A stretch of DNA of 40,777 nt from Bacteroidaceae bacterium (GTDB lineage: Bacteria > Bacteroidota > Bacteroidia > Bacteroidales > Bacteroidaceae), in NCBI GenBank assembly GCA_017464815.1, contig JAFTYI010000010.1, forward strand, positions 1 to 40,777, given 5' to 3'. How positions within the stretch are numbered: the stretch's first letter is position 1; each line of letters begins with the position of its first letter. The notes beneath the pieces were generated by a model. That model made no database searches and was not told where the DNA came from. It worked only from the letters and a program-made list of their open reading frames with translations. Of this stretch, positions 1 to 40,777 are shown in pieces. The translations under genes were made by a program, and so were the position numbers.

Positions 1-19
1 ATCCCTATATGCATATCTG

Positions 20-38
20 CTCCGATTTAGAATCGGAG
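20..38. other. small hairpin near window start
   Basis: A 7-bp perfect inverted repeat (CTCCGAT / ATCGGAG) encloses a 5-nt loop. It is followed by GCAAAGGTAA, a sequence often seen near Bacteroidetes promoters on the opposite strand. It may belong to the terminator or leader of a gene outside the window. No function can be assigned. Confidence 0.3.
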
Positions 39-138
39 GCAAAGGTAAGCATTTCAAAACCCGGACAGGGTATCAAAGGAATAAAACGTTGTGCATGAAA
101 GATTTAAATTTGAATTTAAACAATTTTAAGAGACACTA

Positions 139-330
139 ATGGGAAAATTATGCTATGTTGCAGAATGTGATTACACTTGGAAAGTTCCAAGTAAAACGAC
201 TTTTAAGGTGACAGACTCTTTTTCAATTGTTGTTTATGAGCAATTGTTTTATGAACTTGAAAAGGCTGGTATATTACATCCTTTCAAGTTGATTTGCTAT
301 TATGAATCACTAGTGTCCACTATTTTTTAG
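139..330 (+). CDS. small hypothetical protein (63 aa)
   Basis: I do not recognise this protein. It is a 63-residue frame starting MGKLCYVAEC, with no signal peptide, membrane segment or known motif. The last codons and the TAG stop lie inside a perfect 16-bp inverted repeat (307-343), so the present C-terminus may be a product of that element and not the ancestral end. The surrounding sequence is AT-rich and contains no other gene. It could be a genuine small accessory gene or a decayed fragment. Coding potential is uncertain. Confidence 0.3.
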   Translation: MGKLCYVAECDYTWKVPSKTTFKVTDSFSIVVYEQLFYELEKAGILHPFKLICYYESLVSTIF

Positions 331-343
331 TGGACACTAGTGA
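307..343. repeat. perfect 16-bp inverted repeat with T5 loop
   Basis: Left arm 307-322 (TCACTAGTGTCCACTA) and right arm 328-343 are exact reverse complements around a TTTTT loop. The outer part (CACTAGTG) is itself palindromic. There is no T-tract after the right arm, so it is not a textbook rho-independent terminator. It could be a stem-loop at an RNA 3' end, or a recombination or insertion scar. Confidence 0.6.
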
Positions 344-453
344 AACAAAAACATGAAATAAACAACGAAGTGGAAGATATTCAGGCATAAAAGGAAACTG
401 TGACAAGCGACAAGCCACCTATCGAATTAAGACTAAATCGTATCATGAAGTAG

Positions 454-927
454 ATGAAAAAGGTATTGAAATTCTTAGCCATATTGTTTTTGGCCTTATT
501 GCTCGCAGCCATAGGTTGCTTGATGTATCTTCGCCATTGCCCTTGGGATCCTCTGGAAGCAGCAAAGTATGCAACTGAAAATGCTCAAAGGAAATCTGTC
601 GGCCTGTGTGCGATGTATGTAAGAAAAGCTATGATTGCGGGAGGAATACCACTCCACCATTGGAGAGGCGATGCATGGCACTACAAATATATTCTTCCCA
701 TCCTTGGTTTTCAGGAAACAGAAAATAGGAAGACTCCTGAAGTCGGGGATATTGTAGTCTTCCAACCCATAGGTAACCGCAAATACGGGCACATTGCCAT
801 CTGGAATGGAAAACAATGGGTTTCGGATTTCAGACAACGGGGGTTCATCGTCCATAGTGATTATACTAAGGAAGGGTGTGAATATGCTATTTTTAGAAGG
901 AAATTGAAGTGCTCCTCACAAACTTAA
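454..927 (+). CDS. membrane-anchored CHAP-like peptidoglycan amidase (157 aa)
   Basis: This looks like a small cysteine peptidase/amidase of the NlpC/P60-CHAP superfamily, which cleaves peptidoglycan stem peptides or the amide bond to muramic acid. Residues 7-26 form one hydrophobic segment after a KK pair, either an uncleaved signal anchor or a signal peptide. The catalytic layout is visible: Cys52 in GLCAMYVRKA at the start of a helix, His113 in YGHIAIW, and Asp125 as a possible third residue. Between them is the PEVGDIVVF strand typical of CHAP domains. The ATG at 454 is preceded in frame by ATG AAG TAG, so translation cannot begin further upstream. No partner immunity gene or secretion gene is evident beside it, although the next gene is of unknown function. 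Superfamily assignment is moderately sure; the exact substrate is not known. Confidence 0.7.
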   Translation: MKKVLKFLAILFLALLLAAIGCLMYLRHCPWDPLEAAKYATENAQRKSVGLCAMYVRKAMIAGGIPLHHWRGDAWHYKYILPILGFQETENRKTPEVGDIVVFQPIGNRKYGHIAIWNGKQWVSDFRQRGFIVHSDYTKEGCEYAIFRRKLKCSSQT

Positions 928-1025
928 TTTCTAGTAACGACACCTCTATAAACTTTTTTTTGAAACACGCAACAGTTTATAAACAGCAGATTTTCAGACA
1001 ATTTTAAGAATTGAATTATTATATA

Positions 1026-1033
1026 TAGCTTTG
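1026..1033 (+). promoter_or_regulatory. -7 box (TAGCTTTG) for the 1094 gene
   Basis: TAGCTTTG fits the Bacteroidetes TAnnTTTG -7 consensus and lies 60 bp before the ATG at 1094. No convincing -33 TTTG is found at the usual distance. Confidence 0.4.
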
Positions 1034-1093
1034 CACCATCGAAAGCGATTCTGCTTAATTAATCCAATTGTTTAATTATCAAAATTATCTGTT

Positions 1094-1594
1094 ATGAGTG
1101 AATTGAAAACTTACTTCAAGAAGAGTGTGTCCGTATGTAAGAAAGGTTTTGCTTATGTGAGAGTCATTTCTGTTCTTCTCAAGGCTACCTGCCATAGATT
1201 GGTTGGCGATGGGTGCTATAATGTTTCATTCATCAAGATTGGTAGAAAATGGTATTGTGAAGTGCCCGGCTTTCCGAAAGAATTGTTTGAACACACCCTT
1301 ATGGTGGGTGGTGCTGCTAAGTTCCTTGAATACTATTCTCGCGGAGAAGATAAGATTGTGGCTACCATTAGAGTTGCCACAGCAAAGGAAGAGCAGTTCT
1401 TTTGCGGAAGCAGATGGCATAAAATCAGTTCTACATTGACAGGTGGCGCTTTCTACAAAGACCCAAGCGGATTTTTTGAGGAAGAAATCTGGCTTTGTCC
1501 TGTCACCTTATTCTTGTTGGGTAAATATCCTGAGAGAATACTTATCTATAAGATTAACAAGAACTATCTGCATTGCCCTATTTACTTAGAGTAA
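1094..1594 (+). CDS. DUF6717-like protein of unknown function (166 aa)
   Basis: The function is unknown. After a basic N-terminal 35 residues, the chain has the look of DUF6717 proteins: an opening strand with G-x-W (KIGRKWYCEVPGF), a middle GGAAKFLEYYSRG helix, and a conserved closing part EEIWLCPVTLFLLGKYPERIL. In the family these parts surround a compact domain of about 110 residues. The family match is from memory of its pattern and should be treated as probable only. There is no signal peptide. The gene stands alone, with 166 bp of AT-rich sequence upstream and 193 bp downstream, in an accessory-looking stretch. Confidence 0.6.
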   Translation: MSELKTYFKKSVSVCKKGFAYVRVISVLLKATCHRLVGDGCYNVSFIKIGRKWYCEVPGFPKELFEHTLMVGGAAKFLEYYSRGEDKIVATIRVATAKEEQFFCGSRWHKISSTLTGGAFYKDPSGFFEEEIWLCPVTLFLLGKYPERILIYKINKNYLHCPIYLE

Positions 1595-1636
1595 CTAAGA
1601 AAAATTGCACACTTGTGTGTTTTTTACACAAATTTA

Positions 1637-1668
1637 TTTGCGAGTTAAAAATACACTTCCTATCTTTG
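1637..1668 (+). promoter_or_regulatory. Bacteroidetes promoter upstream of DUF1810 gene
   Basis: TTTG at 1637-1640, a 20-bp spacer, then TATCTTTG at 1661-1668 match the -33/-7 pattern of the primary sigma factor. Transcription would start near 1675, about 110 bp before the proposed GTG start of the DUF1810 gene. Confidence 0.65.
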
Positions 1669-1787
1669 TGGCGTAAATCTTACACATGTATTGATTTTGA
1701 TAAGAATGAAAGGTCTAATTAAGTCTAATTATATTTACTCCGAATGAGATAGCACCTTTATTCAAAGAATGTAAAGAATTAGCTAAT

Positions 1788-2216
1788 GTGTCTTTACCTA
1801 AGTCTTTTTGGAACATCATCGGTTTGCCGAAACCTAAAGAGTTTTATCTTGACCGGTTTATTGATGCACAAAACCAATCCTATGAGATTGCTCTGAATGA
1901 AATCAAAAACGGAAGAAAAGTTAGTCATTGGATATGGTATATTTTCCCACAACAAAAAGGATTAGGGCATAGCCACAATTCAGAGTTTTACGGATTAGAG
2001 GGAGTAGAAGAAGCAGCAGCATATTGGGCGCATCCTGTATTGAGCGCACGATTGAAAGAAATCTGTGAAGCACTTCTTACTCATAAAGGGAAACGAGATA
2101 TTGATTTCATAATGGGTAGTCGTGTTGATGTTCTGAAACTTCAAACCTGTATGAACCTATTTAACAAGGTTGCTCCGAATGATATATTTAAAGAAGTTCT
2201 GGATGTTTTTTATTAA
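1788..2216 (+). CDS. DUF1810 family protein (142 aa), start uncertain
   Basis: The core from about residue 24 matches DUF1810: FIDAQNQSYEIALNEIKNGR, then SHWIWYIFPQ, then GLGHS, a HP.L..RL helix, and the conserved C.N/T.LF segment (CMNLFNKV). It is closely related to the first domain of the fusion protein at 4490 (shared HWIWYIFPQ-KGLG). The biochemical function of DUF1810 is not established. The best start in frame is GTG at 1788. The frame remains open upstream to about 1728 with no ATG, and residues 1-22 (SLPKSFWNIIGLPKPKEF) do not look like the usual N-terminus of this family. The gene may therefore be a 5'-truncated relict of a longer protein, or it may start at GTG. A promoter lies at 1637-1668. 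Confidence 0.75.
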   Translation: MSLPKSFWNIIGLPKPKEFYLDRFIDAQNQSYEIALNEIKNGRKVSHWIWYIFPQQKGLGHSHNSEFYGLEGVEEAAAYWAHPVLSARLKEICEALLTHKGKRDIDFIMGSRVDVLKLQTCMNLFNKVAPNDIFKEVLDVFY

Positions 2217-2248
2217 ACAATTAGCAGACTGAATGTCATACACTTACC

Positions 2249-2404
2249 ATGCAAAACGAACAAAATGACATATTGCTTGAGAAGGAGGATGACAAGATGG
2301 CATTTTCACATGATTGGTCACATGTTTGTATCATTTTGTACAATGAAGCACATAGTTCGTACAGAAAGAAAATATTTGTTTGGTCACCTAAAAATAACTT
2401 ATGA
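2249..2404 (+). CDS. possible small ORF (51 aa)
   Basis: An ATG frame of 51 codons (MQNEQNDILLEKEDDKMAFS...) ends in TGA just before the next gene. It has an acidic start and an aromatic, basic end, with no recognisable motif. Its size and lack of a clear promoter make it doubtful. It is the only candidate coding unit in the 229-bp gap between the DUF1810 and TPR genes. Confidence 0.2.
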   Translation: MQNEQNDILLEKEDDKMAFSHDWSHVCIILYNEAHSSYRKKIFVWSPKNNL

Positions 2405-2445
2405 TATTTGCAGAAGAAATTAATGAATAAAAACAGATAAGAATT

Positions 2446-4371
2446 ATGCTGATAACACTGATTGTTTCCATGACACTGATTGCCATGGTGGTTTATGTCC
2501 TCAAGAAGGAGACGAATATCTTGGGGAAGAGGTATGACAAAGAGTATGAAACGGACTTCACGAAAGGTTTGGCTTGGGCGGTGTGGTCCTATCTGTGGTG
2601 GGGAGGATGTGCCGTCTCTATGATTATGAGCTATGTCAGTGATGAATGGAGTTTCTGTGATATGTTCTTATTATGGATAGGGACAACTCTGCTCTATGCC
2701 GCTCTTGTGGCTGCTTGGTCGGTTATCCGCAAAGAACGAGTGGATGCCCTTTATTCGACGAACAAGGTGCATACTCCTGAAAAAATATTTGAAGCGTTGA
2801 ACGTTGAGGTGAAGGAAAAGACGGAAAATGAAGATAATACGAAAGCGTATTATTGGGTAGCCTATCAAGGAGGACATTTTTGTTTTACTTTCATGGAGGA
2901 CTCAAGATGGGTGGACATCCACTTTGCCAATTTCTACGATTGCAAATATGAACACATCAACAAGGCTTTGATGATAGCGAACAGCATCAATTTCAATAAT
3001 AGAGGATGGTGCTGCTACCTGACTATGTCTGATGATGAGACATCAGAAAAGCCACTCGGTGCCTCTCTCTCATATACTTTCTCAACCAATGGAAGTTTGG
3101 TTCAGATTAAGCAAAGCCTGGAAGCAATGATGCAACTGGCCTTCCACATTGCGCGAGATTTTAGTGCACAACTGGATGAGGCGATAAAGAAGGATGAGGA
3201 CAAGAACGAGGCTTTCTTTACGGACATAGCTTTCCACAACAACATCGCCCGCATACAATGGATGAAAACGATGGATAAGTTAGGGGAGGAGAAGGAAGAA
3301 AACAGCAACTCCTCAGCCTTATCAGTAAACCGATTGGTGAATTTGTTCGACAATGCAGACTTCGGATGCCTTCAGAGCCTGCGCATCGTGTGTGGCGAGG
3401 CGGTTGAAATGGTGACGGACATCAGTGCCATCGAGGTTTTTGATATTCGCGAATATGTCCGCCAACGGCCGGATGCAAGTACCATTGAGAGCATAAACTT
3501 GACTTTCGGATTTGAGTATCAGGAGATGTTCATGAATCTGACAAAGGCAAAGGCTTCGACGGATAAATCGCTCATCTTTGTGGTGAACATCATCCGCTCG
3601 GGTAGCGAATTGGACGTACATATGGACAATCGTATCCCCTTCAGTAGCCGTACTATGCTGGAAGTGCGTCTGACGGATGAAGACAAGGATTATTGGGAAG
3701 CAAAATACATGGTGGACGAGGCTATGGACATGGCCAAGAATGGACACTTGGATAAACTGACGAGCGAACAACAACTGGTGGTTGCACATACTGATCCCTC
3801 CGTACAAACTGACCTCTATTGGGGAAAGAAGTTCTACAACAACCGTTGCTATTTCCAAGCATTGTACCACTTCAACCGTGTGTTCACATACTTCAAGAAT
3901 AACCCCAATAATTGGAATGAGGGAATCAGCAATCTCTATTGTGAGGTGGCTTTCTATATCGGATTCATCTACAACGACTTGGGATTGTACGACCGTGCTT
4001 TCTTCTACTTGTATATAGCACAAAGAACCCGTATTGACGGCACTCAAGAGTTCGTCAATTGCCTGTGCAACATGAAGGACGTGGGAGCTAAGGGCTATAT
4101 CCACGACCAAGCCGAAGAGGTGATGAAGCAAATGAAGAAGAGCGAAGAGGAGGCTGAACGTCTGACACCCCTTTACAACTTCCTGCGCCGACGCTATGCC
4201 TACGTGCTGATTGACCGTGGTGAGCTAGACGATGCCGAGCGGATGCTGAACGATATGATTGCAGACGAACAGGATGTGGAGTTTGCCAAAGGGGAATTGG
4301 AGTACCTCCATGAGATTAGAAGAAATGCGGAAGAAAATGCCTCAACGAAAGAAAGTGGAGAGGATAAATAA
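2446..4371 (+). CDS. three-TM membrane protein with C-terminal TPR-like region (641 aa)
   Basis: The N-terminus has three membrane segments (about residues 2-19, 43-63 and 71-94), followed by a charged linker. Residues 135-250 have a YbjN/secretion-chaperone-like feel (CFTFMEDSRWVDIHF, then a helix ending in FSAQLDEAI), but I cannot name the domain. The last 200 residues are helical repeats. The YFQALYHFNRVFTYFK, AFYIGFIYNDLGLYDRAFFYL and YVLIDRGELDDAERMLNDMI helices carry tetratricopeptide spacing. TPR regions bind other proteins, so a membrane-attached scaffold role is a reasonable inference. The sense strand is GC-richer than the small genes upstream. The next gene (DUF1810-ARH) starts 118 bp downstream on the same strand and may be co-transcribed. 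Confidence 0.75.
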   Translation: MLITLIVSMTLIAMVVYVLKKETNILGKRYDKEYETDFTKGLAWAVWSYLWWGGCAVSMIMSYVSDEWSFCDMFLLWIGTTLLYAALVAAWSVIRKERVDALYSTNKVHTPEKIFEALNVEVKEKTENEDNTKAYYWVAYQGGHFCFTFMEDSRWVDIHFANFYDCKYEHINKALMIANSINFNNRGWCCYLTMSDDETSEKPLGASLSYTFSTNGSLVQIKQSLEAMMQLAFHIARDFSAQLDEAIKKDEDKNEAFFTDIAFHNNIARIQWMKTMDKLGEEKEENSNSSALSVNRLVNLFDNADFGCLQSLRIVCGEAVEMVTDISAIEVFDIREYVRQRPDASTIESINLTFGFEYQEMFMNLTKAKASTDKSLIFVVNIIRSGSELDVHMDNRIPFSSRTMLEVRLTDEDKDYWEAKYMVDEAMDMAKNGHLDKLTSEQQLVVAHTDPSVQTDLYWGKKFYNNRCYFQALYHFNRVFTYFKNNPNNWNEGISNLYCEVAFYIGFIYNDLGLYDRAFFYLYIAQRTRIDGTQEFVNCLCNMKDVGAKGYIHDQAEEVMKQMKKSEEEAERLTPLYNFLRRRYAYVLIDRGELDDAERMLNDMIADEQDVEFAKGELEYLHEIRRNAEENASTKESGEDK

Positions 4372-4489
4372 AAATAATGAAGTAGAATAGTTTCGTATGA
4401 TTACATATTGATTGATTTGATAAATATTTCTCCCTCACTTGAGAAAAATATTTTTCAGGTAGGGAAGAAAAAAAAGGAAAGGAAATACA

Positions 4490-5704
4490 ATGGAAGACAA
4501 AGCAAAATCTTTGGAGCGGTTTGTGGAGGCACAAGCCTTTGCATCGGTTTACGAGCGGGCATTGAGCGAAGTGAAAAATGGCATGAAGGTGGGACATTGG
4601 ATATGGTATATCTTCCCACAAGTGAAGGGATTGGGGATGAGCTATAATTCCCACTACTACGGTATTGACGGATTGGAGGAGGCCGAAGAATACTTGAAGC
4701 ATCCTCTCCTTGGCAAGCGGTTGAAGGAGGTGACCACAGCTCTACTTGAACTTCAAGGAAAGAGTGCCGAAGAAGTGTTCGGAGGACTGGACGCCATGAA
4801 GGTGCGCTCGTGCATGACGCTCTTCGACGAAGTGGCGGAGGATGACCTGTTCGCGCAAGTGTTGGAGAAGTATTATCACGGTGAGAAAGATGAACTGACG
4901 ATAAAGATGTTGAATCCCCCGACGGGCGGCTTGCTTTTAGGAGCCATTGCGGGCGATGTAATAGGCTCGGTGTATGAGTTCAGAGCTACGAAAAGAACTG
5001 ATTTTGATTTATTCTTAGATTACTCTGAATATACCGACGACACGGTGATGACCGTAGCCAATGCCGATTGGTTACTGACGGGGGATAGTCTGCTGGGCAT
5101 CATGCAAGACTATGGGCACCGTTATCCTACGGCCGGATATGGAGGAATGTTCAGAAGTTGGTTAAGGAGTGACAATCCCGAGCCTTATAATAGTTTTGGA
5201 AATGGCTCTGCCATGCGTGTAAGCCCTGTAGGTTGGGCATTCGACACGTTGGAAGAGACGCTCGAAGCAGCCAAGCAAAGTGCGGAAGTGACGCACAATC
5301 ATCCCGAAGGCATCAAGGGAGCACAAGCTACTGCGGCTTGCATCTGGATGGCTCGCACGGGCAAGAGCAAACAAGAGATTAAGGAGTATGTGGAAAACAC
5401 TTTCGGTTACGACCTTTCACGGACATGCGATGAGATACGACCAACCTACAAATTTGATGTGACTTGCCAAGGCTCTGTCCCTGAATCCATCATCGCTTTC
5501 CTTGAAAGTGCTGACTACGAGAGTGCCATCCGCCTGGCCGTCTCTATGGGGGGCGATGCCGACACCATGGGAGCCATCACGGGAGGTATAGCCGAAGCTT
5601 TCTATGGCGGAGTGCCCGAACATATCAAGGATGAAGTGGTGAAAAGACTTCCGAACGAGTTCATAGAGGTGATGCATAAATTCTACCAGAAGTTTGTAGA
5701 ATAA
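4490..5704 (+). CDS. DUF1810-ADP-ribosylglycohydrolase fusion protein (404 aa)
   Basis: Two domains lie in one chain. Residues 8-130 are DUF1810 (LERFVEAQ, HWIWYIFPQVKGLGMSYNSHYY, HPLLGKRL, CMTLFDEV). Residues 145-404 are an ADP-ribosylglycohydrolase (ARH/DraG fold), which removes ADP-ribose from a target or hydrolyses an ADP-ribose conjugate using two Mg ions. The metal ligands are in place: T182-D183-D184 in the YTDDTVMT motif, and D356/D358 in MGGDADTMGAITGG. The phosphate/ribose loop GAIAGDVIGS and the FGNGSAMRVSP and THNHPEGIKGA motifs are intact, so the enzyme should be active. It is cytoplasmic, with no signal peptide. The purine-rich AAGGAAAGGAAAT just before the ATG supports this start. 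A stand-alone DUF1810 lies 2.3 kb upstream. The fusion suggests DUF1810 works in ADP-ribose or NAD chemistry, which is an inference. Confidence 0.88.
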   Translation: MEDKAKSLERFVEAQAFASVYERALSEVKNGMKVGHWIWYIFPQVKGLGMSYNSHYYGIDGLEEAEEYLKHPLLGKRLKEVTTALLELQGKSAEEVFGGLDAMKVRSCMTLFDEVAEDDLFAQVLEKYYHGEKDELTIKMLNPPTGGLLLGAIAGDVIGSVYEFRATKRTDFDLFLDYSEYTDDTVMTVANADWLLTGDSLLGIMQDYGHRYPTAGYGGMFRSWLRSDNPEPYNSFGNGSAMRVSPVGWAFDTLEETLEAAKQSAEVTHNHPEGIKGAQATAACIWMARTGKSKQEIKEYVENTFGYDLSRTCDEIRPTYKFDVTCQGSVPESIIAFLESADYESAIRLAVSMGGDADTMGAITGGIAEAFYGGVPEHIKDEVVKRLPNEFIEVMHKFYQKFVE

Positions 5705-5736
5705 CGGATAAAACAGCAAAAAATCTCCGTTTTTCC

Positions 5737-5766
5737 TTTGTACATGGATAAAAAGTGCTATTTTTG
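5737..5766 (+). promoter_or_regulatory. promoter of the GH51 gene
   Basis: TTTG at 5737-5740, an 18-bp spacer and TATTTTTG at 5759-5766 match the Bacteroidetes consensus. The predicted start of transcription near 5773 leaves a leader of about 30-40 nt. Confidence 0.6.
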
Positions 5767-5811
5767 CCGTCCATAAATTCTAATACAATAATCTTAAAAA
5801 ATATGTTTGAT

Positions 5812-8421
5812 ATGAAAAAGACCTTGAAACTACTGTGCGCGTTGGCTGCTTTGCCTCTGGCGGAGACGGCCTTGGCGCAAGGGCGGATGATGCACACCAG
5901 CAAGCCGGATTCGGTTTACTTGATGTCGTACACTACGCCACGTGACAACTATCACTTGGGACTCCACTTTGCCTATAGCCCCGATGGGGAGAACTGGATG
6001 AGCATTGGCAACGGACGAAGCTACTTGAAGAGTGACTTCGGTTCGTGGGGCTCGCAAAAAAGGATGCTCACGCCGTGGGTGACGAAGGGACACGACGGAT
6101 GGTGGCACTGTGTGTGGAGTCTAGGCGAGGCTATGCCCGTGTTTGCCCACTCCTCCTCTCCTAACCTGACGGATTGGTATCGTCAGAGCTATCCTGACAC
6201 CAAGGGAATTTGCCAAAACCCCGTGCTGGCGACCGAGGGTAACAAGGGGGTGCTGACCTACACGTCGGAGGGAAAGCAATACCGCATGACCACAACCGAC
6301 TACAAGACGTGGACGGCTCCCGTGGAGGTGAACGTGGCAAAATCGGAGGCGAACACCTATCGCACCGTTGACTTGAACAGCCACTTGGGTGAAGTGAGCG
6401 GCAACGTGCAACGGGTGCCTTGGGCGGTGGTCGACCATTTGCTGAAGTATCACGAGCACCGCATCGTGAAGGAGCAACAGAATGGCGAGCAGGTGATGAT
6501 TCCTGCCCTCGAGGGGTTGAAGCCCGTGGAGGCGACTCTGACCTTGACAAGCCCTGTGAAGGCGAAGGCCATCAGCGATGAGTTGATTGGTGTCTTCTTC
6601 GAGGACATCAACTATGCGGCCGACGGAGGCATCTATGCCGAATTGGTGCAAAACCGTGGCTTCGAGTACGACCCTGAGGACACCCGTCGTCGTTGGGGAT
6701 GGGATCACAACTATGCCTGGAGCTTGAAGAACGCCACCGATGGCGACAAGTTTGAGATTGCTACGGCCGACCCCATCCACGAAAACAACAAGCACTATGC
6801 AGCGCTGACCATCAGCAAGCCGGGTGTGGCATTGGCCAACGATGGCTTCGACGGCATTGTGTTGAAGAAGGGCGACAAGTATGACCTCTCCCTGTGGGCG
6901 CGTCAGCTCGAGGGTAAGGGTGGAAAGCTCGCCGTGCGCCTGGTGGACGAGAATGGCACCGTTGTGGCTGAAAAGGCCCTCGCAGCACCTGCCACGGGCA
7001 AGTGGAAACAGATGAAGGCCGTGCTCGTTGCCAAGAGCGATGCCGACAAGGCTCAGTTGCAGGTGATTCCCTCAACGGTAGGCAAGGTGGGGCTCGACAT
7101 GGTGTCGCTCTTCCCGCAAAAGACCTTCAAGGGAAGAAAGAACGGTATGCGCCCCGACTTGGCTCAGATTCTTGCCGACATGAAGCCTCGCTTCGTGCGC
7201 TTCCCCGGCGGATGTGCCAGCCATGGCGACGGATTGGACAACATCTACCGGTGGGTGAACACCGTAGGCCCGCTTGAAGCTCGCAAGCCCATGCGCAACA
7301 TTTGGAACTATCACCAGTCGATGGGCCTTGGCTTCTATGAATACTTCCAATTCTGCGAGGACATTGGTGCCGAGCCGTTGCCCGTGCTTGCGGCTGGTGT
7401 GCCTTGCCAAAACTCTTCTGTGGGCGGACATGGCCAGCAGGGCGGAATCCCCATGGATGAGATGGATGAATACGTGGAGGAAATCCTCAACCTCATCGAG
7501 TGGGCAAATGGCGACCCGAAGAAGAGCAAGTGGGCAAAGATGCGTGCTGAGGCCGGACATCCGAAGCCTTTCAATCTGAAGTATTTGGGCATTGGAAATG
7601 AAGACCTTATCACGGATGTGTTCGAGGTGCGCTTCAAGATGATATTCGACGCGGTGAAGGAGAAATATCCCGAAATCACGGTTATCGGCACCGTAGGCCC
7701 CTTCTACGAGGGAAGCGACTACGAGGAGGGATGGGACTTGGCTACCCGCTACGAAGTGCCCATCGTGGACGAGCACTACTACAACACGCCCGGATGGTTC
7801 ATGAACAATCAGGACTACTACGACCGATATGACCGCTCGAAGAAGACGAAGGTGTACTTGGGCGAATATGCCACTCACATCGGCGGACGTGCCAGCAACT
7901 TGCAGACGGCTCTTTGCGACGCCCTTCATCTGACGAATGTGGAGCGTAATGGCGACGTGGTGGTGATGACCTCGTATGCTCCCCTGTTGGCCAAGGAGAG
8001 ACACACGCAATGGAATCCCGACCTCATCTACTTCAACAACAAGGAGGTGAAGCCCACCGTGGAGTACTTCGTGCAGAAACTCTTCAGCCTCAATAGTGGC
8101 GACGAATACCTCAGCGCCAAGCTCTCGGGCAAGGAGCTTTGGAATCAGGACATCCGCAAGCGTATCTCCCACTCCATCGTGCGCGATGAGGAGACGGGCG
8201 ACGTCATTGTAAAGCTCGTCAACCTCCTGCCCGCCGAGGTGAACATGGACATCGACCTCAGCGCCTTGGGCGAACAGATTGGCACGGCCAAGCGCACCAT
8301 CCTCACCGGCAAGGACATGAACGACCGACAGGCCCGTCCCGTGGAGGACACCATTGAGGTGAACGGCACACGCCTGCAACAGACGATGCCCGCCTACTCG
8401 CTCACCATCATCCGACTTTGA
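5812..8421 (+). CDS. secreted GH51 alpha-L-arabinofuranosidase with N-terminal propeller-like region (869 aa)
   Basis: The enzyme releases terminal L-arabinofuranose from arabinan or arabinoxylan side chains. Starting at ATG 5812 gives a clean signal peptide (MKKTLKLLCALAALPL...ALAQG); ATG 5803 is also possible. Residues 25-200 contain SPDGENW and SSSPNLTDWYRQSYP repeats like part of a GH43 beta-propeller, too short to be complete. A CBM4/9-like beta-sandwich (about 300-440) follows, then the catalytic barrel with RFPGGCASHGDG. Glu597 in GIGNED is the likely acid/base and Glu685 in LGEYA the likely nucleophile, with DEHYY between them. A C-terminal beta domain closes the chain. No SusC/SusD genes or sugar sensors are beside it, so it is not in an obvious polysaccharide utilisation locus here. 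It has its own promoter at 5737-5766. Confidence 0.92.
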   Translation: MKKTLKLLCALAALPLAETALAQGRMMHTSKPDSVYLMSYTTPRDNYHLGLHFAYSPDGENWMSIGNGRSYLKSDFGSWGSQKRMLTPWVTKGHDGWWHCVWSLGEAMPVFAHSSSPNLTDWYRQSYPDTKGICQNPVLATEGNKGVLTYTSEGKQYRMTTTDYKTWTAPVEVNVAKSEANTYRTVDLNSHLGEVSGNVQRVPWAVVDHLLKYHEHRIVKEQQNGEQVMIPALEGLKPVEATLTLTSPVKAKAISDELIGVFFEDINYAADGGIYAELVQNRGFEYDPEDTRRRWGWDHNYAWSLKNATDGDKFEIATADPIHENNKHYAALTISKPGVALANDGFDGIVLKKGDKYDLSLWARQLEGKGGKLAVRLVDENGTVVAEKALAAPATGKWKQMKAVLVAKSDADKAQLQVIPSTVGKVGLDMVSLFPQKTFKGRKNGMRPDLAQILADMKPRFVRFPGGCASHGDGLDNIYRWVNTVGPLEARKPMRNIWNYHQSMGLGFYEYFQFCEDIGAEPLPVLAAGVPCQNSSVGGHGQQGGIPMDEMDEYVEEILNLIEWANGDPKKSKWAKMRAEAGHPKPFNLKYLGIGNEDLITDVFEVRFKMIFDAVKEKYPEITVIGTVGPFYEGSDYEEGWDLATRYEVPIVDEHYYNTPGWFMNNQDYYDRYDRSKKTKVYLGEYATHIGGRASNLQTALCDALHLTNVERNGDVVVMTSYAPLLAKERHTQWNPDLIYFNNKEVKPTVEYFVQKLFSLNSGDEYLSAKLSGKELWNQDIRKRISHSIVRDEETGDVIVKLVNLLPAEVNMDIDLSALGEQIGTAKRTILTGKDMNDRQARPVEDTIEVNGTRLQQTMPAYSLTIIRL

Positions 8422-8439
8422 AAAGGGGGCAAAAGAGCT

Positions 8440-8534
8440 AAGGTCAAAGGTTAATCCTACCTTAAGCCAAGGTTAATCCTGCCTTATCCCAAGGTTAAGC
8501 CTGCCTTATCCCAAGGTTAAGGTTTGTTAAGGAT
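8440..8534. repeat. 22-bp tandem repeat array A (family AAGGTTAA)
   Basis: AAGGTTAA recurs at 8447, 8469, 8491 and 8513, exactly 22 bp apart. The complete unit reads AAGGTTAAKCCTGCCTTA plus four bases. It lies 19 bp past the GH51 stop. The almost identical unit occurs in array B at 29.85 kb. Each unit contains inverted halves (AAGGTTAA and CCTTA), so it can form small stems. The rest of the 318-bp gap holds A/T- and C-rich filler and a -7 box at 8696. Confidence 0.85.
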
Positions 8535-8695
8535 TCAAGGATAAAGCGTGAAGCCCCTCCCGAACAGGTGGCCGAGGCCGAAAAAGGGGAAGCAGAGAAG
8601 GAATCTGCTGCCCCTTTTTCCCTTTTTATCCGTCCCTTTTCCCTTTTTCTGCTTTTTCTTGTTCAACAAAGTGCCGTTTTCTCATGTTTTTGAAG

Positions 8696-8703
8696 TAACT
8701 TTG
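8696..8703 (+). promoter_or_regulatory. -7 box (TAACTTTG) for the phospholipase D gene
   Basis: TAACTTTG fits TAnnTTTG and lies 37 bp before the GTG start. I see no good -33 TTTG at the normal distance. Confidence 0.45.
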
Positions 8704-8739
8704 CGGCTCGTTTGATGAAACATAATATGTAGAAAGATT

Positions 8740-10002
8740 GTGAGACGACAGATAAAGACCTTGCTATTAATCCTCCTGTTGGCGCTTCCTTCCCTATCGC
8801 AAGCAGCCGATGGTGTACACAGTGATTCGCTCATGATGGCCTACCTCCGAAGCCAAGGAGTCGCCATCACTCATGGCAATCGGGTGCGCCTGCTCAAGAG
8901 CGGTGAAGAGAAGTTCGACGACCTTTTCGTGGCCATCCGGAAGGCCAAGCACTATATCCACCTCGAATACTTCAACTTCCGCAACGACTCCATTGCAGCC
9001 CTCCTGTTTGCCGAGTTGGACAAGAAGGTGCACGAGGGAGTGAAGGTGCGCGCCATGTTTGATGCCTTCGGCAACTGGAGCAACAACAAGCCTCTGAAGA
9101 AGAAGCACCTGAAGGAGCTGGCCAAGCGCGGCATCGAGATTGTGAAATTCGACCCGCTGAACTTCCCCTTCATCGGCGATTTCATGAGTCGCGACCATCG
9201 GAAGATTGTCATCATCGACGGACAGACGGCTTACACGGGAGGCATGAACGTGGCCGACTACTACATTGAAGGGCTTCCCGCTTTTGGCGATTGGCGCGAC
9301 ATGCACATGCGCATCGAAGGGCCGGCCGTGGACGAGTTGCAACGCATCTTCCTCACCATGTGGGAAAAGGCCACCGACGAACGCTTGACGGACAGCATCT
9401 ATTACTTCCCGTCGAAGAGTGATAGTTTGCACGTGGAGGGCACGGTGGACGGAGTCACCATAGGCATCGTTGACCGTGTGCCACGCAAGACGCCGAAGCT
9501 GATGCGCGAGGCATACGCCCATGCCATCCTGTCCGCCGAGGAGAAGATTGAGCTTATCAACCCCTACTTCGTGCCCACCCGCACCGTGCGTCGTGCGTTG
9601 AGGAAAGCGGTAAAGAAGGGAGTGGACGTGCAGGTGATGGTGTCGGTGAAGAGCGACATCCCCATTACGCCCGACGCCTCGATGCACGTAGCTCGCCAAT
9701 TGGACAAGTGTGGCGCCACCATCTATCAATTCGAAGGTGGCTTTCACCACTCAAAGATAATGATGGTGGACGACAAGTTTTGCACCGTAGGCTCCACCAA
9801 TCTCAATAGTCGGAGCCTCCGCTACGACTATGAGGTGAATGCTTTCATCTTTGACCCCCGCGTCACAGGCGAGCTTTCGGAGGTCTTCAATGCCGACAAG
9901 CAACAGAGCACCATCATGACCGATGAAAACTGGAAAGAGCGCTCGCGTTGGCACCGCTTCATCGGCTGGTTCTCAAACCTGATACTGACGCCATTCCTTT
10001 GA
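8740..10002 (+). CDS. phospholipase D / cardiolipin synthase family protein (420 aa)
   Basis: Two HKD motifs define a complete PLD-fold catalytic pair: H153-x-K155-(x4)-D160 in HRKIVIIDG and H337-x-K339-(x4)-D344 in HSKIMMVDD, each followed by a GG/GSxNxxxRS segment. Bacterial enzymes of this build condense phosphatidylglycerol to cardiolipin, using a phosphohistidine intermediate. The N-terminus (RRQIKTLLLILLLALPSLSQA) looks like a cleavable signal peptide instead of the usual two membrane helices of ClsA. The protein may therefore act in the periplasm or be a different PLD-type hydrolase. The only workable start is GTG at 8740; in-frame ATGs are missing upstream. The gene ends 14 bp before the 9-bp repeat array that precedes ispE. 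Confidence 0.85.
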   Translation: MRRQIKTLLLILLLALPSLSQAADGVHSDSLMMAYLRSQGVAITHGNRVRLLKSGEEKFDDLFVAIRKAKHYIHLEYFNFRNDSIAALLFAELDKKVHEGVKVRAMFDAFGNWSNNKPLKKKHLKELAKRGIEIVKFDPLNFPFIGDFMSRDHRKIVIIDGQTAYTGGMNVADYYIEGLPAFGDWRDMHMRIEGPAVDELQRIFLTMWEKATDERLTDSIYYFPSKSDSLHVEGTVDGVTIGIVDRVPRKTPKLMREAYAHAILSAEEKIELINPYFVPTRTVRRALRKAVKKGVDVQVMVSVKSDIPITPDASMHVARQLDKCGATIYQFEGGFHHSKIMMVDDKFCTVGSTNLNSRSLRYDYEVNAFIFDPRVTGELSEVFNADKQQSTIMTDENWKERSRWHRFIGWFSNLILTPFL

Positions 10003-10016
10003 TGGGGAGATGGTGT

Positions 10017-10079
10017 TGTAGAAGTTTTGGACAATCTAGAAGTTCTAGAAAATCTAGAGAATCTAGAAAATCTAGAAAA
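10017..10079 (+). repeat. 9-bp tandem array 9a (unit AATCTAGAA)
   Basis: TCTAGA occurs at 10035, 10044, 10053, 10062 and 10071, exactly 9 bp apart. Two degenerate units (TGTAGA at 10017, TTTGGA at 10026) stay in phase. The array starts 15 bp after the upstream stop codon and ends 43 bp before ispE. It therefore occupies the intercistronic region and would be transcribed as AAUCUAGAA repeats if the two genes are co-transcribed. Confidence 0.85.
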
Positions 10080-10122
10080 AGAAACAAAAAAAACAGAAAA
10101 TCAAAAAAAACAATAGTCAATT

Positions 10123-10992
10123 ATGATAATCTTCCCCAATGCAAAAATCAACCTCGGCTTGAACGTCGTAGAGCGTCGCCCGGATGGTTACCACAACTTG
10201 GAAACGGTCTTCTACCCCATTCCTTTGCAGGATATATTGGAAGTGACCACCTTTGACGAAGCGCCCGGGCAGGTAGTGCCTGAAGGAGCCGATGTGGTGC
10301 TTCATGCCGGAGGCATTGCCATTGCAGGCGAGTCAGAAGATAACCTGGTGGTGAAGGCCTATCGCTTGCTGAAGGCTGAGTTTGAACTTCCGCCTGTGCA
10401 TATTCACATTTTCAAGCACATCCCCTCGGGTGCAGGCTTGGGAGGAGGTTCGGCCGATGCCACCTTCATGCTTCGTCTGTTGCGCGAGAAGTTTTCGCTT
10501 CCGCTCACCGATGATGAGTTGGAGGAGCGTGCCGCCCGCTTGGGAGCCGATTGTGCCTTTTTCGTGCGCAACACGCCCGCCTTTGCCACGGGCATAGGAA
10601 ACATCTTCACTCCCCTGCCCGACCTTTCGTTGAGGGGCTATCGCATCCTGTTGGTGAAGCCCGATATATTCGTCTCCACCCGCGATGCTTTCTCTCTCAT
10701 CCGTCCTCATAAACCGGTGCGTCCGTTGACCGAGATTGCTTCCCTTCCCGTCAACCAATGGCGCGAAGCCGGCATGTGCAACGATTTCGAAGAGAGCGTC
10801 TTTGCCAAGCATCCGGCCATTGGCGACATCAAGGAGCAGATTTATGAATTGGGAGCCGAGTATGCGGCCATGTCGGGTAGCGGTTCGTCGCTCTTCGGCC
10901 TTTTCTCTGAAGGGGCAGCTTTGCCCGATGTGGATGCTTTGCAGAAGATGTTTCCCGGTAGCTTTTGTTGGCATAGCCAATTGGAGGTGTAG
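10123..10992 (+). CDS. ispE: 4-diphosphocytidyl-2-C-methyl-D-erythritol kinase
   Basis: IspE phosphorylates CDP-ME at the 2-hydroxyl with ATP, the fourth step of the MEP pathway to isoprenoid precursors, in the cytoplasm. It is a GHMP kinase of typical length (289 aa). The N-terminal AKINLGLNV motif has Lys8, the ATP loop PSGAGLGGGSADA is at residues 101-113, and Asp143 sits in LGADCAFF. The C-terminal MSGSGSSLFGLF glycine loop is also present. It starts at ATG 10123, preceded by an A-rich stretch after the 9-bp array. The sequence around the stop codon is duplicated (AGCCAATTGGAGGTGT / AGCCAATAGGAGGTGT, 16 bp apart), a small recent tandem duplication. Confidence 0.95.
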   Translation: MIIFPNAKINLGLNVVERRPDGYHNLETVFYPIPLQDILEVTTFDEAPGQVVPEGADVVLHAGGIAIAGESEDNLVVKAYRLLKAEFELPPVHIHIFKHIPSGAGLGGGSADATFMLRLLREKFSLPLTDDELEERAARLGADCAFFVRNTPAFATGIGNIFTPLPDLSLRGYRILLVKPDIFVSTRDAFSLIRPHKPVRPLTEIASLPVNQWREAGMCNDFEESVFAKHPAIGDIKEQIYELGAEYAAMSGSGSSLFGLFSEGAALPDVDALQKMFPGSFCWHSQLEV

Positions 10993-11008
10993 CCAATAGG
11001 AGGTGTAG
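10975..11008. repeat. 16-bp direct duplication across the ispE stop
   Basis: AGCCAATTGGAGGTGT at 10975-10990 is repeated with one mismatch at 10991-11006. The first copy encodes the last residues of IspE. The duplication changes nothing upstream and probably arose by slippage. Confidence 0.7.
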
Positions 11009-11122
11009 CACCTGTGGTGGGGATTGGGCGAAGAAAGTGCGCATCGCCTTGTGTCTCATTTGCTGGATTCGTCGATGATTCACGGGTGTTTGTCGATAAA
11101 TCCATAAAAATGTGATGATTTT

Positions 11123-11154
11123 TTTGGGACAAAGAACAGAAATGTATATTTTTG
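11123..11154 (+). promoter_or_regulatory. promoter of the structured RNA
   Basis: TTTG at 11123-11126, 20 bp, then TATTTTTG at 11147-11154: a near-ideal Bacteroidetes promoter. Transcription should begin near 11161. Confidence 0.7.
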
Positions 11155-11160
11155 CCTCAC

Positions 11161-11347
11161 CGTATGTGTGAATACGGCCGTTCGTTTCAAGTTTTTATAA
11201 CGAAATCTCTCATCTTGCAAACTATGGTTTTTATCGTAAGGTTTTAAGTAAGGTTGTGTGAATTTGTATTGTAGTTTGCATAGAGGACGCTCTACCCAGG
11301 GACAAGATGTGAATCTCCTCCCGTGTATGGCGTCCTCTGCTTTTTTA
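11161..11347 (+). ncRNA. candidate structured RNA of about 185 nt with its own promoter and terminator
   Basis: No ORF is credible here. The stretch begins 7 bp after a good promoter and contains four stems in order. These are CGTAT/ATACG (11161-11176), TTCGTT/AACGAA (near 11180-11204), TGCAAACTA/TAGTTTGCA (11216-11280) and AGAGGACGC/GCGTCCTCT (11282-11338). The last is followed by GCTTTTTTAAT, a rho-independent terminator. The next gene (sensor kinase) begins 50 bp later. It may be a trans-acting small RNA, perhaps of the 6S-like or Bacteroidales-1 type in size and layout, or an attenuating leader of the kinase operon. The family match is not proven. Confidence 0.6.
11282..11347 (+). terminator. 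rho-independent terminator of the candidate RNA
   Basis: The 9-bp stem AGAGGACGC/GCGTCCTCT encloses a partly paired interior and is followed at once by GCTTTTTT. Nothing upstream but the structured RNA can use it. Confidence 0.7.
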
Positions 11348-11396
11348 ATAATCATGAAAACTGAGTGACAACATATATAAAAAATAGGTATATTGT

Positions 11397-12491
11397 ATGA
11401 CAGACAGACAAAAGTTATTGAACAACCCTCGCCTGTTGGAGGTGTTGATTCACGTCACGGCATGGTTGCTGATATTCGGGTTTCCGTTGGCCCTTATGGA
11501 GTATGGCAGCTTTGTCAAGTGGGATGGCATTGATTATTTGCGCCACCTGCGTATGCCGTTGGCTTTTGGTGTGGTGTTTTATGCCAACTACATCTGGCTG
11601 ATTACCAACGACCTGTTCGGGCGTGGGTGGAAGAAGTTTCTCTTCTGCAACGTCCTGTTGGTGTTGTCGATGGGATTGTTGGTGCATTTGTCGTGGGAGT
11701 GGTTGTATGCCCCTGCCTTTCATCATCCGCCTCGCATGCGCCCCGATGGCAACATGCCTCCGCCTCGTGTGTTGTTCTATTTCCGCGATGTGGTGATGCT
11801 GGGCTTCACCGTGGCATTGGCCGTGGTCATTCGCCTGAGTCGCGAGTGGCACAAGGCCGATGAGGCGCGTCGGGAGGCCGAGAATGCCCGCACCGATGCC
11901 GAGTTGAAGACGTTGCGCAACCAGCTCAGCCCTCATTTCCTGTTGAACACATTGAACAATATCTATGCCCTTATTGCCTTTGATTCCGAAAAGGCCCAGT
12001 TGGCCGTGTTGGAGTTGGGCAAGATGTTGCGCCACATGCTTTACGACAATCACCAGAAGTTCGTTTCCCTGCAAAGCGAAGCCGACTTTATCCACAACTA
12101 CGTTGAACTGATGCGCTTGCGCCTGCCTCGTGAAGTGGAGGTGGAGGTGGATATCCAAGTGCATCCCGAACGCGACACCCGGATTGCTCCCTTGATATTC
12201 ATCTCCTTGATAGAGAACGCCTTCAAGCATGGCATAAGCTCCACCGAGCGTAGCTTTGTCACCATCGGTTTGAAGGAGGAGAGTGACGGTGTCCATTGCA
12301 TCATCCGCAACAGCAATTTCCCCAAGAGCAGCACCGACAAGAGCGGGAGCGGCATAGGCCTCGAGCAGGTGAAGCGCCGCCTGAGATTGCTCTATCCCCA
12401 GCAATATGAGTGGCACTATGGCCCCACTGGTGATGAGGAGGGATGTTATGTGTCGGACTTGAAGATTTTTTTTGAAAAACAATTGAAATAA
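11397..12491 (+). CDS. LytS/YehU-type sensor histidine kinase (364 aa)
   Basis: A membrane sensor kinase of the His_kinase (PF06580) type. Four hydrophobic segments (about residues 15-35, 52-70, 81-101 and 128-147) anchor it. A His-rich loop (FHHPPRMRPDGNMPPPR) lies between segments 3 and 4 and might sense a ligand or metal. A short coiled coil (150-172) leads to the phosphoacceptor His180 in LSPHFLLNTLNNIYAL. The ATP-binding N-box is ENAFKHG (Asn274) and the G-box is SGSGIGLEQVKRRL. It should autophosphorylate His180 and pass the phosphate to the LytTR regulator encoded 15 bp downstream. The signal is unknown. Confidence 0.9.
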   Translation: MTDRQKLLNNPRLLEVLIHVTAWLLIFGFPLALMEYGSFVKWDGIDYLRHLRMPLAFGVVFYANYIWLITNDLFGRGWKKFLFCNVLLVLSMGLLVHLSWEWLYAPAFHHPPRMRPDGNMPPPRVLFYFRDVVMLGFTVALAVVIRLSREWHKADEARREAENARTDAELKTLRNQLSPHFLLNTLNNIYALIAFDSEKAQLAVLELGKMLRHMLYDNHQKFVSLQSEADFIHNYVELMRLRLPREVEVEVDIQVHPERDTRIAPLIFISLIENAFKHGISSTERSFVTIGLKEESDGVHCIIRNSNFPKSSTDKSGSGIGLEQVKRRLRLLYPQQYEWHYGPTGDEEGCYVSDLKIFFEKQLK

Positions 12492-12506
12492 TCCGAGTGA
12501 AAATAT

Positions 12507-13232
12507 ATGATACTGAATTGTGCCATTGTCGATGACGAGCCATTGGCGCTCGACCTGTTGGAGAGCTACGTGCGGAAAACCTCTTTTCTGAACCTCGTCG
12601 GGCGCTACTCCAGTGCCGTGTCAGCCATGTCGGAGATTCATCAGAGGAAGGTGGATTTGTTGTTTCTCGACATACAGATGCCGGGGATGGACGGATTGGA
12701 GTTTGCCAAAACGTTGCAGCACGCCGACATGCGGGTGGTCTTCACCACCGCCTTCAGCCAATATGCGATTGACGGGTTTCGGGTGAAGGCATTGGATTAC
12801 CTGCTCAAGCCCATCAGCTACCAAGCCTTCACCGAGGCTTCCGAGCGGGCTCTCGAGTGGTTCCGCTTGAAGCAAGGTGAAGCCACCGAAGCCGAATCCG
12901 GTCAACCCGATGACTGCATCTTTGTGAAAAGCGAATACAAATTGTTGCAAATCCAATTGAGTAAAATACTTTACATTGAAGGGCTGAAGGACTACGTGAA
13001 AATCTACACCGAGGACAATCCGCGCCCCATCCTTTCCCTCTCCAGCATGAAGGCCATGGAGGAGCGCTTGCCTGCCGACCGTTTCTTGCGCGTGCATCGC
13101 TCGTTCATTGTGCAGAAGGGGAAGGTGCGTGTCGTCGACCGCGGGCGCATCATCTTCGGCAACGTCAGCATCCCCGTCTCGGACAGCTACAAACAGGAGT
13201 GGGCTGCCTTCCTTAGCGGACATTCGTTGTGA
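12507..13232 (+). CDS. LytTR-family response regulator (241 aa)
   Basis: Partner of the kinase upstream, with a 15-bp gap that indicates one operon. The receiver domain (residues 1-120) is complete: acidic pair D9/D10, phosphoacceptor Asp55 in LLFLDIQMPGMDG, Thr80, and Lys101 in YLLKPI. The LytTR DNA-binding domain (about 140-238) has the LLQIQLSKILYIEGLKDYV start and the RFLRVHRSFIV strand that contacts DNA. Such regulators bind pairs of direct repeats upstream of target genes. No target site is obvious nearby. Confidence 0.93.
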   Translation: MILNCAIVDDEPLALDLLESYVRKTSFLNLVGRYSSAVSAMSEIHQRKVDLLFLDIQMPGMDGLEFAKTLQHADMRVVFTTAFSQYAIDGFRVKALDYLLKPISYQAFTEASERALEWFRLKQGEATEAESGQPDDCIFVKSEYKLLQIQLSKILYIEGLKDYVKIYTEDNPRPILSLSSMKAMEERLPADRFLRVHRSFIVQKGKVRVVDRGRIIFGNVSIPVSDSYKQEWAAFLSGHSL

Positions 13233-13239
13233 AAAAAAA

Positions 13240-13271
13240 GGGGGGGAAGTGGGAGCCTCCCACCCCCCCCC
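13240..13271. terminator. G/C-run hairpin after the two-component operon
   Basis: A8G8 is followed by GTGGGAGCCTCCCAC and then C9, giving a long G:C stem. The U-tract expected for termination lies on the minus strand (T8 after the C-G stem), so on the plus strand it is an atypical terminator. The homopolymer runs are also likely slippage sites. Confidence 0.45.
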
Positions 13272-13296
13272 TCTGAAAAATACCTATAGTTAGCGA

Positions 13297-13327
13297 TTGC
13301 ATATCTCCCCCGAATGACGTACCTTTG
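13297..13327 (+). promoter_or_regulatory. promoter of the hemerythrin-regulator operon
   Basis: TTG at 13297-13299 and TACCTTTG at 13320-13327, with a 20-bp spacing, fit the Bacteroidetes consensus. The hemerythrin start codon is 42 bp downstream. Confidence 0.6.
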
Positions 13328-13368
13328 CCGACGTATTTTTATTTTAGATAATGTGAAGACCCTTTTAT

Positions 13369-14175
13369 ATGGACAATGCTATTAACAAATATCGCTTGAC
13401 CGACCGGTTGAGCGACCTCATTCGCGACGATTACCGCATCTTGCAGGTGATGAGCCGCTTTGGCCTTCCCTTGGGCTTTGGTGACAAAAGCGTGCAAGAG
13501 GTTTGTGCCGCCCATGGCGTGGATGGCTACACGTTTCTGGCCGTGGCCAACTTCATGCAGGAGGAGGACGAGCAGGTGCACACCGACGTGGAGAATCTCT
13601 CCATCCCCTGCATGATGGACTATCTGAAGCGGGCCCATAGCTATTACCTCGACTTCTGCCTGCCCGCCATCCGTCATAAGCTGATTGAAGCCATCAACAG
13701 CCCTGCCAATCATCAGGTGGCTTTCCTCATACAGAAGTTCTTCGATGAATATGCCGCCGAGGTGCGCGAGCACATGGAGTTTGAAAACCGCCATGAATTC
13801 CACTACGTGAACAGCTTGATGCAAGGCGATGTGGAGGCAGCCGAGCGCATCACCCACGAGGCTTGTCCCATGAAGGCGTTGGTCCGCAAAGATGGCCAGG
13901 GAGCCCCCGTCAGTGTCTATCACGCCGGTGAACACAGCAACATCCTGCTCTTCACCCGCCAACATGCCTTGCAACACAAGCAGATTGACAGTAAACTCTC
14001 CGAATTGAAAAACATCATCATCAAATATTATCCTGCCTCGCAGGACAACCACCTGCTGAACGCCGTGCTGTTCGACATCTTCATTTGTGAAGAGGACTTG
14101 GCCCTGCATTGCCGCATCGAGGATTGCCTCTTTGTGCCAGCCGTGCGTCTGTTGGAGAAAACGTGTGGATTATGA
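13369..14175 (+). CDS. hemerythrin-like domain protein (268 aa)
   Basis: The likely role is sensing or handling O2, NO or damaged iron centres through a non-haem di-iron site. Residues 15-62 resemble the short N-terminal region of ScdA/YtfE repair proteins. The rest is a four-helix bundle with histidine/glutamate pairs where hemerythrin needs them: H90, H103, the EVREHMEFE helix (E131, H135, E139), the EHSNILLF..QH helix (H189, H199) and HCRIED (H247, E251). It lacks the cysteine pair typical of RIC proteins in its N-terminal part (only C46). The final ATGA overlaps the start of the LuxR-type regulator, so the two are translationally coupled and probably form one signalling unit. Confidence 0.82.
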   Translation: MDNAINKYRLTDRLSDLIRDDYRILQVMSRFGLPLGFGDKSVQEVCAAHGVDGYTFLAVANFMQEEDEQVHTDVENLSIPCMMDYLKRAHSYYLDFCLPAIRHKLIEAINSPANHQVAFLIQKFFDEYAAEVREHMEFENRHEFHYVNSLMQGDVEAAERITHEACPMKALVRKDGQGAPVSVYHAGEHSNILLFTRQHALQHKQIDSKLSELKNIIIKYYPASQDNHLLNAVLFDIFICEEDLALHCRIEDCLFVPAVRLLEKTCGL

Positions 14176-14819
14176 AACAACAACGGATTGAAACATTGCG
14201 CATAGCCGTAGCCGAAACGTCCGTCATCGTGCGTAGCGGTGTGGTGGCTGTGTTGAAGCGCTTGCCGGGTGTGCAAGTGCGCCCGGTGGAGGTGGCTTCA
14301 CCCGACGCGTTGGAAAATTGCCTGCACATGGACACGCCCGACATCCTGTTGGTGAACCCCACCTTTGGCGGATGGTTCAACGTGGCCGAGTTCCGCACCG
14401 ACTCCGTGCATGCCTCCGTCAAGTGCATAGCCCTGAATTGCAACATCACCGACACCTCCATCCTGCAAGCATTCGATGAAAGCATAACCCTTCATGAAGA
14501 CATCAGCAGCTTGCAGGAGAAAATCCTGCGCGTCGTCTCCTACGGCATCAGCGAAGCCGACTACGACGAGGAGAAGGACGCTCCTGCCCTCCCCTCCGAG
14601 TCAGCCGAGCAACTGAGCCAACGCGAAAGGGAGATAGTCATCTGTGTGGTCAAGGGGATGACCAACAAGGAGATTGCCGACAAGCTCTACCTTTCGGTGC
14701 ACACCGTGAATACCCACCGCCGAAACATTGCCCGCAAGCTCGAAATACACTCGGCTGCCGGACTCACCATCTACGCCATTGTCAACAAATTGGTTGAACT
14801 GGGTGAGGTGAAATTGTGA
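14172..14819 (+). CDS. LuxR/NarL-type regulator with degenerate receiver (215 aa)
   Basis: The C-terminal 65 residues are a classic LuxR helix-turn-helix (LSQREREIVICVVKGMTNKEIADKLYLSVHTVNTHRRNIARKL). The first 120 residues have receiver-like order but lack phosphorylation residues. The acidic pair is replaced by AETS (only E15), and the phosphoacceptor position in DILLVNPTF is Asn62. It therefore should not be activated by a histidine kinase in the normal way. The start ATG at 14172 overlaps the TGA of the hemerythrin gene; an earlier in-frame start at 14109 lies inside that gene and is less likely. The pairing suggests that the hemerythrin protein, rather than a kinase, controls this regulator. 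That is an inference. Confidence 0.88.
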   Translation: MKQQRIETLRIAVAETSVIVRSGVVAVLKRLPGVQVRPVEVASPDALENCLHMDTPDILLVNPTFGGWFNVAEFRTDSVHASVKCIALNCNITDTSILQAFDESITLHEDISSLQEKILRVVSYGISEADYDEEKDAPALPSESAEQLSQREREIVICVVKGMTNKEIADKLYLSVHTVNTHRRNIARKLEIHSAAGLTIYAIVNKLVELGEVKL

Positions 14820-14891
14820 TTTTTCCATAAAAAACCGCACTATTCGCACAATACGTACCTGAAAAAATGGTGGTTTTTCAGAAAATAGTAT

Positions 14892-14899
14892 TACCTTTG
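14892..14899 (+). promoter_or_regulatory. -7 box (TACCTTTG) upstream of corA leader
   Basis: TACCTTTG fits the consensus; the -33 region is weak. It would give a 5' leader of about 170 nt before the ATG at 15075. Confidence 0.5.
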
Positions 14900-14910
14900 T
14901 GCGCTCTTTT

Positions 14911-14981
14911 CATGTGAGGGGTGTCCAGATTCCTCACGTAAGGATGGCTTTTTTTCCGAGACAAAAGGAAGCCGCCTTTAA
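14911..14981 (+). promoter_or_regulatory. two-hairpin 5' leader of corA
   Basis: Hairpin 1 pairs ATGTGAGG (14912-14919) with CCTCACGT (14932-14939). Hairpin 2 pairs AAGGATGGCTT (14940-14950) with AAGCCGCCTT, with an inner TTCC/GGAA pair near 14955-14970. The stems cover much of the predicted leader. A long folded leader before a Mg2+/Co2+ transporter may be regulatory, but it does not resemble the known M-box. Confidence 0.4.
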
Positions 14982-15074
14982 AAATGTTACGGGGCAAGAG
15001 AGACTAATAAAACAAACTTGCAAACCGCTCCCGGATGCATAAGTGTGTGCGACGGGGCAAAAAAAGAGAAATGT

Positions 15075-16007
15075 ATGCGTGCATTCTGGAAAATCAAACC
15101 GCAAATCGAACCGCTGGAAAAGTGGGAGTCAAACTGCTGGATACAGGTAACAAGCCCATCAGAGGAAGATGCCGACTACCTGATTAACGAATTGCAGGTG
15201 CCCGACTATTTCCTGTCGGACATTGCCGACGTGGACGAGCGTTCGCGTGTAGAGACCGAAGACGGATGGACCATGATCATCCTCCGCGTCCCCTATATGA
15301 ACCCCACAAAGGGAGCCTCGCGCTCGCCCTACACCACCGTCCCGCTAGGCATCATCCTCAAGAAGGACATCTGCATCACCGTGTGCTACTATATCACCAA
15401 AATGATGAACGACTTCCTCGGCCATTACCAGCGCAAGGGGAAAGGCTTCACCGACTCGGTGGACATGACCTTCCGCCTCTTCCTCTCCTCCTCCGTGTGG
15501 TATCTGAAGTTTCTGAAGAAGATTAACTATGAAATCGAGGAAGCCAAGCGCGACCTCGACAAGAGCATCGATAATGAGGACCTCATCAACCTCAGCTCGT
15601 TGCAGAACTCACTGACCTTCTTCATGAACTCCATCCGTGGAAACGAGACACTCCTCTCGCAAGTGAAGTTCAAGCTCCCCGTCGACGAGCTGGATGCCGA
15701 ACTGATTGAAGATGTCAACATCGAGATGAAGCAGGCACGCGAAAGCGCCTACATCTACAGCAACATCCTTGAAAGCGCGGTCAACACCTATGCCAGCGTC
15801 ATCAACAACAACATGAACACCGTGATGCGACTCATGACCTCGGTGAGCATCGTCCTCATGTTTCCCACGCTCATCGCCAGCCTCTATGGTATGAACCTCA
15901 AGAATGGCATGGAGGACAACCCCTGGGGGTTCTACAAGGTGCTCGTCTTCTCCCTTCTCGTCAGTGGAGCCATCATTTGGATGTTCCGTCGCCGTCGATG
16001 GTTGTGA
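15075..16007 (+). CDS. corA: CorA-family divalent cation transporter (310 aa)
   Basis: Inner-membrane magnesium/cobalt channel of the CorA type, active as a pentamer. The cytoplasmic N-terminal funnel (residues 1-200, including the IADVDERSRVETEDGWTMII strand region) is followed by the long acidic stalk helix. Two C-terminal membrane helices follow, with the signature YGMN at 271-274 (LIASLYGMNLKNGME). The basic tail RRRRWL lies after helix 2. The start ATG at 15075 is preceded by AAAAAAAGAGAA. An upstream TTG at 15018 keeps the frame open but gives an unlikely N-terminus. A structured leader precedes the gene. It stands alone; the next gene is convergent. Confidence 0.92.
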   Translation: MRAFWKIKPQIEPLEKWESNCWIQVTSPSEEDADYLINELQVPDYFLSDIADVDERSRVETEDGWTMIILRVPYMNPTKGASRSPYTTVPLGIILKKDICITVCYYITKMMNDFLGHYQRKGKGFTDSVDMTFRLFLSSSVWYLKFLKKINYEIEEAKRDLDKSIDNEDLINLSSLQNSLTFFMNSIRGNETLLSQVKFKLPVDELDAELIEDVNIEMKQARESAYIYSNILESAVNTYASVINNNMNTVMRLMTSVSIVLMFPTLIASLYGMNLKNGMEDNPWGFYKVLVFSLLVSGAIIWMFRRRRWL

Positions 16008-16057
16008 TTACCTATATGTGATTACCCTCCCCTTGGGAAAATACCATAAAAGTGGGA

Positions 16058-16088
16058 TTGCGTACGTGGCTACAACGCCGTATCTTTG
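16058..16088 (+). promoter_or_regulatory. orphan promoter downstream of corA
   Basis: TTG at 16058-16060, a 20-bp spacer and TATCTTTG at 16081-16088 form a good promoter, yet no ORF follows before the terminator at 16251-16296. Confidence 0.6.
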
Positions 16089-16115
16089 CATCGTGAAAAG
16101 AATGTAAGCGGAACG

Positions 16116-16153
16116 AGTGCATTCAAGTGATAAAACAAGTGCATTCAAGTGAT
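16116..16153. repeat. 22-bp direct repeat, two copies
   Basis: AGTGCATTCAAGTGAT is perfectly repeated at 16116-16131 and 16138-16153; the repeat period is 22 bp. The sequence is unrelated to the other 22-bp arrays. Confidence 0.75.
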
Positions 16154-16250
16154 GCAAAAAGCAGGAAAAAGTTAGTTAGTCATAAATATAAATTGTTACG
16201 TAAACCACACAGTTTTTTAGTTCACACACACCCGTGTTGACCAAAAAACA

Positions 16251-16296
16251 CCACACCGCCCTGCGAAGTGATTCGCGGGGCGGTGTGGCGTTTTTT
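16251..16296. terminator. bidirectional terminator between corA side and crp
   Basis: Eleven base pairs, CCACACCGCCC (16251-16261) with GGGCGGTGTGG (16278-16288), enclose an inner GCGAA/TTCGC stem. CGTTTTTTTT follows on the plus strand and a T6 tract follows on the minus strand. It serves the plus-strand transcript and the crp gene that ends at 16300. Confidence 0.85.
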
Positions 16297-16299
16297 TTC

Positions 16300-16878
16300 T
16301 TACAACATCCCTGAGCGCACGCGGCTCAGTGTCTCAGGGCTCATCTGAAGGAACGAGGCGATGTGCACCAAGGGGGCACGCTTGATGATTTCGGGATGGC
16401 GCTCCATCAGCAGGCGATAGCGGTCGTGAGCCGTTTCAAAGCGCATGTCGTCGGCCTTTTGTTGCGAGACAAGCAGGGAGTATTCAAAGATTTTGCGGTA
16501 GAAATACTCCACTTCGCGCATCTCTTCGGTGAGGCGATAGAAATTCTCCTTGCTGATGCGCCAAATGATGGAGGGCTCGAGGGTTTCGGCCATCAGGCGG
16601 GTCGGCTCGTTTCGCAGGTAGCTTTCCAAGCAGATCACCACATTGCCTTCGTAAGAGATGTGCTCGGTCAGGTCGCGCTTGTTCTTGAAGTAGAATTGGC
16701 GCACCATCCCCTTCTCCACGTAGTGGATATGGTGGGCAATGTCTCCCTCCTTGATGAACACTTCGCCCTTGGCCAACTTCAGCGGCTCCATTATCAGCGA
16801 CAAGGCTTTGGTCGCCTCGGGTGAAAGGCGGCGGTACTGTTCGGTGAACATCTTGGCAATTTCGTAGCGTCTTTCCAT
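16300..16878 (-). CDS. Crp/Fnr-family transcription regulator (192 aa)
   Basis: The cyclic-nucleotide-binding jelly roll occupies residues 15-115 (LKLAKGEVFIKEGDIAHHIHYVEKGMVRQFYF), followed by a long dimer helix and a C-terminal helix-turn-helix (IASFLQMSPETLSRVR). The cAMP-binding arginine/glutamate signature (RxxS with FGE) is absent and there is no N-terminal cysteine cluster, so it is neither a true Crp nor an Fe-S Fnr. Bacteroidetes carry many such small regulators with unknown effectors. It lies downstream of lepA on the same strand, separated by the 9-bp array 9b, which ends 25 bp before the start codon. Confidence 0.88.
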   Translation of the reverse strand: MERRYEIAKMFTEQYRRLSPEATKALSLIMEPLKLAKGEVFIKEGDIAHHIHYVEKGMVRQFYFKNKRDLTEHISYEGNVVICLESYLRNEPTRLMAETLEPSIIWRISKENFYRLTEEMREVEYFYRKIFEYSLLVSQQKADDMRFETAHDRYRLLMERHPEIIKRAPLVHIASFLQMSPETLSRVRSGML

Positions 16879-16903
16879 GTATATGATTGTTATATTAGGT
16901 TTT

Positions 16904-17050
16904 CTAGAGTCCTAGATTTCCTAGATTTTCTAGATATCCTAGACTTCCTAGATTTTCTAGAGCTTCTAGATTATCTAGATTATCTAGAACTTCTAGAACT
17001 TCTAGCACTTCTAGATTAACTAGCGCTTCTAGGCTTTCTGTTCCTCTAGA
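16904..17050 (-). repeat. 9-bp tandem array 9b (unit AATCTAGAA on the minus strand)
   Basis: CTAG occurs 16 times between 16904 and 17049. Fourteen occurrences in a row, from 16912 to 17029, are spaced exactly 9 bp. Read in the direction of the flanking genes, the consensus unit is AATCTAGAA, the same as array 9a. It fills the gap between the lepA stop (17075) and the crp start (16878). CTAG is normally a rare tetranucleotide in bacterial DNA, so this density is striking. Confidence 0.9.
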
Positions 17051-17074
17051 TTTCTCAATAGTGTTTTCTCTTCC

Positions 17075-18856
17075 TTAATCCAGTTTCAGCACCGCCAGGA
17101 AGGCCTTCTGTGGCACCTCCACGTTGCCGATTTGCTTCATGCGCTTCTTACCCTTCTTCTGCTTCTCGAGCAGTTTGCGCTTGCGGCTCACGTCGCCACC
17201 GTAGCACTTAGCGGTCACGTCCTTACGCACCTGTTTCACGGTTTCGCGGGCAATGATTTTGGCACCGATGGCCGCTTGGATGGCGATGTCGAACTGTTGG
17301 CGCGGAATCAGCTCCTTCAGCTTCTCACACATGCGGCGTCCGAAGTTTTCGGCGTTGTCAAAGTGCGTCAGTGTCGAAAGGGCGTCCACCGGTTCGCCAT
17401 TGAGCAGGATGTCCAGCTTCACCAGCTTCGAGGGACGGAATCCGTTCATGTGGTAATCAAACGAGGCGTAACCCTTCGAGATGCTCTTCAATTTGTCATA
17501 AAAATCTATCACAATTTCTCCCAAAGGGATGTCGTAGAAAATCTCCACACGGTTGCCCGAAATGTATTCTTGCTTTACCAACTCGCCGCGCTTGCCGAGG
17601 CAGAGGGTCATGATGGGGCCGATGTAGTTGGTGGTGGTGATGACCGAGGCTCGGATGTATGGCTCCTCGATGTGGTCGATGAGTGTGATGTCGGGCATAC
17701 CCGAGGGGTTGTGCACCTCCTTGCATCCGCCTTGCTTGTCAAATATCTTGTACGACACGTTGGGCACCGTAGTGATGACGCTCATGTCAAATTCCCTGTC
17801 GAGTCGCTCTTGGATAATCTCCATGTGCAACAGGCCCAGGAATCCGCAACGGAATCCGAAGCCCAGTGCCACCGACGACTCCGGCTGGAAGGTCAGCGAA
17901 GCATCGTTCAGCTGGAGTTTCTCGAGCGAAGCACGCAGGTTTTCGTAATCCTCTGCCTCAATGGGATATACACCCGCAAACACCATCGGCTTCACCTCCT
18001 CGAAGCCCTCGATGGCCTTGTCACAGGGGCGGGCAATGTGGGTGATGGTGTCGCCCACCTTCACCTCCTTCGAGGTCTTGATGCCCGAGATGATGTAGCC
18101 CACGTCGCCCGTGCGAAGTTCGGCGCGTGGCATCATGTCCATCTTCAACACACCAATCTCGTCGGCATCGTATTCTTTACCTGTGTTAAAGAACTTTACC
18201 TTGTCGCCCTTGCGGAGCACTCCGTTCGTAATCTTGAAGTAAGCGATGATTCCGCGGAAAGAGTTGAACACCGAGTCGAAGATGAGCGCTTGCAGAGGAG
18301 CCTCCTCGTCGCCTGTCGGATGTGGCACACGCTCGACGATGGCTTGTAAAATTTCTTCCACTCCCATGCCCGTCTTTCCCGAGGCACGGATAATCTCTTC
18401 GCGCTTGCATCCGAGCAGGTCAACGATTTCATCCTCCACCTCGTCGGGCATCGCACTGTCCATGTCGCACTTGTTCATCACGGGGATGATTTCAAGGTCG
18501 TGCTCCAGTGCCATGTAGAGGTTGCTGATGGTCTGAGCCTGCACCCCCTGCGAAGCGTCCACAATGAGCAGAGCGCCCTCACAAGCAGCGATGGAGCGCG
18601 ACACCTCGTAGGAGAAGTCCACGTGTCCCGGGGTGTCAATCAAGTTCAGGATGTATTTCTCGCCCTTATATTCATACTCCATCTGTATGGCGTGGCTCTT
18701 GATGGTGATGCCTCGCTCCTGCTCAAGGTCCATGTTGTCAAGCATTTGACCCTGGGTTACTTGGATGGTTTTGGTGTATTCAAGCAATCGGTCGGCCAAG
18801 GTGGATTTTCCGTGGTCGATATGTGCAATGATGCAGAAGTTTCTTATATTTTTCAT
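17075..18856 (-). CDS. lepA: elongation factor 4 (LepA), back-translocating GTPase
   Basis: LepA is a ribosome-associated translational GTPase. The G domain motifs are complete: AHIDHGKST (P-loop), the GITIKSHAI switch I, DTPGHVDF (switch II) and MNKCD. It is followed by EF-G-like domains II, III and V, and the C-terminal LepA-specific domain ([21 protein letters not shown]). The length of 593 aa is typical. The start [14 protein letters not shown] at 18856 fits family starts; the frame is open 30 codons further upstream, but that extension has no similarity and overlaps the promoter. Plus-strand frames running opposite are shadows. Confidence 0.97.
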
Positions 18857-18889
18857 CTGAAAACAGCTTATCCTATATCTTATAATCGG

Positions 18890-18897
18890 CAAAGATA
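18890..18897 (-). promoter_or_regulatory. -7 box of lepA
   Basis: CAAAGATA on the plus strand is TATCTTTG on the minus strand, 34 bp upstream of the lepA ATG. This supports the shorter lepA start. Confidence 0.5.
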
Positions 18898-19074
18898 GTG
18901 ATTTTTGCTGAAGAATAAGCAAAGATGAGCGAAGAATCTCCCACAACGGATGAAAAAACTTTTTCGCTCTTCTCTCCTACTCCACTGTTAATTTGACTTT
19001 TGACTTTTTTGACTTTTGACAAAAATGAACTTTGTTTTCTCATTGTGTCACTCATTTTGTCAGATGTCAGATTA

Positions 19075-19210
19075 GTCAGATGTCAGATTTTTGTATAGCC
19101 TATTCACATGAATGGGGAGGGTTTTAAAGTATTATATATTATTTACAATATACTTGGTCCGCATTTCTTCTTCCTAACTTTGATGCATAATAGAAAATCT
19201 GACATCTGAC
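19075..19210. repeat. 17-bp perfect inverted repeat with 102-bp interior
   Basis: GTCAGATGTCAGATTTT (19075-19091) and AAAATCTGACATCTGAC (19194-19210) are exact reverse complements. Each arm is extended by further TCTGACA copies. The interior contains a TAACTTTG box but no ORF. It could be a small non-autonomous element or the scar of one. Confidence 0.55.
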
Positions 19211-19545
19211 ATCTGACACTCGGAGGGGATTCACCCTTTCGAAATTTCTATCCGACCGAAGAAAATTTTTTCTCCGATAATGAAAAAAAATAAAGAGAGA
19301 AAACCCCCTCTCCCTGCCCCACGCAAGAAAGGGAAAGTTGATGGTATGCAGCCTTGGACGTTTGTCTGTTGAGTTGTTGATTTTATACAAAGAATGTTTA
19401 CATGCGAGTGGTAAGATGAGAAAATTCGCGTCATCCGTGCCTAAAATATCTCCTAAAAAAGTCCGCAACGGAAATTTGTTTACCCACTTATACTCAATAT
19501 ATTACGTGTTAACGTTGTTAATTTCAGATTGAGTGCCTCAAAAAG

Positions 19546-19577
19546 TTGCAAACCGCCCTCTCGATGTTGTATCTTTG
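19546..19577 (+). promoter_or_regulatory. orphan promoter in gene-free interval
   Basis: TTG at 19546-19548, 21 bp, then TATCTTTG at 19570-19577. No plus-strand ORF follows. A transcript could run to the hairpin at 19757-19790, about 210 nt, but the sequence is low-complexity TTGAC-rich repeats. Confidence 0.4.
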
Positions 19578-19749
19578 CATTGTCAGTCGGTCAATGATGT
19601 CAACCCCATGTGGCCAGTGGGGGGGAGATTAGTGGCTGAATGAAGAGCTCTTTGACTTTTTGAACTTTGACCAGCGCAGCCAACAGCCTTTAAACCTTAG
19701 ACCTTTGACCCTGATTTAGCGCAGCCAACCGCTTTTGACTGGCGAAGCT

Positions 19750-19790
19750 AAAAAAAGAGAGAGAGGACATGCGCACACATCCTCTCTCTC
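19750..19790 (-). terminator. terminator of the winged-helix gene
   Basis: An 11-bp perfect stem (GAGAGAGAGGA at 19757-19767 with TCCTCTCTCTC at 19780-19790) is followed on the minus strand by T7 (19750-19756). It lies 30 bp after the stop of the 66-aa gene. Confidence 0.85.
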
Positions 19791-19820
19791 CTCTTATTTT
19801 CCTTTTCTAAACCATTATGC

Positions 19821-20021
19821 TTATTTCAGCACTACGAAAAGTTCGCCTTCAACTTCTGAAACGGCTACCTTGTCCTCACGGAGCAACCAACCCAATCCAA
19901 GGAAGAAATCCTTATCAACCAATTTAGTCGCCTTCTTTACTTGCTTCTGAGTCAGGCCCTCAGTTTCGTTAAGTGCATTCCAAATCTTTCCTGCAACTTC
20001 TCCTGCTTTTTCTTGCAACAT
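19821..20021 (-). CDS. winged helix-turn-helix domain protein (66 aa)
   Basis: A small single-domain protein of the wHTH_10/DUF2582 type. The sequence AGEVAGKIWNALNE, GLTQKQVKKATKL, KDFFLGLGWLLREDKVAV follows helix-helix-wing order, with a final beta strand (GELFVVLK). Members occur widely in Bacteroidetes and are thought to bind DNA, although the target is not known. It is transcribed alone: a -7 box lies at 20096-20103 and a strong terminator follows the stop. Confidence 0.85.
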   Translation of the reverse strand: MLQEKAGEVAGKIWNALNETEGLTQKQVKKATKLVDKDFFLGLGWLLREDKVAVSEVEGELFVVLK

Positions 20022-20095
20022 ACTCTTTTGTTACTTTGTTTAATTTGACATTAGTTATATTAACTGCCAGTCACCTTGACTGCGTTTTTGCGGTG

Positions 20096-20125
20096 CAAAG
20101 GTACGAAAAATATGTTATATAACAT
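20096..20125 (-). promoter_or_regulatory. promoter with palindromic operator candidate
   Basis: CAAAGGTA (20096-20103) is TACCTTTG on the minus strand. In the adjoining spacer/-33 region lies a perfect 14-bp palindrome, ATGTTATATAACAT (20112-20125). Its position suits a repressor site, possibly for autoregulation by the small winged-helix protein. Confidence 0.5.
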
Positions 20126-20177
20126 GTTTTTTGGCGATTTTTTTTCGCGTTTTTGCACAAATATCTCAAAAAAATGA

Positions 20178-20651
20178 TTACTGAAGGTGCTTTTTCAGGT
20201 AGTTAGCCCATATTTTTGCCGTTTCTTCCACAATTTGCGAGCAGGGTCGCTTGGCGTAGTATTGGCTGGTGCGTGCTTCGGGTGTGGGTGGTGTGTCGGC
20301 CGTGCGGCTCAATCCCAAGAGGTCGGCACAGGTGAGCGAGCCGTTTGCCTGCTTGAACTCCTGGGCCAATGCTTGCACGAGGGCGTAGTTTGCGGCTTTT
20401 CCTTCGCGGTCGGAGGGATTGGTGCTGCCCGTCTCGAGTCCGGCAAGGAGGAAGAGGCCGCAGGCGGCTCCACACGTCTGACGCATGCGCCCTATCCCAC
20501 CTCCAAAGGAGGCGGACATGCGCAGGGCTTGCTCCTCGGTGAAGCCATAGAGGGGAGCGAAGGCGCAGACAACGGATTGCGAGCAATTGAAGCCCGACTT
20601 GAAGAGATTGACTGCGCGGGTGACGCAGGCGTCGAGTTCGGTGGGGGTCAT
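20178..20651 (-). CDS. C_GCAxxG_C_C family (redox-type) protein (157 aa)
   Basis: The conserved cysteines of this family are all present: Cys23 in FNCSQSV, the C60-G-A-A-C64-G motif in a small-residue helix, Cys108 in SLTCADLLG and Cys137 in RPCSQIVEETA. Members often neighbour redox enzymes and are thought to bind metal or undergo thiol chemistry, but the function is not known. It is cytoplasmic, with no signal peptide. It starts 54 bp downstream of the lipoprotein stop and may share its transcript. Confidence 0.85.
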   Translation of the reverse strand: MTPTELDACVTRAVNLFKSGFNCSQSVVCAFAPLYGFTEEQALRMSASFGGGIGRMRQTCGAACGLFLLAGLETGSTNPSDREGKAANYALVQALAQEFKQANGSLTCADLLGLSRTADTPPTPEARTSQYYAKRPCSQIVEETAKIWANYLKKHLQ

Positions 20652-20705
20652 TGGAATTATGAATTATGAAAGAGGGGAGTGAAATGAGTCCGTTTTGTGT
20701 TATTA

Positions 20706-21203
20706 CTATTTTTTGCTATTATATTCCGATAGTGTTGCAACACTATCCACTCCTTCCCCTTGGGGAAGGCTGGGATGGAGTCCGTTCTTCGTGCTTTCGT
20801 ACACGAAATCCAGCACGGGCGCGTTCGTCGAGTCATTGGTGTGGTAGACGTAGCGGAAGGAGAGTCTGTCGTGGATGTAAGGGAGCATGTCGGGCGCATT
20901 CAGGAGGCGGTTGTGAATCTGTTGGCGTAGCATCTCTTTGTTGGCCAACAGGATGGAGTCGGCCACGCCGTTTACCTTATAATAATAGGTAAAGCGGTGG
21001 TCGGTGGGGGTGTACACCATGCTGTCCATCGTGGTGTTTGCATCGATGGCCATGGGGCATTGGAGCGTTGTCTCGCGGGCTTCGCGGGCGTAGCGCTCGG
21101 CTTTTGTCTCCTTGTGGCAGGACAGGGTGACGACACAGAGTAGAAGGGAGAGACCCCCATCCCTTACCTTCCTCAAGGGGACGGAGTGAAATGATTTGTA
21201 CAT
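20706..21203 (-). CDS. lipoprotein of unknown function with REP-derived ends (165 aa)
   Basis: Residues 18-29 (LSLLLCVVTLSC) form the hydrophobic core and lipobox of a type II signal peptide, with Cys29 as the lipidated residue. The mature part (KETKAERYAREARETTLQCP...) is not recognised. It carries a YYYKVNG strand and a charged middle resembling Bacteroidetes lipoproteins with DUF4738-like features; I cannot confirm the family. Residues 4-17 (SFHSVPLRKVRDGG) are encoded by one REP-like palindrome (21152-21188). The C-terminal LHPSLPQGEGVDS is encoded by another (20748-20784). The start ATG at 21203 is the only one giving a signal peptide, so the REP supplies its basic n-region. Confidence 0.75.
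   Translation of the reverse strand: MYKSFHSVPLRKVRDGGLSLLLCVVTLSCHKETKAERYAREARETTLQCPMAIDANTTMDSMVYTPTDHRFTYYYKVNGVADSILLANKEMLRQQIHNRLLNAPDMLPYIHDRLSFRYVYHTNDSTNAPVLDFVYESTKNGLHPSLPQGEGVDSVATLSEYNSKK
20748..20784 (+). repeat. REP-like element R1
   Basis: Begins CACTCCTTCCCCTTGGGGAA, followed by GGCTGGGATGGAGTC. The CCTTCCCC/GGGGAAGG core is a palindrome. The copy lies inside the 3' end of the lipoprotein gene. Confidence 0.85.
21152..21188 (-). repeat. REP-like element R2
   Basis: Inverse orientation to R1 (GACCCCCATCCCTTACC..., ending in GGGGACGGAGTG). It lies inside the first codons of the lipoprotein gene. Confidence 0.8.
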
Positions 21204-21247
21204 AATTTTTTTCTACTATATTTCAGTGCTAAGGAATATTTGCTTTG

Positions 21248-21280
21248 GACCCTTCCCTACTCCTCCGCAAGGGAAGGGGG
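21248..21280. repeat. REP-like element R3, diverged
   Basis: GACCCTTCCCTACTCC...GGGAAGGGGG keeps the family palindrome with a changed loop. It sits between R2 and R4 in the gap upstream of the lipoprotein gene. Confidence 0.6.
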
Positions 21281-21301
21281 TATATGTCCTGCTATACTAT
21301 T

Positions 21302-21336
21302 CACTCCTTCCCCTTGGGGAAAGTTGGGATGGAGGC
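21302..21336 (+). repeat. REP-like element R4
   Basis: CACTCCTTCCCCTTGGGGAA followed by AGTTGGGATGGAGGC, almost identical to R1. It ends 10 bp from the TSCPD gene's stop codon. Confidence 0.85.
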
Positions 21337-21345
21337 TGCTGTATT

Positions 21346-21594
21346 TCAACTCGTGGGCAGACTGCGAAGTGCCTGGCAAAGCTGGTCGGGGCACGACGTG
21401 GGGCGATGGTTGCACCGGATGCCTTCGAGGCGTGCGATGACCTCCTCCACCTTCATGCCGGTGACGAGGCGGCAGATGCCTTGCAGATTGCCGTTGCATC
21501 CGCCATAGAATTGCACGTGGCGGACAATGCCGTCCTCCACCTCCACGTTGATGTGGCTCGAGCAGGTTCCTTGGGTTTTATAGGATGTTTTCAT
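21346..21594 (-). CDS. TSCPD domain protein, TIGR03905 type (82 aa)
   Basis: The whole chain matches this small family: GTCSSHINVEVEDGIV, VQFYGGCNGNLQGICRLV, then VIARLEGIRC and the signature TSCPDQLCQAL. Three or four conserved cysteines could bind a metal. The TSCPD module also occurs at the C-terminus of some adenosylcobalamin-dependent ribonucleotide reductases. The stand-alone version has no settled function. The gene is bracketed by REP-like elements (R4 at its 3' end, R5 at its 5' end) and lies between the YebC and lipoprotein genes on the same strand. Confidence 0.88.
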   Translation of the reverse strand: MKTSYKTQGTCSSHINVEVEDGIVRHVQFYGGCNGNLQGICRLVTGMKVEEVIARLEGIRCNHRPTSCPDQLCQALRSLPTS

Positions 21595-21623
21595 TCGTTA
21601 AATAAAAATACAGATTAACCAAC

Positions 21624-21660
21624 GGACCCTATCCCAACCTTCCCCAAGGGGAAGGAGTGA
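21624..21660 (-). repeat. REP-like element R5
   Basis: GACCCTATCCCAACCTTCC...GGGGAAGGAGTGA, the reverse orientation of R1. It forms an inverted doublet with R6, 31 bp away. Confidence 0.85.
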
Positions 21661-21691
21661 ATGGTCTTGACAATAAAAAGTACAAACATTT

Positions 21692-21730
21692 CACTCCTCT
21701 CCCTTGTGGAGGGGTAAAGGTGAGGGTCCG
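21692..21730 (+). repeat. REP-like element R6
   Basis: CACTCCTCTCCCTTGTGGAG followed by GGGTAAAGGTGAGGGTCC. Same end sequences (CACTCC and GGGTCC) with a changed loop. It ends 15 bp from the YebC stop. Confidence 0.8.
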
Positions 21731-21744
21731 CTGGTTCCTCTATT

Positions 21745-22476
21745 TTACTCCTCTTCCGGCTTCATGTTTGTGTAAACCGTCTGCACGTCGTCGAACTCTT
21801 CGAGGCGTTCAACCATCTTGTCGATGGTGGCGCGCTGCTCTTCGGTGACGTCCTTCTGGTCATTGGGGATGTAGGTGAACTCGCCACCCACGTCTTCGAA
21901 TCCGCCTTCCTCGAGGTGTTTTTGGATGGCCGAGAAGCTGGTGGGTGCACCGTAGATGGTGATTGTGCCCTCTTCCTCGTCCTCGTCGAAGTCCTCCTCC
22001 ACGTCGAAGTCAATCATCTCGAGGATGAACTCTTCCATGTCCATGCCGTCCTTCTTCTTGAAGGTGAACACACACTTGTGGTCGAAGAGGAATGCGAGTG
22101 AACCGGTGGTACCAAGGTTGCCACCGAACTTGTTGAACACCGAGCGCACGTCGGCTACGGTGCGGGTGGTGTTGTCGGTGAGTGTGTCCACGAACACGGC
22201 CACTCCGTGGGGGCCATATCCTTCGTAGGTCATGCTCTTGTAGTCGCTCTGGTCTTTACCCATGGCGTTCTTGATGGCACGCTCGATGTTGTCCTTCGGC
22301 ATGTTTTCGCGCTTGCAGGTGGCGATGATTGAACGCAATGTGGGGTTTGTGTCAGGTTCGGGACCTCCTGCCTTCACGGCAATGGCAATCTGCTTACCCA
22401 GGCGGGTAAAGGTTTTGGCCATGTGGCCCCATCTTTTCATTTTGGCAGCTTTTCTGTATTCAAATGCTCTTCCCAT
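21745..22476 (-). CDS. YebC/PmpR-family protein (243 aa)
   Basis: A member of the YebC/TACO1 family, recently viewed as translation factors that help ribosomes through difficult motifs and earlier annotated as transcription regulators. The conserved N-terminus MGRAFEYRKAAKMKRWGHMAK, the KRENMPKDNIERAIKNAMGK helix and the YEGYGPHGVAVFVDTLTDNTTRT strand motif are all present. The acidic loop DVEEDFDEDEEEG is at about 160. The length is typical. It sits downstream of pheT on the same strand with a REP doublet between them. Confidence 0.93.
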   Translation of the reverse strand: MGRAFEYRKAAKMKRWGHMAKTFTRLGKQIAIAVKAGGPEPDTNPTLRSIIATCKRENMPKDNIERAIKNAMGKDQSDYKSMTYEGYGPHGVAVFVDTLTDNTTRTVADVRSVFNKFGGNLGTTGSLAFLFDHKCVFTFKKKDGMDMEEFILEMIDFDVEEDFDEDEEEGTITIYGAPTSFSAIQKHLEEGGFEDVGGEFTYIPNDQKDVTEEQRATIDKMVERLEEFDDVQTVYTNMKPEEE

Positions 22477-22500
22477 AGGATTGAAATTTATGAAAGAGAA

Positions 22501-22540
22501 GACCCTCCCCCCTTACCCCTCCCTCTATGGAGGGGAGTGA
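22501..22540 (-). repeat. REP-like element R7
   Basis: GACCCTCCCCCCTTACCCCT, then CCCTCTATGGAGGGGAGTGA. It pairs with R8 in inverted orientation across 84 bp of AT-rich DNA. Confidence 0.85.
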
Positions 22541-22624
22541 GAAGAATCTGTCTCGCTATTATTTTATTACAATTACAATTACTTTTACTTTTATTACTAT
22601 ATTGTATTTCTATTCAAATACTAT

Positions 22625-22663
22625 CTACTCCCCTCCATAGAGGGAGGGGGAAGGGGGAGGGTC
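22625..22663 (+). repeat. REP-like element R8
   Basis: CTACTCCCCTCCATAGAGGG followed by AGGGGGAAGGGGGAGGGTC, a near-perfect inverse of R7. It ends 7 bp from the pheT stop. Confidence 0.85.
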
Positions 22664-22669
22664 TTCCCT

Positions 22670-25132
22670 TTACCTCAACTTCGCCTGCAACTTATTCTCC
22701 AAGTTGGCAATGATTTTGCCCATAATCTTGTCGATTTGCTTGTCGCTCATCGTGGCGTTTTCGTCCTGCAGGAGGAAGCTCACGGCGTAGCTCTTCTTTC
22801 CGGCTTCGAGGTTCTTGCCTTCATAGACGTCGAAGAGGGCGACCTCCTTGAGGAGCTTGCGCTCGCTCTCGTAGGCAATCTTTTCGATGTCGGCAAACTG
22901 CACGGCCTTGTCGATGAGCAGGGCCAAGTCGCGTTTCACGGCGGGGTATTTGCTCAGCTCCTTGTAGCTCACCTTCTGGTTCTTGATGGCGCGCATCAGC
23001 TCCTTCCAGTTGAGCTCGGCGTAATAGACTTCGTTGTCGATGTCGAACTTGCGCTGGATCTTCTTGGTGATGATGCCGATGGTGGCAAGGAGTTTTCCGC
23101 CACGGGTGTGGATGGTGATGGCGTTGGCAAAGATGTCGTTCGCCAGTGTGCCGAAGACCACGGTGCTGAGGTTAAGGCCAAGGCGTGCGAAGATGTTGAG
23201 CACGTAGGCCTTCAGCTCGAACACCGAGGCGGCTTCGTCGGCATGTGCCCACGAGTTGTTCACGCGCTTGCCGGTCACCCACAGGCCGAGCAGGCTCTTC
23301 TCCTGATAGGGTGCGAGCACCTTCTCATCGTCCTTCTTCTCGGCATGGTAGCTGTAGCAGGTGCCGTATTCGAAGAACTTCAGGTCGGCACTCTTGCGGT
23401 TGGCGTTGTGCATGATGCTCTCCAATCCGCCGAAGAGCAGGGTCTGACGCATCACGTTCAGGTCATTGCTCAAGGGGTTCATCAGGCGCACGAGGTTGGT
23501 GGCGGGGTAAGTCTCCAGCTCGTCGTAGTAGGCCGATGCGGTGAGCGAGTTGTTGAGTATTTCGTTGAATCCGCAACCTACCAGTTGCTCGGCCACGAGG
23601 TTCTGCAACTTGTGGCTCTTGTCGGCTTCGCCCTTGGTGGTGAGGCTCGACTTCAGGGTGGTGGGGATTTCCACGTTGTTATATCCATAGATGCGCAGGA
23701 TGTCCTCCACCACGTCGCACGGGCGCTGCACGTCCACGCGGTAGGCGGGCACCTGGAGGGTGATGCCTTCGCTTGTCTCGCTCACAATCTTCATCTCCAG
23801 CGAGGTGACGATGCTCTTCACCGTGTCGGCAGGGATGTCCTTGCCGGCCAACATGTTCACGTAGGCGTAGTCAAGCTCTACGGTGAAGTCGCTGATGGGC
23901 GCGGGATAGACATCGGTCAGCTCCATCGAGATGGTTCCTCCGGCCAACTCCTTCACGAGCAGGGCGGCTTGCTTGAGGGCATAGATGCAACCGTTGGGGT
24001 CGATGCCGCGCTCAAAACGGAAGCTGGCATCGGTGCTAAGGCCGTGGCGACGTGCGCTCTTGCGAATCCATGTGGGGTTGAAGTAGGCGCTCTCGAGGAA
24101 GACGTTCTTTGTCTCCTCCGTTGTGCCCGATTCGAGGCCACCGAACACACCACCGATGCACATGGGCTCTTCGGCGTTGCAAATCATGAGGTCGCGCTCG
24201 CTGAGCTTGCGCTCCACTTCGTCGAGTGTGACGAACGGTGTGCCCTCGGGCATGGTCTTCACCACCACGGTGCCACCCTTGATTTTGTCGGCATCGAAGG
24301 TGTGCAGGGGTTGTCCGTAGGCGTGGAGGATGTAGTTGGTGATGTCCACAATGTTGTTGATGGGTCGCAGGCCGATAAGGCGCAACTTGTTTTGCAACCA
24401 CTCGGGGCTCTCCTTCACGGTCACTCCCTTCACGGTCACTCCCGCATAGCGCGGGCAAGCCTCGGTATTCTCCACGCGGATGGTGATGGGCAGGTCGTTG
24501 TTTTCTACACTGAATGCATCGCACGAGGGGCGTGTCAGAGATGTCTCCCTACCCTGCTGGACGAGCCAAGCGTAGAGGTCGCGGGCCACACCGTAGTGCG
24601 AGCAAGCGTCGGCACGGTTGGGTGTGATGTCCACCTCAATCACATAGTCGCTCTTGATGCCATAGTAGTCCTTGGCAGGTGTGCCGGGCACGGCGTCGGC
24701 GGGTAACACGATGATGCCATCGTGGCTGGTGCCAATGCCGATTTCATCCTCGGCACAAATCATACCGTTCGACTCCACACCGCGGAGTTTCGATTTCTTG
24801 ATGGTGAAGCACTCGTCGCCATCGTAGAGCTTGGTGCCCAAGGTGGCTACAACCACCTTCTGACCAGCTGCTACGTTGGGCGCACCACACACGATTTGTA
24901 CGGGTTCGCCACTTCCGAGGTTCACGGTGGTCACGTGCATGTGGTCGCTATTGGGGTGCTCCTCGCAGGTCAACACTTCACCGATGACGATGCCTTCGAG
25001 GCCGCCCTTGATTGTCTGCACCTCGTCCACCGAGCCCACTTCGAGGCCGATGGAGGTCAGCGCGGCCGACACCTCTTCGGGAGTCATGTCAAAGCTCACA
25101 TATTCTTTGAGCCAATTGTAAGATATATTCAT
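22670..25132 (-). CDS. pheT: phenylalanine-tRNA ligase beta subunit
   Basis: PheT is the larger subunit of the alpha2beta2 synthetase that charges tRNA-Phe and edits mischarged Tyr. At 820 aa it has the full bacterial layout. An EMAP-like tRNA-binding domain (about 40-150, EVLTCEEHPNSDHMHVTTVN) is followed by the B3/B4 editing domain (YAGVTVKGV), the B5 domain and the catalytic-like core. A C-terminal anticodon-binding FDX-ACB domain (YPAVKRDLALLIDKAVQF) completes it. PheS is not beside it, which is common in Bacteroidetes. A TACCTTTG box at 25176-25183 supplies a promoter. A long plus-strand open frame opposite this gene is a shadow. Confidence 0.97.
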   Translation of the reverse strand: MNISYNWLKEYVSFDMTPEEVSAALTSIGLEVGSVDEVQTIKGGLEGIVIGEVLTCEEHPNSDHMHVTTVNLGSGEPVQIVCGAPNVAAGQKVVVATLGTKLYDGDECFTIKKSKLRGVESNGMICAEDEIGIGTSHDGIIVLPADAVPGTPAKDYYGIKSDYVIEVDITPNRADACSHYGVARDLYAWLVQQGRETSLTRPSCDAFSVENNDLPITIRVENTEACPRYAGVTVKGVTVKESPEWLQNKLRLIGLRPINNIVDITNYILHAYGQPLHTFDADKIKGGTVVVKTMPEGTPFVTLDEVERKLSERDLMICNAEEPMCIGGVFGGLESGTTEETKNVFLESAYFNPTWIRKSARRHGLSTDASFRFERGIDPNGCIYALKQAALLVKELAGGTISMELTDVYPAPISDFTVELDYAYVNMLAGKDIPADTVKSIVTSLEMKIVSETSEGITLQVPAYRVDVQRPCDVVEDILRIYGYNNVEIPTTLKSSLTTKGEADKSHKLQNLVAEQLVGCGFNEILNNSLTASAYYDELETYPATNLVRLMNPLSNDLNVMRQTLLFGGLESIMHNANRKSADLKFFEYGTCYSYHAEKKDDEKVLAPYQEKSLLGLWVTGKRVNNSWAHADEAASVFELKAYVLNIFARLGLNLSTVVFGTLANDIFANAITIHTRGGKLLATIGIITKKIQRKFDIDNEVYYAELNWKELMRAIKNQKVSYKELSKYPAVKRDLALLIDKAVQFADIEKIAYESERKLLKEVALFDVYEGKNLEAGKKSYAVSFLLQDENATMSDKQIDKIMGKIIANLENKLQAKLR

Positions 25133-25175
25133 ACGCGTATGTTATTTTATATATTTTTCTTTTTAAAAAGACGTG

Positions 25176-25183
25176 CAAAGGTA
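25176..25183 (-). promoter_or_regulatory. -7 box of pheT
   Basis: CAAAGGTA on the plus strand reads TACCTTTG on the minus strand, 44 bp upstream of the pheT ATG. Confidence 0.55.
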
Positions 25184-25198
25184 ATGCTTTCTATTGAA

Positions 25199-25253
25199 AA
25201 AACCGAAATATAAGTGGCGAAAAGTGTGTTTTTGCTACTTATATCTCGGTTTT
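25199..25253 (-). terminator. long hairpin terminator of dnaB
   Basis: About 20 bp of nearly continuous pairing (AAAACCGAAATATAAGTGGC with GCTACTTATATCTCGGTTTT) around a 15-nt loop, followed on the minus strand by a T-tract. It separates dnaB from the pheT promoter. Confidence 0.75.
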
Positions 25254-25309
25254 ATAGCCTATTCTTGACGAATTACATCTTGGTTTTCGTGGCTTGGACA
25301 CCTGTGTTG

Positions 25310-26857
25310 TCAAAATGGTACTCCCTCAATGGGGCTTGCACCAAAGGGCATTCCTTCTGCCGGAGGCGGTGGTGGAGGAGGCATCCCCGGGCCATCAGCA
25401 TTCATTCGTGAACCCAGCATCTGCTCTTCGCCAGGCATGGGCACAAGGGATTCGTCGTCGGGGTTTTGGAAACGGGCAAACTCGCCACGGAAGCGCAGGA
25501 GGACGTCGCCCACGGCACCGTTACGATGCTTGGCAATGATGATTTCGGCCATACCGCGGAGGTCGCGTCCCTTCTCATCCTGAAGAATTTTGTAGTACTC
25601 GGGGCGGTGGATGAAGCACACCATGTCGGCATCCTGCTCGATGGCTCCCGATTCGCGCAGGTCGCTGAGCTGAGGACGCTTGCCCTCGTTTCCGTCGCGC
25701 TGCTCCACACCACGGTTGAGCTGGCTGAGGGCGATGATGGGGATGTTCAGCTCCTTGGCCAATCCCTTGAGCGAACGCGAGATGGTAGAGACCTCTTCTT
25801 GTCGGCTACCGTAGCTCATGCCCGAGGCGTTCATCAGCTGGAGGTAGTCGATGATGATGATTTTCACCCCATGTTCGCGCACCAGTCGGCGGGCTTTGGT
25901 GCGGAGTTCGAAGACGCTGAGCGAGGGGGTGTCGTCGACGTACAACGGGGCACCCATGAGGTCCTTCAGACGATAGTCGAGTTGTCCCCACTCGTAGGGG
26001 GCAAGTTGTCCGCTCTTGATTTTCTCACCGGGGATTTCGCAGACGTTCACGATGAGACGATTCACCAGCTGAACGTTGCTCATTTCAAGCGAAAACATGG
26101 CTACGGGCACACGATTCGTCACGGCTATGTTCTTGGCCATAGAGAGCACGAAGGCGGTCTTTCCCATGGCCGGTCGGGCGGCAATGATGATGAGGTCGGA
26201 GTTCTGCCATCCGCTGGTCATCTTGTCGAGCCCTCGGAAACCGCTCTCGAGGCCACTGAGACCATCGGTGCGGGCGGCGGCTTTCTGCAACATGTCGTAG
26301 GCATCTTTGATGACGGGGTCAATCTGCGTGTAGTCCTTCTTCATGTTCTGTTGCGAGATTTCGAAGAGCTTGCCTTCGGCCTCCTGCATCAGGTCGTCCA
26401 CGTCCTGAGTCTCGTCAAATGCCTTGCCTTGTATGGTGCTGGTGTAGGTAATCAGTTCGCGTGCCAGGTGCTTCTGTGCAATGATTCGCGCGTGGTACTC
26501 GATGTGGGCACTGGATGCCACCTTTCCGCTCAGTTGGGTGATGTAGAAGGGGCCGCCTGCCTCTTCAAGTTCGCCGGTGGAGCGCAATTGCTCGGTGACG
26601 GTGAGGATGTCCACCGGCTTTTGTTGCAGGGCCAGCGTGGTGATGGCCTTGTAGAGCAGCTGGTGGCGATGCTCGTAAAACGACTCGGGTTTCAGTATGT
26701 CGCTCACCTGTGAGTAGGCGTCGCTTTCAATCATCAGGGCGCCCAACACCACCTCCTCCAACTCGATGGCTTGGGGTTGCAGGTGGCCATATTCGCCAGT
26801 GGCTGGCGTGGCGGGTGTCTTGCGTGTGTTGCGCGGGGTTCTTCGGGTTTCTGCCAT
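25310..26857 (-). CDS. dnaB: replicative DNA helicase DnaB
   Basis: DnaB is the hexameric 5'-3' helicase of the replication fork. The N-terminal DnaB domain (residues 20-130, QAIELEEVVLGALMIESDAY) precedes the RecA-like motor. The motor contains Walker A GRPAMGKTAF, the VPVAMFSLEMS strand, the Walker B region IIIIDYLQLM and LSQLNRGVEQR, plus the C-terminal KHRNGAVGDVLLRF. The length of 515 aa is normal except for a C-terminal tail with seven prolines in a row, then AEGMPFGASPIEGVPF. The tail is probably disordered and could bind a partner. Array 9c ends 25 bp before the start codon. Confidence 0.96.
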   Translation of the reverse strand: MAETRRTPRNTRKTPATPATGEYGHLQPQAIELEEVVLGALMIESDAYSQVSDILKPESFYEHRHQLLYKAITTLALQQKPVDILTVTEQLRSTGELEEAGGPFYITQLSGKVASSAHIEYHARIIAQKHLARELITYTSTIQGKAFDETQDVDDLMQEAEGKLFEISQQNMKKDYTQIDPVIKDAYDMLQKAAARTDGLSGLESGFRGLDKMTSGWQNSDLIIIAARPAMGKTAFVLSMAKNIAVTNRVPVAMFSLEMSNVQLVNRLIVNVCEIPGEKIKSGQLAPYEWGQLDYRLKDLMGAPLYVDDTPSLSVFELRTKARRLVREHGVKIIIIDYLQLMNASGMSYGSRQEEVSTISRSLKGLAKELNIPIIALSQLNRGVEQRDGNEGKRPQLSDLRESGAIEQDADMVCFIHRPEYYKILQDEKGRDLRGMAEIIIAKHRNGAVGDVLLRFRGEFARFQNPDDESLVPMPGEEQMLGSRMNADGPGMPPPPPPPAEGMPFGASPIEGVPF

Positions 26858-26881
26858 GGTTTTTCTGTTGTTTTAAGTTTT

Positions 26882-27003
26882 TTATAGTGGCTGTGGTGCC
26901 TATAGTTCCTATAGTATCTATAGTATCTATAGTATCTATAGTATCTATAGTATCTATAGTATCTATAGTTCCTATAGTTATATAGTTTCTATAGCTTCTA
27001 TCA
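26882..27003 (-). repeat. 9-bp tandem array 9c (unit CTATAGNNN)
   Basis: CTATAG occurs at 26900, 26909, 26918, 26927, 26936, 26945, 26954, 26963 and 26972, exactly every 9 bp. Degenerate units continue on both sides to 26882 and 27003. The middle six units are identical (TATCTATAG). The array fills the gap between the abcF stop (27017) and the dnaB start (26857). It shares period and placement with arrays 9a and 9b, but its core palindrome is CTATAG instead of TCTAGA. Confidence 0.9.
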
Positions 27004-27016
27004 TAATAAGTTTCTC

Positions 27017-28894
27017 CTATCCTTCAATCTCTCCTAATTCAAACCAGCGCATGGTTTTCTCCTCCAATTCTTCGGTGAGCAGGGGCAGGCGCTTCGATTT
27101 TTCGGTAAGCTCGTCCACCGTGAGGGTGCCGCTACAAAGGGCGGCTTCGATGTCGGCCTTTTCAGCTTCAAGGGCGGCAATCTCTTGCTCGAGTTGCTCA
27201 AACTCGCGTTTCTCCTTGAAGGTCATTCGCTTGCGTTCGGTTTGGGGAGCCTTCTGCTTGGCGGGTGCCTCCTTTTCTTTGGGTTTGGTGGCTTCGCGTT
27301 CGAGTTGCTTGCGCTCCTCTTTCCACTCGCGGTAGCGACTATAGTTGCCGGGGAAATCGCGGATGTCGCCTTGCCCTTGGAAGACGAGCAGATGGTCGAC
27401 CACCTTGTCCATAAAGTAGCGATCGTGGCTGACTACGATGACGCACCCCTTGAAGTGGCTCAGATACTCTTCGAGGATTTGCAGGGTGACGATGTCGAGG
27501 TCGTTCGTCGGCTCGTCGAGCACGAGGAAGTTGGGGTTGCGCATCAGCACCGTGCAGAGGTAGAGACGTCGGCGCTCGCCACCACTGAGTTTGTAAACAT
27601 AGCTGTACTGAGTCTCGGGTGTGAAAAGGAAGTGCTGGAGGAATTGCGAGGCGGTGAGGCGTTGGCCATTGCCAAGTTCGACAACCTCGGCAATATCGCG
27701 CACCACGTCGATGACCTTCATCTGTTCGTCGAATTGAAGCCCTTCTTGAGAATAGTAGCCGAAACGCACTGTTTCTCCGACGTCTATCGTGCCGCTATCG
27801 GGGGCGACAATGCCCATCAGCATCTTGATGAAGGTGCTCTTCCCCGTGCCGTTGTTTCCCACGATGCCCATCTTTTCGTAGCGGGCAAAGGTGTAGCTGA
27901 AATCGTCGAGAATCTTCAACTCGCCCCATCGCTTGCACAGATGGTCGGCTTCAAATATTTTCGAACCGATGTAGGAGGCCTTCATCTGCAGGTTTACGTT
28001 GCGGTTTTCAATGCGTCTTTTGGCCACTTTCTCCAGCTCATAGAAGGCCTCTTCGCGATAGCGTGCCTTGTGGCCACGTGCCTGTGGCTGGCGACGCATC
28101 CAGTCGAGCTCGGTGCGATAGAGGTTGTTGGCGCGGGCGATTTCGAGGTTTGTCGCGTCGATGCGCTCCTGTCGCTTCTCGAGGTAGTAGCTGTAGTTCC
28201 CTTTATAACTGTATACTTGGCGGTTGTCAATCTCGATGATTTCGGAGCACACGCGGTCGAGGAAATATCGGTCGTGGGTCACCATCAGCAGGGTGAGGCT
28301 TCCGCGTCGCAGGTACTCTTCGAGCCACTCGGTCATCTCAAGGTCGAGGTGGTTGGTGGGCTCGTCGAGGATAAGGAAATCGGGCTCGGTGATGAGGGCG
28401 TTGGCCAGTGCCACGCGCTTGAGTTGTCCGCCCGAGAGCTGGCTCACGGGTTGGTCGAAGTCGCGTATTTTCAGTTGCGAAAGGATTTGCTTGATTTTCC
28501 GCTCGTAATCCCACGCCTTCTCGTGCTCCATGCGGGCGAGCAGCTCTTCGAGGCCCGGGTTGCCGGGTGTTTCCATGCAATGTTCATACTCCTTGATGAG
28601 TTGGGTGACGGGGCTTGATTGCCAAAAGCAGGCCTCCAGCACCGTGAGCTCGGCGGGATAGACGGGCGATTGCTCGAGGTAACCCACGCGCACGTCGCGG
28701 CGATAGGTGATTTTCCCTTCGTCGTAGCCCTCCTTGCCGGAGAGTATATTTAATAAGGTGGTCTTTCCGCTACCGTTCTTGGCTATGAGGCCGATGCGTT
28801 GGCCCTCGGCAAGGCCGAAGCCGATGCCTTCGAAGAGCACGAGGTCGCCGAACGATTTCGTCAGGTTCTCCACCTGTAGGATGGGGTTTGCCAT
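27017..28894 (-). CDS. ABC-F family ATPase, Uup/EttA-like (625 aa)
   Basis: A soluble tandem ABC protein that acts on the ribosome, not a transporter, since it has no membrane segment. Cassette 1 has Walker A GKNGSGKTTLL, signature LSGGQLKRVALA and Walker B FLILDEPTNHLDL. Cassette 2 has GNNGTGKSTF, LSGGERRRLYL and FLVLDEPTNDLDI. An arm-like linker (YYLEKRQERIDATNLEIARANNLY) joins them. The C-terminus (about 540-620) is a charged coiled coil as in Uup, which also binds branched DNA. The gene follows the DUF3805/3806 gene by 40 bp and precedes dnaB. Confidence 0.93.
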   Translation of the reverse strand: MANPILQVENLTKSFGDLVLFEGIGFGLAEGQRIGLIAKNGSGKTTLLNILSGKEGYDEGKITYRRDVRVGYLEQSPVYPAELTVLEACFWQSSPVTQLIKEYEHCMETPGNPGLEELLARMEHEKAWDYERKIKQILSQLKIRDFDQPVSQLSGGQLKRVALANALITEPDFLILDEPTNHLDLEMTEWLEEYLRRGSLTLLMVTHDRYFLDRVCSEIIEIDNRQVYSYKGNYSYYLEKRQERIDATNLEIARANNLYRTELDWMRRQPQARGHKARYREEAFYELEKVAKRRIENRNVNLQMKASYIGSKIFEADHLCKRWGELKILDDFSYTFARYEKMGIVGNNGTGKSTFIKMLMGIVAPDSGTIDVGETVRFGYYSQEGLQFDEQMKVIDVVRDIAEVVELGNGQRLTASQFLQHFLFTPETQYSYVYKLSGGERRRLYLCTVLMRNPNFLVLDEPTNDLDIVTLQILEEYLSHFKGCVIVVSHDRYFMDKVVDHLLVFQGQGDIRDFPGNYSRYREWKEERKQLEREATKPKEKEAPAKQKAPQTERKRMTFKEKREFEQLEQEIAALEAEKADIEAALCSGTLTVDELTEKSKRLPLLTEELEEKTMRWFELGEIEG

Positions 28895-28934
28895 TGTTCC
28901 TTAAACGCTATGTTGTTGTTCTTTTCCTGTATAT

Positions 28935-29735
28935 CTACTTGACCATCCCCTCATACACCTCACGCAGGTCGCACTTGCCTTGTGTGGCCACGTGGGAGGC
29001 CAGTTGCCCGGTGGGATTCACCACCCTTTCGCCGATGCGCAGGGCGGGATATTCGCGCCCTCCGTCGACGACGCTCACCCACTCCACTCCGTCCATCTCG
29101 TCGGTGAGGAAGCACCCGAGCACAAGGGCGAGGCGCTCGATGTTCGAGGGGTTCAGCTTGATTTTTCCTTCGTCAACGAGGCGTTGCATGTGGGCAATGC
29201 CGGTGGCGGTGTCCACCGAAGAGAAGTCCTTTTTCAGCGCCTGCTTCACCTCCTTCTGTGTCAGCTCATAGGCGTGGTTGATGACGGCCACCTCCATCAG
29301 GCGCACGGGGATAACCTCGTGGCACTGGGGCTTGGCGGGATTCATCAGGCAGAGCGAGGCGAGCACCTGCTTGGCTTCGTCGGCCGACGCGCCTTTGACA
29401 CAGGTGAAGGTGGCGTAGATGGCCATCTGGCCCTTGCCCGTCACCCAGAAGTGCGAGGTGTACCACTCGTCGCCCTCCTGAAAGGTTTCGTGGCTATAGG
29501 CAAACTCGTGGCGACCGATGGTCACCAGTTGTGCGTCGGCGTACTGGGCCAACTCGTCGCGCAAGGCATTGCGGGCAAAGTCGGGCGACTTGTCCATAGC
29601 GGCCGAGATGCGGAAGTTGCCCGTCCATGAGGCGGGATTGTAGAAGAGGAAGCTGCCCGCCTCGTCTTCAAACTCGTGCCAGGCATCGGGATATTCGATG
29701 GAGAACCACGAGCCGGGGGATATGTATTTCTTCAT
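28935..29735 (-). CDS. DUF3805/DUF3806 protein (266 aa)
   Basis: The first half (MKKYISPGSWFSIEYPDAWHEFEDEAGSFLFYNPASWTGNFRIS) matches DUF3805. The second half (from about 150; GKIKLNPSNIERLALVLGCFLTDEMDGVEWVSVVDGGREYPALRIGE) matches DUF3806. The two domains usually occur together in Bacteroidetes; their role is not known. The first domain resembles a lipoprotein-like beta fold but there is no signal peptide, so it is cytoplasmic. It is the first gene of a minus-strand run leading into abcF. Confidence 0.85.
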   Translation of the reverse strand: MKKYISPGSWFSIEYPDAWHEFEDEAGSFLFYNPASWTGNFRISAAMDKSPDFARNALRDELAQYADAQLVTIGRHEFAYSHETFQEGDEWYTSHFWVTGKGQMAIYATFTCVKGASADEAKQVLASLCLMNPAKPQCHEVIPVRLMEVAVINHAYELTQKEVKQALKKDFSSVDTATGIAHMQRLVDEGKIKLNPSNIERLALVLGCFLTDEMDGVEWVSVVDGGREYPALRIGERVVNPTGQLASHVATQGKCDLREVYEGMVK

Positions 29736-29844
29736 ACGCTTGTTTCCTTGAGAGGTTATGTTCCTAAAAAAACTTGTTCACGTGCGTTTTTTTTCTCCCC
29801 TACGGGGAAAAACTTTTTTTCCTGTCTGCTAAAAAATCAGCTGA

Positions 29845-29932
29845 CCTTAACTCAAAGCTGAGCAAACCTTAACCCAAGGTTAAGCCTACCTTAACCCAGG
29901 GCTGAGCCTGCCTTAACCCAAGGCTGGGCATT
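29845..29932. repeat. 22-bp tandem repeat array B (same family as array A)
   Basis: CCTTAA occurs at 29845, 29867, 29889 and 29911, exactly 22 bp apart. One complete unit reads AAGGTTAAGCCTACCTTAAC plus two bases, differing at only two positions from the unit of array A, 21 kb away. Overlapping halves TTAACCCAAGGTTAA form short palindromes. It lies in the 387-bp gap between two divergent genes, about 110 bp before the DUF3805 start and 190 bp before fucO. The remainder of the gap is AT-rich. Confidence 0.88.
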
Positions 29933-30122
29933 CCCCTTTGTTGTTGCAGGGTTTTTAGCAGCCGCGAAAATACAACACTTTTTTCAATTGGGAAAGAAAA
30001 ATGGCCGACTTTCCCGAAAATATGTTGAAGAACATAAAAAGAAGTGTCTCGTATATGAAAAATAATTCGTTACTTTGCAGCGTTTTTACTCTAATATCAT
30101 TTATTAACGTTAAATAAGACCT

Positions 30123-31277
30123 ATGATTAATAGATTCATTTTGAACGAAGTGGCCTACTTTGGCCCTGGCGCACGCGAAGTGTTGCCTCAGGAAATCAAG
30201 CGATTAGGATTGAACAAGGCATTTGTTGCCACCGATAAGGACCTGCTGAAATTCGGCGTGGCCGACAAAGTGTTGAAGGTGTTGGAAGGCGCAGGAATCC
30301 CCTACGTGGTGTTCAGCGACATCAAGCCTAACCCCACGGTGAGCAACGTGAACGCCGGTGTGAAGGCATTTGCCGAGTCGGGTGCCGACTTCATCCTGGC
30401 CATCGGTGGCGGTTCGTCCATCGACACGTCGAAGGCCATCGGCATCATCACGAATAACCCCGAGTTTGCCGACGTGGTTTCACTCGAAGGCGTGGCTCCC
30501 ACAAAGAAGAAGTCAGTGCCCATCATCGCCCTGCCCACCACGGCCGGTACGGCTGCTGAGGTGACCATCAACTACGTGATTACCGACGAGGTGAACGAGA
30601 AGAAGATGGTGTGCGTCGACCCCAACGACATCCCCGCCATTGCCATTGTGGACGCCGAATTGATGTACACTCTGCCCAAGAGCCTGACCGCCTCTACGGG
30701 TCTTGACGCCTTGACTCACGCCATCGAAGGCCTTATCACCAAGGGAGCTTGGGAGATGAGCGACATGTTCGAAATCAAGGCCATCGAAATGATTGCCCGC
30801 TACTTGGAAACCGCCGTAAACGAGCCGAACAATGCCGAAGCACGCAACGGTATGGCCGTGGCTCAGTACATTGCTGGTATGGCCTTCTCCAACGTAGGAC
30901 TCGGCGTCGTTCACGGTATGGCCCACCCGCTGGGCGCCATCTTCGACGTGCCTCACGGCGTGGCCAACGCCCTGTTGTTGCCCACCATCATGGAGTTCAA
31001 CGCACCCGCAGCCCTCGACAAGTATGTGGACATTGCCAAAGCCATGAACGTCTATAAGGACGGCATGAACAAGGAAGAGGCCGCCGCAGCCGCTTGCGAA
31101 GCCGTGCGCCAGCTCTCAATCCGCGTAGGCATCCCCCAGCACTTGAGCGAAATCGGCATCAAGGAAGAAGACCTGCCCAAGTTGGCCAAGTCGGCCTTTG
31201 CTGATGTCTGCACACCGGGCAACCCGCGCGAAGTGACCGAGGAAATCATCCTTGACCTCTACAAGAAGGTGCTGTAA
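30123..31277 (+). CDS. fucO: lactaldehyde reductase / iron-containing alcohol dehydrogenase
   Basis: FucO reduces L-lactaldehyde, from fucose or rhamnose breakdown, to 1,2-propanediol with NADH. It is a 384-aa group III alcohol dehydrogenase. The nucleotide fold is GGGSSIDTSKAIGI (residues 95-108), followed by PTTAGTAAEVT. Metal ligands lie in DALTHAIEG, VVHGMAHPLGA and VPHGVANALL. The MINRFILNEVAYFGPGAR start is typical of FucO rather than AdhE. It stands alone, without fucose genes nearby. A weak TACTTTG box precedes the start by about 50 bp. Confidence 0.9.
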   Translation: MINRFILNEVAYFGPGAREVLPQEIKRLGLNKAFVATDKDLLKFGVADKVLKVLEGAGIPYVVFSDIKPNPTVSNVNAGVKAFAESGADFILAIGGGSSIDTSKAIGIITNNPEFADVVSLEGVAPTKKKSVPIIALPTTAGTAAEVTINYVITDEVNEKKMVCVDPNDIPAIAIVDAELMYTLPKSLTASTGLDALTHAIEGLITKGAWEMSDMFEIKAIEMIARYLETAVNEPNNAEARNGMAVAQYIAGMAFSNVGLGVVHGMAHPLGAIFDVPHGVANALLLPTIMEFNAPAALDKYVDIAKAMNVYKDGMNKEEAAAAACEAVRQLSIRVGIPQHLSEIGIKEEDLPKLAKSAFADVCTPGNPREVTEEIILDLYKKVL

Positions 31278-31316
31278 TGCGATGATTCATAAAATGATAA
31301 AATAACCTATAGTTAA

Positions 31317-31362
31317 CATCCCAATGCGGAGACATTTGCTTGCTTGCTTCTCCCATTGGGTG
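31317..31362 (+). other. hairpin in fucO 3' region
   Basis: CCCAATG pairs with CATTGGG, and an inner GGAGA pairs with TCTCC, enclosing repeated TTGC units (CATTTGCTTGCTTGC). There is no U-tract, so it is not a terminator by itself; the terminator follows. It may stabilise or regulate the fucO transcript end. Confidence 0.45.
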
Positions 31363-31365
31363 ACG

Positions 31366-31406
31366 GAAGCGCGGCTCTGTGAAGAGGTGCGCTTCTATTT
31401 TTTTTT
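31366..31406 (+). terminator. terminator of fucO
   Basis: GAAGCGC (31366-31372) pairs with GCGCTTC (31389-31395), followed by TATTTTTTTTT, a typical rho-independent terminator about 90 bp past the stop codon. Confidence 0.8.
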
Positions 31407-31445
31407 GACTTTTTTTTGAACAACAACGTTAATTCACGTTAACTG

Positions 31446-31477
31446 TTCGTTTTTTCTATTGATATTTCATATCTTTG
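31446..31477 (+). promoter_or_regulatory. promoter of the mannosyltransferase-pyrC operon
   Basis: TTCG at 31446-31449 (one mismatch to TTTG), 20 bp, then TATCTTTG at 31470-31477. The first gene starts 50 bp later. Confidence 0.5.
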
Positions 31478-31527
31478 TGCGTTTTTTAATTAAAGCAATG
31501 AATTTTTAGACATCAACGGATACGTAT

Positions 31528-32280
31528 ATGGTTGCATCAGATAGCATAGTCATCATTCCTACGTACAACGAGAAGGAGAACATCGAGAACATCATCCGCG
31601 CCGTCTTCGGCTTGGAAAAAGCGTTTCACATCCTTGTCATCGAGGATGGCTCGCCCGACGGGACGGCCACCATCGTGAAGGAATTGCAGAAGGAGTTTCC
31701 CGAACGCCTCTTCATGATAGAGCGCACGGGCAAACTGGGCCTTGGCACCGCCTACATCACAGGCTTCAAGTGGGCCGTCGAGCATAAGTATGACTACGTG
31801 TTCGAAATGGACGCCGACTTCTCCCACAACCCCAACGACCTGCCGCGCCTCTACTCGGCTTGCGCCGACGAAGGCTATGACCTCGCCATCGGCTCGCGCT
31901 ACGTCAGTGGAGTGAACGTGGTGAACTGGCCTATGGGACGTGTGCTCATGAGCTACTACGCATCCAAGTATGTCCGCCTCGTCACAGGTGTGAAGATTCA
32001 CGACACCACGGCCGGATTCAAGTGCTATCGGCGCCGCGTGTTGGAGACCATCAACCTCGACGAAATACGCTTCAAGGGCTACGCCTTCCAAATCGAGATG
32101 AAATACACCACCTACAAGTGTGGCTTCAAGATAAAGGAAGTGCCCGTCATCTTCATCAACCGCGAATTGGGAACCTCCAAGATGAGCGGAGGCATCTTCA
32201 GCGAAGCCATGTTCGGCGTGATGCGCCTGCGTTGGGACGGATGGTTCAAGAAATATCCTAAACCAGTTGACAACCAGTAA
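31528..32280 (+). CDS. polyprenol-phosphate mannosyltransferase, DPM1-like GT2 (250 aa)
   Basis: A family 2 glycosyltransferase that moves mannose (or a related sugar) from a nucleotide donor to a polyprenyl phosphate, making a lipid-linked sugar for protein or envelope glycosylation. Motifs include IIPTYNEKENIENII, EDGSPDGTA, the GLGTAYITGFKWA loop, DADFSHNP (the metal-binding DXD-like site) and the RFKGYAFQIEM..TSKMSGG motif specific to DPM1-type enzymes. It has no C-terminal membrane helices, as in the DPM1 subclass. Dihydroorotase begins 22 bp after its stop, so the two probably share a transcript, an arrangement I recall from other Bacteroidales. Confidence 0.88.
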   Translation: MVASDSIVIIPTYNEKENIENIIRAVFGLEKAFHILVIEDGSPDGTATIVKELQKEFPERLFMIERTGKLGLGTAYITGFKWAVEHKYDYVFEMDADFSHNPNDLPRLYSACADEGYDLAIGSRYVSGVNVVNWPMGRVLMSYYASKYVRLVTGVKIHDTTAGFKCYRRRVLETINLDEIRFKGYAFQIEMKYTTYKCGFKIKEVPVIFINRELGTSKMSGGIFSEAMFGVMRLRWDGWFKKYPKPVDNQ

Positions 32281-32302
32281 AATCCCCTGCCGACAAAGCC
32301 TC

Positions 32303-33643
32303 ATGAGAACAATCATCCGCAACGCCATCCTTGTCAACGAAGGAACCAGTCGCAAGGGACATCTGATTATCGAAGACGAACGCATAGCCGGAATCCTCAA
32401 CGCCGAGGAGTCGCCCGCCCTCGCGTTTGACGTGGACATCGACGCCTCGGGCATGTACTTGTTGCCCGGAGTCATCGACGACCACGTGCATTTCCGCGAC
32501 CCGGGCCTCACCCATAAGGCCGACATGGAGAGCGAAAGCCGGGCCGCTGCTGCCGGTGGAGTGACCTCCTACATGGATATGCCCAACACACAACCACAGA
32601 CAACCTCGCTTGAAGCGCTTGACGCAAAATTCACCGACGCGGCTGGGAAGAGCCGAGTGAACTACACCTTCTTCTTCGGTGCAACCAACGACAATGCTTC
32701 CCTGCTCCCCTGCTTGGACAAGCGCCGCGTGTGTGGCGTGAAGCTCTTCATGGGCTCGAGCACAGGCAACATGTTGGTGGACAAGCAAGAGGCGCTGAAA
32801 ACGATTTTCACCGAAGCCGGCATGCTCATCATGACGCATTGCGAAGACCAATCCATCATACAAGCCAACACCGAAGCATTGACGGCTCAGTATGGCAACG
32901 ACCCCGACGTGAAGTTTCATCCCGCGCTACGAAGCGAAGAGGCATGTTATCGCTCAACGGCTCAAGCCGTGGAGTTGGCACGCGAAACGGGAGCCCGCCT
33001 CCACATCGCCCACGTGAGCACTGCCCGCGAACTGGAGCTCTTCTCTCCCACCCCCCTGACGACCGACAAACACATCACGGCCGAGGCTTGCGTGGCTCAC
33101 CTCTATTTCACCGAAAACGACTATGCCCGCTTGGGCACACGCATAAAGTGCAACCCCGCCATCAAGAAGGAAACCGACCGCGAGGCACTTCGCCATGCTT
33201 TGAACGACGGGCGGATAGATGTCATCGGCACCGACCACGCCCCCCACTTGATGGCCGAGAAACAGGGCGGATGCCTGAAAGCCGTCTCGGGGATGCCCAT
33301 GGTGCAATTCTCGCTCGTCACCATGCTTGAGCTGGTGGACGAAGGAGTGCTTGAACTTCCCACGCTGGTGGAAAAGATGTGTCACGCTCCTGCCCGCCTT
33401 TTCCAAATCAAGGAGCGCGGCTACCTGCGACCTGGTTATAAGGCCGACCTCGTGTTGGTGTGCCCCGACTCTCCTTGGACGGTGACGACCGGCAACATCC
33501 TGAGCAAGTGCGCATGGAGTCCGATGGAGGGACACACCTACCGTTGGCGGGTCGAACGGACATTTGTCAACGGACAACAAGTGTTTGCCGACGGACAGGT
33601 CAATGACCACGTGCGTGGCCAACAACTGGAGTTTGAACGCTGA
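32303..33643 (+). CDS. pyrC: dihydroorotase (class I type)
   Basis: DHOase closes N-carbamoyl-L-aspartate to dihydroorotate, the third step of pyrimidine synthesis. The amidohydrolase motifs are complete: DDHVHFRDPG (HxH metal site), MPNT, VKLFMGSSTGN with the Lys likely carboxylated, the HCED histidine, IAHVST, and GTDHAPH with the active Asp. The length of 446 aa fits the class I group of the Bacteroidetes. ATG at 32303 is preferred; an earlier ATG at 32267 would overlap the previous gene. The TGA stop lies inside the first unit of a 22-bp tandem array. Confidence 0.93.
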   Translation: MRTIIRNAILVNEGTSRKGHLIIEDERIAGILNAEESPALAFDVDIDASGMYLLPGVIDDHVHFRDPGLTHKADMESESRAAAAGGVTSYMDMPNTQPQTTSLEALDAKFTDAAGKSRVNYTFFFGATNDNASLLPCLDKRRVCGVKLFMGSSTGNMLVDKQEALKTIFTEAGMLIMTHCEDQSIIQANTEALTAQYGNDPDVKFHPALRSEEACYRSTAQAVELARETGARLHIAHVSTARELELFSPTPLTTDKHITAEACVAHLYFTENDYARLGTRIKCNPAIKKETDREALRHALNDGRIDVIGTDHAPHLMAEKQGGCLKAVSGMPMVQFSLVTMLELVDEGVLELPTLVEKMCHAPARLFQIKERGYLRPGYKADLVLVCPDSPWTVTTGNILSKCAWSPMEGHTYRWRVERTFVNGQQVFADGQVNDHVRGQQLEFER

Positions 33644-33738
33644 CCCCTGGAGATTAGTACACTGACCCCTGGAGATTAGTACACTGACCCCTTGTAGATT
33701 AGTACACTGACTCTTGTAGATTAGTACACTGACTCTTG
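33640..33738. repeat. 22-bp tandem repeat array D
   Basis: The repeat beginning CTGACCCCTGGAGATTAGTA occurs at 33640, 33662, 33684, 33707 and (partial) 33729; the spacings are 22, 22, 23 and 22 bp. The first two units are identical, so duplication was recent. It starts at the pyrC stop codon, ends 29 bp before the next ATG, and fills the intercistronic region. Confidence 0.9.
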
Positions 33739-33766
33739 TTTCTCCTCTTTCTCTCCTTAATTAAAA

Positions 33767-34663
33767 ATGAAGAAGCAACTGTTTACCTACGCCATCCATG
33801 AAGTGGCCGGATACATCAACTGGCTTTACTTCTTTCACGCTTGGGACTTTCCCCCGCGCTTTGCCTCCATAGCCGATGTGCATGGATGCGATTCGTGCCG
33901 TGCTTTGTGGCTGGCCGCTTTCCCCGAGGAAGAGCGTGCGCAGGCGGCTGAGGCCATGCAACTCTTCAAGGAAGCCTCACGGATGCTCAATCAGATGGAC
34001 AGTGAGTTTACAACACTGGCCATTTGTTGTCTTTGTGAAGCCAATGCCGATGGCGACGACCTGCTCTTGGACGGATGCCGCCTTCCGCTCCTCAGGCAAC
34101 AGACGAGCGTGAATCCCGAGGAGGGACCTTACCTCTGCTTGAGCGACTTTGTACGTCCGCTTTCGTCGGGAGTGACGGATTGCGTGGGGGTGTTTGCCGC
34201 CACGGTCGACCGGCGGATGGAGACCCTTTTTCCCGATGACCCCTATAAACGGATGCTCGTGCAGACGTTGGCCGATCGCCTGGCCGAGGCCACGGCTGAA
34301 GTGATGCACCAACATGTGCGCCGCACCTTTTGGGGATATGCGCCCGACGAACAGCTGACCGTCAGCCAACTCCATCGCGAGGAGTTTCAGGGCATTCGTC
34401 CGGCCGTGGGTTATCCCTCGTTGCCCGACCAGTCGGTGAACTTCTTGCTTGACAATCTGTTGCAGATGGCCGACATTGGCATCTCCCTAACCGAACACGG
34501 AGCCATGCAACCTCATGCGTCGGTCAGTGGATTGATGATGGCGCATCCGGAAGCCCGCTACTTCTCCGTGGGAAAAATCTCACACGAGCAGTTGGCCGAC
34601 TACGCCTCCCGTCGAGGATTGCCCGCCACGGAAATGGAAAAGTACCTCAGGCATTTGCTCTGA
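33767..34663 (+). CDS. stand-alone MetH reactivation (AdoMet-binding) domain protein (298 aa)
   Basis: The chain is the C-terminal activation domain of cobalamin-dependent methionine synthase, encoded separately. It opens with the AGYINWLYFFHAWDFPPRF helmet segment, then GDDLLL and the FVRPLSSGVTDCVGVFAATV strand region. The AdoMet-binding core follows: EEFQGIRPAVGYPSLPD, GISLTEHGAMQPHASVSGL and HPEARYFSVGKISHEQLADYASRRGLP. It should bind AdoMet and help remethylate oxidised cob(II)alamin, working with flavodoxin. A MetH lacking this domain should exist elsewhere in the genome, since no other methionine gene is here. It could instead be partnered with another B12 protein. It follows pyrC through array D. 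Confidence 0.88.
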   Translation: MKKQLFTYAIHEVAGYINWLYFFHAWDFPPRFASIADVHGCDSCRALWLAAFPEEERAQAAEAMQLFKEASRMLNQMDSEFTTLAICCLCEANADGDDLLLDGCRLPLLRQQTSVNPEEGPYLCLSDFVRPLSSGVTDCVGVFAATVDRRMETLFPDDPYKRMLVQTLADRLAEATAEVMHQHVRRTFWGYAPDEQLTVSQLHREEFQGIRPAVGYPSLPDQSVNFLLDNLLQMADIGISLTEHGAMQPHASVSGLMMAHPEARYFSVGKISHEQLADYASRRGLPATEMEKYLRHLL

Positions 34664-34717
34664 TTAGAAACCGTTTTTTCTGATTAAGAACTGTAAATAA
34701 AAGATATACAAAACTGA

Positions 34718-35914
34718 ATGATACACCGAATTTTCTTCTTTCTCCTCATGCTCTTGTGGCTTCCGGATGCTTACATCTATCGTTGCATGGTGAAGCCTCA
34801 TGTTTCTCGCCGCCGTTGGCTCCGATGGTTGCATTGGTTTCCCTCGGCACTGCTTACGCTGGCTCTCGTCTGCCTGATGTTTGGCGACAATTTCACCTCC
34901 CTGCGAGTGACACTCACCGGTGTGTACATGATAACATTCTTGACGGTTGTTGTGCCCAAATGCCTGTTTGTGATAGTCTCCCTATTAGGAAAAAGTTTCT
35001 CTCTCATTGGTCGCTTGCCGGCCCTCTGTTGGTTGCAGAAGTTTCCCGTTGTGACGGCTTTCAACGTGATGGGCGGATTGCTCGCTTGCGTGGGCGCCTA
35101 CATCATCCTTTATGGATGTATATTCGGATGGCGCCGCTTCGAAGTGAAAGAGGTGGATTTTGCTCATCCCGATGTGCCCGAAGCTTTTGATGGTTATCGC
35201 ATCGTGCAGATTTCCGACTTTCACCTTGGCACCATTGCCCGCTATCCTGATGAGGTGCGTCGGGTGGTGGAGATGATAAATGCCCAGCACCCCGACTTGA
35301 TTGCCTTCACGGGCGACCTGGTGAACAACGAAGCCACGGAGTTGGATGGCTTGGAAGAGATTCTTTCGGGATTGAAGGCGGTCGACGGCGTCTTCTCCGT
35401 CTTGGGAAACCACGACTATGGCCCCTATCGCCAATGGCCGAGTAAGCGGGCGCAAGCCGAGAATCTGGCTGACTTGAAACGTCGCGAAGCGGACATGGGA
35501 TGGCGATTGTTGCTGAACGAGCGTGAGATTGTCAAGCGTGGAAATGACAGCATAGCCGTGGTGGGTGTTGAAAACGACGGGAAGCCCCCCTTCCCTGCCC
35601 TTGGCGACCTTCCGAAGGCGACGCAAGGCACCGAGGGAATGTTCAAGCTCCTGCTCAGTCACGACCCCAGCCATTGGCGTCGGCGTGTGCTTCCCGAGAC
35701 GGACATCCAACTGATGCTCGCCGGCCACACTCATGCGATGCAATTCCGCTTGGGTGGCTTCTCGCCCTCGGCTTGGATTTATCCCGAATGGGGTGGCCTC
35801 TACACGGAAGGCGGGCAAAGCCTCTACGTCAATGTAGGGCTCGGCTCGGTGATGATTCCCTACCGTTTTGGCGCATGGCCCGAAATATCGGTCATCACTT
35901 TACACCGAAAATAG
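34718..35914 (+). CDS. membrane-anchored metallophosphoesterase (398 aa)
   Basis: Calcineurin-like phosphoesterase of the YkuE/YaeI group, which includes UDP-2,3-diacylglucosamine hydrolases. The N-terminus has about four membrane helices (residues 3-22, 40-57, 65-86 and 112-138). The catalytic domain (about 155-395) carries all metal-ligand motifs: DFHLGT, TGDLVNNE, GNHDYG, SHDP and AGHTHAMQ. The active site would sit in the periplasm or cytoplasm depending on topology, which I cannot settle. It starts 54 bp after the MetH-like gene. The substrate is unknown. Confidence 0.88.
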   Translation: MIHRIFFFLLMLLWLPDAYIYRCMVKPHVSRRRWLRWLHWFPSALLTLALVCLMFGDNFTSLRVTLTGVYMITFLTVVVPKCLFVIVSLLGKSFSLIGRLPALCWLQKFPVVTAFNVMGGLLACVGAYIILYGCIFGWRRFEVKEVDFAHPDVPEAFDGYRIVQISDFHLGTIARYPDEVRRVVEMINAQHPDLIAFTGDLVNNEATELDGLEEILSGLKAVDGVFSVLGNHDYGPYRQWPSKRAQAENLADLKRREADMGWRLLLNEREIVKRGNDSIAVVGVENDGKPPFPALGDLPKATQGTEGMFKLLLSHDPSHWRRRVLPETDIQLMLAGHTHAMQFRLGGFSPSAWIYPEWGGLYTEGGQSLYVNVGLGSVMIPYRFGAWPEISVITLHRK

Positions 35915-35976
35915 GTAAAATGAATCTCTTATGCAGAAGAGTCGGACAGCGAAAGAAAATAAAAAGCGACTATCTG

Positions 35977-36007
35977 TTTGTATTTCAATATCCAATTCGT
36001 ATCTTTG
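35977..36007 (+). promoter_or_regulatory. promoter of the PlsC-type gene
   Basis: TTTG at 35977-35980, 19 bp, then TATCTTTG at 36000-36007: an excellent match. The ATG follows 31 bp later. Confidence 0.75.
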
Positions 36008-36038
36008 CACCGTTAAATAAAGAATTTGAATCGAAGAC

Positions 36039-36764
36039 ATGAGAATCTTGTATTGCCTCTATCAGTTGTTTATTGCTTTGCCCCTGTTGTTGGTGGCTAC
36101 TATTCTGACGGCTCTCGTCACCAGTATCGGTTGCCTGTTGGGCAACGGTCATTTTTGGGGATACTATCCCGCCAAGGTGTGGGGATGGGTGTTTCTCCGT
36201 CTCCTGTTGCTTCCCGTCAAGGTGAGCGGGCGCGAGAATATCGACAAGAAGACCTCCTATGTCTTTGTGGCCAACCATCAGGGAGCGTTCGACATCTTTC
36301 TGGTGTTGGGCTTCTTGGGGCGCAATTTTAAGTGGATGCTGAAGCAATCGCTTCGTCATGCTCCCCTTATCGGCCGTGCCTGCTACGATGCCGGTTACAT
36401 CTTTGTGGACAAGTCGGGGCCCAAGAAAATCAAGGCCACCATTGACCGCGCACGCACCATTCTGCAAGGTGGCACTTCACTTGTGGTATTCCCCGAGGGA
36501 AGTCGCACCTACACGGGGCAGATGAATGCCTTCAAGAAGGGAGCCTTCCAACTGGCCGACCAACTGCAGATGCCCGTTGTGCCCGTCACCATCACCGGCT
36601 CGTTCGAGGTATACCCGCGTACTCACAAAGGCTTCGTCTTCTTCCATCCCCTTACCCTCACCATTCACACTCCCATTCCTCCTAAGGGCGAAGGACCTGA
36701 AAACATCAAGGCCACACTCGACGAAGCATATAGCGTCATCGAGGCGGATTTGAACGCCAAGTAA
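36039..36764 (+). CDS. 1-acyl-sn-glycerol-3-phosphate acyltransferase (PlsC-like, 241 aa)
   Basis: The enzyme adds the second acyl chain to lysophosphatidic acid in phospholipid synthesis at the inner membrane. The N-terminal hydrophobic segment (residues 4-30) anchors it. The four acyltransferase blocks are present: NHQGAFDIF (H-x4-D, catalytic), YIFVDKSGPKKI, VFPEGSRTYTGQM (phosphate-binding) and MPVVPVTITGS. The length is normal. It has its own promoter and ends facing a convergent lipoprotein gene. A related lyso-ornithine or other acyltransferase role is possible. Confidence 0.9.
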   Translation: MRILYCLYQLFIALPLLLVATILTALVTSIGCLLGNGHFWGYYPAKVWGWVFLRLLLLPVKVSGRENIDKKTSYVFVANHQGAFDIFLVLGFLGRNFKWMLKQSLRHAPLIGRACYDAGYIFVDKSGPKKIKATIDRARTILQGGTSLVVFPEGSRTYTGQMNAFKKGAFQLADQLQMPVVPVTITGSFEVYPRTHKGFVFFHPLTLTIHTPIPPKGEGPENIKATLDEAYSVIEADLNAK

Positions 36765-36810
36765 AGAATAGCATTTCTGAATTTTTCTTGGGGGGCAGAC
36801 CTTCATGTAA

Positions 36811-36876
36811 TCAAAGTTAAACATTGTCATGGTCAAAGTTAAACATTGTCCTTGTCAATGTTTAACTTTTATCAGA
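36811..36876. repeat. 22-bp repeat array E forming a hairpin
   Basis: TCAAAGTTAAACATTGTC occurs at 36811 and 36833, and a third unit at 36855 in the same 22-bp phase holds its inverse, CAATGTTTAACTTT. The second and third units make a perfect 14-bp hairpin (36835-36848 with 36856-36869). It sits between convergent genes and may also act as a terminator. Confidence 0.8.
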
Positions 36877-36894
36877 CCACAGTTTCCGCCTTTC

Positions 36895-37572
36895 TTATTC
36901 TTGCTCTTTTGCTAATTTGAGATATTCCTTCACAAAAGTTTCTTCTTTGAAATCAGCCGGAGCCTTATCCAAAATCTCTTGTATGACGGGGGTAATAACC
37001 GGCTGGGGGAAACTTTGGCAATACATTGAGAATATTTGCAAAGCCAGCAGATTGTCGAAATTGTCCGTCACGAAGGTGGTAATCAGTTGGTTCATCTCCT
37101 TCACCAACGCTTCGCCCTCTTCTATGGCCTGCTCTTCGGCTTTTTCGGCCGGCACTCCGTCCATAATTGATTGCATCTGCTTGTGTTGCACGTCCGAGAG
37201 GCGCTGCTCCAACAGATTCTTGTCTTTGATGAAACGGTAAAGCCGCTCGTTCAATGGTGTGCCGCTCACTTCCAATCCCGAGTTTTCGATGGAAATCTTC
37301 ATCTTTCCCTTCTCTACCACAATGGGCATCAGGCTTTCACCTCCCAGATACAGGGCGCCTAAGGCAATGGAATCCACCTCTCCATCCATTCGGAAATTCC
37401 CATGAATCACTTCGCACGAGTCGAGGTCGACGATTGCATCCTGGTTGGATACTTTCAGATAAAGCCGTTGTCCGTCCAAGGTGGGGACATTGGTCTTTCC
37501 CTCCATGCGATACGACGCACATGAAGGCAGCAACAACGTGAGGCACACGGGCAATAACAACTGTTTTATCAT
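36895..37572 (-). CDS. DUF4369 lipoprotein (225 aa)
   Basis: A lipoprotein signal peptide (LLLPVCLTLLLPSC, Cys18 in the lipobox) is followed by a beta-rich domain matching DUF4369 (GQRLYLKVSNQDAIVDLDSCEVIHGNFRMDGEVDS...). Such domains often sit before a thioredoxin-like module, but here the C-terminal 110 residues are only helical (KDKNLLEQRLSDVQHKQMQ, KEMNQLITTFVTDNFDNLLA), so the thioredoxin part is missing. The function is unknown; envelope location is likely. It is monocistronic and convergent with the PlsC-like gene. Confidence 0.82.
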   Translation of the reverse strand: MIKQLLLPVCLTLLLPSCASYRMEGKTNVPTLDGQRLYLKVSNQDAIVDLDSCEVIHGNFRMDGEVDSIALGALYLGGESLMPIVVEKGKMKISIENSGLEVSGTPLNERLYRFIKDKNLLEQRLSDVQHKQMQSIMDGVPAEKAEEQAIEEGEALVKEMNQLITTFVTDNFDNLLALQIFSMYCQSFPQPVITPVIQEILDKAPADFKEETFVKEYLKLAKEQE

Positions 37573-37699
37573 CTTTCTCTAATAGTATAAGTGTATGACC
37601 TTGTACAAAAGGTTTCGCAAAAATACAATCTATTATCCGTTATTGCAACGAAAAGGGGCGGCCGTTAGCGTTTTTTATATTTTTATGTGCAAATGAAAC

Positions 37700-37733
37700 A
37701 AAAAAAGGCCGTGTCATCGACACAGCCTTTTTC
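37700..37733. terminator. terminator of the POT transporter gene
   Basis: AAAAAGGC and GTGTC pair with GACAC and GCCTTTTT around a 3-nt loop. A:U runs flank both sides, so it can end transcription on either strand. It lies 17 bp after the stop of the transporter gene. Confidence 0.85.
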
Positions 37734-37749
37734 TTATTTCTCAGTTTTC

Positions 37750-39297
37750 TTATGCTACTTTTTCGAGGCGTTTCAAGATAGAGAAGATGAACAGAGCCGA
37801 CACGAGGCAGATGCCAATGAGCACGCCCCAAATGATGGCCAGATTCATACCCCACATGAGACCGGGCACCATGATGAGGAAGTTACCGATAGCAGTTGCC
37901 ACGAACCATCCACCCATCATCATACCCTTGTACTTGGGAGGAGCCACCTTGGTAACAAATGAAATACCGATGGGAGAGAGCAACAATTCAGCAATCGTCA
38001 ATACGAAATAGGTTCCTATCAACCAGTTTGGAGAAACCAAAGTGGCAGTACCGGCCTTTACGGCTTCGAGCTGCTCACCAGCAGGGGGCAACGGCAAAGA
38101 GGCAATCAACAGGATGACGAAAGCCAATGCGGCCACCAACATACCAAGACCAATCTTCATGGGTGAAGAGGGCTCTTTGCCCTTCTTGGCCAATGAGCCG
38201 AAGATAAGACCGATAATCGGAGTCAATGCTACTACGAAGCAGGGGTTGAATTGCTGGAAGATGGGAGCTTCTACCACTACAGAACCGGTCACGTTCATTG
38301 CTCTGTAAACAAGCACACCCAATGACGCTACGGTAAGGAGTGCCGCAACCGACTTGCCCTTGGCTGTCTTTGACTGGAAGAGGTTGAGCACACCGTAAAC
38401 CAACAATACGCAAAGGATAAGATTCCAGAAACTTCTGGTTTCAGTAAAGTTCAACGAGCTACTGAGGAAAAGGCTCATGAAGCCGGTCTCAGATGTTGCG
38501 GTATATTCGCGGGCAAACTGGTTCATGGTGATACCATTCTGATGGAAAGCCATCCAGAAGAAGATAACCACGGCATATACCAGACAGAGGCAGATGATAC
38601 GCTCTTTTGTTTGGGCGGGAGTCAACTGCTCTTCTGCCACCTCAGCACCCTTTACGGCAACTTTCGCACGGTCGGCATGAGCAAATGTCTTGCGGAAAGC
38701 ATAGTAGATGATGATGGAAAGCACCAACGACACACAAGCTACGGCAAACGCAAAGTGGTAAGAGTCGGCCTTGCTGATGCCGTAAGCCTCTTGTGTCCAA
38801 GCCATGATGGAAAGAGCCACGGCTGCGGCAAACATCGAACCAAGGTTGATGGCCATGTAGAAGATGCTGAAACCCTCGTCGCGCTTGGCAGAGTACTTGG
38901 GGTCGTCGTAGAGATTACCCACCAACACCTGCAAATTACCCTTGAACAGACCTGTACCTACACACACAAGCAACAGAGCCAAAGCCATTACGCCAAGAGC
39001 TACCGTGCCGGCTCCAAGAGGCAAAGCCAACAGGAGATAACCCATGAACATGACAAAGATACCGATAGTTACCATTTTGCCGAAACCAAACTTATCGGCC
39101 AGCATACCGCCAAAGAGGGGGACAAAATAAACTATTCCAAGGAAAGTGGCTTGGATTGAACTGGAGGTTCCCATGGAGAAACCGAAATTGTCCTGCAAAA
39201 AGAACAGGAACACTGCCAACATGGTGTAGTAGCCGAAGCGCTCACCTGTGTTGGCAAGGGCAAGCGCCCAAAGACCTTTAGGATGTCCTTCAAACAT
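37750..39297 (-). CDS. POT/PTR2-family peptide:H+ symporter (515 aa)
   Basis: Inner-membrane transporter of the POT branch of the major facilitator superfamily, importing di- and tripeptides with protons. About 14 hydrophobic helices are visible. The N-terminal loop ANTGERFGYYTMLAVFLFF corresponds to the family's ExxERFxYY motif, but the first acidic residue is replaced by Asn (NTGER). The middle part YMAINLGSMFAA matches the PTR2 signature FY..IN.G. A soluble loop of about 40 residues (FAHADRAKVAVKGAEVAEEQ) lies between helices 6 and 7. It is monocistronic with a strong terminator. The altered motif may change proton coupling. Confidence 0.9.
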   Translation of the reverse strand: MFEGHPKGLWALALANTGERFGYYTMLAVFLFFLQDNFGFSMGTSSSIQATFLGIVYFVPLFGGMLADKFGFGKMVTIGIFVMFMGYLLLALPLGAGTVALGVMALALLLVCVGTGLFKGNLQVLVGNLYDDPKYSAKRDEGFSIFYMAINLGSMFAAAVALSIMAWTQEAYGISKADSYHFAFAVACVSLVLSIIIYYAFRKTFAHADRAKVAVKGAEVAEEQLTPAQTKERIICLCLVYAVVIFFWMAFHQNGITMNQFAREYTATSETGFMSLFLSSSLNFTETRSFWNLILCVLLVYGVLNLFQSKTAKGKSVAALLTVASLGVLVYRAMNVTGSVVVEAPIFQQFNPCFVVALTPIIGLIFGSLAKKGKEPSSPMKIGLGMLVAALAFVILLIASLPLPPAGEQLEAVKAGTATLVSPNWLIGTYFVLTIAELLLSPIGISFVTKVAPPKYKGMMMGGWFVATAIGNFLIMVPGLMWGMNLAIIWGVLIGICLVSALFIFSILKRLEKVA

Positions 39298-39391
39298 AGA
39301 TAATTTAATTTTTTAAGAGTTTATAGATTAAAATTGTTTTTCTGCATTTTGCGGCGCGAAGATACGCAAATATCTTTGATTTTCCAATGAT

Positions 39392-40243
39392 TTACAAAAG
39401 ATAAAGTGGTTCGCGGCGCATTTGGAAGTTTTCCGACAGGGGTTTTGCAAAAGGAGAAAAGAATGTGCGCACCTCCGTGGGGCATCCCTTTACACAAGCG
39501 CAACAACGTATGCACCGGGTGGTATCTGTTACCTCCTCACTACCTATGGCAATGGCCTGTGTGGGGCAAAGCTCTACGCACACACCACAATGGGTGCAGG
39601 CATTGGGCGAAGCTGTAGGATAGGCCTTCACCGGGTTAATCTGTTGTTGTCGGGTATATTCCTGAACGAAAGCAACAAATGCCTGAAGAGACACTTCAGG
39701 AGTTTCCAGTTGGGGCATATTGTTGGCAATGTCGATGTCCCAATCCTTTTTGTCTGTTTCCTTGAGCTTGTTGGCAATTTGTTTACCGAATTCTTCGGCC
39801 GAAGAGAGGTCGGCCGCATCGGGTCTGCCTACGGCTATAGGATATTGTGCGTTGCTATAAGAATGTTCGCCCACCAAAGCCGCGGCGGCAATGGGGCGGA
39901 ATCCGCGTTCGCGCACATAGTCAGCCAATTGGACGAGCACCTGCTCAAAGTTGCGGTTTCCGTAGGTCACCAGCAGGATGGCCGGAGTATTCTCTCCCCT
40001 TACCTGCCCCATGCGCTCCAACGCCGTGGGTGGTACCTTTCCTCCATAGACGGGGACAGAAAACAGAGCCAAATCATCCGAAGAGAGCACTTCGTTCAAT
40101 CCGGCTCCTGTCTTTATATTATAATAGGTATAGTCGTTATGCGTTGCCTCGTCGGGATTCAATCCTTTCACTACGGCCATCATGTTTTTGCGCGAAGTGC
40201 CCGTGGGCGAAAAGCAGAAAGTTGTAAGTTTCATAGGTTTCAC
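39392..40243 (-). CDS. EFR1-type flavodoxin-ferredoxin fusion (283 aa)
   Basis: A redox protein combining an FMN-binding flavodoxin-like domain (residues 5-170; phosphate loop FSPTGTSRKN, then FSVPVYGGKVPPTALERM and AILLVTYGNRNFEQ) with two [4Fe-4S] clusters near the C-terminus. The cysteine motifs CTHCGVCVELCP and CIRCCACVKGCP each supply four ligands. Members (EFR1 family) are cytoplasmic electron carriers whose partner is mostly unknown. The start could be the first (40243) or second ATG (40234, MKLTTFCFSPTGTS); the second is closer to family starts. It is transcribed alone from a TATATTTG box at 40267-40274. Confidence 0.88.
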   Translation of the reverse strand: MKPMKLTTFCFSPTGTSRKNMMAVVKGLNPDEATHNDYTYYNIKTGAGLNEVLSSDDLALFSVPVYGGKVPPTALERMGQVRGENTPAILLVTYGNRNFEQVLVQLADYVRERGFRPIAAAALVGEHSYSNAQYPIAVGRPDAADLSSAEEFGKQIANKLKETDKKDWDIDIANNMPQLETPEVSLQAFVAFVQEYTRQQQINPVKAYPTASPNACTHCGVCVELCPTQAIAIGSEEVTDTTRCIRCCACVKGCPTEVRTFFSPFAKPLSENFQMRREPLYLL

Positions 40244-40266
40244 GTATATTTAGATCATTTGGTGGT

Positions 40267-40274
40267 GCAAATAT
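40267..40274 (-). promoter_or_regulatory. -7 box of the EFR1 gene
   Basis: CAAATATA on the plus strand is TATATTTG on the minus strand, 24 bp upstream of the 40243 ATG. Confidence 0.5.
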
Positions 40275-40373
40275 ACAACGAAAATGGCATAAAACCACTT
40301 TCTTGCAAATGGAGTGTCCAGAAATTAGACAATTTTAGGGTCTAAAAAACGATTTAACAAAAATTAATCCGTC

Positions 40374-40381
40374 TATATTTG
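40374..40381 (+). promoter_or_regulatory. -7 box facing the window end
   Basis: TATATTTG matches TAnnTTTG; no clear -33 TTTG. It would drive a leader through array C toward a gene beyond the window. Confidence 0.45.
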
Positions 40382-40408
40382 CACGATTCAATAATTTTGT
40401 AAGGCAAA

Positions 40409-40444
40409 ATGGCGGAGACTTCTTACTGTGCCCAGTGCTTTTAA
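40409..40444 (+). CDS. possible leader peptide (11 aa)
   Basis: An ATG frame 28 bp after the -7 box encodes MAETSYCAQCF and stops before array C. Its place between a promoter and a hairpin-forming array is the layout of a leader peptide. However, codon chance alone can give an 11-aa frame, so this is tentative. Confidence 0.2.
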   Translation: MAETSYCAQCF

Positions 40445-40498
40445 GAGAAACAGGTGTCTTTGTAAAGGGGTACAGAGTTTTCTCCCAAGGGGGAAAAG

Positions 40499-40619
40499 TT
40501 TTTTCCTAGTAGGAAACTTCCGTTTCCGCTAAGGGGAACTTTCGTTACCAAGTAGGGAAACTGTCGTTCCCCTGCGGAGAAACTGCCGTTTCCAAGCAGG
40601 GAAACGCGAGTTTCCTAAA
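40499..40619. repeat. 22-bp tandem palindrome array C
   Basis: The half-site CGTT recurs at 40521, 40543, 40565 and 40587, exactly 22 bp apart, and AGTTTCC at 40609 stays in phase. Each unit is roughly GGGAAACTGCCGTTTCC plus five bases, a dyad GGAAAC/GTTTCC around 4 nt. At least five units are present. The 534-bp gap from 40244 to the end of the window contains otherwise a possible 11-aa frame and AT-rich filler. Confidence 0.85.
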
Positions 40620-40777
40620 TGAAAATTTTAAGGAAACTGTATGTTAACGATTTCCGTTGACTACTTTCTATCTTATTTGTAGCTTGGGTTGACTGAGTTA
40701 AACTTTATTTTTAGTTATCGTTGACTTGTTTTTAACTTAGTCATGAAATAGGTTTACTTCCCATAATTTGAACAAGC

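What the first reader, a model, noticed from the sequence alone, without database searches (positions are those of the whole stretch)
10017..27003. Three 9-bp-period arrays placed just before ispE, crp and dnaB
Each array fills the gap between two co-directional genes. Each starts 13-25 bp after the upstream stop and ends about 25-43 bp before the next start codon. CTAG or CTATAG recurs every 9 bp with almost no phase slips (14 consecutive spacings in the crp array, nine in the dnaB array). In the direction of transcription, arrays 9a and 9b have the same unit, AATCTAGAA. Identical placement and orientation relative to three unrelated genes is hard to explain by drift. They could be mRNA elements tuning translation or stability, binding arrays, or products of a mutational process at intercistronic joints. 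CTAG is usually avoided in bacteria, which makes the density stranger.
Basis: seen in the sequence. Interest (0 to 1): 0.7.

Follow-up and report, generated by a model that had tools for sequence, protein, structure and literature searches.

The report
Nine-bp lattices of palindromic hexamers
Short stretches between genes in some gut bacteria carry the same six-letter palindrome repeated exactly every nine letters, with free letters in between, which looks more like a cooperative landing strip for an unknown DNA-binding protein than like random repeat growth.

Summary
The arrays are real. They are three members of a genome-wide class: CTATAG or TCTAGA (CTAG core) repeated at exactly 9 bp, with 3 bp free between hexamers. 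In 425 kb of this genome these two palindromes dominate such runs. The class is patchy: CTATAG arrays in 51 of 399 family genomes, reversed control in 1; isolates and gut/rumen genomes labelled Victivallales or Kiritimatiellae have CTAG arrays too. On contigs C1-C40 of the window genome there are 8 runs of 4-10 CTAG units and no lone run of 2-3, unlike slippage. Spacers within an array are about half diverged while cores, which the search required, are exact. CTAG arrays show an 18-bp super-period. They avoid divergent gaps (4 of 119; background 156 of 933, p=2e-5) and lie between stop codon and A-rich leader. 'Placed before ispE, crp and dnaB' is incidental. Best reading, inferred: cooperative DNA-binding arrays for an unidentified protein. 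An RNA hairpin is the main rival; a G:U test does not favour it. My literature searches found no description.

The parts
10033..10079 (+). array 9a: five TCTAGA-type units at 9-bp steps, followed by an A-rich leader (about 10080-10122)
   Evidence: same-word array with other spacers in the orthologous gap of G002, 8-bp gap without array in G012
16903..17049 (-). array 9b: 14 CTAG units in exact 9-bp register plus two out-of-register sites, between lepA and the crp-like gene
   Evidence: gap of 2 to 36 bp without array in G008, G014, G007; CTAG array in G002
26898..27003 (-). array 9c: nine exact CTATAG units at 9-bp steps and flanking imperfect ones, between an ABC-F type gene and dnaB
   Evidence: irregular CTATAG array in G002; promoter-like sequence (consensus recalled) and no array in G005, G012, G013
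8833..10002 (+). gene upstream of array 9a (PLD-domain protein)
10123..10992 (+). gene downstream of array 9a (ispE-like GHMP kinase)
17075..18856 (-). gene upstream of array 9b (lepA)
16300..16878 (-). gene downstream of array 9b (192-aa cNMP-binding, crp-like)
27017..28894 (-). gene upstream of array 9c (ABC-F type ATPase)
25310..26857 (-). gene downstream of array 9c (dnaB)

Best explanation
Each array is a row of operator-like palindromic sites (TCTAGA in some arrays, CTATAG in others) that a dimeric DNA-binding protein, not yet identified, occupies cooperatively at a fixed step of 9 bp; about four or more contiguous sites are needed, so that single hexamers are inert. Arrays grow locally, CTAG arrays preferentially by 18-bp (two-site) duplications; the 3-bp spacers then drift while the hexamers are held. 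They settle in gaps behind stop codons, clear of promoters and of the A-rich start-codon leader, which fits a role such as chromosome-wide nucleoprotein nucleation or local control of transcription through operons better than classical promoter control. Shown: word, spacing, lack of lone short runs, spacer turnover, placement, patchy linked occurrence of the two words. Inferred: the protein, cooperativity, that the gaps are transcribed, and the function.
For: Of all hexamers with runs of 4 or more at spacing 9 in 425 kb of G000, CTATAG (12) and TCTAGA (7) dominate; ACTATA (9) overlaps CTATAG units and the others have 2 or less; both are palindromes; TCTAGA chains of 3 or more occur at 9, 18, 27 bp only. 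G000 contigs C1-C40: 8 runs of 4-10 CTAG units, no lone 2-3 unit run, about 7 expected from geometric growth. In stretches chosen mostly for arrays: 57 runs of 4 or more (CTAG 45, CTATAG 12) against 3 lone runs of 2-3. Spacer identity within arrays 0.535 per base, between arrays 0.288. All three window gaps carry same-word arrays with other spacers in G002. G006, without CTAG or CTATAG arrays, has one relic with all three hexamers mutated in the gap orthologous to a G000 array. The words co-occur: CTAG arrays in 34 of 42 CTATAG-positive and 13 of 38 CTATAG-negative genomes of a chosen set, p=3e-5. End substitutions of TCTAGA show no G:U preference (TCTAGG 19, CCTAGA 31). Viral contigs: 4 and 10 stretches, control word 7.
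Against: No binding protein was found; TrpR, recalled as using CTAG half-sites, is not there (0 of 37 over cut-off, 3 weak matches below it). Operators are usually at promoters, whereas these arrays avoid divergent gaps. Sense-strand bias of spacers shows that something acts with transcription. In G013 one orthologous CTATAG array has decayed although the genome keeps others. The dnaB array of G002 is irregular. Short runs are not absent: 2-3 unit runs occur beside other copies (CTATAG 6, CTAG 2 in the G000 stretches), and if the two 2-unit runs 54 bp apart on contig C8 are counted as separate short arrays, P rises from 7e-4 to 0.024. Cores were part of the search pattern in most data sets, which inflates their apparent conservation; in the word-free scan 63 of 160 arrays have uneven columns at p<0.05 (8 expected). 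One shared generating process could also explain the linked words.
Confidence: 0.4

Rival explanations
1. RNA element: the transcribed array folds on itself, since any palindromic hexamer pairs with any other, into a long hairpin of 6-bp helices with 3-nt loops, which protects or processes the intercistronic mRNA or tunes the downstream gene.
For: All three window arrays fold better than dinucleotide shuffles (z -3.3, -5.5, -6.0). Placement behind stop codons and outside divergent gaps, sense-strand bias and the 18-bp super-period of CTAG arrays fit a transcribed hairpin unit. A length threshold is also expected.
Against: Any palindromic array folds this way, so the z-scores are no independent test. 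Variants that keep pairing by G:U are not favoured: 26 against 38 that break it, p=0.17. Neighbouring spacers are not complementary (z 0.7) and complementary matches at lag 2 are below chance. No difference between odd and even spacers counted from either array end, and no excess of even-numbered arrays (53 even, 55 odd). It does not explain why two of 64 palindromes dominate.
Confidence: 0.25
2. Neutral minisatellites made by replication slippage in gaps where insertions are harmless; words are accidents of history.
For: Local duplication is clear (spacers within an array resemble each other, lag-2 excess). Arrays come and go between close relatives and one has decayed. Avoidance of promoters is expected for any insertion. 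Short-period arrays of 7, 8 and 22 bp also occur in these genomes.
Against: The same two palindromes in several genera and in genomes labelled Victivallales or Kiritimatiellae (TCTAGA/CTAG only tested there); exact 9-bp step; lack of lone 2-3 unit runs; exact cores with diverged spacers.
Confidence: 0.2
3. Mobile or REP-like element: arrays are spread in ready-made form by a transposase.
For: Patchy occurrence, intergenic placement and palindromes resemble REP elements; 9-bp-phased inverted hairpin elements occur in the same genus.
Against: Spacers of different arrays are 28.8% identical per base, against 53.5% within arrays, so arrays are not recent copies of each other; no GTAG or CGTC tag seen; units are 9 bp.
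Confidence: 0.08

Closest known systems
RHH centromere/operator arrays (pSM19035 parS heptads, passages read in PMC9499535; met boxes recalled)
   Same: Contiguous short DNA sites at a fixed step; four or more contiguous sites needed for pSM19035 parS
   Different: Step 9 bp instead of 7 (8 for met boxes, recalled); exact palindromic hexamer with free 3-bp spacer; tens of chromosomal arrays; protein unknown here
TAACTGA heptamer repeats of Beggiatoaceae, Cyanobacteria and five Bacteroidetes (PMC4679880, passages read, parts of the abstract among them)
   Same: Intergenic short direct repeats close to start codons, sporadic across phyla
   Different: Seven bp, one non-palindromic word, no variable spacer
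REP / GTAG and CGTC palindromes (PMC3733652, passages read, parts of the abstract among them)
   Same: Palindromic, patchy between species
   Different: 20-40 bp palindromes with a tetranucleotide tag, not a 9-bp lattice
BrickBuilt MITE minisatellite of Porphyromonas gingivalis (PMC4596501, search listing with start of abstract only)
   Same: Tandem repeat array in a Bacteroidales genome
   Different: A minisatellite inside a transposable element; repeat length about 23 bp is recalled

Membership tests
RHH-type parS/operator arrays | contiguous sites at one fixed step | tested here: met
   TCTAGA chains of 3 or more at 9, 18, 27 bp only, spacings 6-30 examined; CTATAG had single chains at 28 and 30 besides
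RHH-type parS/operator arrays | minimum number of contiguous sites | tested here: inconclusive
   no lone 2-3 unit CTAG run on G000 C1-C40 among 8 longer runs, 3 lone short runs against 57 longer ones in stretches chosen mostly for arrays; P 7e-4 to 0.024 by the counting of contig C8
RHH-type parS/operator arrays | bound by an RHH protein | not testable with these tools
   no candidate protein; needs pull-down
TrpR operators | a TrpR protein (PF01371) in the genome | tested here: not met
   0 of 37 genomes over cut-off; E. coli and B. subtilis controls positive
REP elements (GTAG/CGTC) | 20-40 bp palindrome with terminal GTAG or CGTC tag | tested here: not met
   9-bp units, sequences, by inspection
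REP elements (GTAG/CGTC) | associated RAYT transposase | not tested
   no search run
Simple sequence repeats by slippage | run lengths falling steadily from two copies | tested here: not met
TAACTGA-type heptamer repeats | 7-bp copies of one word | tested here: not met
   period 9, variable spacer
Known structured RNA families | Rfam match | tested here: not met
   0 matches over gathering score in the window

The most novel reading that the evidence does not exclude
A chromosomal system, undescribed as far as my searches reach and occurring in two phyla, in which an unknown dimeric protein polymerises on 9-bp-step lattices of one of a few palindromic words, with tens of arrays per genome behind genes, as nucleation sites for chromosome organisation or transcription control.
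Probability: 0.3. Interest if true: 0.8.

Novelty: new variant of a known kind. Interest (0 to 1): 0.6.

Why it matters
If the lattice reading holds, a bait duplex of fixed design could fish out a new DNA-binding protein family from cultured Prevotella-like isolates, and arrays gained and lost between sister species would give natural controls for its role. If the RNA reading holds, it is a new class of intercistronic element. Either way these arrays occur in many gut and rumen genomes without a description that I could find.

Tried and rejected
TrpR (PF01371): none over cut-off. Rfam: nothing in the window. Backup stop codons: frame of TAG against the upstream ORF 59/44/37, p=0.067 for CTAG arrays, 10/6/4 for CTATAG, p=0.25: at most weak. 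Extended palindromes or paired spacers: lag-1 reverse-complement identity z 0.7. Loop/linker parity: none. My early guess that most other 9-bp words are palindromes failed: 19 arrays of other words were no more palindromic than shuffles. Phage origin: 4 and 10 stretches against 7 for a control word in viral contigs. Literature: searches found no description of such arrays; only the open-licence library was searched. Rows dropped: 19 arrays inside called genes and 13 at contig ends of 151 were left out of the context test; identical arrays were counted once; arrays with out-of-phase sites were left out of the parity count. Gene calls come from my own script, not a standard caller. Many stretches were fetched because they hold arrays, so array density from them is not representative; the named loci were chosen by TCTAGA itself. 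For one search I picked 42 of the 51 CTATAG-positive and 38 of the 348 negative genomes. On checking, the best explanation went from 0.42 to 0.40 and slippage from 0.18 to 0.20, because of the short runs beside other copies.
Full report
OBSERVATION. The three arrays exist as described, with small count corrections: 5 CTAG units before ispE, 14 in exact register before the crp-like gene, 9 exact CTATAG units before dnaB. In the window the periods found are 9, its multiples, and 22 bp. Pfam confirms the gene neighbourhoods; the crp-like protein matches only a cNMP-binding domain and follows lepA.

GENOME-WIDE. The window is contig C41 of a 2.63-Mb MAG. The 4-unit CTAG pattern has 63 hits and the 3-unit CTATAG pattern 57; reversed controls have none. 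In 425 kb of this genome, of all hexamers with runs of 4 or more at spacing 9, CTATAG (12) and TCTAGA (7) dominate; ACTATA (9) overlaps CTATAG units and the rest have 2 or less. TCTAGA chains of 3 or more occur only at 9, 18 and 27 bp; CTATAG chains at 9, 18 and 27 plus one at 28 here and one at 30 in the named loci. A word-free periodicity scan of stretches from nine genomes, several of them picked for arrays, finds periods 7, 9 and 21-23 favoured. 63 of 160 nine-bp arrays have uneven columns (8 expected), 12 of 60 seven-bp arrays and 0 of 36 22-bp arrays.

DISTRIBUTION. In the genus, CTAG arrays are in 3 of 15 genomes and CTATAG arrays in 4 of 15, one of them with a single hit. CTATAG arrays occur in 51 of 399 family genomes, the reversed word in 1. 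In a set of 80 that I chose, CTAG arrays are in 34 of 42 CTATAG-positive and 13 of 38 CTATAG-negative genomes; among 37 family genomes seen both words are in 6, one in 4, none in 27 (p=2e-4). Named hits shown are mostly rumen and gut Prevotella-like or Bacteroidales MAGs, three records not labelled MAG or uncultured, and MAGs labelled Victivallales, Lentisphaeria and Kiritimatiellae (capped). Thirteen of these genomes were counted: 262, 73 and 90 hits in the Victivallales, 133 in the Lentisphaeria, 51 and 24 in the Kiritimatiellae, 27, 21 and 65 in P. timonensis, Prevotella sp. tc2-28 and MN60, 45, 101 and 73 in three further Bacteroidales MAGs; reversed control 7 in the Victivallales genome with 73, 0 in the others save a Lake Pavin proteobacterium with 1 hit and 1 control hit, so chance there. 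Counts that high make contamination unlikely, but I did not check single contigs by gene phylogeny. Viral contigs hardly have them.

PLACEMENT. Of 151 CTAG chains, 90 are in co-directional, 25 in convergent and 4 in divergent gaps (19 in called genes, 13 at ends); background gaps of 60 bp or more are 647, 130 and 156 (p=2e-5). A second set from other fetched stretches gave 21, 2 and 0, with 2 in called genes; background 106, 18, 25 (p=0.028). For CTATAG the numbers are too small to tell (16 co-directional, 2 convergent, 1 divergent, 1 in a called gene). Median distance from stop codon to array is 13 nt and from array to start codon 36 nt (n=90). Spacers are purine-rich in the sense of transcription in 65 CTAG arrays and the reverse in 20; control gaps 257 and 176 (p=0.003); the second set 14 and 5, p=0.06; CTATAG 11 and 5, p=0.21.

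ORTHOLOGOUS GAPS. The ispE gap is 8 bp without array in G012 and has a CTAG array with other spacers and a similar A-rich leader in G002 (only these two relatives were compared). For the crp-like gene 12 of 15 orthologues were inspected. The end of lepA is visible upstream in eight: G000 and G002 have CTAG arrays; G008, G014 and G007 have gaps of 2 to 36 bp, and G006, G012 and G004 longer gaps without array. In G005, G013, G001 and G010 lepA is not seen in the 260 nt shown. The dnaB gap has promoter-like sequence (consensus recalled) and no array in G005, G012 and G013 and an irregular CTATAG array in G002. So all three gaps have same-word arrays in G002. A protein tree groups G000, G005, G006, G002, G013 and G012 but leaves their order open. 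G006 keeps one relic with all three hexamers mutated, in the gap orthologous to a G000 array. One CTATAG array of G000 is decayed in G013.

SELECTION OR SLIPPAGE. On G000 contigs C1-C40, which the listing covers whole, CTAG runs have 10, 7, 5, 4, 6, 8, 7 and 6 units. Four 2-unit runs exist: two beside longer runs and two on C8, 54 bp apart and in phase, which I count as one interrupted array. With none taken as lone, a geometric law fitted to the long runs expects about 7 and gives P 7e-4; with the C8 runs taken as two, P is 0.024. In the fetched stretches 57 runs have 4 or more units and 3 short runs are lone, while 13 short runs lie near another copy. Spacers are 53.5% identical per base within arrays and 28.8% between arrays, so arrays grow locally and are not recent copies of each other. 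Spacers two units apart are more alike than shuffles (z 6.3 pooled; 6.2 in the first set, 1.9 in the second) and neighbours less alike (z -3.3 pooled): the unit of duplication is mostly 18 bp. For CTATAG the 13 runs available show no such alternation.

DNA OR RNA. The arrays fold well as RNA, as any palindromic array must. Variants that keep an RNA pair by G:U are not favoured over those that break it (26 against 38, p=0.17), neighbouring spacers are not complementary, and there is no loop/linker parity. This points to recognition of double-stranded DNA, but the sense bias and the placement keep the RNA rival alive.

MECHANISM. I favour cooperative binding of a dimeric protein to about four or more palindromic sites at a 9-bp step (0.40). 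The closest worked example is pSM19035 parS, where at least four contiguous heptads are needed (PMC9499535, passages read). The protein is unknown; TrpR is excluded. Function is inferred only: nucleoprotein nucleation or local control of transcription.

NOVELTY. No paper found in eight searches of an open-licence library describes these arrays. Heptamer repeats (PMC4679880) and tagged palindromes (PMC3733652), of which I read passages, differ in period, word and spacer behaviour.

Noticed in passing
window 8436-8538, 29829-29943, 33620-33759, 36794-36886, 40510-40622: 22-bp-period arrays; in 36 such arrays from the fetched sequences the consensus is far more palindromic than shuffles (33% against 1.8% at score 7 or more), and 11 of 35 lie in divergent gaps (p=0.037), so they behave like operators.
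   Followed up: partly
G002, G005, G006, G012, G013, G030 stretches (L080-L105, L110, L111): 7-bp and 8-bp arrays with species-specific words are common in relatives.
   Followed up: no
L034 about 10330-10520; L044; L051: Inverted hairpin elements built from 9-bp words (GACGCGGAT, GGAGTTANN) lie in gaps; at the L034 place the relative G013 has a CTAG array instead.
   Followed up: no
whole window: GATC is rare: 9 in 40.8 kb, 5.0 per 10 kb on contig C42, against 25.4 in the G030 stretch.
   Followed up: no
L024 about 320-1220 (G000:C42:40320-41220): A gene flanked by two CTATAG arrays is missing from the orthologous place in G006, where a relic array remains.
   Followed up: partly
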